A DNA stretch of 64,000 nt from Apostichopus japonicus (lineage: Eukaryota; Echinodermata; Holothuroidea; Aspidochirotida; Stichopodidae): positions 3,921,001-3,985,000 of the forward strand of contig NC_092571.1 in NCBI RefSeq assembly GCF_037975245.1, written 5' to 3'. The notes beneath the pieces are model-generated. The model saw nothing but the letters and a program-made list of their open reading frames with translations, did no database searches and was not told the DNA's origin. Of this stretch, positions 1 to 64,000 are shown in pieces (the stretch's first letter is position 1; every line of letters begins with the position of its first letter). The translations under genes were made by a program, and so were the position numbers.

Positions 1-568
1 TTGCTGAGTGTTGCTAAGGTTTCGCCTAAGTGTTGTACTTTCATTCTAAGTATTGAGACATACCATGACAACATTCCAGTAATTGTTTCCTCCCTGGCGG
101 TATACATATGATCACACTTAGAAATTTAACACTAAATTAGGATATCCCGGGACAGAATATTCTGTGTTGCCTCACAGTCAAACGTCCCCGTTAATTGCAT
201 AATCACAAACAATTGTTAAGCTCTTTCCGTCATCGGGGAAAATGGAAGATAATTATGATCATAACACTATGAACATCAAGAGCCATCGCTTACATTCTTT
301 ATATTATGAAAGCCCATGTTATCATTATGATGTCATTTTCTTACTTTAAGTATATATAGTTCAATTTGTAAAATAAAAGTCCAGGCGCTTTGAGAGGAGA
401 AGAACTCGGGGGGGGGGTGGGATAAGGTCAATATAAAAAGCATAGGCTCTCTATGTCCCAAGGCATGGATGTCAGGTGGTATCTATCACGTGTTTATCAT
501 ATTACACAAGGTATCCACTCTTTTTTTTTTGTCTACGTGGACATTACTTTGCGGTTATTTTCATGTAG
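1..568. other. Presumed intron upstream of the C4-like exons
   Basis: No coding exon is recognised. A pyrimidine-rich acceptor ends at 568. The G-run at about 409-417 is simple sequence. Earlier exons of the C4-like gene, including any signal peptide, must lie here unseen or left of the window. Confidence 0.4.
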
Positions 569-3500
569 ATCCAGTTGATGGTCCGCCTCCTAAACCACAA
601 CCTCCAATACCACCACCTCCACCCAAAGATGGTCCATTACCGGGTGCGACGTACATCAGATGGGGAAGAACAACTTGTCCTACAAATGATAGGAAAATTT
701 ATGAAGGTAAGATATCCCCTTTGGAGAAGACTAGGTAATGTGTTTAACAATTTTGGTATGTTTATTTTACCCATCCGATCCCACCTCATATTCCCACACA
801 TACACCGTGAAGACCACATTCTTCCAAGTGAAGGCATGTAAATGCACGCACTGGCGAGGAATGTTGTTTCGAGATTTCAACGGCAATATTTAAACCCCTC
901 ACACCCCTCCCATTCTTATTCAGAAAATGGAACAATATACTATGATATAATCAGTTGTAGCAAACAAGTGACAATATTCTCCTCATTCTGCATGACTGTT
1001 CGATTGACAATTGTTTGAATACATTTTTATAGAGAGTATTAATTAACGTAAGAAAAAGGCAAAGGTCAGTGAAGTTCAAGGTTAATATACTTCAAACGTG
1101 GAAGGTATGCGATGATTAATTGATGACATTTCAGACTGATAACATCATATTGGTCATACACAGAAATTTGGGATGTGATCTAACACAAAATGGATTGCCA
1201 ACTTGTTGTCTTGAAAATCGCTAAAATGGAACACAAATATCTGTATATGCTAATCCTTCTGGGGTTACCCTGCCTCTCCCCTTCACCCAGTAAATGATTG
1301 TTAGAAATGTTCATTCCAAACAAATTTCAAGAATAATTCAGTTATTTCTGTTGACAACATTTGATTACACTATGTTTTCAAATCTCTAATAGGGAACAAA
1401 ACATATTTGAAATTGCTTCAGCGCCATTTGACCCACAAAGTATTTGCCATCTTTTCGGCACCCTGCACTCCAGCCAATAACAATGTACCCACTTCAGAAT
1501 ACCCTCATATACCACTGAAAATGCATTATCAAGAGATTCAAAGATCCATTTTGAATTGCACTCCTTCCCCCTTGATCCCTCACATGTGATTATTTTAAAA
1601 GCCTATGTCAACTCAATACTCCGGTATAGAGTAATGGGAGGAGAATATTGATGAGATATTGCAGATGTCATTAACGTTTGTTAAATTGCTAATATAAGAG
1701 GACCTATATGAACTTGATAACTGGGCCGCTACTCAGGCAAATGACCATGGCGAAATCATATGGTTCCGTTTACTACAAAATTACATGGCTAATTCGGAAG
1801 GGAATTGAACCAAGTTGCCTCAGTGTAACAAATCGTGGGTGATATCACTAAAGTGCGCCCTTCTTGTTTAGTTATCAGTGGAAACAAGACTTTATTACTT
1901 CTAATTTTCTAATGAATAAAACAGTATTAGTGTAAATGTATAGTGTTTCTTCTTACAGGTGTAACGGCTTCAAGCCATTACGCTCACAAAGGGTCAGGCA
2001 GTAATTTTCTCTGTTTGCCGATGAATCCCATATTGAGCCCACACTCTAACCATCATCGCCGCTCGTACATGGAACCCCGCGGATGGCCAAGTCCCGCTGC
2101 ATCCCCTACCGTCATCAATGCGCCTATTTATGGAACGGAATACAACGAAGCTCTTCCGAATAGTCCGAACATTCTGAACTCTGAAGCTCCATGTGCCGTT
2201 TGTCAGGCAACCGGACGACAGAGTGTTGTGATGATTCCGGGATCTGTTGAGTGCTTTGGCGAAGGTGGGTGTCCCCCCTACCCTATTCTCAGTATTTTCC
2301 ATTGTTTTCTTGAAGTATAATAAGAAGCCAGCAATGGTCACAATAAGTGTCTTTATGTGGATTTTGGCAATATGAAAGCACTGATACACAAAACGGTTTA
2401 TGTTCAGTTACCAGTTTCGACTACCTTCCAGAAAGGTATGTTGGATGTTGATGTTGGATTATTTCCCATACTTGGTTTGACTTCATTACAAGGATTATTG
2501 CACATACTTTTGCTAGGAAGGCATGTGTTGGATTACTTTCTCTTTTCCTCCCTGTATTTTACATTGCCGTTGTGCTCATTATTTCCTTAAACTTGTATAT
2601 GTTTTACTCTTATTATTTCAACGCATGTCCGCATGTCCCAGCTCGTGTCTATGTCGTCACCCGATTCCTTGATCATGTACTTGTCATTGGCTTAGTACAT
2701 GTTATTGACAATACCCATGTTATTGACCAGGTACTTGTTATTGACCATGTAGCCTACTTGTAATTGACCATTGTAACCTACTTGTTATTGACCATGTAGC
2801 CTACTTATTATTGAACATGTAGCTTACTTGTTATTGGTCAGGTCCTTGTTATTGACTATGTTCTTTTTATTGACCATGTCCTTGTTATTGACGATGTCCT
2901 TTTCATTGACCATTTTCTTTCTATTGACCATGATCCTGCTCCTCTCTACATTCTTCATCTTGTACTTGCTATTTCTCATGTCCTTTGTCTTTGTTTATCT
3001 TTGCTCCAGGTTGCTTTCTTGCTTTTCACTTTCATTGCTCTTTGCGGTTACAAGAATCTCTTCCTCTGACCAATTTCATTGCTTTTGCTTAAATCTTTGC
3101 TGTTATCTGTTCACCTTTGTTGATGCTTTTGCTCGTGTCATGAACAAGACAAAAAGATAGGATCAGGTCATGGAGAAGGGAGTGGAAAAGAAATGCGACA
3201 CGAGCAAACTCTTTCTGTAGCTCATACTATGGTTCATTATGTTTTTTCGTGTTCTTGCTGTTGTTACTCGTACCTTCTTTATGAGATATTCGTAAACATG
3301 GTCATGATCTATTATGACAGTTGTCATAGCAAAAGGTGCCATGGTAAAGTTAATGTTCATTAGTAATGAGTCTTGGCGGTAGGGAATGGAGGGGGGATTC
3401 TTGGTTAGTTGAACGAGGGTGACATGAAGACCACATCGTGGAGGGTGTGTGCTTGGGTATATATTTATCTGTTAAATCTGCACTTTTGTGCTAAAAAAAT

Positions 3501-4319
3501 ACCCAAACGACCTATCAGATTTTCTCCACACGTGGTAGAAGGTATAAAGAACTTACCCATGATATAAACTTATGTGTTCTCAGTCTTTAAAATGAACAGT
3601 CATACTAGGTCTAATTAGGCAAACTGTAACTGTTCTTCCAGAATTCTAAGGACAAGCATTTAAACTGAGGTAAACGATCACGGGTTTAATAGTCAAATGT
3701 TTACCTGACCAATATTCTTCAAGTGGGAAGGTGTCATCTGTAGGTAACGTGTGTATTGCAGACCATCAGAACGTAAAATCAAAGCACAAAGTTAGTAATT
3801 AAAGTAAAACGTGATTTTGCTTAAGGTCTAACTGCAAGGGGGAATATTAAATTGTCTTAAGAAAACTGACTGTGGTAACTGATGTCAAGTGTATTATGGT
3901 ACGCTAATAACTGTGAAAATTCTCCACCACTCTACCAATATTCTCAAAATTTTGCCGTGATAACATGCATCGTGATAACGACTTGTGCCTTGAACACCTT
4001 CAGCACCAAATATCAAAGGTCAAAGACATGACGACATATGTTGACTAGACGTGCCTTTTCTTACATGATATTTTCGTATTGATTTGTAGGGTGGACTCTT
4101 GAGTATCGGGGATACATGATGTCATCTATCTATACTGCTTACAAATCTGAATTCATTTGCGTCGATAACAACGCAGAAGCAATTCATCGTAGCGGAGCGA
4201 GCAATGAAGAGTCGACAATTGTTCCAGTACACGTTAAGTGTAGTTCAAACGGTGGAGGTCTCCCGTGTGCTCCTTACGCTGATGGCCAAGACTTACCTTG
4301 CGTAGTGTGTACCCAGTAA
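569..4319 (+). CDS. Short-chain collagen C4-like secreted protein, last three exons
   Basis: Three exons, 569-706, 1959-2264 and 4090-4319, have AG/GT borders and join in phase 1 without a stop. The first codes a proline-rich linker and then GATYIRWGRTTCP. The second has HYAHKGSGSNFLCLP, IYGTEY and APCAVCQATGR. The third has GWTLEYRGYMMSS, EFICVD, GGLPCAPYADGQ and LPCVVCT before TAA. This motif order is that of the C-terminal domain of short-chain collagen C4-like proteins of sponges, cnidarians and echinoderms, which is extracellular and has many paired cysteines. The proline-rich stretch probably links it to an N-terminal part left of the window. No lesion is visible. The family is clear; its molecular role is not established. 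Confidence 0.85.
2676..2935 (+). repeat. Degenerate minisatellite (about 17-24 bp units)
   Basis: Tandem variants of TTATTGACCATGT alternate with AGCCTACTTG or CCTTG. It lies in the intron between the second and third C4-like exons. Reading frames across it are artefacts of the repeat. Confidence 0.75.
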
Positions 4320-7300
4320 TGAACACTGGCATTATCAGCGTAAACACCCTCAAGACAAATTGTTAACTTCATAATTGATATTTCAAAGACATTCAATTTT
4401 CATATTTTTCTTTCCTACCTATAGACAAATTAACATTTAACAGTGATTCGTATCACTGTCGCAACATTAATGATCGATGGTTAGGTTAATAACACGATGG
4501 ATTTCGAGAAATAAGAGTGAGAAAGTGACCCTCAACTGGGTTCACTTATGAACTCAAATAACAGTTTTTTTAGGTCTAGAATGAAAGCGCAGCAGATAAC
4601 ATGCTAAGCAGGTTTATGCATATTGGTAGCACACATCTAGTAAAAGTTGTATTTCATACGGTGAAGGGCTCATATTGAACTATACCAATAAATAAAGAAC
4701 GCAGCAAGACCTTTGTTTCCTCTAGCTTTCTGAAACCGACGACGGTGACTGTCCGAGGACGGTTTCGACAAAAAGCTACACGAGCAGCAAATGATTTATA
4801 ACTACGGCTACCATCCTCAAAGACGTAGGAGGGAAATTCTGATTGTGTACACTGTTTGGCTGTGAGTGTATACGGTGAGAGAGAGGAGGTTCTGCGAAAC
4901 CCCAGGAAGCATCATCATTTGCAACAGTTCTTATTCTCAGGTTTTTGTATAAGTTAGTACGTGTCAGAAAAGAGCCCCTCAGCCCTAGACTTGCGGGGGA
5001 ATAGGGATGGGGCATAAGCATAATTCCGGGCGGATGCTGAAGCATGAGGTTTAAAAATGAATTTTAAATCTTGGTGAAATGTCCAGGGTGGGTTTCAGTT
5101 GCAGATATACCTGCTTGTTGTAGCGGTTCTACAGCACAAAAATACATGTCAGAAGATGGAATTTCATTTTTTTTGGAATGTATTTCAAAGTCGCCGCCGG
5201 GGTTGAAGGGTCAACACACCCAGAAGCTGTAGCATTTTGAGATGGTTCGTTTCTCTCGTAGTGATTTTGTAGCACAACATATATATATTATTTGTTATTA
5301 TCTACAATTTATTGAGGGTTACCCCTTATACCTCTGACTCCCATTCATTACACCTCTCATACCATTTGTTACTCACTCACCACGCATACAATCAGATGTT
5401 TCTTTGATCCGTTTCAAGCTGACCCTAACGACTTTTGTATTCATTTCTAGTCTATAATTTTTACGTCCATAGATGTAAAACCTCGCTGACTTCGGCTCCG
5501 AGTTTTGACCGACTTGGTATCAATTTTGGATTTGCACAGGGGTGCCCCACCTACAATTCTGAAGGTATGACATTGGAGCGGTTGGGACAATGTTATTAAT
5601 GGAGTAAAAGCCATCTGAAATGGGGAAGGCGCCCCCAGTTTAACTCAAGGGAAAAGGTTAGGGGTAGTTCACGGAAGCTGTCAAATTTCATGTATTTCTC
5701 GTACTTTACTAAAGCGCATTTCAACACACACACGAATGCTGGAGTGTAAGTACATCACATTCAGTTGTTGTATGCTGAGCTCCATTATTGATAGTCTCAG
5801 TTTTGCCGTCGTTTAATCCTCTACCAGCCTATCTCTTTCATTTACCCCTCTCTCTCTTTTCCGTCTACTTTTGCTATTTTTCATTATTCTATTGTACAAT
5901 TAAGCTGTATGTCCATATGTCCCTTCTATATGTGACCATAATCTGTTCTAGAGAGTATGACAAATATAGTCACTTAACGAGAATTGTCATGTAGTCATAT
6001 TACACTATTTTCCAATGTTTTTTCCAATAATTAAGCAATTTCATGTAATGAATAGAGCCAAAGCAAAGGGAATATATGCCATAAAGAATCTGATTAGGCA
6101 AAAACATATTATTAACCACATGCAAAAACAAAGCCGAAATCCAGGCAAGATTTATTTACTTTATACTCAACTGTTTGAAAGGAAATTTGGTAAGGTAATA
6201 TACTGAACTTCATTGTTTTGCACGTCCGTAGGCGTAGGAGGCGGGGTCGACAATATATTTCCGTGAAATATGCTGAATTGTTTTTGGCACCCGACCCCTC
6301 CCCTTCCCCTCTAAATAAACTGCAATCAGTTAGTTGATAGTCAGTAATTCCGTAGAAAAAAGCAGCCTGAGGTAATAAAATTAACATGCTATACTTATCC
6401 GAGATATCTGACATTATTGTTGTGGAGATTTGACACAATTCGCAGTCCTTGCTTCTTTTCAAAGGTAAGGGAAGTCTTCTCTTACCAGTACGCCCTTCCA
6501 TATAATCACATCTTTTGGGCAAATCGTTCCCCCCGTGATCACACCACTATCATATAGCAGTGTTTCATGGTTCAGGTGACAGATTTTTTTTTATAATATA
6601 CATTGTTAATTAACACTAACTGCCAATTCTGTAAACATGATATTGTTGACGTAACACTACAACAAACGTTATACCAACATCAATCGCTAGTCGCAAACTA
6701 ACAGTCGAATGCAGGAAAAGGAAATTTGTTTAAACCGTTGTGTGTGACACCAGTTCTTTAACCTTTGTCTCAATTGTCTGCATGTACAATTATTACTGCA
6801 CGCTATTTCTGACTTTTTTGTATTAACCATATGCTCCAACAGTTTTTTTTATGGCCGTGTTAGTTAGATGATGTATCAGGAGTCCCTTCAAAGGGAACAG
6901 ATGCCGCAGACGGTGTTCATCAAAGGTTTGTGAGCAACTAAAAATGACATAAAATATCATGGTTTCTTTGTTCTCATATGCAGCAACTTAATCATCACGA
7001 TTATAATCGTACCAGACACGTCACACATGTATTTCCTTTGTCTTCGACGCTGAGACACGTTTATAAATCTAAGGCAGCTGTTCAATCATTTCAAAGTAGC
7101 TATGTCAATATATTGCACTTGAGCGGTCTCTTTTTTCTTTCTTATTGTCTCTGGTTGTAATATTAGCGCCAGCTTAATCACACAATAGCAAACCAGAAAA
7201 AGTAGGGGAAAAGTCCGAACTTCAAGTTTTAAGTACCAAGCATATTTTAATGCGAGAATCAGTAGCAAGAGCGTTGGTCATGGGTATATCTACCAAGGCT

Positions 7301-7427
7301 TAAAAGTCACAATATATATTAAAAAATGAAACAGACCACATCAAAATACAGTAAGGACGATCTAACATACCACGCAGTTGCTATTATACTTAAATTAACG
7401 CCAGCAGGTACGACAGTAATACCAATA
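4320..7427. other. 3' UTR and intergenic sequence, no gene recognised
   Basis: Apart from the possible poly(A) signal and one weak exon-like stretch at 5453-5564, I see no coding exon, RNA gene or terminal-repeat element. Open frames are short and match no family I know. Confidence 0.4.
4687..4696 (+). promoter_or_regulatory. Possible polyadenylation signal of the C4-like gene
   Basis: Two overlapping AATAAA hexamers lie about 370 bases after the stop codon at 4317-4319. The position suits a 3' UTR, but AATAAA is common in this AT-rich DNA. Confidence 0.35.
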
Positions 7428-7870
7428 CACTCAAAAAAATGAAGTGTTAAATTTGAATCGTAAAGTGTTGAATTTAACACCCCACCCTGTTTGGATTAGG
7501 GACAACACCCACCGGGTTAAATTAACACTTCAGAAGTGTAACATAATATAACACTTTGCGAGTGTTGCCTTAACAACACCCATACAAGTGTCAAAATAAC
7601 ACTTCCTGGTGTTGAAGGTACACTACAGGGAGTAAAATTAACACAATAAAGTGTTCATTTGTTAAAACTTCTGGGTGTCAACATGACACTTCAGGAAGTA
7701 AAATTAACACCATAAAGTGTTCATTTGTTAGCACTTCTGGGTGTCAAAATTGCACTTCAGGGAGTATAATTAACACTCTAGTGCACATTTTTTGGCCTTC
7801 TGGGTGTCAAAGTTCTGCTTCAGTGAGTATAATTACCACCATATAGTGTTCATTTGTCATCTGTGTCAAG
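7428..7870. repeat. Subterminal repeat array of element 1
   Basis: After the terminal repeat come units of about 80 bp containing variants of AACACTTC, GGGAGTAAAATTAACAC and AAAGTGTTCATTTGTTA. The same words recur inverted at 12920-13052. Subterminal repeats of this kind are transposase-binding arrays in CACTA-like elements; that role is inferred here. Confidence 0.7.
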
Positions 7871-8325
7871 ATGATACTTAATGGACTCTCAACACACAAT
7901 AGTGCTCTCTCGTTTATACTTCTGGATGTATATTTAACTGCTGGTTTGTAAAGTTTTACATGTTTATTATGTAACACAAATACAATACTGTTATGTAAAA
8001 TTTTGCCAGAAAAGTTTACATCGCACCCGTTTAGTAAATATTTGATACAGGTTTTAGGTTAATTATTACCTAGTAATTAGGTAAACAATATGGATGCATG
8101 TTTGAATCGCTCACAGCAGAAAGCTACATTTAAGAGAGAGCAAACAGCAATGACAACACAAACAATTCAGAATGTGGGATTTTCAGCAATTAAACACCCT
8201 ACTACCTTCCTATTCCAAAGGTCCATTTATTATATCCCATTAAATGTAAAACGAACAATAGACACAATCGGCGACCGGCGTCACGTGACCTATAGTGGGT
8301 ATACAATGTAAACAAACCAAGTGCG

Positions 8326-8568
8326 GTGTATGGCAACAACATGTATTCCCTCATGAAAAATCATCCTCATGGGTATTACGATCAGGTCCAAGGACAATTA
8401 GCAATCTCAGGGTTATCATGGTGTGACTTTGTTGTATATTTAAGTGATTCACTTGAGATGGCAGTAATAAGGATACTGTTTGATGAAGAATATTGGAATA
8501 GTTTGTTAAGTAAATTGAACAATTTTTATGTTAAGTCTCTTCCATTTATCATATCTATGTCAACATAA
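8326..8568 (+). pseudogene. YqaJ-like exonuclease fragment (C-terminal part)
   Basis: An 80-codon open frame contains NHPHGYYDQVQGQLAISG, WCDFVVYLSD and LFDEEYWNSLL. These resemble the end of the YqaJ (lambda-exonuclease-like, 'viral recombinase') domain, where the QxQxQ-type strand and the WCDFVV strand follow each other. The domain's N-terminal half is missing because the frame begins beside the transposon's left terminal repeat, so an internal deletion removed it. ISL2EU elements carry such a nuclease beside their transposase. It is not expected to be active. Confidence 0.6.
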
Positions 8569-9577
8569 AGAAAGTGGAAAACAATATGATTTCTGTGTTT
8601 AGTCCATTCCATTTATCAGATCTATGTGAAAATGTGCATAAAAAAAAGCTGTATATATGTCTACTACAGTTGTATTTATTTGACAAAATAAATAAATGAA
8701 AGCCAGGTTGACACCGAACAAACAGTATTATTGTAAGTTTAATTCATGTATTCAACACAATAACTATCATGTACTGAATAGAGTATACCATCTACAGTAT
8801 GTCATCTACAAAAACAAATTCTTTTCAACACTACCTTGAGTTGATAGATTAATGTATGATGCCTGGCAAGAGGAAAATTATTGCAGTTACATGAAAACAT
8901 CCTATAATTTGACTGAATAATACATGTAGAAATGTTGGCCTAGCCAGCTGAATTTCTTCATGTGTAATCTGGGGGGGGGGGGGCTGCTCTGACAAAGACA
9001 AATAAAAAAGATGACAATATGCAGGGGTTATTATCTGTGATGCATGGTAAACTTTATGAGTGTACGCATGACCACCCCCCCCCCCAAAAAAAAAAAATCC
9101 TTGATCTGCCCCTGGTAATAAATACAACATGGAAACATAATCATTTAACTTTTAAGGCAATGAATGGCAGTAAATTAACATTAACAACAATCTTTATAAT
9201 ATATTGGTTCGAGGTAACACCATGATCTCTCAATGAGTTGGGGTGGTTTTAGCAACTCAACGTTTCGATTAGTAAGCTCTGATCGTCTTCAATACCATTG
9301 TTTGTTCAGAACCACCCTAACTCATTGGGAGATCATTATGGTTTCACCGCAAAAATTACTGGATAGTATTTCCACCATGCAAAGTTCAAAATCCTACTTT
9401 ACAATCCTACTCCTAGTCCACAATCTTATACTTTGGTTCATATAGCACCTGCATTTCAATACTGATATTAAAAAAAACAAAAAAACAAACTGCATTTTAA
9501 GGTACAGCCAATAATAACTACTCTTGAGAAAGCAAGATTTGAGCCGAACAGATCATCAACATAAACAAAATGTAAAA

Positions 9578-10582
9578 TCACTCGTCTCCTCCATCAGAAA
9601 TAACAGGGTTCTGGAAGTTTGAAATCAAACAAGCTACTGTCCAAATTTGGTTTATAGTTCCAAACATGGATACAGGGATCAATGACTGGAAAATTCTGAA
9701 CCTTTTGACTTTTCCTATGGCTCTTTCTACATGGATTCGATGTTGTGCCACATCTGAGCTCGTATGATGTCTTTTTCGCTGAAGTAACCATTTTCCCTCA
9801 GGAAGGGGGGGGGGGGGGGAACATTTACTTTTAAGGCAAGTTCTTGAAGGTCTTCTCCAATATTAAAACCCCGATCTGCCATGATACCGTCCCCGGCAGG
9901 ATTTCTCCACATTCAAGTTTCATTTTTAAAACAGTGAGAAACCCACTTCGCTTTACTATTTCTTTATCGCTTATTGACCCTTCGAAAAGTTGCGAAACAA
10001 ACATCACGCCACCCATTGGGTCTACGCCAATCAATGACTTTAGCGTAGTGTGGTGCTTATAGTTGCTGTAGCACTCACTCTGTTTCTGAAGTGCACTTGG
10101 CACTTGGACAGTTAGTTTAGTGGTATCTATGATTATGACCGTATCTTTATATTTTTCTTGAAATTCCTTAGGTGACTTTTGGATGATTATGTCTCTGTGT
10201 GGCCAAATGTTCAGTGTTCCCAGTGCTATACGTACAGTAGATTTATCCATGTTATTATTTTGTTTGACACTGTACTGTTAGAAATGTTGAAGCGTTCTGC
10301 AAGGTCCCGATTTTTTGCCCCGGATCGTAACTTCATAAGGGTTAACAAAAGTTCATTTTGCACTGTCATTTTATATGAACTGTTTTGAATTAAATCTTTC
10401 TCTTCATCTCCTGCATCATGAAATTCATATGACGATTCATTAAGTAGCTGTTCAGTATCAATCAGTCGATGTTTACTCGCTTTGCTTCCCCAGTAGATCA
10501 CATCTTCATTGTCCAAAGTTGGACAAACAAACCTTAAGAACTGCTTGAACCTCTCATATGATGCCATCCCAGTGAAATGCAT
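9578..10582 (-). pseudogene. ISL2EU/Harbinger-type transposase (HTH_Tnp_4 + DDE_Tnp_4), frameshifted
   Basis: From 10582 downward: MHFTGMASYERFKQFLRF, then a helix-turn-helix block (LLLTLMKLRSGAKNRDLAER, ISNSTVSNKIITWIN). After a frameshift near 10230-10250 come WPHRDIII, VIIIDTTKL (first Asp), NYKHHTTLKSLIGVDPMGG and SISDKEIVKRSG. After another shift near 9895 come GIMADRGFNIGEDL (second Asp), VPPPPPFLREN and FSEKDIIRAQ. After a third come HVERAIGKVKRFRIF (catalytic Glu), NQIWTVACLISNFQNP and TGA at 9578-9580. All three acidic residues of the DDE triad are present, but at least three shifts make it a pseudogene. A C/G run (about 9806-9819) at the PPPPP position is one likely lesion. Confidence 0.85.
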
Positions 10583-10799
10583 AAATAGTTCATGCTCGAT
10601 CCTTTCATTCTTACACTTAGAGAGTAAAACTACGACAATCCCCCGTGCTTAAACACTGCACACATGTCGCGCGATGGTTTGTTATGATTCTGTACCCACT
10701 ATACGTCACGTGGCCACCGCTGCTCGGAGTCGCCGATTGTGTCTATTTAGGCTATAAAAGTATTGTCTTGTGGAATTAAGTCAACTTAAAAGTGCCAAC

Positions 10800-11335
10800 A
10801 TTTTCAAATGCTACAGTGCAGTTACTTGGTCTTTATTTTTTTGCACATGCCTTTTGGTTTCTAGATTAAAGACAAAGAAACAACTCTTCCCAAAGTCAAT
10901 TTCAAATAAGCAACAACTTTAGAAAAATTCTGATCCATGGGATGAGAAAACATGGAGTGCTGTGTATGATGACTGCTACACTACTGTGACTATGTCTTTG
11001 TCGTTGGCAAATGCCTTTTGGTATTCCAGATTAAACGCAAGAAACAACTCTTCCCAAAGTCAATTTCAAATAAGCAACAACTTTAGATATATGCTGATCT
11101 GTGGGATGAGAAAACGTGGAGTACTGTCTATGATGACTGCTACACTGCAGTTACTTTGTCTTTGTTGTTGGCTCGTGCCCTTGGTATTCCAAATTAAACA
11201 AAAAGAAAAAACTCTTCCCAAAGACAATTCCAAATAAGCAACAACTTTACATACATTCTGATCCGTGAGATGAGGAAACATGGAGTTCTGTCTATGACAA
11301 CTGCTAAACTGCAGTAACTTTGTCTTTTTTGTCGG
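10800..11335. repeat. Tandem repeat, about 163-bp unit, three to four copies
   Basis: The block containing CAACTCTTCCCAAAG, AAATAAGCAACAACTTTA and GATGAGRAAAC repeats with starts near 10851, 11017 and 11178, plus a partial copy at the end. It lies in element 1 between the ISL2EU insertion and the SAMD3-like exon, and overlaps that exon's last codons, so the exon's end seems to have been amplified. Confidence 0.75.
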
Positions 11336-11633
11336 CACGGTGAGCATAAAAATCTCGAATCTGGTTGCGTTTCACACCACCAGGCAACTTGTAGACAACT
11401 TTTTGGAAAAATTCCCAGGCACCGAGACTTGCAATTTGGTATAATTCAGATTTAACACGTAGAATAATTTGAAGCAAACATCAATGGCTTCATAAATGTC
11501 CTCTGGGGTAGGGCATGTCTCTGGATGATCACAAATGACTGCTTGGGGTGTATTTTGCTTCCTCCAAGAAGTAACACATATTGCTGAGGTCTTTCTGAAA
11601 TCTTTTGCAAATAGAATTCCAAGTTGATGCTTC
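11304..11633 (-). pseudogene. SAMD3-like C-terminal exon, decayed
   Basis: An acceptor (TTGTTACTTAG) precedes 11633. The exon reads in three successive frames: QQYVLLLGGSKIHPKQSFVI, then EDIYEAIDVCFKLFYVLNLN, then AWEFFQKVVYKLP to TAG at 11304-11306. These blocks occur in that order at the C-terminus of the SAMD3-like (sterile alpha motif domain-containing protein 3-like) proteins that are numerous in fish. The last exon of element 2 has the parallel blocks VVKGIDVCFKTFQVFHIEYP and PWTFLQRGIY. Two frame changes within one exon show decay. The family's biochemical role is unknown. Confidence 0.7.
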
Positions 11634-12223
11634 CTAAGTAACAACAAAGAAAAGAAAAGAAAATTCCCATCATAATGAAGTTGTGTTAAAACCTTCTTGG
11701 AGCATAAGCAGTTTTTTACATGTACCCCTCACAAAACATGAACATTCCTAAAGAAAATGTACACAATTTAATCAGTTGTGATTCTAACTTCTTCAAGTAC
11801 GTTTGAATCTAGAAAGCCAGATGGCCTATAGTGATTACTTGTCAAAACAGGAACTTGCATTAAACTTTCATCAGACAAGGTAGGCAACTTTTATAACCAA
11901 CGCATCATGTTAACAATGCTTAAAACAATGCTCACTCCCACTGTATGCAATTATGTAGATTGATATGAATTATAACAGCTAGATCACTTCCATAAGATAG
12001 CTAAATTATAGTTGGGCCTAGGTCTAAAAGTATCACCAATCCACATCAGCTTCGGCCTACTTGCTACAACTTACAAGCTAAAATGGCAATTAGTGGTAAT
12101 TATATATTGCATTACATGAATATATGTTTATCCCTTATTGAACATATAGTACCAGCGTAACTATAGGCCCATGCCCGATGCTATTTAAAATGCATTGTCT
12201 TGAAATAGCCTAAGTATACCCTA

Positions 12224-12290
12224 CTAGTACTAGGCCTAGTAGGCCTAGTAGTACTACTTAGGCCTAGTAGGCCTAGTAGTACTACTTAAA
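12224..12290. repeat. Short palindromic tandem repeat
   Basis: AGGCCTAGTAGGCCTAGTAG and CTACTTAGGCCTAG recur back to back, each rich in the self-complementary words AGGCCT and CTAG. Inside element 1. Confidence 0.6.
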
Positions 12291-12623
12291 AAGGTGACTC
12301 GCAGGGTATACGAAGTTACGGTTAACGCACAAAAAGGAATAGAATGCACTAGATTACAATAAAGGCCTAGACCAAAGTCCTCCGTCCGTCCGAAGGCAAT
12401 TCCGTTTAATGTTTACTTGTATGTAGGCTACACTGATTCGTTGACAATTATGAGTTGACTATGACAAACAGCAGCTAGCCTATTATATTAACTTATAGTA
12501 TGACTTTAACGTTAGGTCTACGTAACGCAAGCGATTCAAATGCATTCGTCTACCCAGCTTAGTCGTTGGTCTCTAAGCATATCTCGTTCTTGTCACGTAC
12601 ACTTACATAATATCAAAACATAC

Positions 12624-12713
12624 CTTCGAATTTTTCAATCAATTCTTCCAGGCCCCAGTCTCCTATAACGTCATTTTCATGCCATTGTAGCTCGTTATCG
12701 CACACCGAGTACG
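12624..12713 (-). CDS. SAM-domain first exon of element 1
   Basis: The minus strand reads NDVIGDWGLEELIEKFE and then a phase-1 donor (GAAG|GTATG) at 12623. It aligns with the first exon of element 2 (ILTEWNLEMLHEVFE, donor GAAG|GTAAGA), with the intron at the same codon and phase. The pattern is helices 1-2 of a sterile alpha motif. No in-frame ATG is clear just upstream, so the start is uncertain or lost. The second SAM exon was not found between here and 11633. Confidence 0.6.
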
Positions 12714-12919
12714 TAACGTTTTGTGGCTTGAACGTATATATGGCTGTGGTTACTATAGTACATTTAGTAACGATAAATGTCGACAAACTGGTACAAGTAT
12801 TGCTAGGTACGGTAAATGGGTGTTCACGGTACGGTGGTACCGTTTAAACACTTAACTTACACTAAGAATCCAGCTGACGGGAGGTTTGACCAATCAGAAT
12901 GCTCGAACTGAAAGTACAC

Positions 12920-13052
12920 TTCTGCAGGTGTTAAAAAATCCACGCTACATAAATTATGTAACCCTACTCAGGGTCAGAGTAACCCTTCAGGTGTAGGGTG
13001 AACGGTTACACCTGGAAAGTGTTAAAATTCAACACTCCATTTTTTTTGCGTG
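12920..13052. repeat. Right subterminal and terminal repeat of element 1
   Basis: Contains CAGGTGTTAAAA, GTGTTAAAATTCAACACTCC and ends TTTTTTTTGCGTG|TA. It is the inverted counterpart of 7428-7490. Confidence 0.7.
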
Positions 13053-15688
13053 TATACGTGCGTGGCTTCAGTTATTCGGCCACATCGGAGTTTAATATTA
13101 AAAGCTCCATGAATCGAAGAAGTTGTTGCAGTGTTGCAAAACAATAAAATAGAAACTTAAGTTAAATGCAATTCCTTGTCTCCATTATTTTTTCTAGATA
13201 TGTTATTCCAATACAGAATATGTTAATTTTTTGGTTACGTTATCGTTAACACAAGCTTCAAACTGGATTCATGAAACTTTCTCAAATTCTTAAAGGAAGA
13301 AATATAAAGTACCTCAAAAGATCATCATATAGGTTACTCGTGGGTATCTCTATCGAACAGGGTGTTAAAATCACATTTAGTCAATAATAAACCAGGCACG
13401 TACAAAGTATACTCACTAAAACTTAATCCTCAGTTTTGTTTTTAATAATGACTGACGCAAATTGACTTAACACAGGTAATAGTGAGAATCTGCCAACATG
13501 GTTCAAGTTATTTCACCACTCAACAATATTTTGCACTAACGTTATGGTACAGCACGAAACGTCGACAACAAAATATAAAACGTTTAATTTCTTTTATTAT
13601 GTGTTTTGCTAGATATTTCCTTTTATTGCAATGCAGAATATGTTAGTCTATACATTGCCCTTACGAACGAAGAACTTTAAACCGCATTCTTGAAAACGAT
13701 TATAATCTTATCATTGTTCTTCAAAAAGAGAAGGAGACTTCCCATCATGTTTCGTCCAAGATAATCACCCTTGACACACATATAGTGTAAAGGAAACTGC
13801 AATGGTGATGTGGTTTTTTTTATTGCTCCAAAAGCCTTGAAAGCTTTGTACATGCGTTTTGCAACTGCGCTTTTTTGGGGGATTATGGGGAAGGAGGGGG
13901 GGAGGGGGGCTTCAGGTTTTTTTCAAACAATTACAGGTGTATAGAAATAAAAGATGTGAAGTTGCTTTTGCGGGATATGGTACATCTGAGGTAGCAGGTT
14001 CTTTCGATGGTGATAAATGACTTGCGGCTTCAAATTGAGGCAGATTTGTACCGTTTTGTCGAGACGTGTTATTTCGGGCCGTTCTTATTTAGGGAGCTGA
14101 TGGTCCTACGTGCTAGCTACCCCTTTACAACTTCAAGTTTGTTTAGGTGTTGAGTTGGAAATGGGAAATTATTGTTGCTAGGATTTTAGTTTCTGTGGGG
14201 ATCGGGTTTGGCTTGTACCGCTGTTTTGGCTGGGCCTTTTTGGGTTCTGCTAGTGGGCGGGTCGCCCTCTAATTAAACTTTACATTTAACAAACACACCA
14301 AAACAGCCAATCGATATTATATATGTATTTGTTAATATGTTTAGCTTGATGTACAATTTAATTTTGTTGAACAAAATGAATCACATTACACCAATAAACT
14401 CATCGATACATATTGTTTCAATGAAGAAGTGACGAGTTGATTTATAACAGACACTGAAAAAAGATTACCTCATAGTGGAAATGTAACATAGTACCTTCTA
14501 AATTTAGACGTTCGATGAAACAGAAAGCAGGAACTTTAAACATGTCAGCCACATCGTTAAGGTACTACTTGCCAGTCACAATATTCGTCGGCCGTAGGTT
14601 AAGAAAGATATTGTCAGCAAAGATAAAACCCTGGCGAATATGCCAATTTACCCAAAATTAACACTAGTAGTTGTTGAAGGAAATATATATAGTGTAAATA
14701 ATATATGTGATCTTTTCAAGACTCCTTTGTTTCTTATTTAAACGACAAACAGATGATTGAACCAAACCAGTCCTAAACAATGATTTTTACATGAAAAAGC
14801 TTTTGTCTTTTCTAGCGATGCTACCACTACATGGAATATATTTTCAGTCACCGTTGTAATCATTAGCCTCACTCTCCACGTCTAGAGTAAAATGTTGTAA
14901 CTTGCCCGCTCCAACGAGGTCATTGTCGTCTTCGGTATCCTGTGATAGGTATGAATTTAAATATTTTTGATTAATGCCATGTAAACACCTTAAAGAGAGG
15001 ATGAAATGGTGGGTTTTCATGTGTTAGAATGGTTTATCTACAATACTACAACACCACCCATTCACTACTTTCCGTAAATGCAGCTGCAAAAGCCAGAAAT
15101 TCGCTGTCGAAGTATTCCCTACAGACATCCCGAGCAGACTCTCGTGAAAAAACACAAAGCTTCCTACTGCAGACCATATGACGTCAGAAAAGGGACAATT
15201 TCAGCCAAAGCCGACTCCCCAGTTGTTACTTTTACTGCGTCATACAGTTTACTACGTACAGGTAACTACAAAAAACTCTCCTCTTCAACTGAAAGTTTTC
15301 TCCCGAATCTTTCGATTCGGAGGAAATGGGCCTTCACCTCTCAGAACTTTCGTAAGCTTTGACGAAAATTATTTTCTTCCCTACTTCTAACCTTTTTTGT
15401 AAAGCCATTTAAAGCAATTAAAAATTTGCAATCAGCAGATTTTGCATTTAGTAATCTCTTTTCTATAGACAACTGGAACACTTAAACAAATAGTTGTATT
15501 AGTGCAGTTAACCATATTCCTTCCTTTCGCTTTGTTTTATTTTCTGTTTGAATATGTTGCAGAAAGAACGATTTCAATACTCCAAAACTCATGGACAGCT
15601 TAAAATGTCTTGCTTTTTTACCAATCATTGTTATGGGTGAAGTATGGCTTGCTCGATGAGGCTGGAATGAAATGATTCTAAGATTATG
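13053..15688. other. Intergenic, no gene recognised
   Basis: No exon with family motifs and no terminal-repeat element seen. The open frames at 15078-15390 match nothing I recognise on either strand. Confidence 0.4.
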
Positions 15689-15827
15689 TCAAAGACAAAA
15701 CAAAATTGATTGCATCCTTGCCTGTCCTATTTCATGAAAGGAAGAGCAAGTAAGGATTTGGCAAATCTCATGTACTGACGGTCGACTCGCTTCCGACGCA
15801 TCCCATGACTGAAGCATCTTACAGAAT
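15689..15827 (-). CDS. Receptor last exon: kinase subdomain XI to stop
   Basis: Acceptor GGGGGGTAG. Phase 2 entry gives FCKMLQSWDASEASRPSVHE and ICQIL, the helix H-I block with its CW/RP-type signature (SWD...RP), then a short tail to TGA at 15691-15689. Confidence 0.7.
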
Positions 15828-16640
15828 CTACCCCCCACCCAAAAAGAAAATAGGAACAGTAAAGAAATGAAAACAAGGACATTTATCTTGGCTGATATGG
15901 TTTCAGCCAAGGACATCTACGTATTGTTATCTGCTTTACTTATACAAGTCTGTCAATAAAAGCAATGCTCGAATTGTAATGGTCTTCTAATATTTTTAGA
16001 ACCCAGCTAAACATATATACACGCAATGACCATAAGGTTCCAAAATATTTATGTATATTTGGAGTAAGACCCATGTGTACTGATTCATTGCCTGCAGTTG
16101 ACCAAACAACTTTATTGACAAGTAACTGTAACATGGTTTCTAAACAGGTACTTCATTACCTGCGTAATGATTTGAAAGTAAAATCATCACGGAACTGAAC
16201 ACGGAAATAATTTTGCGACAAAGTAAACTACAAACAGGAAACTATATGCAACATTTTATTATGTGTTAAAGGTTAAAACTGACTGTTTTATTCATGATAA
16301 CCAGTAAGCAATTGCAAGAACGATAAAATAAATATATATGTATTGAAACATAGTTATCTTTAAAACAAGGGACGACAACATACAAACCGTTCACAGCACT
16401 CATGTTGTGGTAAACTAAGCATTTGGGCGCATCTGCCTTAGACTTACATATACAAACTTCAGCTAACAGATTCGCAGGCGACAAGCCTATGTTGATATCA
16501 TTTATAGCAATGTCCTGCAGGTCACATTTGATAAAGTCTGACAATGTTGTAAGTAATTTTTGTTCTCAATACACAGGTATCTGCACCGAGGTATTGAAAA
16601 CCTCGTTCGATTAATTTTCACGATGGTATTCTGTACTCAC

Positions 16641-16737
16641 ATCCCACCAGGACAGGCAAACGGATTGCTCAAGATTACTCCCGATCTTATCTTCTTTTCA
16701 ATTTCGTCACACGTGCTTTCTGTATTTGGTATATCTC
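16641..16737 (-). CDS. Receptor exon: kinase subdomain X
   Basis: Acceptor CTGCTGCAG. Reads GDIPNTESTCDEIEKKIRSG and VILSNPFACPGG, matching the helix G region (G-x-PY...EEV...I..G..L..P..CP). Donor GAT|GTGAGT, phase 2. Confidence 0.7.
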
Positions 16738-16929
16738 CTGCAGCAGAAATCATATCAAATATATTCAGACGCACACTGTATACAATTCAAAGGAATAAAA
16801 TAAGATTGCAGTCTTTACTACTTAGAAATATTTCTGAAAAAAATAATAAAACTATAATCAGAGTTAGCATATAATGGACTGATTAAGCCAATTGTGACTA
16901 TTATGAGTATAATATTGAAAAACGCTCAC

Positions 16930-17040
16930 CGACAGAACATTTTTCCCAAACGACATCAGCAAGGTTCCACACATCAGAGTTAGCTGAATACTGTCGCAAA
17001 ATATGGTTTCCGGAACAACCCACGCGACTGGAGGATTTGG
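16930..17040 (-). pseudogene. Receptor exon: APE and helix F region, frameshifted
   Basis: The first half reads PPVAWVVPETIF (APE-type motif). The second half, one base out, reads RQYSANSDVWNLADVVWEKC, the helix F block with the conserved DVW. The shift falls in the TTTT at about 16981-16985. With one base added, the exon runs phase 0 to phase 1, as both neighbours require. Confidence 0.7.
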
Positions 17041-17129
17041 CTGGTAATGCGGAAAAACAATAAGTCAAAAATGATTAACTTGAATGCGTAAAAGAAAGAT
17101 TAGCTATACCCGATACATGAAACAAAATG

Positions 17130-17136
17130 TGCATAA

Positions 17137-17182
<46 letters not shown>

Positions 17183-17330
17183 AATACAAATATACATATA
17201 TAGGTAGATAGATATATAAATATATAAATAGATAGAATGAATCGATGGATTGATGGATGGATAGATACAAATATATAATATATATCAAAATATAAATAAT
17301 ATATAGTTAAATATTATTATACATATATTT
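17130..17330. repeat. TA-rich microsatellite cluster
   Basis: A long (TA)n run at about 17140-17172, then ATAGATAGA, GATGGATGGA and more TA-rich sequence. Intronic, directly before a SINE copy. Confidence 0.85.
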
Positions 17331-17344
17331 GAAAAATATAAATA

Positions 17345-17600
17345 ATATCCATCCATCCATCCATTTAAGTGGCTATCCAGGATTCACAAATGATTGGTTA
17401 GCATCATGAATTAATCTTTAGAGTAAGGCAAAATATGTCACCTAAACAGAACTAGCATTGTTCGACACAGGTAGCAAAAACCTACAGTAGAATGATGACC
17501 TTCCTTACTGGTTTCGAACCTTTGAACACACAATCAGTGTCACTGACCTACTTGGTTAAGGTGGTCCGCATCTAAACGGGGTATCTATCTATATCTCTAT
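17345..17600 (+). mobile_element. tRNA-related SINE, copy 1
   Basis: Colinear with the reverse strand of 49530-49850: CACAAATGAT...GGTTAGCATCAT, GAGTAAGGCAAAATATGTCA, AACAGAACTAGCATTGTTCG, TTCCTTACTGGTTTCGAACC, then a worn tRNA-like part (ACTTGGTTAAGGTGGTCCGC). It lacks a 7-bp piece near its start that copy 2 keeps. Confidence 0.75.
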
Positions 17601-18245
17601 ACTGTGTCACTGATTTCAATACATATTAAATACCGAGAAGGGAAATATCGAAAAGGGAGGCTATCTTCAATTTGTCTGATAAGTGATGTATATTGATTGT
17701 GTATACGATACTTACACAATGAAGATCCCTACACCTAGATCCTTTCGTATCACCACAAATCACCACAAATACTATTTTTTCATATGGTCATGATCATATG
17801 GTTACATCTCGATGAAACCGGGGATTGGGGTTGAGAGGGTTTCAAGTTGTTTTGGTTTCCGTGCCCAGGCCCTGATTTGGTTGCCTTTTCTTACACAAAA
17901 GTGTTAAAATACCGTGGCCCTTGTTAGGTTAGTATGTGCGTAATGCTTTCACTTTAATATTTAAAGAATGAACGATCATAACGTTAACAAAAAAAATGTG
18001 TCTTGGATTTATAAGTGAACTGTAATATAAAGTTGATTAAATATTGTATTGAATGACATAAAGCTGTCTTCTTGCCATTGAAATCGAAGTGCCTTACAAA
18101 TGTACTGACAAAAGCCGTTCGTAAGATATTCAATGCTGACAACTTTAAGGGATTCCATAAGCCCTATACATGATTTTAATATATATAAAAGCAAAGCTGT
18201 ACTAAATACCTTTTCCAGCAGATGATAGATTCACTTCTTTGTTAC

Positions 18246-18329
18246 TTTCTCTGGCCAGAAATCATATACTTTGCAATTTCCAGTTTCGGTTAAAGGTATG
18301 TTCCCAGTCGTTAACTCAGGATGTTGATA
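18246..18329 (-). CDS. Receptor exon: catalytic-loop and DFG-equivalent region
   Basis: Phase 0 to 0. YQHPELTTGNIPLTETG and NCKVYDFWPEK: HPEL replaces HRD and DFW replaces DFG. The catalytic Asp of HRD is absent. Confidence 0.6.
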
Positions 18330-18992
18330 CTGTTACATTAAAAAGAAAGTGATTTTTTTTTAATTAGTTACTGTAATTACTTCCTGATTGAAAGCGGGAC
18401 TCACACTGCGAAGGAAAGTGGGACATTGGACATTGAAAAAGCAACCGGGAAAATCCCCTCAAAACTGTCAGGACGAAACAGGTCATCCATGTATACTGTA
18501 GCACTACTTTTTATATTTGAATGTTTTGCAAAGACTCTTAAATGACTGTTTCAACTAATTTGTGACATGGGTTGTCGTCTCTGGTGTAATTTTTTTAAAT
18601 TCATTTTTATAAAGTAACATATAGAGTCTTCAGTATCTTATCTTTTTTTTAATTGGTCGAGTATGTTGCCACCCACCATATTATAGAAAACTACACTCAA
18701 TATGTAAGTCTCAGCTTGTCTTGCAAATCAAACTCCTTGTATCTCAATGCAATGCAAAACCGTATAATTTTTTTCATAACAGTTTTGTAATATCAGTCCA
18801 CGTTATTTTGAAATTGCTTGACAATACCACAAGAGAAAAAGTTGCATATTGAAATAGACTGTCACGCAGTATGGGTATTCCGTTCAATATAGGTGTTGTG
18901 ATGATGTTGTGTGTATTTAATGTAGCATACTAAAATGTGATAATCTTCTTTTGTGTATACCAAGGTTAAACTAGATATATTAAACCACTTAC

Positions 18993-19178
18993 GTCTTTTC
19001 TGTCAAAAGGCCAAAGCATATGTTATTTCAGATGCTTGCTTAGTCAAATATTTCATATAAACAGACCAAGTCGAATTATATTTAGTAACCCGAGAAATCT
19101 CAACTTGTTGACTATTACGTAGCAAAAAGTCTCTAAGAGTGTCATTCTGGCATAACTCTTGATATATGTAGTGTGGAA
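18993..19178 (-). pseudogene. Receptor exon: hinge and helix E, frameshifted
   Basis: Acceptor TTATCCGCAG. Reads VPHYIYQELCQNDTLRDFLL and QASEITYALAF, then TGA at 19005-19003 within a T run. A change of one base at TTTT would carry the frame to the donor GAC|GTAAGT in the phase the next exon needs. PHYIYQE...TLRDFLL is the hinge/alpha-D pattern of animal receptor kinases. Confidence 0.65.
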
Positions 19179-20532
19179 CTGCGGATAACAATCAGCAACA
19201 TAGGTTACATATAAATTGTTTTGAAACGCGAACTTGAAAATGCTTTTGTAGTTGCAGTTTGGAGATATCTTTAGACCGTAATATTAAGAAATAAACAAGT
19301 CACAACTAAACTAGGATTTAAGTTATTTAACCATCAGTTTTCTGTATGAGGCAATACTTTTTCTTTTAAAGAAAGTCAATGGCTCGAAAGGAAACGATGT
19401 AATTCGTTAATCAATATCATAAGTTTAAACTTAAAGATTTTATTCCTTTTAAAATATATAAATAAGTTATCAACACACACATAATACATGTAAGAGCTTA
19501 TTGTACTCATGACACAGTAAATGAATAAGATACACGTTTACAGCTCCAGTAAGGTCAAAGTATTAGTAGTACTCTGACGAGTTAGCAAGTATCACCTAAG
19601 TGACAGTCATTACACCTTCATGGTTGACTGTGGAATAATTAGCGACGTAAGCTAAGGTCAGAGTATCAATTGACAAGAGCAGACCATATGTGAATATATG
19701 GTCAACAGACATCATTAATACCAACTAGGAAGTCCACATATTCATTTCAATTTCGTTGTAAACTACGCAATTTCGAAATGGAACACTATTGTCCATATTC
19801 TCTTTGAAGAGTCCAGCAGGCCAGACACGATTGTTATTCCGGCATCGTGATGTACTATAACAAGTTGAACTCTGATGGTGATGTTTCAACAACAGGTTAT
19901 TTCGTATGTAACATTCTTTTCCAGTAAATATTCTTCAATGTGATCGTCATCAACATAATATAAACCTTAGTGACCGTAATTATTGCTTTTCATCTTTAAC
20001 TCGAAGAACCCAGAAAGTGACTGAACATAACGATGTTAAATTATAAAGTGGTGACATCTTACCAATTGACAAATACAGAGACAATAAAAAGTCATGACAT
20101 TTCTATTTTTGATTTCAACACGTACTTTGAACAACTGCAATATGTAACGAGGTTACCAAATGCAAATGGTCGCTCATCAGTTTCAAACTGTGCGCTAAGT
20201 CTCTGAAAGTGTAAATATCTTGTACCTGTGGAGCATCTGTAGGACAGGAGAGAGGGGTGAAGTAATATACAAGAAATGTTAATTGATAATATTGTATTAT
20301 TTTGTTATATGTACTGACATCATTAATACTTATTTTTGTAGAGCATGAGCTTCAATTGGAAATCTAAACATATGTGTAGAGAAGGGCAGGGGACAGAGCC
20401 ATCTACCCCTTCCAGCGAGTGGGACATATTATCGTCTAACGAACTCCATTTGAGGGAATCGATTAAATAGGCAGTAAATGTTGTGATTTTGGCTGATTTT
20501 CAAGGTCGAGGCAAACATGTCTGAACTTATAC

Positions 20533-20667
20533 CAATAAAATTAATAATAAAATTAGGTAAGTGGATAGACGTAGGAAGCGGAACGAGGGGATTGGTGTGT
20601 TTATTGTCATTCTCCGTGTCTAAGATGTGATGAAGTTTGTCCCTCAACACCCGTTATAGGTTAACAG
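20533..20667 (-). pseudogene. Receptor exon: alpha-C region, with in-frame TAA
   Basis: After acceptor CCAGACAG the phase-consistent frame hits TAA at 20654-20656, then reads VLRDKLHHILDTEND and LPNFIINFIG to a strong donor (GTATAAGT), phase 1. LRDKLHHIL fits helix C and NFIINFIG fits strand 4-5. The exon length (135) suits phases 1-1, so the stop appears to be a lesion rather than a wrong border. Confidence 0.5.
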
Positions 20668-20900
20668 CTGTCTGGACGTTTAGTCCATAGACATCGATGA
20701 TGTTGCTCAGATTACTTATTACACATCTGGCCAAACTATCTTGCGTGTCACAACTAAAACATAAGGAAGAACATTTCTAGAACACATCACCATTGAAGGA
20801 TTATTTTTAGATTAAACATGCATCAATGTGAAAGCTACTTCCTGCATATTCATCAACTTAGTTGCCCCCAAAATATGTTACTTGATGTATAATAATTTAC

Positions 20901-21104
20901 CTGATAAGGTTTTGGCGATGATATTGAAACCATTATATGGTTGATCAGAAAGGGTTGCCTTGTAGTACCTAAACATTTCTCTGCCTAGTAATTCACATAC
21001 CAGATGTTCATCTTCCGTAATAAATTTAGGGAGACTCGGCATGGAATCAGCTTCCATTTGAGGTACAATTCCTTGCATTTGAACTAATTCAAGGACAAAA
21101 GATT
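20901..21104 (-). CDS. Receptor exon: juxtamembrane and kinase N-lobe
   Basis: MPSLPKFITEDEHLVCELLG leads into REMFRYYKATLSDQ and FNIIAKTLSG, then a donor in phase 1. This is the strand 1-3 region of a receptor-tyrosine-kinase-like domain: the Gly-rich loop is degenerate but the beta-3 lysine is kept. Confidence 0.65.
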
Positions 21105-21574
21105 CTACAAGTTTAAGCGACACAGTTCATTGATTAATGCATAATGTGATCAACATTTAAAAGGCCTATCTTGAGTGTGATGGTCTGCTGTCCATTTGCG
21201 TGGTTTCTTGGTCGCCCCTTATAGTGGTGGTATATTAAAGAAACGACTAAAATCATCCAATTTGCTGACATAATTTGAAGCTGATGTTGGTTTACATAGT
21301 ATCGAAGGTCAAAAGTCTAAAGTAAAATGTAATAACTTAAAAATTATGTAATATGTGAACGAATGTGCTGCTTGTTCGGGGTGATTTCATAATATCATTA
21401 TAATGCGTGTTTTCTATAGCGCTTTTCAAATATATGATGTTTGTTCCTGGTCAGTTGTGAATATAACATCACTTCTCAAACCTGTTCGTTTTGTAGAATT
21501 CACACCAACAATAGATTACCGTGCATCGAGTCATAAAACACAGCATATGTAGGAACCTCTGCAAAAGTGTCTGA

Positions 21575-23095
21575 AATTAATGACAGGCTCCTACAGAAAG
21601 GGTACATATAATAAACGCCATCAAACAACAGACAAGCTTTTACAGAGATGGTACATATACTTAACGCCATCAAACAACAGACAGGCTCCTACAGTGATGG
21701 TACATATACTAAACGTCATCAAACAACATACAGGCTTCTACAGTGATGGTACATATACTAAACGCCATCAAACAACAGACAGGCTTTTACAATGATGGTA
21801 CATATACTAGGCGCAATCAAACAACAGGCCGGCTTCTACAGTGATGGCACATATAACAAACGCCATTAAACAACATACAGGATCTTGCAGTGATGGTACA
21901 TATAACAAACGCCATCAAACAACAGACAGGCATCTACAGTGATGGTACATATACTAAGCACAATCAAACAACAGACAAGCATCTACAGTGATGGTACATA
22001 TACTTAACGCCATCAAACAACAGACAGGCATCTACAGTGATGATACATATAATAAACGCCATCAAACAACAGACAGGCTCCTAGAGTGATGGTACATATA
22101 CTTAACGCCATCAAACAACATACAGGCTCCTACAGTGATGGTACATATACTTAACGCCATCAAAGAACAGACATGCTCCTACAGTGATGGTTCCTATACT
22201 AAACGCCATCACATAACAGACAGGCATCTACAGTGATGGTACATATACTTAACGCCATCAGACAACAGACAGGTATCTACAGTGATGGTACATATAATAA
22301 ACGTCATCAAACAACATACAGGCTTCTACAGTGATGGTACATATACTAAACGCCATCAAACAACAGACCGGCTCCTACAGTGATGGTGCATATAATATAC
22401 GCCATCAAACAACAGACAGGCTCCTACAGTGATGGTACATATACTAAACGCCATCAAACAACAGACAGGCTTTTACAATGATGGTACAAATACTAGGCGC
22501 AATCAAACAACAGGCCGGCTTCTACAGTGATGGCACATATAACAAACGCCATTAAACAACATACAGGATCTTGCAGTGATGGTACATATAACAAACGCCA
22601 TCAAACAACAGACAGGCATCTACAGTGATGGTACATATACTAAGCACAATCAAACAACAGACAAGCATCTACAGTGATGGTACATATACTTAACGCCATC
22701 AAACAACAGACAGGCATCTACAGTGATGATACATATAATAAACGCCATCAAACAACAGACAGGCTCCTAGAGTGATGGTACATATACTTAACGCCATCAA
22801 ACAACATACAGGCTCCTACAGTGATGGTACATATACTTAACGCCATCAAAGAACAGACATGCTCCTACAGTGATGGTTCCTATACTAAACGCCATCACAT
22901 AACAGACAGGCATCTACAGTGATGGTACATATAATAAACGCCATCAAACAACACACAGGTTCCTGCAATGATGGTACATATACTAAACGTCATCAAACAA
23001 CAGAGAGGCTTACACAGTGATGGTACATATAATAAACGCCATCAAACATCAGACAGGCTCCTACAGTGATGGTACATCCAATAAACGACATCAAA
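21575..23095. repeat. 49-bp minisatellite, about 31 units, with higher-order duplication
   Basis: The unit holds CTACAGTGATGGTACATATA and AACGCCATCAAACAACAGAC. Since 49 is not a multiple of three it is not coding. A distinctive run of variant units (AATGATGG, TAGGCGCAATC, GATCTTGCAG) near 21780 recurs near 22468, about 14 units later, so a block of about 686 bp was duplicated within the array. Intron of the kinase-like receptor. Confidence 0.9.
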
Positions 23096-23103
23096 AAAGA
23101 TCA

Positions 23104-23920
23104 TAAGCATAGGCGTAGGTGCCTCATTTGATTTGGGGGGGGGGGGGGCTGTAACGACTTGCCCGAAAAATATAACCAGAATTTTTCGCGCGCTCCGCGC
23201 GCAATCCACATGTTACTGTGCGTATCATATAGGCATTCATCGATTATTACACCACATGCCAATAACATAATATCATTTTTCGTGTTATTACCCTTCCATA
23301 TTGGTTAGAATTATTGGGGAAGTTGTTGCAACAATAATGATATTAACAATAATATAAGTTTAACCGTTAAAAAACACAGTGCAAATTTATCTTCTTCTTC
23401 TTGGTCAGGGGGAGAGAATGGTCTGTAGGGGCGCTTTCGACACTATCCACCACAGGTTGGCGCGGAGCGTACAGAAAATTTTTGCGTAAAGATACTCCCT
23501 AGATCGCCGGAAATGACCCTTTCCAGGCCTTGCTAATTTGCAGATAAACGAAGAATAAATAGGTGTCATCGCCATTTGTCAGAAAATTGCACCAACAAAA
23601 TGTGACAAATGTCAATAGGTTTTTGAGAGCGCAATAAACAAGTCAATAATCGCGAATAAGTAAAGAGTGGTAAAAAGCTGAAAAGGGCGCCAGCAGTCCA
23701 TTTGAGTCCGTCAGGGGGGAACGCCCCCCTCTAACTGTATGGACGCTCCGCCACTCAGCATATTGCCCAAATTTTCACTAAAAAAATTGAAAAACACAGT
23801 GCAAATTATTCTTTTTCCAGTAGGTGCCCGAAAAATTCTCAGCATCTTGCCCGAATTTTTCACCAAAAAAATGGTTGGGGGGGGGCTACAGCCACACCCC
23901 CCTCCTCCTATACTATGGAC
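23104..23920. mobile_element. Composite of hAT-like non-autonomous elements
   Basis: Poorly matched ends (CATAGGCGTAGG and, reversed, CATAGTATAGGAGG) flanked by similar 8-mers (ATCATAAG, GACATAAG) enclose long G runs and a second element at 23402-23756. The outer boundaries are tentative. Confidence 0.4.
23402..23756 (-). mobile_element. hAT MITE, third copy of the 60282/63007 family
   Basis: Reversed, it starts GAGTGGCGGAGCGTCC and keeps TGACATTTGTCACATTTTGT, CTTCGTTTATCTGCAAATTA and ACCTGTGGTGG of the family. The far terminal repeat is missing, replaced by CTTCTTCTTC. The sequence GAAAAACACAGTGCAAAT lies on both sides of it. Confidence 0.7.
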
Positions 23921-24598
23921 ATAAGTAACACATATTGTAAATTATTAGATGTATAGTGTTCTATCTTATAAATAGACTAACAAACAAAAGAACATAAAAA
24001 ACTCATAATGTGAGTCATTAGATGTATATTGTTCTATCCTAAAACGTGAAAATCACTAAGATCATGGTTCGGTCCAAGTATTGAAACGGAATTGTATATT
24101 AACAACGGAGCACAATATGACATTTTAACGGACATGCTTTTAACACGGAAGTGGTTACAGACTAACGTCAAACGCCTTCTCCAATAAAATGATATACTAT
24201 AAAATCGTAAATATGTTGAATGTTAACGAAGCTTGTGCGTGTAACTGGTTAGTATATAACATCAAATATATATATTATTAAATAAGTATTCGTTTTGCAA
24301 CTTTCGTCTCAATTATAGATGATCGTGCATCGAATAATAAATCACAAATTGCAATAATTAGTTAACGTACACAAGTTTTGGAGAATATACTGGTTGAAAT
24401 ACTCACTGACTCTCAACGTCAAAACATAACTCTGCAATAAAAATTAAGAGAAATTTGTGGCCAGTAATCTCTCTAATCTATAATATTTAATGCATCTCTT
24501 GATCGGTTTCTTGGAGGTAAATATACATTACGACTTCAGTATAATGTGATATTTTCACGTAACACATACAAATAAGAAGCGTTAATGTTTGAACTTAC

Positions 24599-24826
24599 TA
24601 ATTTTATGACAATAGTAACCAAAGATGCATGCGAACGACATCGTGAAGGAAGCTGCACATGTTACTATGATTAAGAGCAACATCGATACACCGGATATAT
24701 TTCGGTCTTTGTCCTGCCGCATGGGAACTGTCGGATGATTACTATCATCCTTCTCGGATGTATTTGTCAGGAAGCTACTGGCAGTACTATTGTGCTCAGT
24801 GTTATTTGTTTCGCATGTCTTGCCAC
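24599..24826 (-). CDS. Receptor exon 2: stalk and transmembrane segment
   Basis: Acceptor CCACAG at 24827-24832, phase 1. A Ser/Thr/Asn-rich stalk (TNNTEHNSTASS) leads to a membrane span (VSMLLLIIVTCAASFTMSFA) and YYCHKIS, then donor GTAAGT, phase 1. Confidence 0.7.
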
Positions 24827-25773
24827 CTGTGGATGGAAGTACCAACAACATGTGCAATATCGCTCTAAAGTCAAGCTGGTTTAAATCTAACAACCAATTC
24901 ACCGACTGTTGTCAGTAGAACAGTGATGTATTCCAATTTGTTTCCAACATAACACATATGTAACATTTTCTTTTACAAGGAGAAATAAATATTGGTGATG
25001 AAACTAAACCAAGTTTGATTTTCTGGTATTTAAAAATGATTCCTTTTTTATAAGAGCGCTGATTTAAAAAAAAAAAAAAAAATTAGCCGCAATTGCTCCG
25101 CAAATTATAGCGAAGGATGGAACATAGTCGACAACTAACCATTAGCATTGCATTTTGACTATTTTGACTGTTTTGTTCAAACCCTGTCCGTTATTTCGCA
25201 GGTAATATTGACTGACAGTTCAGTTCTTTTCAAACAATCAGAATTTGAAAAGTGTTGCTCGCGACTTTCTATAGCTTCAAGGCTGGTAGCCTGCTAACAT
25301 CCCAAGCACCATGTACCGTTAAGAATCTTGCTATTATGCAAAAGACAAACAGGAAACGTATTTACATATTTAATGCTGTTCATTAGAGTTCTTAAAATTT
25401 CCTTCCTGTACACTCCAAACTGAGAATTGAATTGATATCCTGTCCTTAATGGAGTATGCCAGAGATTGTCATATCAGGGACTTTAGAGGTTTGAAGTATC
25501 TAATATTTCTCACCAAATGTAAAGCATACGTGGTTGCGTTTTAAAATCTTGCCAATCAAAATCTCAAAGTATAAGTTTCAGATATTAATTTTTACTAGTG
25601 AAGTTTCGTAACGTTTTTCTTGCCTCTCTGGTTTGCTAGTTTTCCTAATATACTCAGCAACTGTTCAAGTTGACATACAACTAACTTTAAACTTGATTAC
25701 TTTTGTGCAAAACGCACATCATGGAACCAACGTTATGTAACTCAAACTTAAAATATATTTTCGTCCAACCTAC

Positions 25774-26152
25774 CTTCCACTTGTATCACGTATTGTATTT
25801 CTGTTTTATTTATTTTGCAAGTAAAGTTTCCTTCGTGACAAAGTGATACATTTTTTATATGGAGTGTGTTGTTCTCATAAATTTCAACAGTGTCCTTAAA
25901 TGGATCTCTGACATAAACAAAGTTTTCTATTATAAGTTGTCCATTGTGTAACCATCTGCCAATCTCTCCATCGGACAGTGCACACGGAAGTTCAATGAAT
26001 GATGAAGTAGGTACGTAGCACACATGTGTGCAGTTGTCCAATACGGTAATATTCGATGCAATTAGATTGTAACTATTCAGAAAAACGAGCATGAACATTC
26101 TCCAAAGATAAGTCGAGGATACAGTTAAAGTAGCAGTAATCTTCGCTGCCAT
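25774..26152 (-). CDS. Receptor exon 1: signal peptide and one Ig domain
   Basis: ATG at 26152-26150 opens a hydrophobic leader (YLWRMFMLVFLNSYNLIA). One Ig domain follows: ELPCALSDGE (strand B Cys), RWLHNGQL (core Trp), LHIKNVSLCHEGNFTCKI (strand F Cys). Several N-x-S/T sites are present. Donor GAAG|GTAGGT, phase 1. Confidence 0.75.
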
Positions 26153-28205
26153 TGCTTGTGAATCCTCCACAAATCAAGGGATACCTTACTGGTGTCAGAT
26201 TCATGTATTGAATTGAGCAGACATTTGTCGCTGTCATCCCTGCTGTTGCTTCCTTGTCAGTCTTTCTCAGAATGAAGATGACTAAAGCGTGTGTAGTGTT
26301 GTTTTCATGTGAAACTAATAGTAAAGGGTGCATGTAACCAAAGGGAATCCGTGCCTTCTTCTTTTTGCGAAAACTACCCTATATAGGCTACACATCATGT
26401 CCACAATCGGAACACAATTTTTTAACCCTTGGTAGATGCTGGTAGTGTTAAGGAATAGCTGTCAACTAAAAATTCACCTTTGTAACCTCCCTGTGGCGAA
26501 GCGCCTTTAAACACAGCATGTAAAGCACAATAGCATTGCCTGAGCAGCACATTAGTACATCACAATCTGAGAACATGAGCTGGCTGGCTGAATCAACATT
26601 TTGAGATACGTAAGCACAAGTAGTTATCCTGTCGGAACAATATGTTATTTTCCTAATATATAGTAAAATGATAACATATATCTTCCATATTGAAACTAGT
26701 TATTCATAAAGCTTATATTACAAGCCATCATTATTTATTTCTAATTGCTCTTTTATCTTAACCTATTAAGTACGTCAGTAAAAATACAAAACTAGAACGG
26801 AAATATCTCGGGAAAATATACACGTGACATCGACATTACCAAATACGTCAATAATACATGATCTATGCGACAGGTGTATCCAAATTTAACCCAGAGAGTA
26901 ACTTTTTTTTAAACAACTGTGGAAATGAATGTTGGTGATTTGTTTAATGATAATGAACTTATAGTAAGGGAGTTTTCAATCGTTTTTCTGACACATCTTT
27001 CAGCCCACTTGGCCAGAAAGTCCATCATATATGTACTGAGCTAAGCAAATTTGGGCATTGCACTGACATTTGATATACATTTAGTAAGCTACAGGTTTGT
27101 TGTCATTAATCATTTCTTGTGTGCTTTGGGCTAAGTATAGATGTATGAAAGGGACATTTCTCATACTGAAAGTCATCCATGTAATCCATGACATCTATTA
27201 GAATAAGCATTTGATACGTTCTCCTAACCTCAAACTAACCTATATGGTCACTTTTGATTACTGTACATCAACTATACCCATTTTTTGAGCTTTAAAATTC
27301 GCTATGTCATTTCATAAGCAGTCTCAGCATTACATTAAAATTACTGTTTGAAGAGAAAGGAGGAGAAAGGATGTTATCTTTCTCCGCAGACTATTGTCGA
27401 ATTTAAACAATGTGTTTTTAAGGCATTCCATGTGGCTTATGGTGATTATTCGTAATTATTTAGGATAACTGAAGGATTTTTAATTAAAACACAAAGTTCA
27501 AGTATATCAATTTGTGTTTTTGAATCGCACATTGCTAGGCAGCTTGCAAGATCCACTGAAAGTTCCAACGTTTGTAAGATAATATTAAGAAGAAACAAGA
27601 AACCAACAGGGTAACTGCAGTTCATAATGCTTCATTGGAGAGTGTGATGACCTGATTTACCGAAGTACTTACGGACAAGTCTGCTTTACTAATCAGCTAA
27701 AGCAAATGTCCAGAGAAATTATTTGGACCGGTTTGGCATTTATTACTTTGGTATATTTCGTCAATTGAGATTTATTAAGTATAGATTGAGGTTGTTAAGA
27801 CATTACTATCAAAGCAGTTTTTTTTTAATAAAATGAAACTGCCAAAAGGTATGGTGTAATTGAAGTACGAATGGTACACTACGCTCAGTGTAAATTGTTT
27901 TCAAACATTTCGCACTTGGCCCGGCCTAAAGTAAGCTTGCACATTAACTTCATGAGCTTCCTTGCCACTTTATATGTTGATATTGTGTGATATACGTCGG
28001 GAGCGCAGGTGCGTATTGTTATGGTTAAAGGTATATGATGAACAATTTCTCAGTTTGGTATTATATCTTACATTTTGTTTCAGATCTTAGTGTCTTCAAG
28101 TATAATGTTACAGTCACATGTGTGTTAGAAAAGTTCCATTTGCCAAACGTTTGATCTGGATCAATGGTGTCATCTAAGCAGCCAAGGAGAAATTGACACC
28201 ATATA
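26153..28205. other. No gene recognised
   Basis: AT-rich sequence between the receptor's first exon and element 2. It should hold the receptor promoter and 5' UTR, but I cannot identify a core promoter. Confidence 0.4.
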
Positions 28206-28380
28206 CACTGCAAAAACAAATTGGTTAATTTCATAACCAATTCCATTGTTTGGAATGTAATTGGTCAAGCCAACCATTATATTGTTTACTTGTAACCAAC
28301 GTACACCAATTTAGTAGGTAGTCCTGAACATTAGCAATAGGTTAACTACACCAACAATAATTGGTTCTAAGTACGTCATT
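28206..28380. repeat. Left subterminal AACCAATT repeats of element 2
   Basis: Repeated AATTGGTT, AACCAATT and TTGTAACCAAC words follow the terminal repeat. Confidence 0.75.
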
Positions 28381-28600
28381 ATATGAGTCATATCCGTGAC
28401 TTTGTTCTCTGCATGCTTTGGCTCGCCACGCGCGGGAAACCGCTCTCCGTTTAATTGTGTGCGTCCACCACTAGCACTGCACTGCAATTTATTGTGTTAA
28501 CCACCCAGTTACGTACGTACACAACACTGATGAGTGCACTCCAGGCACAACGGCAAGGTGTACCAGGTAAACTAAGCTAATTCCGCTCATTTTAATCGAC

Positions 28601-31600
28601 ATGGACCATTACGTGAAGAACATTCTAACAGAATGGAACCTAGAAATGCTTCACGAAGTCTTTGAAGGTAAGAAGATTATGTAAATTGTGCAGTAATAAT
28701 CAATGTATTGGCATTACTGTAGGCTAAGGTTATACGGCCTAGCCTACCAATGCAACTTTAGTGACATGACAAGCGACGTTCGCCTAGTGTTACCACTAAA
28801 TGTTAAGCCTAACATTATGATATAATAGCGCTGTAGGCCTAGGCCTCCTACAGTGCTGCGTACACTACTGTACCTGCAGGCTGAGGTCTGTCCTAAGCTA
28901 GCACTGGACTAGTGTTATACTTGCTTACTTTTTTTTTAAATTTTGTTTCTCTGGAACTTGGAGGGTAGCTATCCAGTCAAAATGTCCCCAGACCAAAACA
29001 TCCCTGCATTTTTAGCAACCAAAATGTCCCCGCTTTTTACCAAAATGTACATGGTATTGTAATGGCCTATTGCCAGTATTGGGTACAAAAATGTCCCAGC
29101 AGCTAGGAAATGTGAGAGGAATTTGAAAACTGAGTGTAAGGACGGAATTAGGAATGCTGAATTTTTTTCATCAACACGTTTTTATAATGTTAGGCCTGGG
29201 CTACTTGCTCAAGAAGAGGGATGGAATAATGAAGAAAAGTATACTTAGGGCCGTCAACCACTTCAATCCTTCGCATATGGGCTGTATGGTAGTACATTGC
29301 ACCACGTACTAGCCTATATACTAGCCTAGTCACTCATTGTAGCCTATACTAGATGCACGTAACCCAAGCACTCATTGTGTTGCAAGTACTGCAGTAGGCT
29401 AGCACTCTTCAATTTTCCAGAAAACTACTGTGCCTTATCAGTCACACCATCAACTGTGTTTTATTTTAGTTATTTTGCATTAACAAGACTCAGAGATTAA
29501 GTAGCATGCTAAATCATGTTTCAAGAGTGGAGTATATCACACAATTTTAGAAAGGAATAGATGAGACAGTTCTTAAAGGGCTGTTTGCTCGGTGAGGGTG
29601 GGTTTAGTGGCATGTCACATGTCCCCCTAAAAATTATCGCTGCCCCCAAGTACCCCCAACGTCCACCATATGAGATTGACAGCCCACTTTTGTAAATTGA
29701 TGTGTGTTATATTGCTGTAATGTACCCTCCTGTAGAACACTGAGTTTACTACTGTTTTTGAGGGTTCGTGGAGTGCACTATGTAGGCACACAGTGCAAGC
29801 TACTCTATTAATATCAACTGTACACTTCAATATTCTCCCTATTAAATTGTGTGATTAACGGTATCAGCTACAGAACAGTATATCCCATATTTAATCGGCA
29901 ATTGCAAAATGATACAAAAGGCCATAGGTGGAAAGAGTTGGGAAGCTGGGAGGCTCCTCCCTGGGATATTTGTTTACTTGAAGGGAAATTTTAGCATGTG
30001 GAGGGAAAGTTTTGTTTTTTACATGGAAACATGGAAGAAATTGTGGACAATTTTAGTTCAACTCCCTTCCTAGGAGATAAACATTTTTTATCCAGCTCCG
30101 CAAAAGGATTACAGTTGGCATACTGTACTGTAGCTTTACTTGCTACACTCCGCTGTTCTGTAAATGTTTATTCTATTTGGGGTTAACTACAGATTAGACC
30201 AACTTATATACTTGTCTTTTTGCCTTCTGAACAGAAAATGAAATCAACAAAGAAGCATTATTCTTGCTTGGAGAAGAGGATGTAAGGGCATGGATCCCAA
30301 AAACTGGCCCTCGCTTGAAATTTTTGAAGCGTCTAGCAGACCTCAAGGTGAGCCTCCTCTTCGTACTGTAGTTTTGATTCTGTGACTAGGGCTGGGCTCA
30401 TGGGGTACACATGTTATGTATGTAAGAGGGATTTGCCCCTTTCAAGTTTACGGTGGCATCTAAAAGTGTTACATGGTATTAATAGTGATTCCTCAACATA
30501 CATGTGTTACCAGGATGGATGTATGCGAACTTTCACAAGATACTGTTCCTACAGAAAACATTTGGTTAATGTACATTCTGATAAAATGTCTGAAGAGGAA
30601 CCACATAGGCCTACCGATGGACCCTGTGAAAACCATGGGATTGTACCAGCAAATGTAAACCAACAGCAGGACAATGATAGCGAGTCTACATCTGATTATG
30701 AACCTGTTTGTGAAGTTTCACCTGAAATATTAGACTTTGATGAACATGGTGTTTGTACAGAAGCTGCTCTTTTTGTTTCAAAATTGAGATCATGTAGTTC
30801 TATGACCATGTCAAGCACTTCATTTGTTATTGAAAGTGTGTCCAGTATGGTGAAGAACATTGTAGGAAACTTGAAAGCTTCAACAATTGAAAGTTTTAAG
30901 AGGTACGCAGACTCACCAGAGGAACCGTCTGTCATACTTGAGAAACTTGAAGAAAACTTTGATTCACTGAGTGAACCATTTCAAGGTTTAAACTCAGAAT
31001 ATCTGGAGAAGAAGTACTTTTTAGCGACTGGTACACTCGTGCAACCTGAAGAAATTTTGTTAGGTCATAGATTTGAATCGAGGATGCATGCTGAAACTGG
31101 AATTTCTCATCAAGTTCAAATTAAAGATACTTGTTATTACATCCCTCTTAAAGCTATGATGAGGAATTTTCTGCAAGCGCCAGGCGTATGGCAGGCCATG
31201 CAGAGTTATAAATCTCACAATGACAGCATACTAAGAGATTTCCACGATGGTCGTTAGGGTTGATCACTTTAATAGTCGTATGGTGAACGCAAAATTGGGG
31301 CAAAAACTTTCTGCAACTCCCTCCTCACATAGATGTGTAAGGCATTACTGTGGAGGGTTTTTAAAAGCTTACTTTATTCTGTTATGGCATGAGAATAACT
31401 CTGTGTTTGTTTATGTATTCTTTATCAGGATTACAAGAACTGACTGATGATGAAGTAGGGGAAAGAAAGGCCTGGCTTCGTCATAATCTTGCTCCATCTG
31501 ACACTGTACAGCAATATATGAGGGAGACACAAACAGCACGGCTCTCATGGATACACGGGGATGAGCAACCTTCGCTGAATAAAATTTTGGAGGAATATCC

Positions 31601-32574
31601 AAGATTCAAGGACCCCAGCGGCCACCACTGGGTATGGAATACTGTACTGTAGTCCTATTGTTTCTCTGATTGTGATGACTTTTGCAGGAATGCTCATGAC
31701 AATTGTATTTAGTTTGCACAAGTTAGTTATTATCATGCATTAAATTGTCAAATTCATTAAAGTGGGTATGACACGGCCAAAGTAAGTTTCTCAGTAAATG
31801 ATCTTTGGGTACAACTTGAAATAAAGCGAATGTTTTCCCGACTAAACTAGTACGTCCATAAACACAGGAATACGACCTTGTGAATTCCCAATTACAGGCC
31901 AGACTCAGCCCGTCTGAAATCTGAAAGCGAAAAAACGTATGTGCGCGTATCAAGCTCGTGACGTCATTGGAGGCACGGTTAGTAACCAGCCTAGTAACAC
32001 TGTACCAGGCAACTCATGTTTTATCTATCCGTCCTTATTGCAACTTTTATGATACTGTTTTTATGATTTCAAGTGTAAACATTCAATTAAGTGTGCTATA
32101 AAACTAAAGCCATTTTACCAAGTGGTTTCTCTGATCAGTATTATGAATTCTACCATTAAAATTGTCTTGACAGCAGTTTCCCTTTTCTGATAGGCTATTG
32201 TTCTCATTATAAAACTATGCACAATATTGCTGTTTACTTTCTTCAGAAAGGTTGGAATGGCAAATGTTTTAACAATGCAGATTCCGTCCATAGTGCTTGC
32301 CTGCCCGCAGGTCGTAGTAATTAGCACCTCCATTCTGGATGTTCAGCAAGTCTTTGTATTTTTGAACAACATTGTCTATTCAGTGCCCTCAGTTGTTAAA
32401 GGCATAGATGTCTGCTTTAAAACTTTTCAGGTCTTCCATATTGAATATCCATTGGAGTGTAAGTCTCCGTGGACCTTTCTGCAGAGAGGCATTTATAATA
32501 TTGAAACACAGTATGATTCTGTAACACCACGGGTAAGAGAACTGCTGTCGATCCTGAGACTGGACTCTGACTAA
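28601..32574 (+). CDS. SAMD3-like gene of element 2 (SAM domain + C-terminal domain)
   Basis: Exon 1 (28601-28667) starts MDHYVKNILTEWNLEMLHEV. Exon 2 (30235-30347) continues NEINKEALFLLGEEDVRAW and TGPRLKFLKRLADLK; together they form a sterile alpha motif (about residues 4-58). Exon 3 (31429-31631) reads LTDDEVGERKAWLRHNLAPS and LSWIHGDEQPSLNKILEEYP. The last exon (32311-32574) reads VVVISTSILDVQQVFVFLNN, VVKGIDVCFKTFQVFHIEYP and PWTFLQRGIY, then TAA. These blocks follow the order in fish SAMD3-like proteins. Exon 2 ends in phase 0 but exon 3 needs phase 1, and the family's middle is missing between exons 3 and 4, so internal pieces are lost or unseen. The role is unknown; SAM domains mediate protein-protein or RNA contacts. 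Confidence 0.7.
30400..31257 (+). CDS. C2H2 zinc-finger protein of element 2, truncated
   Basis: The likely start is ATG at 30400. Two C2H2 fingers open it: YTCYVCKRDLPLSSLRWHLK with VLHG, and YMCYQDGCMRTFTRYCSYRK with HLVNVH. An acidic linker (NDSESTSDYEPVCEVSPE) follows, then FVSKLRSCSSMTMSSTSFVI, PEEILLGHRFESR and YYIPLKAMMRNFLQAPGVWQ up to ILRDFHDGR and TAG. I recall fish and cnidarian proteins with this finger pair and the L-R-D-F-x-D-G block, which continue with a large domain containing YYDDxExxNPLGSK. Here the frame ends at the LRDF block, so that domain is absent. It sits between SAM exons 2 and 3 on the same strand. DNA binding to the terminal repeats would suit a transposon protein, but that is inference. 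Confidence 0.65.
   Translation: MGYTCYVCKRDLPLSSLRWHLKVLHGINSDSSTYMCYQDGCMRTFTRYCSYRKHLVNVHSDKMSEEEPHRPTDGPCENHGIVPANVNQQQDNDSESTSDYEPVCEVSPEILDFDEHGVCTEAALFVSKLRSCSSMTMSSTSFVIESVSSMVKNIVGNLKASTIESFKRYADSPEEPSVILEKLEENFDSLSEPFQGLNSEYLEKKYFLATGTLVQPEEILLGHRFESRMHAETGISHQVQIKDTCYYIPLKAMMRNFLQAPGVWQAMQSYKSHNDSILRDFHDGR
32018..32310 (+). repeat. Intragenic direct duplication, first copy
   Basis: Nearly identical to 33248-33538 (GTTTTATCTATCCGTCCTTA to GTGCTTGCCTGCCC). The copy ends at the acceptor of the last SAMD3-like exon. Confidence 0.9.
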
Positions 32575-33247
32575 ACTATGGTGGACATGTGCAAGGCTTC
32601 TGCTTGGCCATTAAAGGGGCTTATTGAGTTGATATTGAATATTTTTTGACAAGTCTGAAAAGAGATCATTGCATGACAATATTTGTAATTAGCCTCCTTA
32701 TTCATGTATCACTTCCTGTAGTTACTGAAAATGTTGGAAATTGGTGTTTTTGTGGACGGGTTGCATAACTATTAATACTTGCAATACCAGGGAGGGGGGT
32801 GTTACATGTCCCTTTTTGTAAATTTTATAAATTTTTATGGAATAAAAAACAGGCAAAGTTAACATGTTACAATGTGACTGAATTTAAGTCTGATGTAATG
32901 CATACCATGAAAGTATGTCACCCAACTTTTTATGGCATGCAGTTTTAGAGTATGAATTTCTGACCCTTGATATCTGTTTATTATAACCATGTTTGTACTC
33001 CTTAAGTATCATTTGTTTTATTACTTGAAGATACTAAACATCCACCTGAGTTATATGATAAGGTTTCAGTGGAGTAAGGGTTAAAATCTTTCATTCATTT
33101 GTCCGTCCACTAATTTTGGTTATGTTGTTACTCAAACTGATGAAGTTTTCTGAATATTAAAGCTTGGGAACGTTTGTTTTTGAAGCTTTTCTTCAAATTG
33201 AACAGCTATAGTTTTCCTTATATTTAGCAACATGAATTTTTGGGGAA

Positions 33248-33538
33248 TGTTTTATCTATCCGTCCTTATTGCAACTTTTATGATACTGTTTTTATGATTT
33301 CAAGTGTAAACATTCAACTAAGTGTGCTATAAAACTAAAGCCATTTTACCAAGTGGTTTCTCTGATCAGTATTATGAATTCTACCATTAAAATTGTCTTG
33401 ACAGCAGTTTCCCTTTTCTGATAGGCTATTGTGCTCATTATAAAACTATGCACAATATTGCTGTTTACTTTCTTCAGAAAGGTTGGAATGGCAAATGTTT
33501 TAACAATGCAGATTCCGTCCATAGTGCTTGCCTGCCCT
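33248..33538 (+). repeat. Intragenic direct duplication, second copy
   Basis: Second copy of 32018-32310. After CCTGCCC it continues into TTTATTTAATAAAAG, so the exon was not duplicated with the intron end. Confidence 0.9.
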
Positions 33539-33859
33539 TTATTTAATAAAAGCTCCATTTCCTGTTGTTTTTTTCTTTATTTGCACACGCACAGTCGGCA
33601 CAGAAAATTGTAAAATCTTATATGCATTGTTGCATCGATATTGTTTCTTTGCAAATGAACTAACCTTGACTGTATACCTCATATCATCCTTGCCATATCA
33701 TTTTATGTAAATTGCATGCTGTTGTAGAGTTCCAAGAGCAATACATGATTGTGTTAAAGCTATAATACCATAAAAAAATGTTGTTCGATTCATTTTTGGC
33801 CTACACTGGAGAGCTGCAGTGCTGGACGCTGGAACAGATGAGGGAGAGCTGACTGAAGT

Positions 33860-34106
33860 CAACAACCAATAACCAATTAATTGGTTAAGGAACAGGATTG
33901 GTTATGTCAACCACATAAATTGGTTGCATAATTGGTGGACTTAACCAATTTTATTGGTTAATGTAACCAATTTTCATTGTTTAATGACTTAACCAATTGA
34001 TGTTGGTTATGGTAGCCAATTTATTGGTGGGACTCACAACAAGTGATCAAATTGGTTGAAATTAACCATTTTTTTGGTTGCATTCAACCAATTTGTTTTT
34101 GCAGTG
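33860..34106. repeat. Right subterminal AACCAATT repeats of element 2
   Basis: At least ten AACCAAT / ATTGGTT words in alternating orientation lead to GTTTTTGCAGTG at the end. Confidence 0.85.
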
Positions 34107-34279
34107 TAGGCTTGACTTGTACATCGATCTTGACGACTTTTCGAGACAGCTTGATTTAAAATGACGTATTTGCAGTCATTATCATTTCATCATGCCATCC
34201 ATATCTGCCAAAAAGAAATGGGAAATTTTGCTGACAAAATGTATCGACAAAAAGATGAAGACTGACTCACAACATATAT

Positions 34280-35260
34280 AGTCCTCGACGTAACAGATTT
34301 ACATAAATCTTATCCCATCAAAAAGGGAAAAAGAACTTCAAATGTCCTAAAATAGATCCTTGTGGATCACCACATACATTATTTCATCGTCTCTGAATCT
34401 ACATTGTTGAAAGTTGTGAATTGCAGAATTTGATAAATTCTTCCAGCCAGTCAAGACCGATGCCTCTATACCATTAGGAGATAAACAGAATTTGGTGGTC
34501 CATGGTATCAAACGCTTTCGAAAAATCTAAGAAGGCACCCACTGAAATCATGTTCTTATCCATAGCATCGTACATACAATCCAAAGCATCCGTTAGAGCC
34601 AGCTCAGTTGAATGTCCTGTGGAAAATGGTATTGCACTTTGAACAAAATACCATGCGTACTAGCAAAACTGTAAATTCGGTTTAAACTATTCTTTCGAAT
34701 ATCTTGAAGGAAAATCCTTATTAGACAGAAACTGGACAATTATTGTTCACCTTTTTTTTCAACAGGAATGACTTTGGCTGTTTTTAGTTGGTCAGAAACA
34801 ATAACAGTAGATACAAATAAATTAGTAATGTAAGCAAGGTGTTTAACAATAAAATTTATTTGTTTTCATTCATTATCAAACCAGCAGAATTATTTCCTCC
34901 CAAAAATATTTCATGTGATGAATGGGATGGAATTCTCTTATTCAACATGTAACAGTACAGGGAAGTACTTACAGATCTGCCAGTACTTCCAAAACTCCAA
35001 GAGTAAGGTGTATCGTAGGTATGGTTTCCACATATCCACCAGAAACTGGACAATAATTGTCACTAGCTTCACCTTTTTTCAACAGGAATGACTTTGGCTA
35101 TTTTTAATTGGTTGGAATCAATACCAGTAGATAAAAATAAATTAGTAATGTAAGCAAGGTGCTGAACAATAAAGTTAATTTGTTTTCATTCATTATCAAA
35201 ACCAGCAGAATTATTTCGTCCCAAAAATATATCATGTGATGAATGGAATTTTCTTATTCA
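34280..35260 (-). pseudogene. LINE reverse-transcriptase remnant with internal tandem duplication
   Basis: On the minus strand are QLKTAKVIPVEKKGE (fingers motif, twice, near 35075 and 34775), FLDFSKAFDTMDHQIL (near 34500) and GDPQGSILGHL (near 34370): RT motifs in correct order with stops between. About 220 bp is present twice (34735-34960 and 35035-35260). A different and older copy than the LINE at 35737-40440. Confidence 0.75.
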
Positions 35261-35269
35261 ACATGTAAC

Positions 35270-35680
35270 CAGGGGCGTAGCGAGCGGGGGGTGTGGGGGG
35301 TGTCACACCCCCCCCCCCCCCAATAATTTGGTCGCTGTCGGCAAATTTTGGGTCTGTCGGCAAAAAGAGAAAAGGTGAAGAGAGCGGAAGGGGAAGAAAG
35401 AAGGAAAGCTGAATAGAGAAAAGGAGAACGGGAGCTTCTTCCGTGCCAAATTTGACTTAAAATATGCACCAGATTGCATCTAAGGACGTTTCAAACTAAA
35501 AAATTTACAAAGGGGAGGGGGACACCCCCTCCCCTTAGACCCCTCCCCCATTTCAGTCACCACTTCCAGATCCGTCGGCAAATCAAATTTGACTTAAAAT
35601 ATACACCAGATTGCATCTAAGGACGTTTCAAAACTAAAAATTTTCAAAAGGGGAGGGGGACACCTGTGTTAAGTTTGATG
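35270..35680. mobile_element. hAT-like non-autonomous element fragment
   Basis: CAGGGGCGTAGCGAGC followed by G and C runs is a typical hAT-like end. A block with TTTGACTTAAAATAT, CACCAGATTGCATCTAAGGA and GGGGAGGGGGACACC occurs twice (about 35450-35528 and 35588-35665). The right boundary was not found. Confidence 0.4.
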
Positions 35681-35738
35681 TAGCCTACCTCTCAAAGAAG
35701 AATAGAACCACACCCTTCAATTAACGCATGCTGTCATA

Positions 35739-35763
35739 ATTCAATTTAATTCAATTCAATTCA
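35739..35763 (-). repeat. (TTGAA)n 3' tail of the LINE
   Basis: Plus-strand ATTCAATTTAATTCAATTCA; read on the LINE strand it is the tandem pentamer ending the retrotransposon. Confidence 0.8.
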
Positions 35764-35974
35764 TAAGACTTTATTTCAATCTCTCGCATTAAAGTATGCA
35801 ATTATGACAATAGACGTGGGTAAATGTATAAGAGAACAAGAGATTGAGGAGTGCCAACAAGAAGCTCTGCAGAGCTTGTTTACGTTGACACCCCTTTACA
35901 AATAAAACATAGAAAGAAAGCTTAAGTATACAGAGAAAACAGAACAAAGATGGCAAAGAAAGGAAAATACAAAA

Positions 35975-38900
35975 TCAATGATAGTTTGATATAAGATACT
36001 CTTTAAGACGTGTTTTGAAGGTGTTCAGAGTTTTACAACAAGTAATAGTAGTAGGGAGGGAATTCCAAAGTTTTACGCCGACATAACGAATACCAAGTTG
36101 TGCAGACCTAAGTCTAAAGTAAGGAACAGTCAATTGATTTGGCGCACGGTTGGGATAAGGATCGTTACGTAACTGAAAATAGTTGCGAAAAGTCGACGGA
36201 GCATTATCATGTAACCAATTGAAAATAAAAATACCAACGTAGTAACGATTTATATCATAGATACTAAGAGTGTTAAGAGTAGTAAACAGGGGTGCTGTAT
36301 GCTGGAGGTAATCCGCATTACAAATATAACGAATGGCTCTCTTTTGAAGTAAGTAAAGGGGTTGAATTCTAGAGGCATGGGTACTACCCCAAATAACATT
36401 ACAATATGTAAGATAGGGAAGTATGAGTGTATTATAAAAAGTGACCAATGTGCTTCTGGGAATGATTTGGCGAAGTCTATTAAGAACTCCAGCGCCTTTA
36501 GACACTTTCATACAAATATTCTGAATATGATTATTCCAAGAAAGATGATTATCTATATAAACCCCAAGAAATTTAGTAGTCTTAGACAGCATAACATCAA
36601 CACCGCAAAGTCTGATACTATTAATGTTAGGATTTAAGTGCTTTGAAGGTGTACTAAACACAATAGAGGTAGTTTTCTTAACATTTAGTGACAATTTATT
36701 TGCACAAAACCAATCATGAATATATGTAAACTCATTCTGTATAGTATCCAATAGAAAATTAATGTCATTACTGGAAAAGAACAGGCTGGTATCATCAGCA
36801 TAAGAGATTATATGAAATTTGTTGCTGGCTCTATAGAGGTCATTAACATAAATTATAAACAACAATGGACCAAGTATGGACCCTTGAGGAACACCACACT
36901 TAATTGGCTTAGAAACAGAATTTATATTATTAATAACAACAAACTGGTGACGATCAGCAAGATAGCTCTTGAACCACTGAAGTACAGTTCCCCGGATTCC
37001 ATAATGACTAAGTTTTTCAAGTAAAATGTTATGGTCAAGGGTATCAAACGCCTTCGACAGATCCAGAAATATACCAGAAGCAAACTGATTATTTTCGAAA
37101 GCTTCCATAACTTTACAAGTAAAATGTAAAATAGCATGTGTAGTTGAGCGGCCAGGAAGGAAACCAAATTGATAGTTATACAGTAAATTATGCTTAGCAA
37201 TAAAGTTATATAACCGTGAGAACATTATTTTTTCGATTACCTTGGAGAAACATGGGAGAATTGAAATGGGTCTATAATTATTGACGGATTCCTTTTCACC
37301 GGCCTTAAAGACAGGAACAACTCGAGCTATTTTTAAAGATGTGGGGACAACACCAAGCTCAAAACAGAGATTACAAAGATATGTGAGTGGAATACATAAT
37401 GAATGGGCAACATGTTTTACAATAATAGCAGAAACACCATCAAAACCAGCAGCGGATGGCTTGAGTGATAGAAGTACTTTAAGGACCTCATCTCTTGTTG
37501 CAGGAATAATGAATAAAGAGTCAATGACTGGTGCTTGCAGGTACATTTTGTAGTGAGAATTAACATTAGGAATCTTATGTTGAGTGGCTGGACCAATAGT
37601 AGTAAAATAATCATTAAAAATGTTTCCAATATCCAATGGATTAGAAAAACTGATCCCCTGATAATTAATCTGTTCAGGAGTGCGATTAGCTTGTCGACCA
37701 TGTAAAAGGGTATTTATTGACCGCCACATACTTTTCGCATCCTGGTTGTTATTATTAAAGATATTGGTGTAGTAAGACTTTTTGGACAGCCTGATAACAG
37801 ACGTAAGACGATTACGAAAACGTTTGTAGTCGTTCAAGTTGTTTGCAGTACGGCTACGGAGATATTTTTTATATAGACGATTCTTTGTACGGCAAGAATT
37901 AAGGATGGCAGGAGTCATCCAGTCATTCTTGTCACTAATACCCTTCTTTGTACTAGGAACATACGGAAGACAGTTGTTTAAATGCTTACTAAATATTTTA
38001 TTAAACTGATCAAATGCAACGTTTACATCATTGCCATAAAAGACATCTTGCCAAGTTTCGTTTTCAATAGCAGACCAAACTAACCGTATAGTTGCTGGAT
38101 TAACGTGCCTCCTTAAAGTAATTGACGGAATACTAGTTTTAATATTGTCAATGTCAACAATAGTAAAAACAGGGAAATGATCCGAAATGTCGTCACAAAT
38201 TATGCCCGAGGTAGATGACAATGATGGACTATTCGTAAAAATTACATCAAGAAGTGTAGCAGAGCGTGACGTTATCCTAGAAGGCAAATTGTGAAGTGGA
38301 CGAAAAGAGTGAGAGTGTACAAGGTTGATAAACTGACTACCGATGTTTTCCGATGTAATTAAGAGATTACAGTTAAAATCGCCCATTAAGAAACAACTCC
38401 TGTTTTCTCGATTCAATGAAATAAATAAAGTAGAGAACATGTCAAGCACAGTTTCGCTAACACCGGAGGGGCAATAAATAACCCCTATGATGATTGGCGA
38501 ATGAGAAGCCTGTAGTTCTATAAAAGTCGACTTAAATATACTCAAATCTGAACGAGATTTGTATTTAAGAGATGAATTGATATATAGTGCGACCCCTCCA
38601 CCACGCCCTTGCCTAGAGGCATGTTCCATATTATACCCAGGGATGTTGTAGAGAGTATGTAAAGTATTAGGATTACCAAGCCAGGTCTCGGTTATACCGA
38701 TAACAGAAAAATTATGCGTAACGGATCTTAGTGATAATAATAAATTATTAAAGTTACTATTCAGAGACCTAGCATTCACATGATACAAGGTAAGTTTCTG
38801 ATCCCATAAATCGTTGGTAATATCTTGAAAGAAATTATAATCATAATACTTGCAGTTAGTAGCTTGAAAACTTTGAACAGAATTGATATCAGGATCAATA

Positions 38901-39022
38901 GAACTGAGAGGGGAATTAATGTCGTCGCATGCTTGAAAGTGATTTCGAGTATTTTTACAAATGATACAGGCTATGTCCCCATGCAAACTAACAATAGGAT
39001 TGCTAATACAGTCATTATGCCA
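35975..39022 (-). CDS. LINE ORF2: APE endonuclease and reverse transcriptase
   Basis: About 1,015 codons open. Endonuclease motifs: LYHVNARSLNSNF (Asn), ITETWLG (Glu), GVIYCPSG, MGDFNCNLL (GDFN), DVIFTNSP and ISDHFPVF (SDHxP). RT motifs: RVVPVFKAGEKE, NYRPISILPCFSKVIEK, YQFGFLPGRSTTHA, GIFLDLSKAFDTLDHNIL, GVPQGSILGPLLFIIYVNDL, ISYADDTSLF (catalytic YADD) and NKLSLNVKKT. The core looks intact. The first methionine in this frame lies beyond the ETW motif. An ATG at 39133-39131 in the same frame opens a Cys/His-rich leader (HLCCICAH, CSIGHCCNCSG) that meets TAA at 39025-39023; the Cys pattern continues after it (IACIICKN). So ORF2 appears to start at 39133 and to be broken by one stop. Confidence 0.9.
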   Translation of the reverse strand, partial: WHNDCISNPIVSLHGDIACIICKNTRNHFQACDDINSPLSSIDPDINSVQSFQATNCKYYDYNFFQDITNDLWDQKLTLYHVNARSLNSNFNNLLLSLRSVTHNFSVIGITETWLGNPNTLHTLYNIPGYNMEHASRQGRGGGVALYINSSLKYKSRSDLSIFKSTFIELQASHSPIIIGVIYCPSGVSETVLDMFSTLFISLNRENRSCFLMGDFNCNLLITSENIGSQFINLVHSHSFRPLHNLPSRITSRSATLLDVIFTNSPSLSSTSGIICDDISDHFPVFTIVDIDNIKTSIPSITLRRHVNPATIRLVWSAIENETWQDVFYGNDVNVAFDQFNKIFSKHLNNCLPYVPSTKKGISDKNDWMTPAILNSCRTKNRLYKKYLRSRTANNLNDYKRFRNRLTSVIRLSKKSYYTNIFNNNNQDAKSMWRSINTLLHGRQANRTPEQINYQGISFSNPLDIGNIFNDYFTTIGPATQHKIPNVNSHYKMYLQAPVIDSLFIIPATRDEVLKVLLSLKPSAAGFDGVSAIIVKHVAHSLCIPLTYLCNLCFELGVVPTSLKIARVVPVFKAGEKESVNNYRPISILPCFSKVIEKIMFSRLYNFIAKHNLLYNYQFGFLPGRSTTHAILHFTCKVMEAFENNQFASGIFLDLSKAFDTLDHNILLEKLSHYGIRGTVLQWFKSYLADRHQFVVINNINSVSKPIKCGVPQGSILGPLLFIIYVNDLYRASNKFHIISYADDTSLFFSSNDINFLLDTIQNEFTYIHDWFCANKLSLNVKKTTSIVFSTPSKHLNPNINSIRLCGVDVMLSKTTKFLGVYIDNHLSWNNHIQNICMKVSKGAGVLNRLRQIIPRSTLVTFYNTLILPYLTYCNVIWGSTHASRIQPLYLLQKRAIRYICNADYLQHTAPLFTTLNTLSIYDINRYYVGIFIFNWLHDNAPSTFRNYFQLRNDPYPNRAPNQLTVPYFRLRSAQLGIRYVGVKLWNSLPTTITCCKTLNTFKTRLKEYLISNYH

Positions 39023-39448
39023 TTATATAACCCCGGAGCAATTACAGCAATGACCTATGGAACAACGATCACTAGACGTTAAGCTATGCGCACAAATACA
39101 ACAGAGGTGACTAAATAAAGTACAATGCTCCATGCAGTATCAAATGCAAACTATCAAGAAGTAAGAAAAGAAAAAAAAGAAAGAAAGAAGAACAAAACAA
39201 AATAAGAAGAGTGAAAAAAAAGTATTATAACGTATAATACCTTGAATGTGGATAAGACGAATGTTCGGACAAACGAAAACACACGACAAAAGGGAAATCC
39301 TTAAAGTAATCTGTAAAATACAAGTAAAACGTGCAACTACTTGCTACATTTAAGTAACAAACGGCAATGGTATGTACTGTCCCCAAAAATCAAGGTAGCG
39401 GCTTCAAATTCAAGATGGCGGCTTCAACTTCACCATTGTGTCCGTACA

Positions 39449-40244
39449 TTACCGAAGTCTTGCCAGGTCCTCTGTATTAGCAATATGATGTTTATGATCG
39501 TTTCCATCAATGACGAATATCTTGCCATCTAGGGTCCAAGACCGGTTAACTCTTTCATGTTTGCGGGCACGGGCGAATAGCTCCTGGTTCCTGCGGGTCA
39601 AATCCTCATTAATGTATATTCTGGTGCCTTTTAGTGAGGTCCTGGCACGATATATCCTGTCTCTTGTGTTGTATGAGGTCAATTTGACGATGATAGCCCT
39701 GGGTCGGGTGGCGTTTGCTATGTTGTTAGCTCTAGGTCGGGGTGAAATGCGGTGTGAACGGCCGATTTCTCCAGGGGTAAGGGTAATGATCAGTTTTTCG
39801 GTCGCCAGATTAATGACTAACTCGTCAGTCGATTCTCCAGGAGATTCAGGAATCCCCTGTATGCGGAGACAGTTACGCCTTGAATACTGCTCCTGGCGGT
39901 CAGCAGAGTCCTGGGTTGCAGTTAAGTCTCGTCTGAGCTGGCATATTTCCTCCCTGGCATCATCAAGTTGTTTTTGCTTTTTGGACAGTTCAAGTTGGAA
40001 GGTGTCATGAATTTCTTTACATACCTTCTCTTTCACTGCTTCCGCTATCGCTGGCACTAGTTTGCTTATTAGATTGGTGCAAAAGTCATCTGAGTTAATG
40101 GCAGCATTCAACTCTTGGCGAATAGAGTCTATAATGTCCACATGAATTAGATCAGTGTTAGGTTGAGGTGTAGGCTCATCGTTAGCGAACCTGCCTTCTA
40201 GTTGAGGTCGATTTTGCTGCGTTTGTAGCTTTTTTAGGTGGCAT
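39449..40244 (-). CDS. LINE ORF1 nucleic-acid chaperone, N-terminal frameshift
   Basis: The main frame (to stop at 39449) has a heptad-rich coiled coil (LELSKKQKQLDDAREEICQL), an RRM-like part (YSRRNCLRIQGIPESPGEST) and a basic C-terminal part (RPRAIIVKLTSYNTRDRIYR, INEDLTRRNQELFARARK), the layout of L1-type ORF1 RNA-binding proteins. This frame contains no ATG. The plausible start, MPPKKATNAAKSTSTRR at 40244, is in the neighbouring frame and meets TAA at 40184-40182. A single-base shift near 40185 would join them. Confidence 0.85.
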
Positions 40245-40899
40245 CTTGGACGTTGTTTAGTACTAGCAATGAACTCTCACAGAATAATGATAAAGTAATA
40301 TACTGAATGAATATTTAACTGAGAAATTTGAAGGATTTCCGAGAGGCGAAAAAATGATGTGATCTTTACATGTTGTCTAGTCCAATTCCCATAGACCCAT
40401 AATTCTAACATACTGACGCAATCAACACCGGACTAAAAACACTTAAACTTATTAAACATTTTGCGCCTTGTTTACACTTCCAGTCGAGAAATATATCAGA
40501 ACTTTACCCTAAATCATTTATTAAAATAAAATTGAAAATAGGGTAAGATTTTACTGTTAAAAAAACAAAATGAAAAACATGAAATTATGAAAACGAAAAA
40601 GAAAATTAAAAACAGAAATATACAAAAATGTTTAAAATATATAAACGAGGTGTTTGACTACACCAAAAAAATAAGTCAATCGATATAATATAAGTGAAAG
40701 AAAAAAGAAGTGAGCACAAGAAATTATGAAAACGAAAAATGAAACTTAAACACCAAAATATTGATAATTGGAAATTGCCCGTCAAAGTTTCGAAGGTAGA
40801 TTTGTTAGTAACGTAAGTTAATAGCTTCAAACAGTACCCAAGTTCGTCTTGACAAGGTTCCACATGACTTTGATTTGAATGCGGTGTATGTTGAAATAT

Positions 40900-41120
40900 T
40901 GTCCAAATGAAGCTTCACAACGACAGTTGACTTCAATCTTGCATAACTCTACCGGTTTCAGCCAATGATTCCATCTAAAGAAGAAAAGACCAATATGAAA
41001 CCAAAAAATCAGAAACAATACTGGTACTTTTTGGTGACATGTTTTTCTTACTCTAGAGAAAAAAATTACGACGTTATATCCACACTCGAAGTTATTTGTA
41101 AATCCAATAAAAAACCTAAC
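40900..41120 (-). mobile_element. SINE, diverged third copy
   Basis: TTTTTGGTGACAT, TTACTCTAGAGA, CACTCGAAGTTATTTGTAA and ACAATACTGGTA match the order in 49690-49825 (TTTTTGGTGACAT, TTACTCTAGAGA, CAACTCGAAATCATTTGT). The tRNA-like end is not recognisable. Confidence 0.5.
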
Positions 41121-41282
41121 ATATAAATATATAACTGATAAAGACAATGCAAACAAGACAAACTTCTGCAAATACCACCAGTGTACATAATCCAGTTAGT
41201 AAGGGCAAACGGACGAAGGCTAGAAGAGGCTACTCATCGTTTATGGACTGTTTTGTTTCAAATGTTTGTTACATGTTCTTAC

Positions 41283-41432
41283 CACTTGCATGAATTAATT
41301 TGTTATTTGATATTAAACATGTGTTTCTTCCTGACTCTTCCAGAAATCTGATAGAAACAGTAATGCGATGGCGTGAAAATGTAAGGTGCGATGTGTTATC
41401 ATATAACCTCTCTGCTATATCATTTCTGTTGT
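41283..41432 (-). CDS. Possible cytoplasmic exon of the Ig receptor
   Basis: Acceptor TTTACTTTATCAG and donor AGTG|GTAAG enclose 50 codons without stop (NRNDIAERLYDNTSHLTFSR). It needs phase 1 while the exon before it ends in phase 0, so either an exon is missing between them or it is a chance ORF. Confidence 0.3.
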
Positions 41433-41833
41433 CTGATAAAGTAAAATGAGGAATACACATATTGCAACTAATACTGAGGAATAATCTTGGGTTGAGGCGA
41501 GTAATTTGAAAACGATTTAGGGTTAGTAAACCTTCAAAATTTGTTAAAATTGGTGATATGTGAGAACCCGTCGTCTCTACTGCAAGAGATCCATTCCTCT
41601 CGGCTACAGGAATTCATTAAGTAGTACTCAAAACCTTCTTTTAATGATCCAGCAGAACTCATTGACATTAAAGTCATCACAGTGATACAAAATTATATCA
41701 AAGCAAAACAAAGGAGTGCGACATAAACAACGGTTGATAAGAAACAGTCCATGTCAATGTATGGTCATGTAATTGTTGCAAACACAAAGAAGTTTGCATC
41801 TGACCTTTGTTTTGGTGTGCACTTGTGACTTAC

Positions 41834-41913
41834 CTCGCTCTCTGATGCTTGTGGTGGCCGCTGTGGTGGTTGTCGTGGACATCTTCGCTGCCGCTTAAGA
41901 TTTACCATCAGAC
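41834..41913 (-). CDS. Ig receptor exon: basic, proline-rich cytoplasmic segment
   Basis: GLMVNLKRQRRCPRQPPQRP follows the membrane exon in phase, then PQASESE to donor GAG|GTAAGT. Positive charges right after the span suit a stop-transfer signal; PxxP-type prolines could bind SH3 domains (inference). Confidence 0.55.
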
Positions 41914-44900
41914 CTACATTAATAGCTAGGGAAGACAACATTGGTTGCTTTATAAACTTTACTTACTGTGATTTAAGCTTCGTTAAGTTAACAAGAAATT
42001 CTATACCAATTATAAGCTTTACGTTTAGAGTAATGGTTTTTCTTTAGAAATTCCCGAAATTATTTTCTAAACTGTTGAAAACAAAGGTTAGCTCAGCCAC
42101 TAAAAAGCCGTATTAAGAGTTTACCAGGTTCTTTTTCCTACATAAAGCCTGTGCATGATAGTATGCTCTTTCTGATTGTAATAACATCAAATAATAAAAG
42201 CAACTTTCGTCGCCAGAAAGGCGCTGTTAATGTTCTCCGCGATTTGTAAATTTGTTTTGAATTTCTTGCTCGCATTGCAATTTCTTCACTCTGTTTCAAC
42301 GTAAGTTACACATAGTTTATTTTTGAAAAAAAAAAGAAGAGCCAACCTAAGAAATATTTAATATTAATGACACCTTCAAAACTATGAAATTTGAATGAGT
42401 GTGACAAAGGTTTTTTTTTCATGTTGTTATCTATCAATACGGTCTTAGTGTCAATTCGTTCACAGATATTTTCAGCTTTTTTTATATCTGAAAATCATTT
42501 ATTTTTACGGATGATTTGGATAGAATATAAAGATGCCTTATGATTGTGATTCATGTTACCTTCGCAAACATTAGGACAGTCATTACAAGAATGGGAGGGA
42601 GCATGTAACGATCTCTCCGCTGATACATGCGTCGCTGGCAAGTGAATCAGTAAGGCACATGATGAGAAAACATGTCATCGTGTGTTTGAGCATTCTGCAC
42701 AACGACGAAAAGCAACATGTATGAGAACGTTTTCTGACATGAAAGATTCATGTAGAGAACATCGTTGATTGTATTTTCAACCAGCCAGAATTCTCTAGTT
42801 TAGAATGTTGTATTGGGCCATCTCCAGACTCATTAAAAGAGGGTTCAAATGTTGGAAAACTTAAATAAACAATGTATGAAAACGTTTTTCTCACTAATTA
42901 TTTACTCACTGTGTTAGATTATCATATTGCAGTATACATGTTCACAGCAAGATGGAATGCGTTTTGTCTTCCAGTTTTGTTTCCTCTGAAAATCCGGGAG
43001 AAACAACGTCCTGCACACTTTCATCGTCAGTAATTGAAACTAATTCACTAAATTATTTTTTTGACTTTTATATTCACACGTACAAAATATTGGCATTGGA
43101 TAATATTCACTAAATTATTGTACTCCTGGTTATATTCTGACACATCAACGAAAGCTAATGATCGCAAAAAGCAAAAAGACAAATCAGATTGAAAACAGTG
43201 TTGTACAGAATGTGCTTAGTTGTAAGTATTTTTTCTAAAACAAGTCATGGTGTATTGCCTTTTGTTCATCTTACCTGAGATGATAATCAAAACGATCAGT
43301 GAGGTGACTGAAAAGATCATTAACATCGCTCTGCCGTCAGACTTACAACCCTCTCTAACGTTGGCTGGTGATGTTGTATCGGATGTTGTGTTATCTGTAT
43401 GAATAAAACAACGACAATATAACATGAGAAAATGCGAAATGTTTGCCCAACTTAAGTAACTATATCAGCAACAATAAATGCTTACCGTTGCAGCAAGGGA
43501 CAAACCAATATTTGTTTATACTGTTAAACTTGTTGTTCAAAACTGGACTAACGTGATTGAATACAAGTTTGGGTAAAATTAGCCCAATCATTCTGAAATA
43601 TGCTTAGTGACATATGCCCATAATTTCCAATTTGTTATTTGTTGTTCATATTTCAAGAGGTACGTTTATTGAATTGTGTCAATAAATTGACCAAACAGGT
43701 TTAAACGAAAAGTTATGATAACCAAAGACAGACGATCTTTTCATGTTCAGAATACAAAGAAGACAATAATCACTCATCCATACCTTTACGATAGTATGAA
43801 TCACATTCACATACTAAATCAGCTTGTCCTCAAGACGACCATTAGCGTAGCTATGTAAAGTCCAGTACTGCCTGTTAAATTTGATATATGAAGACCAATT
43901 GCTTAGTCTATAATTTTAGTAAAAATTGACTACAAGACTGTCACTTAATTTAGGAGCAATAAGGTCCACATTCGACTCCATATCCATAATATTAATCCAT
44001 TAACGTCTTCATAGCTATCATGAAAACTATGTGCTTTTTGAAGGTAATATGTGTGTTTTTTAAACAGTGTCATAAGTGCATTGCGTAACTGTTGTTCCCA
44101 TTTTACCCATTTATACAGGTGTGAGATCGTTTCACACGTGCTTAGGAATGACCAATGAATTGGCAATACTCGGAGAGAAACAATTTAATTGACTAATTCA
44201 TGGGGGTAACAAGATCAGATTGCAAAATATTAATAGCCTCAAAAATCAAACAAAAATACACCAACATAATTACTGCACAACATTTTAATTGTGTAGGTTC
44301 TTTTTGAAATGACTATACAGTAATAAAACCATTTGGACTTACCTACGGGAAAGAATAAAGTCAGTCTCGAACTTAGCTTGAACATGTTCTCATGCTGGCA
44401 TCTTATTCTACATTCGAGGTCAATACTGTCCAAGGAAGGGTGATTTACGTGGTATCGTGAGAGTAAGGTCACAGTATATGTGTCTCCGTGGCAATCAACT
44501 GTCGTCCACTGATCGGAAAATGTGATGTAAGGATTCATGTCCTCTGCAGCTGTTTTCCATTCAAGACTGACACTTGGGCGGACGTTTCGTACCGAACATT
44601 TAAGAGTGCCATCGCGATCACCTTCAGACTGACAACAGCATGTACTGCTGCAGTCTTCAACCACAAAATGTGAAGGTAGAACTAGAAGGTAGTGAAGAAA
44701 TCATTGCTGAAAATTAATATTTCCTTTATGTTTTATCACACCTGTAAATATAGTTCTTGTAAAGAGAGCATAATGAGAGCGCATTTATGTTATTAACTTG
44801 ATCGTTAGTTGAGTTGTCAAAATTATAATTCTAATTAAGATTATAATTAATTTCCATGAAAGTTTTTAAAAATGGTTTCGTTTTCTTCTGTTGCAACACC

Positions 44901-46653
44901 GATTTAGGAGCTAATTTTTAAAACATTATTTTTCGTAAGACCAATATCAAAGGGTTAGCAAATTCCGTTTAACATTGAGTCATAAAACATTTATTAACTT
45001 ATTTTGATGATCTCTTTGTCTTGAAATAACTTAAATTCAATCCATAACCTGATTTGCATAAAATTACAATCTTTAAGTTAGAACAAAATGAATTTCGTTT
45101 GGAAAAGATTTGAACTATTTTGTGCCTGTTGAAGTAAAGGGGAAAAGTATAGAACACGTTTTGGGGTTAATATATGTTTTCCTACTCACCGTACATGAAA
45201 ACGTTGTAAGCTTGCGAACCAGATAAAACACCGTTTCCATAGTTGCATACATAAATACCTTCATGCTTAACTTGAGCTTGAAGTAAAGTAAGAGAACCAA
45301 TCATCGATATATCAAAATCCGAAGAAGTGACTTTCTTATTATTCGATTGCAGGTAATTAGCATACCCAATTACCTCTTCATGAGCGTTCCATTTCTTCCA
45401 CACGAGAAAAACGTTCCTCTTTTTAGCACAATGTAACACGACCCTAGAGTTTAGTTGGAAATATTTGACTTTCAATGAACGGGGAGGATCACGATTGACC
45501 ACCTCAACCAACGCAGTTACTTCATTATGAAGGACTACTTTTGGAGGCTCAACAGCTTGACATTTGAGTAAACTTAAACTGCTGGAGTTGAAAGCTGCAA
45601 ACGTAGTATTTGCATAAGTTGTTATCAAAGCTGTTTTTGATGATACTGAAAAGTTAGACGGAATGACAGTATCGCCATGCACTGTCTTCCTAAACCATAT
45701 CAAATCCACTGCCGGTCGTGCATCTTGCACGTAGCACTGAAGATCGAAAGGTTCATTTTCTGATAAGAAACAGAAGCTTTCATCCGGGTCACAACCTTTG
45801 ATGAAAGGATACTTCTGACTTGGTGTCACTACAAAAAATACAAAATAAACACATTTCTGTAACAGATTCATACATATGTGGTTTAAGCATTCACCGAAGA
45901 CGAATGATCCTGAACGTCTCATTACAAATATAACAATTGAGGGCTAGTCTTCTTTATTCTTTATTATTGCATGCACAAGTCTTAGCACTGAAAATTGATC
46001 TTGACTCAATATAAGTAAACATTTTCAAGAGAGCAACCTTCTTCATTGTCGGCAGTGTAATCGGAAAGAACTAGATATAACTAGATATCTGATTTTCATA
46101 AATATTTCTGGTTTGGAGTAGGGGTTGAACACAATTTTTGCATTTCCTGTTCATGCAACCCCGTATTTGGTTTTCTTTGTTTTATGGCGTTACCTATCAA
46201 TGTTCCAACTACAAAGAGTAGTCTTAATTATAACATATCGCTCGACTTTGCGGTAGGTCTTCCAAAACCATGGCGTCTAGGGAAAGTATGATGCCACAAC
46301 AAATCACCTACCAATCACAATTACTCGTACAGTGTACGGTCCTTGCATATCCGCTTCTTCCGATTCCTTCCAAAATACTCGGAAACTTTGGTCGTGCTGC
46401 AAAGTGACGTTGTTGATGACCAATGAACCGTTGGGGTAAATATCAAATTCCCCTGCTTGATACCCACTATCTGCCTTTTTACCTTCTCGGTAAGATAGGA
46501 ATGGGCGGGAAAACTTTGTTTGCGAAGAGTTGTACCAGTATACACCAAAATTATTTTCATCAACGCTGCAATGAACGACTCCTTCTTTTCCAATTTCAAG
46601 ATATCGCAAAGACTCACACGGTTGCCCATTGATTTTACTGCTATAGAGGGACA
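41834..46653 (-). CDS. Ig-superfamily transmembrane receptor, four Ig domains
   Basis: Exons on the minus strand: 46653-46312 (Ig1), 45828-45190 (Ig2-Ig3), 44681-44343 (Ig4), 43394-43275 (membrane span), 41913-41834 (basic cytoplasmic segment). Every junction is phase 1 with good GT/AG sites and no stop occurs. The first exons (signal peptide) and last exons were not found; the LINE at 35737-40440 lies just downstream in the same orientation. It has the same general design as the receptor at 15689-26152 but no kinase exon is visible. Likely a cell-surface recognition or adhesion protein; ligand and signalling unknown. Confidence 0.75.
43275..43394 (-). CDS. Ig receptor exon: transmembrane segment
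   Basis: A Thr/Ser-rich stalk (NTTSDTTSPANVREG) precedes the hydrophobic span RAMLMIFSVTSLIVLIIIS. Phase 1 both sides, donor TCAG|GTAAG. Confidence 0.7.
44343..44681 (-). CDS. Ig receptor exon: fourth Ig domain
   Basis: An unusual Cys cluster (CSSTCCCQSEGD) precedes GTLKCSVRNVRPSVSLEWKT and DSIDLECRIRCQHEN. The B and F cysteines and core Trp are present. Donor GTAG|GTAAGT, phase 1. Confidence 0.75.
45190..45828 (-). CDS. Ig receptor exon: second and third Ig domains
   Basis: Domain 2: PFDLQCYVQDARPAVDLIWF and SSLSLLKCQAVEPP. Domain 3: SRVVLHCAKKRNVFLVWKKW and GSLTLLQAQVKHEGIYVCNY. Each has the Cys-Trp-Cys core. Phase 1 to phase 1, donor TACG|GTGAGT. Confidence 0.8.
46312..46653 (-). CDS. 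Ig receptor exon: first Ig (V-like) domain
   Basis: VVHCSVDENNFGVYWYNSSQ gives the B-strand Cys and core Trp. GSLVINNVTLQHDQSFRVFW is the E-F region, but the F-strand Cys is replaced by Phe/Val, so the canonical disulphide is missing. Donor ATTG|GTAGGT, phase 1. Confidence 0.7.
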
Positions 46654-46699
46654 CTGTCATGTTGATGAAATACCGAAAACAAGAAATGTGAGCACGAAA

Positions 46700-46800
46700 T
46701 TTTCATCATCACTATTACTACCACCATCATCATCACCAACATCATCATCCTAATCATCCCCAACACCACCACCAACCCCACCATCACCACCACCATCACC
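46700..46800 (+). repeat. (ATC)n/(ACC)n trinucleotide microsatellite
   Basis: Imperfect CATCATCACC and CACCACCACC runs. Confidence 0.85.
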
Positions 46801-47746
46801 AAACAACAATTAAGTTGTTGCAGTAATCCTTAACGAGAATTAATACTGGTATGAATCCATTTTTTTTTTAGCAGAATGTTGTTGAGGGACACAAAGGGCG
46901 TGACCTGTCCTCTCTTGGTAGTTAATTTTCTAAGGCATATTATGAAAATAAATTACATTAATACTTATCCCATATTTGCCTGGTTTCGAATGTATCAGGA
47001 CTCCGAGATAGTCTACAAACTTTCGCCCTAGTCAGGTTTTACCTACCATAAAGCACGACGACGTTGAAGATCAAAACCCGATGACGTTTGTCGTTTTCTT
47101 GTAAAATTTCCAGACAGGATTGCGCAGACGGGAGGAACAAAAATATTTACATTGAGGATAAATGAGTTAAAGAAAATTTTCAAATAAAACAAACAATGCA
47201 AGGTTTCTGGACAACTTGGGTAAAAGGTGGTCCAAGGGGAGGAAGGGGGGGGGGGTCAGAGGAACATGCAGAGTAAGATAGAGAAGGCAATGGAGGTTAA
47301 TGGATTGTATAAGAATGGCTTAAACTTTAGCTAATTAAAAATAAAAACAATAAATCCGATGAAATGGAATGACTTAGCTTTAATGCACAAAACGTTTCCT
47401 GGAAGGAAATTGCCTTGAGACTCATTACCTACAACGAGAGGTATACGGTTAAATTCATTGAAGTGAGATGAAACTATATTATTACTCATGATGAACGTAT
47501 TCCTTTACACAAGAGAGAAAGGTTCTGGTGCCTTCCAATCATAAGGTCCTCGGCTCGAGTCTCTCCAATATATGTCGTCCAGTTACAGAGTTGTTGACAA
47601 TTCACAATTCATTATCATGGACGTTAAATATGGATGTTAGAGACTGACTTTGGCTTTGATAAGCCAATGAGGCTTTTTTGCGAGTTCTTGCTTTGCAGGA
47701 GGATCTAAAAGACATACATACATTCATGTGATGACCATCTTGAGTT

Positions 47747-48050
47747 TGGTGGGCCATCAGTCTCAAATCGTGGAGAATCGACACATACCGATTTAAATCG
47801 ACATAGACCAATTTCCTTCGACTAACTCCAGTGTCTAGCAGCTTAAATTGACTTTTACGGATCAAAATTGACATATCATCGATTTAAACCGGTAGAAGTA
47901 GATTTTACTTAACTTATACCAGTTTAATTCGACATATAATCGATTTAAATCGACATAAACCAATTGAAATTGATGTATGTAATTTATATATAAAATCGGT
48001 TTCAATCAGTATATGTCAATTCCCCACGATTTGAGACTGATGGCCCGCCA
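47747..48050. mobile_element. MITE with 26-bp terminal repeats and CGATTTAAATCG core repeats
   Basis: The left end TGGTGGGCCATCAGTCTCAA and the inverted right end TGGCGGGCCATCAGTCTCAA both continue into ATCGTGG. The interior is tandem CGACATA / CGATTTAAATCG palindromes. Target duplication unclear, superfamily not assigned. Confidence 0.75.
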
Positions 48051-48499
48051 TACTAGAGGTGCAATTGTGATTTACTAGCTGCATGTAATAGCTTCCGTGA
48101 AAGATTTGTCCATTTACCGCAAAGTTGATTTATGATCCAGGCATATACTATTATTAATTGGATGCGAGTTCCATGGCCAATTATAGGTCCTGCAATTGTT
48201 AGTATACCATTCCCACGTGTTTGCAGCGTCACTTACAATAACATTACCAGCCAGTAACACAGGGCCATTTTGGTAGCACACTATTGTGGGTAAAGGAGTG
48301 TATGAACTACATATTGTGGTGACACTTTACGCCATCTTGCACCCAAGCCGAAAGGTGTGAGCTTATATTTGTTCTTAACGTGTAGCATATTATGCATTTA
48401 TATGCCAGGGTGTTATAACACACTAACACGTGTTATGTTTTGGGAGCATGCGAGAGCTAGATATGTTAGAGATACAATACAGTAAATCGTAGTGGTATT

Positions 48500-48625
48500 A
48501 TATATATATATATATTTTTTTAATATTTTTATATAATATAAAATATTTTTTATATTTTTATATAATATAAAATATTTATATATATATATTTTTTAATTTT
48601 TTTTTATATTTTTATATATTTTTTT
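48500..48625. repeat. TA/TTTTTATA-rich low-complexity tract
   Basis: Alternating ATATAATATAAAATATTTTT units, flanked by inverted ACACGTGTTA words (about 48424 and 48659), so the tract sits in a hairpin-capable segment. Confidence 0.7.
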
Positions 48626-49269
48626 TAACACAGGCCGCAATAAAATGTGCCTCTAGCATAACACGTGTTATCATGTTATAACACAGATGCATATAAATGC
48701 GCAATATATTCAAGTCGAAAACGCTATTATAAGCAACTGTACAATTCGGTTCGGGTGCATCTAACAGCAACGTAGAAATAAAGGAAATCAAATGGCAAAA
48801 ACGAGAAATAAATGTGGATGGAAAGCACGGTACTAGATCATGTAAAGGTTTGTTCAGGATTGGGAAATATTAATTATAAAACGGATTTATTTTCTTTCTT
48901 TTTTCGATTTTGAGAGAACGTTTGTGTTACAAGTATGCAGAAAATGTACACAAAGGCAAATTATCATGGACAGCAACTTTTTTTTTTTATAGCATCTGTA
49001 CTATGGTTAGTGTAAGATAGATGTCTCTTAACTCGTCTGCAAATTGATATCTGTTACAGTGTGTAGGTACTACGCAGAGCGAAATGACTTAATGTTCCAA
49101 GCTCCTTCTGTATGGTTGATCTTGTTTTGCCCTGTATACTGAAACCATTTTCACATTACGTTCTTCCTCCAGGTGTGCAAAAAAAAAACTATTGCGCGTT
49201 GACATGTTTTACACATTGATATGCAGAGAAACAAGTTTCACTGTTTTTTCACAGTTTGCGTAAATATAA

Positions 49270-49308
<39 letters not shown>

Positions 49309-49492
49309 ACTATGGATCATACCTTAGGTCGACAGTTACATTGACTTACACACTAAATTTAATCTAACCCTAACCCTTTTTTGTAACCCTAACCCTGAAC
49401 CGACCCTGACCAAAACTTTTAAATGCACGTTTTAGAGGACGGAGAACATTATAAAGCTATTTGTGACGACAAAAAAGTGTCTTAAAATGGTA

Positions 49493-49541
<49 letters not shown>
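49270..49541. mobile_element. Deleted copy of the CCTTAGGTCGACAGT MITE in (TA)n
   Basis: 49312-49493 matches the middle and right arm base of the MITE at 49902-50304 (TACATTGACTTACACACTAA to AAGTGTCTTAAAATGGTAGTG), but most of both arms is gone. (TA)n runs border both sides. Confidence 0.75.
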
Positions 49542-49543
<2 letters not shown>

Positions 49544-49850
49544 GAAAATCGTAATGAGTTGGAAAATCCAGAACAGTGAAAAAACTTTCAGCCTCCACCG
49601 GGATTCGAACCACGGGCCTTCCGCTCTGTACGCGGACACCCTAACCACTAGGCTATGGACGCTGATTGTATGTCCATAGGTTCGAAACCGGTAAGGAAGA
49701 TTGTATTTCCACTGTAGGCGTTTGTCACCTGTACCGAACAATACTAGTTCTGTTTTTGGTGACATATTTTGCCTTACTCTAGAGATCAAATATGATGCTA
49801 ACCAACTCGAAATCATTTGTGATTCCTAAAGCCGGATCTCGAAAGAGATA
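49530..49850 (-). mobile_element. tRNA-related SINE, copy 2 (best preserved)
   Basis: On the minus strand a non-tRNA section (TTGGTTAGCATCAT, AACAGAACTAGTATTGTTCG, CTTACCGGTTTCGAACC) leads to a tRNA-like section with A box TAGCCTAGTGGTTAGG, a pairable anticodon arm (TCCGC, loop GTACAGA, GCGGA) and B box GGTTCGAATCC. It ends in TTTTTTCACTG and (TA)n. The acceptor and T stems pair badly, so it is not a working tRNA gene. Pol III transcription from the A/B boxes is expected. Confidence 0.8.
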
Positions 49851-49901
49851 CTTTGAACAGACTTTATGTTAATGCAATGCAAATAAATATATATATATAT
49901 A

Positions 49902-50299
49902 TATACTCATGATATGTACCTTAGGTCGACAGTTTAAGGTAAAAAAAGTGTACCTTAGGTCGACAGTGTACCTTAGTTCGACATTTCAGTGTCGACCTAA
50001 TGTTTTCACTACCATTTTAAGACACTTTTTTATTGTCGTTACATTGACTTACACACTAAATTTAATCTATCCCTAACCCTTTTTTCTAACCCTAACCCTG
50101 AACCGACCCTAACCAGAAACCTTTTAAATGAACGTTTTAGAGGACGGAGAACATTATAAAGCTATTTGCGACAATAAAAAAGTGTCTTAAAATGGTAGTG
50201 AAAACATTAGGTCGACACTGAAATGTCGACCTAAGGTACACTGTCGACCTAAGGTACACTTTTTTACCATAAACTGTCGACCTAAGGTACATATCATGA

Positions 50300-50304
<5 letters not shown>
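49902..50304. mobile_element. Long-armed MITE with CCTTAGGTCGACAGT repeats
   Basis: Arms of about 138 bp (49902-50039 and 50169-50304) are near-perfect inverted repeats, each with three copies of TACCTTAGGTCGACAGT or a variant. The 129-bp loop holds telomere-like CTAACCCTAACCCTGAACC. The insertion lies in (TA)n. Confidence 0.85.
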
Positions 50305-50349
<45 letters not shown>

Positions 50350-50351
<2 letters not shown>

Positions 50352-52145
50352 CAGTTGGAAGTCTGACCCCTTGACCTCGAAGAAAGATCAACGATCACGC
50401 ATATCATTAAATTTGAATTTCCCCGTATTTTACGTAAAGTAGGTCCTACGATTCACTCACAGAATTTACAGACATTGAAAGTTTATAACTTACCAAAACC
50501 TCACAGAATGGATTAAAAGTAATTCCAATATATGATAGGGCAAAGATACCCGAGAAAAAATCAACGAAAACCTATGAAACAACGTTTGCAATCAAACTTC
50601 GTCCTCACACATGTATTCCTGACTTAAAATAGGTCAAAACGAACCAACGAAAGAGAGTTACAGCAAAAAAATTCTCCCATTTGTGGATCTTCTACTCTCC
50701 TACATGATGCATTTTGAAATAAGGTAGACTTTCGCCAAGCCGTTTGCATGCTATGGGCTACTACCGACAAGACTTCACTCAAATCGTTTTCAATGTAGTG
50801 GAACCCATTCCTTTAGTGTCCGGTCTATTAGGAATGTTAGGTTTTGTGGCGTGAAATTAAGTAATTTAAGTTGTGCTAAGGTTTGGAAGAAATTTTGTCC
50901 CCACTTCTAATATATAAGGTAAAATGTGGAATTTCTGAGAGCTGCATATGGGAGGGGTAAGAGTGGCAAGACGGGGAGGGGGCAAGGGAGATGGTGTTTC
51001 CTTTCTGGCAAGATCACTGGTGGTAACTATGAAGGTAATACAAACTTTCCTGAGTGTGTTGTCAAACTTGAAGGAGTCATACCACATGTCGAATATAGAA
51101 AGGTAACATGGCATAGGCCAAACCGTATTTCTTGTTGCTTTTATTGTAAGGAACTTCAAAAATTCCGAATGATTTATTATTATATTATTTATTATTATTT
51201 ATTTAGAGTCTGCAAAGCTGGGTACTAATCTGTTGCTTATATTCATCAATGAATATCAATTAACAGTTTTCCAGTCAATATCAATCCTTGTTTTAGTTCA
51301 TGTATCACACTATATAACCACATTTCAATATTGGAGTTAAGTACTGGGGCTTGGGTAGGGGTGTGTTGTTTAGGGGAGGGATGTGGTGTTTTTAGGGGTT
51401 TTGGGAGAAAATGTGGTGCTTAGCGGATTTGGGGAAGGGTTTGAAGTTTCCCAGCTTTGGGATGGGTGTGGTGTTCACCAGCTTTGGGAAGAGTTAGGGT
51501 ATTTTGGAGGGATGAGGTGGTTTTGCCACATTGGGATGAAGACTATAACTAAAAGCGGACTTACAGTACACAGGACATGTTTGGATACATTACGTTCTAT
51601 GGATACTCTGACCAAAATTTTTTGAGCAGGGCTGCTTTTTTTCTTTTGCACATGCATAGATTCAAACATTAGTCAACAGTGGATATAGAGTTGCCTGGTC
51701 TTTTATTGATTTTGTCACTGTAACAATAAGGCACTTTAGGCAACAGTAAAGAAAACAAAAACATTTGGTGTGACACTCTCCATGAAAGAACATGTTTTAA
51801 TGTCCTGTGAAAATATGGGCATGAAATATAAACTACTTCGATCATTTCAAAGTGAGATACTTTGATCAAATGGAAGGAATAGCTTAACAAACTTTGTAGA
51901 CTTCTTGAAATGAAACACACTTCATACTGTGAAGACTTCATACAATAATATTGTCTGAAAAACAAATCACACACAATGTCAAGTGCATTATGACTGGAAG
52001 GGGTATTACAAGGTGGCATAGTGAAAGGCATGACATAGCAAAAACAATTCAGGTGGCAGGATGGATAGTTTTGTAACTTTAAATGGTGAGATATACCTGT
52101 GACATATAGCATAAGATTAAAATTAAAAGACAAATATAAAAAAGT
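50350..52145. other. No gene recognised
   Basis: Several open frames of 60-100 codons, none with known motifs or good splice sites. The GGG-rich stretch at 51350-51530 is low complexity. Confidence 0.4.
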
Positions 52146-52630
52146 AAATGGTAAGAGTAGAAAGTAAATAAATGGCTCCAAACTTGACATAACTTAAACA
52201 ACCTGGCCTTCTTAAGTAATAGGAGCACTAATAGCAGCCCAACAATCCGTAATTCCTTTCATATACTTCAAATTATTTCCAACTGACTCGCCCTCTGCCA
52301 TTTCAGTTCTGAGGTACTTTTTCTTGAGCTGAATTTTGTTGGCTAGAGAATCCCTTCCAAACAGAGTACGCAAGGCATCCTAAGCATCACTTGGTTTGTC
52401 ATTTGTTGTAATTAATTCTAGCTGACTAGATGCTATTGCAAGCACAATGGTGAAAAATGCCAGTTGTGTCTTTTTCAAGTTTTCACTCTTCTACTTCTCA
52501 CAATCAGTAACCCCCAACTTTCCTGAGCCATCCTCATAGCCCACAGGCCTTTTGCAAGCAAGAAATGTCTCATCTGGAATTTCCATGTCAACCAGTTCCA
52601 GCCATCCATTTTGTCAATTTTCCACGTCAT
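52146..52630 (-). pseudogene. Ty1/copia-type retrotransposon gag relic
   Basis: From an ATG at 52630: MTWKIDKMDGWNWLTWKFQM, RHFLLAKGLWAYEDG, FFTIVLAIASSQLELI, ALRTLFGRDSLANKIQLKKK and YLRTEMAEGESVGNNLKYMK follow the order of the copia gag domain (UBN2/DUF4219 type). At least three in-frame stops (TAG, TAG, TAA) are present. No LTR, protease, integrase or RT was found nearby, so only the gag part remains. Confidence 0.7.
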
Positions 52631-52845
52631 ATCTTCTGTTGTTCCAGCCATATTGGTCAGTGGTCACGACTATTAACCAATTTAAGTAACAACATTTCCA
52701 AAGAAATGGTTCCAAAATCAGCACATAAATGCCAAACAACAATCTATTCTACAAAGTTAACTTCCAGTGTATGTGTCTTGGCCAATAACCTGTAAGAGTT
52801 AGCTAGATAATACGCATGAGACTGCTGAGTATATTACAGCCTGTT

Positions 52846-53481
52846 CAAGGGCGGCGGAAGCACTTTTAATCTGGGGGGGGGGGGCACCGACATCAAAGGG
52901 CACTTTGCAGAAATTCGATTGGACTGATGCAGCCTTATATTTAGTACCCTTTATAACTCTCATTTGCGTATACACATCACTCCATCAACGCCCCCCCCCC
53001 CCCCCTTCAAGGTAAATATGCATACTAGCACTGCAATATCCAATGTGCAAAATGGGAAACAAGGAACAAGTTTTCTTTTGAGACAAAATGAGGTGAAATC
53101 ATGCTAGTTGCTAAAGTAGGAATCTTCCGAATTAGAGTTTATTCTTGTTAGTATCTTAACAAATTTTTTCCATTCGAAATAGCTTTGAGTTTGACCCACA
53201 GAAAATCATTAAAAGTCAGGGGCGTAGCCAGGATTTGCAAAGTTGTATGCACGACTATCTGAGCGGAGCGCCACCATCGGTTGGCGCGGAGCGTACAAGA
53301 AAATTTGTGGTTTTACAAACCCCTCAGATGGCCGGAAACGGCCCTTCCCGAGTGTTCATTCTGGTTCCCTGGCTGCTTACTTGAGACACCTCAATTTTTA
53401 TGTAGAAAAAAGGGCACATTTTTAACCTGAGGAAAAGTGGGGGGCACGTGCCCCCTGTGCCCCCCGGTTCCGCCGCCCTTG
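52846..53481 (+). mobile_element. hAT non-autonomous element with perfect 8-bp duplication, copy A
   Basis: Ends read CAAGGGCGGCGGAA inward on both sides (right end slightly diverged after GGCGGAA). Flanks are AGCCTGTT (52838-52845) and AGCCTGTT (53482-53489). Eight-base duplication with CAAGGG ends is typical of hAT. The 636-bp body has long G and C runs and no transposase; it is non-coding and mobilised in trans. Confidence 0.9.
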
Positions 53482-53489
53482 AGCCTGTT

Positions 53490-54734
53490 GCTGCACGCAA
53501 CTGGTTCTTTCTATAAGAGTATAACAGAGACTGAGGAAAAATATACATTACATATATATAGAAAACACAATTGCTTAAAGGTAGCACACTAATAATACAA
53601 CTTGATTAACCAAACAATAGTTTGGAGCAGAGTTGTAACAACAGGCATTAAACTGATCCACAAGCTGCATTCCTTCTTACTACGTATACCAGAGCTAGGA
53701 ACTTAAAGATATATATATATATATATATATTATAAGTATATATAAGTTGCTACCTACTTTTTGGGTCATTTGGCAAGGAAAAATCCAATTGGTCAAACCC
53801 TTACGGTAAACCTAAGTCTTGCTCTCAAAGTATATCCCCCAGTTGGTATATAAGTTGACCTGACGTACAGGCATCCGTAGTTTTCTTGACAGCGGTAGTA
53901 GCCTGTATTCAGTGTATACGCTCTACACTGTGTATACTGTATACGCCAGGGCTAACGCTAAAGCATACCCGTAGGCTGCATTACATGCAACCCAAGAACA
54001 GTTTCGGCTACTGTAATATAAGATGATGTGTAGTATCTGTTCCCTCTCGATGCAAGGGGACTGGGCTTGAGATCGGGTCAGTCGTTCGCCGGGTAGTTTG
54101 GTTTTCGTGCCCAGGTTCTTTCCTTGTTGACTTTTTCTTAAAAAAGTACCGTTAACACGAAAACGTCTCACCAACAACTTCAGGTAAGGTCCATGAGATT
54201 AGTCAATAAAGTTTGGTGATATTAATAACGTTGATATTATAACGTTGTTGCATACAGCTTCACGTTTTTTGTTCATACCCATATTTCAATACTATAGTGA
54301 ATAGCTTCTAGCCTAAACCTTGTAAGGCCTAGCCTACGTTCGGCTGTAGCCAAGGGCCATAGTCCAAGTCCTAACACTACCTTAGCATTGGGTCAAGGGT
54401 AAACTGGTCTGTAGTGTGAGCTACAAATTAATACCAACTGCCAGAGAAATTAGATTTCAAGTAGGTCAGCTTAACTTCTTAGCCTAATGTGCATGTATGT
54501 ATCATACATTGCCCTAATCATGACCAGATACTGTAGCATGGTGGGCTTATAATTGACGCACTTAAGGATTTGATCAATGATATCTATCAAGGAAAAATCC
54601 AAATTACTCAACTGTATGTGTTTTTCAAATGTGTAGTTCCTCAGAAATGTTCTGATCTCAAAATATTTAAGGTTCTGTGCTTATGCACCGTACAATTGAG
54701 CAGAATTTGACCACAAAATGTCTGCCGTGTCAAG
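53490..54734. other. No gene recognised
   Basis: A (TA)n run at about 53710-53732 and unassigned AT-rich sequence. Confidence 0.4.
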
Positions 54735-54743
54735 TTCTTTCAT

Positions 54744-55033
54744 CAAAGTGGCTATTCTTATGACTAGTCGTAACAATAATTCCCTTTTGCGCATGCGCAG
54801 TTGCTATAACATGGCTATTTTACGACTAGGAGTACTATTTTTACGACAGGAGTAACAATAATTTCCGGTTAGGGTTAAGGTTAGGGTTAGGATTGGATTT
54901 AGGGGTTAGAGTTAGGGTTACCCATACTACATGCGCAGTTGCTTTATTTACTTTGAATTCGCATGAATTCACTGATGTCGTAAGAATAGTTTATAACTAA
55001 TTGTTATGACTAGTCGTCAGAATAGCCACGGCC
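54744..55033. mobile_element. MITE with 9-bp duplication (Mutator-like)
   Basis: TTCTTTCAT lies at 54735-54743 and 55034-55042. The inverted ends share GTGGCTATTCT, GACTAGTC and TAACAAT. The interior has TTAGGGTTAAGGTTAGGGTT telomere-like words and two inverted GCGCATGCGCAGTTGCT / ATGCGCAGTTGCT blocks. A 9-bp duplication suits Mutator-like elements. Confidence 0.8.
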
Positions 55034-55042
55034 TTCTTTCAT

Positions 55043-58000
55043 ACCCCTAAATTGACACATTTGTCGATAAGCTAACTGTAGTGTAGGCCTTAGTATACAT
55101 CCATTGACTTTAGATGCTGTTTGCTATGCTCTGAGCCTCTAAGCTCTGACAGGTCATGTCCCAGAGAGTAGTGTTATCATATTGAGGTAATGTTGGGTAT
55201 TTTAATGGTGTAAGATTTCCAAATGGCCAAAAAACGTGCAAAACTGGGGGGGGGGGGTGTTAAAAGCTTAAAAAATACCACAATTTGGTCAGCAAATACC
55301 TCAAATGGATTCAAACTCATGAAATATGTAATTCTGTTTGACTGCAAAAAAGTTTAGGTGGCCATCGTTGCTAGTAATAATTTAAGGTGCGTCAATTACG
55401 GGGGTGCGTCAATTATGAAGCCTTTACTATACTGTACAGTAGCTATGCCTAGATTATTAGAGACTGAAGTCACCATGCAAATGTAACTTACAAGTAGCCT
55501 GTATTGAATAAGAGATGCTATAATTGCTAGAACTTTTCAAAAAGTTCTTGGAAGTCTTTACTCTCCAAAATATTCTCAGACATTCTAAACACCACTGTAC
55601 TGTAAGATGTCTGAATATCCCAGTGAGGGTATCAATAAAAACAGTTAAAGGATATAATACTAGAAAATCCAGCATCAAATTTGGGCCAATGCAGAATACC
55701 TTTAATCTAAGTCTCTCAAGTGATGCATTGTGTTTCAAGTGTCTTATTTATAACTAGCCAAAATTTGTACAAAATAACAATGCCATGCATCCAAAAGGTT
55801 ATTGAGTCAGTGCATTTCCATAATGTAACTATTACAAAAGCTGAGTGCACCTAATTAAAAGTTAACATCCTCCAAAAATCTATATAACACAAAAATTTAA
55901 TAAAGCCTTCTATCCCCTCCCTTGCATATACTGTAAGTCATTTTGTTAAGTCTATTTAGATCCACAAGTACAGTAATGCCAAGTTGACTAAATGTGCAAT
56001 ATTCAGTGTTAAAGATCTGAGCTCTGTATTGGCCCAAAATATATTGGAGAGAAGTGTACAATAAAAATTGAAATAATACACATCTACACTCTGACCATTT
56101 GATATTTATTTGATTGGCACTGTTAATGTTTTCTCAGACAAATTTGATGATCAACATTCTCAATCTCAAGATGAATGACAACAGCCCACTATCCAAGGGA
56201 ATAACACTGTACGATGTAGCTGCCATGCAGTGAAAAAGTCAATGTTGGAACGGTAGCAATCATAGCTAGAGCACAGATGCCGTCTGGGACAGACTGATGT
56301 GGTGACCTACTGCATCATTGACAGCCAAATGGAAGATATTTTCTGAATTACAGGTAACCAAAAAGTAAGTTAATATTCTGTAGGTTTGACATCGCATAAA
56401 CTTGATACCATAGGACTCTATTATCTCAAATACGAGTAACATCTGAGGTAATTTATTCCAAAGTTATGGAATGAAGAAAGAAACAATCAGAAGGGATGAA
56501 AACTTTTGTATGATCTGGTTAATGTGGTGGTATCTTTTCCTCTATGTCCATAGTATGTAACTACACTAGAGCTATATCCACTCTCTGGTTTTTAATCTTA
56601 AAGGTCAATGCAAGACAACACCAAATTGTCAGGCTAGGTCCACATAAAATGTACATGTATATTTAAATTTTGAAATCTTTACAATTGGTAAAGCTTGAAT
56701 GACTTGCAACTTTTAAAAGCACTTGCTATGGTAGGGAGCTGTTTCAGCTCCAACTGAATGCATGGCTGCATAAATAAAATGTGTAATGTTGTATACAAGG
56801 CAAGATGAATCAAGAATTAATGGGCCCAAAATGGGATGGATTTATAAACGAATTGAAATTTACAGTGAAAATAGTATATATGAAAGGTTGTGAGATGATT
56901 AAAATATTGGCTGAATTACAGGAGATTTAGTTTTGCAAAGCAGTTCATTGTTTTCTTCATTTGTAGAGTGCGAAGTCTAATCTGTAATCGCAAAACATTC
57001 CAAGCTATATTGCGCGTGCTATAATTGGGACCAAATCAGCATATCTTTAAGAGAAAGTTTTTCTTTTTGTACCAACAGATGGATAGATCTACAGGCTAAT
57101 ACAGCAAAGGATATGCTCTAATTAGAAATGCCAGGCAAGATTATCACACAGTTTACAGTGGGGTGAATACAATCATCAACCAAGCTTTTCATCATGCTGT
57201 ACATAGTGGTATACAGTAGCTCCTTGTTGGGCTTATCAATTAAAAGCTTGCATAGAAGCCGATGCCAAGCAAAGCAAAAGTATGTCCTGTAAATCGCGAA
57301 GTAGATTCACACATCTCATGTATATCCTCTGGGATACAGCACATCTTTCAATGGAGTTAGGAAGTTGCTGGGAATAGTTGTTGAATTGGCACAGTAACAG
57401 AAAACTAACTAGTTCCAGGATATGTTACACTGTTACACCATATAAAAGGTAGAGGAAATTAATATTATAAGCTTCAAGCAGACAGAACCAAGAGAATGCA
57501 GACCAGTCTTCATGGGAAGTCGTCTACATATTTAACTGTATAAATGGTCTCATTCTTTTGCAATGTACTTCTTGAAATATTTTAGTTTGGTGACATTGTG
57601 GCACTACAGTACATGTTTTTGTAAGTATTAGGGAACATTTGCAGCTGCTTGTCAAGAACATGGAACTTGTTATACAACTGAAGTGGTCCTGATGCTTAAG
57701 TGTTGAGGTTACTGGATATTTTGCTGCCTTACCTTGCTTCAACTGTTCTTAAATGCATTTCTTATGTTTTAAGATGTTTTAATTTTGTATTCCAAGCAAG
57801 ATCAGCAAGCCATAGTACAGTAATTTTCAACAACCACCACACAGATACTTGTGCAGGACTAAGGGTATTTGTTAAGCAGATTACTATTATAAAAATCTTT
57901 CAAACTTTTATCCCTCAAAATCTCCAGGGGTACACTGCATTGTTTCTGAACCACAGTTTCACAATTCTACAAGTGGGGTTCAGGGGTTATGCTATGGGAA

Positions 58001-59220
58001 AAGTTTACAATATTAGGCCTGACTTAATTACTGAAAGCTTGTGGTCTTTTATTACACCAAGAACCAGTTTATTCTTTAAACAAAATTAAATTATTTCCCC
58101 TCAAAATTGAGGGGAGTGAATACAGCAAAGGCACATGCAACTAGCACCAATGTCATGGAAACCTAGTGCAGCCCAATGAAACATACTGTAAAACCACAAC
58201 ATTTGTAACTATAGGTATGAAATTGTGCGATCCAGGGGTATTGTGTATAATTTTGTCCCTCCAAGCATGGAAACTCCATGATATTGTGGTAATTTGCATT
58301 GGTTACGGTATTAGATACAGCCTATACTGGTAAGTCAAGATAAATACTTGAGGTATAAGTTAGTTCCCAAAATGTTTCTCATGTATGAGAGAGGTCAGTA
58401 AATTGAGGTCATGAAATAGTGCAAGTATCCTGGTTTATGTGAAATAAATCTTGTGGAAAATATAAACTGGGATTGAAAATACAATGAACTGCTTGAACAT
58501 GATTGTACAATTTTTATTGTGTCTGGTCTTTTAATATCATGCTAATCTCCACTACTGTATGTGTTTGGTAATAAGCCAGATTTCTGGGTAGAAGTTTAAA
58601 AAAACAAATCGTCAACAACTTTTGATGAATTTTAAGCAATAGCATTCACTGCCTCTATCTCTGTTTATGTTTTGAGTCAGCAACACAGTATACTGTACTG
58701 TAGTGTACAGAAAGGGACACTTTCTGTTGTATTCCTGATCAATTGAAAATTGTTTGTTGTTTGACTGTTTGTAGCAGTATTCCTCTGAGGAGTGAAAAAA
58801 AAATAAACATACAGTGAACAGTTGCAACTGCGCATGCATTTATACATTACTTAAATTATGTTCTGATGCAATTCATGTAATATTCACTGTCGATTTTAGT
58901 TCAAAACTGCCAGTATACCATTAGTTCTTGCCATAATTTTTTTGCTTTAAAAATCTGGCTTTGAGTGTATAGTATTTTGTCAAAAACATAAAAGTGGAGG
59001 GGCTGCTTATCATCATTCCCTGAACAGGCTTTACCCAATTTCTTAACTGTAATGGTACAGGTAACATATCAAAATGTCTGGGGACTTGCCACAGTGCTGA
59101 CAATTTTCAAATATTTCCATGGTTCCACCAGGGATGTTAGTGATGGACAAACAACATTTGAGCTTTCTTTAACGTTTGTTTCGTACCGACATTAATACTG
59201 TTTTTGGTCCAATACTAATA
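55043..59220. other. No gene recognised
   Basis: About 4.2 kb of AT-rich DNA with scattered short ORFs (such as 57700-58089) lacking known motifs on either strand. No terminal-repeat element was delimited. Confidence 0.4.
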
Positions 59221-59229
59221 CCTAAATAG

Positions 59230-60110
59230 GGTGACAGGACAAAATCCCCCCGGACAAAGTCCCCCTGGACAAAATCCCCCTAGGACAAAATCCCCCTAGG
59301 ACAAAATCTACCCAAGCCAAAATCTCCCCAAGCTATAAAAAATTCCCATCAATTCTTTACAAAAATGCGTCATCCCGGTCCCCGGTATCGTCATCCAGTA
59401 CCGTCATCCGGTACCCTCACCAGTATTTCCATTGGTACTCTCAGTGGTTCCCGGACCAGTACTCCGACCATACCCCGACCGGTACCTTAATAGTGAGCCT
59501 GACAGTTACCCCCACCGGTATCCCTCCCTGATCAGTACCCTGGACTGTACCCCGGCCGGTACATCGACCGGTATCCCAACTGGCATCCTGAAAGGCACCC
59601 TGACACATACTCTGACACGTACCCTTACTAGTACTGGTACAATAAACAGTAATTTGACCAGTACCTTGACCGGTCCCTTAAATGTCACACCATGGAGCTA
59701 TATCCCATGGCCACACTAACAGGTAGCCTCGCAATTACCCGCAATGATCTCCTGACCAGAATCCGGACTGGTATCCTGACCAGTACCCTAACCAGTACAC
59801 TGAGTGGAACCCTGACTGGTAGAGTGACCAGTATGATGACCGGTACCCCTGACCAGTCACATGACCAGTACCTTGACCGTTACCCTCACAGGTACCCTAA
59901 CAGGAGCCCTCACAGTTACACTCGCCAGTACCCTCACTAGTACCCTGACCAGTCCCCTGACCAATCCCCTGAACGGTACCCTAACCAGTGCAATGTCCCG
60001 TGCCTTGACTGTCACACCTGGGCCATCCCTGGTTGTTGCAGGCAGGCTTTGTATGGGTCAGGGGGATATTGTCTGGGGGGATTTTGTCCGGGGGATTTTG
60101 TCCTAGAACC
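59230..60110. mobile_element. DNA element with GGACAAAATCCCCC ends built around a minisatellite
   Basis: CCTAAATAG is present at 59221-59229 and 60111-60119 as an 8- or 9-bp target duplication. Inward from it are AGGACAAAATCCCCC repeats on the left and their inverse on the right, several in tandem at each end. The interior (about 59380-60000) is a minisatellite on the theme ACCGGTACCCTG / ACCAGTACCCTG. Apparent ORFs there are repeat artefacts. Confidence 0.8.
59380..60000. repeat. 12-bp-class minisatellite (ACCGGTACCCTG theme)
   Basis: Dozens of degenerate units of 11-18 bp containing GGTACC or AGTACC and CTGACC, forming nearly the whole interior of the enclosing element. Confidence 0.85.
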
Positions 60111-60281
60111 CCTAAATAGCACTCAAAACGGATAATGGTACCAGACGGTACCTGTACGTTGTCTGCTAGATTCATACGATGTCAAAAGGCTAGAACATGC
60201 ACTATAATACTGTTATCAGTCGTCAGTAGGTATATACCACACTCATCTCATATCAGTATTTGTTTCTAATGTCATAACAGG

Positions 60282-60614
60282 CAGTGGCGGAGCGTCCATA
60301 CAGTCAGACGGGGGGGGGGGGGGCGGACTCAAATGGGAAGCTGGCGCCCTATTCAGCTATTCACCACTTTTTACTTATTCGCGATTATTTACTTTTTTAT
60401 TGCGCTCTCATCTACCTATTGACATTTGTCACATTTTGTTGGCGATGACACCTATACCTAAAGGGTCATTTCCGGCGATGTAGGGAGTATCTTTACTCAA
60501 AAGATTTCTGTACGCTCTGCGCCAACCTGTGGTGGCGCTCCGCTTAGATAAAGTCGAAAGCGCCCGTACAGACCTTTCTCACCCCTCTGACCAATATCCC
60601 TAGCTCCGTCACTG
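60282..60614 (+). mobile_element. hAT MITE (CAGTGGCGGAGC), copy E1
   Basis: Ends CAGTGGCGGAGC and, inverted, CAGTGACGGAGC. Left flank ATAACAGG, right flank GCTCCCAA: the two do not match each other but match the flanks of copy E2 crosswise. It lacks a stretch of about 36 bp (CTTCGTTTATCTGCAAATTA region) that E2 has. Confidence 0.9.
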
Positions 60615-63006
60615 GCTCCCAATCTTCTTCCCCGTCAATCCGTCTAGTATCCCCCTCCGCCCCCCCCCCCCCCCTTCCCCAATCGAACCTCGTATGTTAA
60701 AGGAATATCTAATGATTAGAGACACTTATTCTAATGTTAAATCAGCAAAGAGCAAGCAATAATGATTTTATCACTAAGATTTTTTTATTTCTCAGTTACA
60801 CCGTCATTTAACTTCCCACTCAATCTTACACTCCCTGATACTCTTCCATCCCAATGTAGGAAACTTCATCGTTACACGCAGCACGCAACGATCCTTGTTC
60901 TACTTAATTGATCCTTACTGAGTCTTTCAACTTAAAAGCATATTTTTTCCAAATAGATTAGTGAAAGTTACACAGTTTAATAAATTAGAAGCATCTCCTT
61001 GTTAAAGAATTGTATTATCGGCGTATAGTCTTCCGATTAAGCGTAACTTAGGGTTGAAAGAAATCAGTGAGAGCAGGCAGTAATGATATGAACTTACACA
61101 TATATATATTTTCAAATCTCTTATTGAACGAATTATCAGCCCCCTGGTTACATCGTCATTTATCATCCCTCCCCCATCCTGCCCTACCCTTCTTCACCTC
61201 ACACACTCCGCTCTATAGGGTTAAAAGAAATCAGCGAGAGCAGGCAGTAATATAATTTACTTACATTAATGAATTTTTTAAATCTCATTTAGGACAAATT
61301 ATTAGGTCCAAGGGCGGCGGAACCGGGGGGGCACAGGGGGCACGTGCCCCCCCACTTTTCCTCAGGTTAAAAATGTGCCCTTTTTCTACATAAAAATTGC
61401 GGTGTCTCAAGTTAGCAAGAGGCTAGGGAACCAGAATGAACACTCGGGAAGGGCCGTTTCCGGCCATCTGAGGGGTTTGTAAAACCAACAATTTTCTTGT
61501 ACGCTCCGCGCCAACCGATGGTGGCGCTCCGCTCAGATAGTCGTGCATACAACTTTGCAAATCCTAGCTACGCCCCTGAATTATAATGAATCTCTGTGGG
61601 TCACACTCAAAGCTATTTCGAATGGAAAAAAATTGTTAAGATATTAACAAGAAATAAACTCTAATTCGGAAGATTCCTACATTAGCAACTAGCATGATTT
61701 CACCTCATTTTGTCTCAAAAGAAAACTTGTTCCTTGTTTCCCAATTTGCACATTGGATATTGCAGTGCTTGTATGCATATTTTTCTTGAGGGGGGGAGGG
61801 GGAGGGCGTTGATGGAGTGATGTGTATACGCAAATAAGATAATACAATAAGAGTTATAAAGGGTACTAAATATAAGGCTGCATCATTCCAATCGAATTTC
61901 TGCAAAGTGCCCTTTGATGTCGGTGCCCCCCCAGATTAAAAGTGCTTCCGCCGCCCTTGATTAGGTCCCCCTGGTAACATCATTTACCCCCCCCCCCTCA
62001 TTCTCCCCTTCCATTCCTTACAATCACCGCTTCTCTTACACCTAATATATGAGATATCCTCGCAAAGCGTGATGAACTAGGTCCCTCATTTATCTAATGC
62101 GTGGGAGGAACTCGAAACTTTCTTCCTTATCCGCATATTCCAAGCTTTCTCCAAGAAAAGAGTTACAGTACCTATTATACAGATTTTTAAAAATAGCCTC
62201 CATCCTCATAAAACGTGATGATCTATGTCTCTCATTAATCTAAAGCATGGATGAACTACCAACTTTAAGCATATTACAAATGTTTTCCACAAAAGAGCTA
62301 CGGAACCTACTACACACAAATTATGTAAATGTCACTAAACGGCATCCGTAGGGACATCGTTTTTTGGTCCACATTTGAGTTTCCATCATATCTTTAATCT
62401 GCTTTTCATACATATCTTTTATTGTGATTGTTATGATGACCACATCTAAGGACTTTTGAGCCGTATTATTGTATCCAGTGGAATTGTCTTGATGAGATAT
62501 AAAAGGATGAATTTTCCGTACGTTTTCACGGTAGGCCCCTCTGTTCAAGGTCAATGCACGACTATAACATTAGGTCCACTAAGTGCAGATATTGGTCTCC
62601 ATTTGCCACTATTGCAGTAAACCCAACCGAGCAACGTGTCTACGGTGTCTCTTAAAAGACAATATTATTAACAAATTCGAAAAGAATTTTTAATCTCTTT
62701 GGTGTCATTTTAAAAGTATTTCTGATAACATTACGTACAGAATTCTTTTATATGAGAAAGGTTCATATGAGAAACATGACAATGACCGTGATAAAACCAA
62801 TTTCAAGATTACTAGCGATCAATTCGCTCAATTTGTTTCAAAAAATGATTGAAAAGTGATATGAATTCCTCCTCATTCATTCTTTTTATTTGAGCATGTT
62901 GAACGCTTGCGATAACATGTCATTACGAATCATTGCAGACGCTCACCCAAACCGTTAAAAAATACCGTCCCTCTCCCCCCCTTCTCTTCCTACACTGAGC
63001 TCCCAA
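60615..63006. repeat. Degenerate long-unit tandem repeats between the two hAT MITEs
   Basis: Related segments recur: AAATCAGYGAGAGCAGGCAG with CCCCTGGTTACATCGTCATT near 61050 and 61220, a worn version near 60735, and ACGTGATGATCTATGTCTCT with variants near 62068 and 62215. The interval begins and ends with GCTCCCAA. A hAT copy is inserted at 61309-61959. No gene recognised. Confidence 0.65.
61309..61959 (-). mobile_element. hAT non-autonomous element, copy B (inverted relative to copy A)
   Basis: Same family as 52846-53481 in opposite orientation, 651 bp, with CAAGGGCGGCGGAA ends and a perfect 8-bp duplication ATTAGGTC (61301-61308 and 61960-61967). High similarity to copy A points to recent activity. 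Confidence 0.9.
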
Positions 63007-63382
63007 CAGTGGCGGAGCGTCAATACAGTCAGGGGGCGGATGCACCCGCCCCCCCCCCCCCTCATATGGACTGCTGGCGCCCTTTTCAGCTATTTATCAC
63101 TTTTTTTTTACTTATTCGTGATTATTGACTTTTTTATGGCGCTCTCATCTACCTATTGACATTTGTCACATTTTGTTGGCGATGACACCTATTTATTCTT
63201 CGTTTATCTGCAAATTAGCAAGGCCCAGAAAGGGTCATTTCCGGCCATATAGGGAGTATCTTTACTCAAAAGATTTCTGTACGCTCTGCGCCAACCTGTG
63301 GTGGCGCTCCGCTTAGATAAAGTCGAAAGCGCCCATACAGACCATTCTCACCCCTCTTACCAATACCCCTAGCTCCGCCACG
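63007..63382 (+). mobile_element. hAT MITE (CAGTGGCGGAGC), copy E2
   Basis: Same orientation and family as E1. Left flank GCTCCCAA (62999-63006), right flank ATAACAGG (63383-63390). The right end reads GCTCCGCCACG, one base short of the expected CACTG. Confidence 0.9.
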
Positions 63383-63582
63383 ATAACAGGAGTGACTTTC
63401 CATATGTCATTGGTAGGAAATTGCAGGAATTATTGGAATCCTTAATGAAAACTATACGTAGGTAGTCTTGCTTGCGTGGGGATTGAGTTGTGTAGGTGTT
63501 ACACAAAAATGTAGATATGCTTTCTTTATTCTTGTGGAAAGCCGCTTTCACTTTGGTATCAGATAAACCTGTGGTACATGTA

Positions 63583-63780
63583 GTGACGTAGCCAGGATTG
63601 TTCCAGTGGAGGGGTGGGCGCTTGGGGGGGGGGGCTTCACCAATTCCTGGGAGGGCGTCTTGTTACTACCTGAGTGGAGTGCCACCATGGGTTGGCGCTC
63701 AGCGTACGGGAAATTTTCAGCTATAAAGACCTCCTAGATCGTTGGAAATAACACTTCCCAGGCCTTGTAAGCTGCTCTAA
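63583..63780 (+). mobile_element. Fragment of a hAT-like 'GCGTAGCCAGGATT' element
   Basis: GACGTAGCCAGGATTG, a G run, GAGTGCCACCATGGGTTGGC and CAGCGTACGGGAAA correspond to the inner part of 52846-53481 (GCGTAGCCAGGATTTG, GCGCCACCATCGGTTGGCGC). Boundaries not determined. Confidence 0.45.
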
Positions 63781-64000
63781 AGTTTCACAACATCCTTTAT
63801 TTTGAGATCCCCATGTCTTTGATATGGTCATCAAATAGTTTAGAGAAAAAGAAGAAAAAAAAACAATCTGGTAAGTTGCTTTGAAATATCATGACATATC
63901 TCGGCCTATGCGCTATGTCACGTCAGGTTTTTCAGCAACTATAGCCTACTGCCGGTCCGCGGTCGAAGGGTCGTTCATAAGTGGTCATCATGGAGATTCG

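Follow-up and report, generated by a model that had tools for sequence, protein, structure and literature searches.

The closest described systems are transposons of the CACTA, or EnSpm-like, kind. In maize Spm the tnpD open reading frames lie within intron 1 of tnpA, and the target-site duplication is 3 bp. Fish EnSpm elements have CACTGCAAAA ends, and the SAMD3-like genes of fish show a SAM / IDVCFK arrangement; SAMD3-like genes are annotated as host genes. Among animals, SmTRC1 of Schistosoma belongs to the CACTA superfamily and is reported to have 2-bp duplications, a Transposase_21 region, alternatively spliced messages, and a second short protein proposed to be TNPA-like (PMC1636069). 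The CMC(T) group is defined by two motifs, C(2)C and H(3-4)H, between the second catalytic D and the last E of the transposase (PMC12730594).

The window examined here is a 64,000-nt stretch of Apostichopus japonicus (GCF_037975245.1, NC_092571.1, forward strand, 3,921,001-3,985,000). A sequence-only reading of it held that its SAM genes are transposon-borne accessories found in several families, and this is supported in this genome, where such a gene recurs in several families whose ends differ. The SAM protein seems to be a helper belonging to the transposon and not the product of a host gene; on sequence grounds, animal CACTA/EnSpm-like (CMC clade) transposons that target TA have it as their second gene. 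In the open-licence literature we found no account linking SAM or SAMD3 with CACTA, EnSpm or transposons, although one may exist elsewhere.

These elements resemble maize En/Spm in having an accessory and a large transposase product encoded in one exon stretch on one strand, in their CAC termini, and in their subterminal arrays. Family U5 has its transposase within the first intron of the accessory gene, like the tnpD frames of Spm, whereas in most of the SAM families here it lies in intron 2. Unlike Spm, the elements are flanked by TA, and the helper carries a SAM or putative ubiquitin/PB1-like module followed by middle and C-terminal parts without a Pfam match. With SmTRC1 and other animal TRC elements they share the CACTA superfamily, 2-bp duplications, a short second protein and possibly a Transposase_21 region, matched weakly here; SmTRC1, however, has CCC rather than CAC termini, and for its PrA and PrB no relatives could be detected in other elements (PMC1636069), while all 12 families read here share the helper. 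ESTA and other CMCT lineages likewise have an EnSpm-like transposase bearing the C(2)C and H(3-4)H motifs, end in CA..TG and, in the case of ESTA, show TA duplications; the ones described are fungal, and the sections consulted report TET/JBP cargo but do not mention a SAM helper (PMC12730594).

Elements A and B

The two elements of the window (Table 1) have the termini and TA flanks that had been assigned to them from the letters alone: TA precedes CACTCAAAAAAATGAAG and follows TTTTTTTTGCGTG in A, and precedes CACTGCAAAAACAAATTGGTTAA and follows TTTGTTTTTGCAGTG in B. The half-SAM first exon ending at a phase-1 GT, which the same reading had noted in both, is there, as is the C-terminal IDVCFK block, A's copy of which is a relic. 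The subterminal arrays also hold up, with AACACTT occurring 9 times in A and AATTGGT 14 times in B within the two 450-bp ends, counts reached by none of 200 dinucleotide shuffles and none of 50 interior block pairs.

Table 1. Features of elements A and B, in window coordinates.
Feature	Position	Strand	Remarks
Element A	7428..13052	-	non-autonomous, CAC..GTG, flanked by TA; relic of SAM gene reads on minus strand
A subterminal array	7428..7721	.	AACACTT / AAGTGTT; two more at other end
A nested PIF/ISL2EU-like element	8257..10747	-	HTH_Tnp_4 + DDE_Tnp_4; boundaries approximate
A SAM-gene C-terminal exon relic	11334..11625	-	IDVCFK block, three reading frames
A SAM exon 1 relic	12624..12690	-	no in-frame ATG, phase-1 GT at end
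Element B	28206..34106	+	CACTG..CAGTG, TA on both sides, truncated transposase and SAM gene exons
B 5' subterminal array	28206..28420	.	AATTGGT / ACCAATT
B SAM exon 1	28601..28667	+	first half of SAM, phase-1 donor
B SAM exon 2	30235..30347	+	second half of SAM
B C2H2 CACTA-like transposase, N-terminal fragment	30400..31257	+	first ATG to stop, without catalytic part
B central exon of SAM gene	31428..31634	+	boundaries approximate
B C-terminal exon of SAM gene	32305..32574	+	IDVCFK..EYP..FLQ, in frame to stop; 5' boundary approximate
B 3' subterminal array	33870..34106	.	AATTGGT / ACCAATT

Only a relic of the SAM gene is left in A: there is no ATG in the exon 1 frame, the C-terminal exon is split over three frames, and neither SAM exon 2 nor a central exon was detected in the element. 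The PIF-type insert nested within it is ~2.5 kb long; an A-like copy elsewhere (L026) runs continuously across the insertion site without it. The first 273 bp of A occur in at least 40 copies at ~100% identity (40 scored of 110 candidates). A SAM C-terminal remnant lies at most 6 kb inward in 40/40 scored copies and is enclosed in all 27 for which the right end was also listed, and 25 of these 27 measure 2.9-3.7 kb. Copies inside a family are near-identical and thus do not count as independent evidence.

Element B is more complete. Its SAM exon 2 and central exon enclose a 301-codon frame, missed in the sequence-only reading, that corresponds by similarity to the N-terminal third of the full-length transposases. 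Its joined SAM exons match PF00536 with E=0.0018 and 19.0 bits, under the cut-off of 23. The first 215 bp recur in 11 copies at ~100% identity, with exon 1 in 11/11 and the C-terminal exon in 10/11, as judged by comparing coordinates by eye. Both elements are internally deleted, non-autonomous members of families whose full relatives lie elsewhere in the genome.

Full-length relatives and their transposase

A full copy with a DDE transposase, which the sequence-only reading had proposed looking for, was found in E7, E8 and E13, each with paired terminal repeats, SAM exons and a single open C2H2-DDE transposase frame. Full elements are ~12 kb long, with CAC..GTG ends and TA flanks, and have on one strand, in order, SAM exon 1, SAM exon 2, the transposase frame, and the middle and C-terminal (IDVCFK) exons. 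In all four full copies, which were picked since both genes matched, SAM exon 2 is followed by an open transposase frame of 831-860 codons and then by the later SAM-gene exons. SAM exon 1 is present in three of them; it was not found in E20, which is nonetheless consistent with a transposase-in-intron layout. The transposase lies within SAM intron 2 in E7, E8, E13, U8 and, as a fragment, B, and within SAM intron 1 in U5.

CAC..GTG termini were found in A, B, E7, E8, E13, U4 and U7; the ends were unconvincing in U1, U3 and U8, none were found in E20, and the stretch analysed for U5 stops short of the 3' end. In searches without a TA requirement, the terminal repeats matched at 21/23 positions in E8 and 28/29 in U4, and TA stands on both sides of each of these two elements. 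The E13 repeat matches 12/12 after TA and recurs in a second copy, L020, and E7 also has a terminal repeat pair; for E7, E13, U7, L020 and L022, TA was either included in the search word or guided the choice. At 2 bp, TA falls in the 2-5 bp range of the CMC(T) clade and is, on this evidence, the probable target-site duplication. Subterminal arrays are present in E8 and E13 as well as in A and B. The subterminal words of E7 are not significant (6/200 shuffles reach the count), those of E13 are modest (1/200), and the E8 count is also reached by 4/50 interior block pairs.

Across the catalytic region, a 12-family transposase alignment shows, in this order, an invariant D, C(2)C (11/12, E13 being one spacer residue short), H(3)H (12/12) and E (12/12). 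The catalytic identity of D and E is inferred from motif order, and the C(2)C and H(3)H motifs place these transposases in CMC(T). Transposase_21 matches weakly in 6/12 families (best E 6.6e-4; two scores of 14.5 and 12.4 against a Pfam cut-off of 28.6), and DUF4218 matches in 2/12. The solved structures that match the transposase are zinc fingers, a search of NCBIfam gave unrelated weak matches only, and no transposase relatives were found in viral contigs.

The helper gene and its proposed role

The exon borders given here are predictions from GT/AG signals and sequence similarity in genomic DNA. The phase-1 GT at the end of SAM exon 1 is the same in E7, E8, E13, U5, U8, A and B. With exons joined, E8 (26.0) and E13 (24.1) exceed the SAM_1 (PF00536) gathering score of 23, and E7 (14.7) falls below it. 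A SAM profile matches solved SAM domains with an E of 1.8e-5, the closest being those of BICC1, ANKS6, SHANK2, ANKS4B and tankyrase, with L3MBTL3 and Atherin among the weaker matches. Several of the closest five polymerise.

Eight more transposase families, chosen as having been missed by the SAM screens, have helper exons downstream in 8/8 cases, and the helper gene is present in 12/12 families read. Further families within this transposase clade carry the same helper, with its middle and C-terminal domains, behind a different N-terminal module: some helpers begin with a second SAM-like module or with a putative ubiquitin/PB1-like one, a call made by appearance, with no such Pfam match and a best solved match, to the BILBO1 N-terminal domain, of E=0.63. 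In the PB1-type families U1, U4, U6 and U7, the coding exons of the helper start after the transposase, so that nesting is not general. The helper yielded no identifiable DNA-binding fold, and no Pfam match was found for the C-terminal exons, the U4 exon or the U3 middle exon; against solved structures the C-terminal part gave a weak RanBP2 match (E 0.075).

The helper exons show signs of purifying selection at the codon level, with dN/dS of 0.25-0.43 in 5/5 U4-type comparisons and 0.07-0.20 in 3/3 E7-type comparisons, each set having one shared reference. All five U4-type copies compared are frameshifted, over two or three frames, and one also has a stop. In U5 SAM exon 2 reaches a stop ahead of a clear donor, and an in-frame stop interrupts the C-terminal exon of E20. 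Identity in the transposase is correlated with identity in the C-terminal part (r=0.77, p=0.002, n=8).

How such a gene pair might work can be sketched. A single promoter near the 5' end would give one pre-mRNA, from which splicing over the transposase would yield the helper, and keeping that stretch, or an internal start, would yield the transposase, in parallel with maize En/Spm tnpA and tnpD. At each end the helper would bind the subterminal repeats peculiar to its family, helper molecules would be joined head to tail through their SAM (or ubiquitin/PB1-like) module, and the assembly would bring the two ends together and recruit the transposase. Taken entire, as a transposon's second gene and a spliced, end-pairing helper, this explanation seems to us quite probable.

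A broader proposal is tentative. An animal CACTA clade might share one ancient TnpA-like helper with a swappable self-assembly head (SAM, a second SAM-like type, or ubiquitin/PB1-like) that pairs the ends by polymerising on the subterminal array of the family in question and is co-transcribed with an intron-borne transposase; vertebrate SAMD3 and fish SAMD3-like genes would then be copies or domesticated descendants. If this were true, a gene family annotated as host would be transposon machinery, with changes to gene counts and annotation, and animal CACTA elements would have a conserved helper open to experiment, together with a model of end pairing by a polymerising head on the subterminal array. 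It also raises the question of whether vertebrate SAMD3 is a tamed transposon protein.

Several alternatives have to be weighed. First, it is possible, though not probable, that the protein is the same transposon helper without alternative splicing, the transposase having a separate promoter within SAM intron 1 or 2 or arising by re-initiation past the short SAM reading frame. The first transposase ATG lies just past SAM exon 2, and the read-through SAM frame ends 31-37 nt short of this ATG in B, E8 and E13 and 622 nt short of it in E20, and overlaps the transposase start by 26 nt in E7; in the PB1-type families one gene simply follows the other. Relative to SAM, the transposase reads in the +1 frame in 5/5 elements, an offset that may reflect descent. 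(A fused SAM-transposase protein was also considered and is rejected because the two frames differ in all five.) Against the unspliced scheme, the transposase interrupts the SAM frame in every family with both exon 1 and exon 2 identified (E7, E8, E13, U5, U8 and, by a fragment, B), so that splicing across it is needed, and alternative splicing in Spm and alternatively spliced SmTRC1 messages are on record (PMC1636069).

Second, and doubtful in our view, the helper could counter host silencing or repress the element, its SAM domain recruiting or blocking chromatin proteins, without end pairing. Spm TNPA reactivates a methylated promoter and represses an unmethylated one (PMC1636069), and the TET/JBP genes of fungal elements are thought to aid escape from methylation-based silencing (PMC12730594). 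The weaker SAM matches to L3MBTL3 and Atherin point the same way. However, no enzymatic or chromatin-reader domain was found in the exons scanned, and subterminal arrays composed of the terminal word point to a protein that recognises the ends by their sequence, although one acting at the promoter could account for them too.

Linkage of the SAM gene to the transposase

A third possibility, very unlikely on the present evidence, is that the SAM genes are host genes captured or sat upon by transposons, through transduplication or chance nesting. Genome counts, made with single-protein queries, are lower bounds. Among at least 134 transposase loci and at least 186 SAM C-terminal loci, 32 downstream same-strand pairs lie within 25 kb, against 0.46 expected, with no downstream-opposite pairs and 3 in other arrangements. 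With a third query came 17 further pairs, all of them downstream and on the same strand, bringing the union to 49 of the 134 loci. The constant order and strand in distant families, the lack of downstream-opposite pairs, the helper in 12/12 families, the agreement of transposase and helper at family level, and a SAM split at the same intron phase all speak against capture.

In favor of host genes, 152 of the 186 SAM C-terminal loci are more than 25 kb from any listed transposase, and two loci, L019 and L026, adjoin NACHT-like ORFs. The sequence-only reading expected terminal repeats around the SAM genes and would have yielded to a finding that most such genes lack them. Repeats surround the genes of E7, E8 and E13, but a terminal-repeat pair was found at only 2/8 unlinked loci, sampled at random from the 152, leaving six without, and this sample does not dispose of that objection. 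Thus, it cannot be claimed that every SAM copy sits inside an element, and some could be host genes or worn remnants; on the other hand, old copies lose their ends, and the loci counted are those listed.

Finally, that both window genes are chance SAM-like frames in repeats is vanishingly improbable: the gene in A is broken, the exons are short and the joined SAM of B scores below the Pfam cut-off, but E8 and E13 pass SAM_1, the match to solved SAM domains reaches 1.8e-5, and the helper exons bear the marks of purifying selection.

Elements A and B and their copies

The sequence-only reading had described two TA-flanked elements, A and B, each carrying a SAMD3-like SAM gene that it took for a transposon-borne accessory protein and not a host gene. 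In the window (C11:3921001-3985000 of genome G000, 671.6 Mb, whose gene content points to an animal host), the coordinates, end sequences and flanking TA of both were reproduced, the terminal word of the subterminal arrays occurs 14 times in B and 9 times in A (counts reached by none of 200 shuffles), and a half-SAM exon 1 ending at a phase-1 donor is present in each; thus, the observation is real. A and B are derivatives of fuller elements.

A belongs to a high-copy family, with at least 40 copies of its first 273 bp at ~100% identity (40 scored of 110 candidates), and a SAM C-terminal remnant lies inward of all 40 scored left ends. The 27 copies for which a right end was also listed measure 2.9–3.1 kb (13), 3.4–3.7 kb (12) or 5.4–5.6 kb (2). 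The window copy is one of the last two, longer because of a nested PIF-type insertion, whose frame is in broken pieces; L026, an A-like copy, is continuous over this site and lacks the insertion, and L019 has 0.7 kb of different sequence there. The gene of A is dead: exon 1 lacks an in-frame ATG, neither SAM exon 2 nor the central exon was detected within the element, and the C-terminal exon is readable only across three frames.

B is better preserved than A. Eleven copies among the matches listed share its 5' 215 bp at ~100%, and, compared by eye, all 11 contain exon 1 and 10 the C-terminal exon. In B, SAM exon 2 and the central exon are separated by a 301-codon frame that aligns at 27–30% identity with the N-terminal third of transposases from six other families (E7, E8, E13, E20, U5 and U8, described below). 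The first copy of a direct repeat in B ends at what is the start of the SAM-gene C-terminal exon.

Positions of features in the window and in fetched loci
Sequence	Positions	Feature	Detail
Window	7428-13052	Element A	gene on - strand
Window	8257-10747	PIF/ISL2EU-like DNA transposon nested in A	HTH_Tnp_4 and DDE_Tnp_4 matches; inverted ends AATAGACACAATCGGCGAC
Window	21582-23104	Tandem array	period ~49 bp; copies ~85% alike
Window	28206-34106	Element B	+ strand
Window	30235-30400	Frame comparison in B, SAM exon 2 and transposase	transposase +1
Window	32016-32306, 33247-33537	Direct repeat in B	291 bp; 99.3% identical
L019	1473-3512	P-loop (GQPGSGKTMLSSQLAYDW) frame	gene strand
L026	1629-3746	P-loop (GQPGSGKTMLSSQLAYDW) frame	gene strand
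L025	2150-2485, 7211-7522	Two differing helper C-terminal-like blocks	one strand; ~5 kb apart
G000 C9	12289576-12568576	Seven SAM C-terminal copies	one strand; spacing ~41–52 kb

Linkage of transposase and SAM gene

Genome searches with the 301-codon frame of B (131 scored of 177 candidates) and with its SAM exons returned many loci with both close together on one strand, and four were fetched (E7, E8, E13 and E20). The full copy with a transposase that the sequence-only reading had proposed to look for was found in all four: SAM exon 2 is followed by an open transposase frame of 831–860 codons and then by later SAM exons, with exon 1 detected in E7, E8 and E13. By tblastx comparison, the SAM-gene product (hereafter the helper) has a middle domain (motifs PSSF.KE.LA.AIV.AFPCL and LEEHLRYRRKR) and further W..N..P, IEQDF..LY..W and C-terminal exons, the last interrupted in E20 by an in-frame stop. 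TA is found at both ends of E7, E8 and E13. The ends of E8 form a 23-bp repeat (91%), the top inverted match of its stretch in a search without a TA requirement, and those of E7 match at 20/24 in a search requiring TACAC on both sides. The E13 pair TACACGCTAAGAAC (14/14) was among several matches no better than chance (E 1.1) and was chosen for its TACAC start, a choice supported by L020, a second copy with identical ends. Terminal ends of E20 were sought and not found.

Merging of matches, with second fragments of a locus and matches to other SAM exons excluded, gave at least 134 transposase and at least 186 SAM C-terminal loci, from the best 106 of 358 matches for the transposase core and the best 150 of 433 and best 150 of 665 for SAM. 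At least 32 same-strand pairs have the SAM gene downstream within 25 kb (0.85–12 kb apart) versus 0.46 expected; other arrangements within 25 kb number, among the matches listed, none downstream-opposite, one upstream same-strand and two upstream-opposite. Because only the best part of the candidates was listed, the 102 partnerless transposase loci mean little. As a test of such loci, we fetched eight transposase families chosen for absence of a SAM C-terminal match (U1–U8), and in every one of them helper exons follow downstream in the same orientation. The helpers match one another (E13–U8, 4.7e-26; E13–U5, 5.7e-11; U2–U3, 2.2e-49; U6–U7, 1.9e-17; U4–U6, 7e-4; U1–U7, 3e-5), and a U4 helper query finds U3-type exons at 7e-6 and U2-type exons at 2e-4. 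The C-terminal block is present in U1, U3, U4, U5 and U7 and was not seen in the 10 kb fetched for each of U2, U6 and U8. The U4 query contributed a further 17 pairs, all of them same-strand downstream among the matches listed; with all queries, a helper exon is listed downstream of at least 49 of the 134 transposase loci. C-terminal identities track those of the transposases (Mantel r=0.77, p=0.002, n=8).

Eight of the 152 C-terminal loci with no listed transposase within 25 kb were drawn at random and fetched. Flanking terminal repeats, expected around most SAM genes, were found in two (L020, with E13 ends, 12/12; L022, 18/20); in the other six, no pair with at least 10 matching end bases was found, with TACAC required and both ends within 10 kb. 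These six may be host genes, old copies whose ends have been lost, or elements with ends beyond 10 kb. Two loci, L019 and L026, carry diverged A-like copies that adjoin P-loop frames of 680–706 aa, presumably NACHT-like; over a long stretch these loci duplicate each other. The seven-copy series on C9 suggests a large tandem duplication, and the two blocks of L025 are probably two neighbouring or nested elements.

Transposase identity and gene layout

A 12-family alignment keeps the D before NPL, the D of GDNL, HD..EG, K.H...HY (H(3)H) and the E of RFEAKH, with C(2)C kept in 11. PMC12730594 gives C(2)C plus H(3-4)H, between the second D and last E, as a mark common to EnSpm, Mirage, Chapaev, Transib and relatives, which mostly have CA..TG ends and 2–5 bp duplications. 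Pfam detects Transposase_21 in 6/12 families (best 6.6e-4) and DUF4218 in 2/12 (0.014); with a solved-structure profile, it also suggested N-terminal C2H2 fingers. In L012 and L013 (U2 and U3), the transposase has a longer N-terminal zinc-finger part, and a YPASFRDDIGGEVIGDG segment is strongly conserved.

In the layout ARRANGEMENTS, the transposase stands after SAM exon 2 and ahead of the later exons (E7, E8, E13, U8 and B); E20, where exon 1 was not found, is consistent with a transposase after SAM exon 2. The order in U5 is SAM exon 1, transposase, SAM exon 2, which places the transposase in intron 1; with a stop ahead of any clear donor in this exon 2, the U5 copy is possibly damaged. In U1, U4, U6 and U7 the helper starts after the transposase, with a putative N-terminal module that looks ubiquitin/PB1-like, and in U2 and U3 with a different SAM-like module (SAM_TNK E=0.02 and 6.9e-4, neither reaching the cut-off). 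In the midpoint-rooted transposase tree, the families with a split SAM group in a single clade, which U5 adjoins (supports 96/96 and 100/100), and U2/U3 fall among the PB1-type families. Terminal repeats enclose transposase and helper in U4 (28/29 bp) and U7 (12 bp including TA); a terminal-repeat search gave no convincing pair in U1, U3 and U8.

SAM_1 scores above cut-off in E8 and E13 and below it in E7 and B, SAM profile matches include BICC1, ANKS6, SHANK2, ANKS4B and tankyrase, and the other helper exons scanned gave no meaningful match to Pfam. The helper may be linked to SAMD3 of vertebrates and to the SAMD3-like genes of fish. Against one common reference for each type, so that values are non-independent, a U4-type exon gave dN/dS of 0.43, 0.34, 0.30, 0.29 and 0.25 for five diverged copies (one-sided p 0.016 to 0.0002), and an E7-type C-terminal exon gave 0.09, 0.20 and 0.07 for three copies (p 0.04, 0.054 and 0.011; few changes each). 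Frameshifts split the five U4-type copies over two or three frames, and an in-frame stop interrupts L035; part of their changes is thus unconstrained, which would raise dN/dS.

Proposed expression and role of the helper

In B, E8 and E13, the read-through frame of SAM exon 2 ends 31–37 nt short of the first ATG in the transposase frame; in E7 the two overlap by 26 nt, and in E20 a gap of 622 nt separates them. In all five, the transposase is read in the +1 frame with respect to SAM exon 2, so simple read-through does not fuse SAM and transposase, and the simplest scheme would be a single pre-mRNA in which splicing decides between helper and transposase. This scheme resembles Spm, where tnpA–tnpD are made by splicing of one pre-mRNA, and SmTRC1, for which similar splicing was proposed (both from PMC1636069). 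Elements that encode a second, TNPA-like protein beside the transposase are already known; in open-licence papers, Repbase aside, we found no conserved SAM/PB1-headed helper gene enclosing the CACTA transposase of an animal element.

Head-to-tail polymerisation is possible for both SAM and PB1 domains. In the proposed role, the helper would attach to the subterminal words, with its head (SAM or PB1-like) linking molecules. Beyond A and B, the terminal word occurs 10 times in E8 (0/200 shuffles reach this), 6 times in E13 (1/200) and 5 times in E7 (6/200, not significant). Among 50 interior block pairs, those reaching the word count number 0 for B, 4 for E8, 0 for A, 1 for E13 and 7 for E7.
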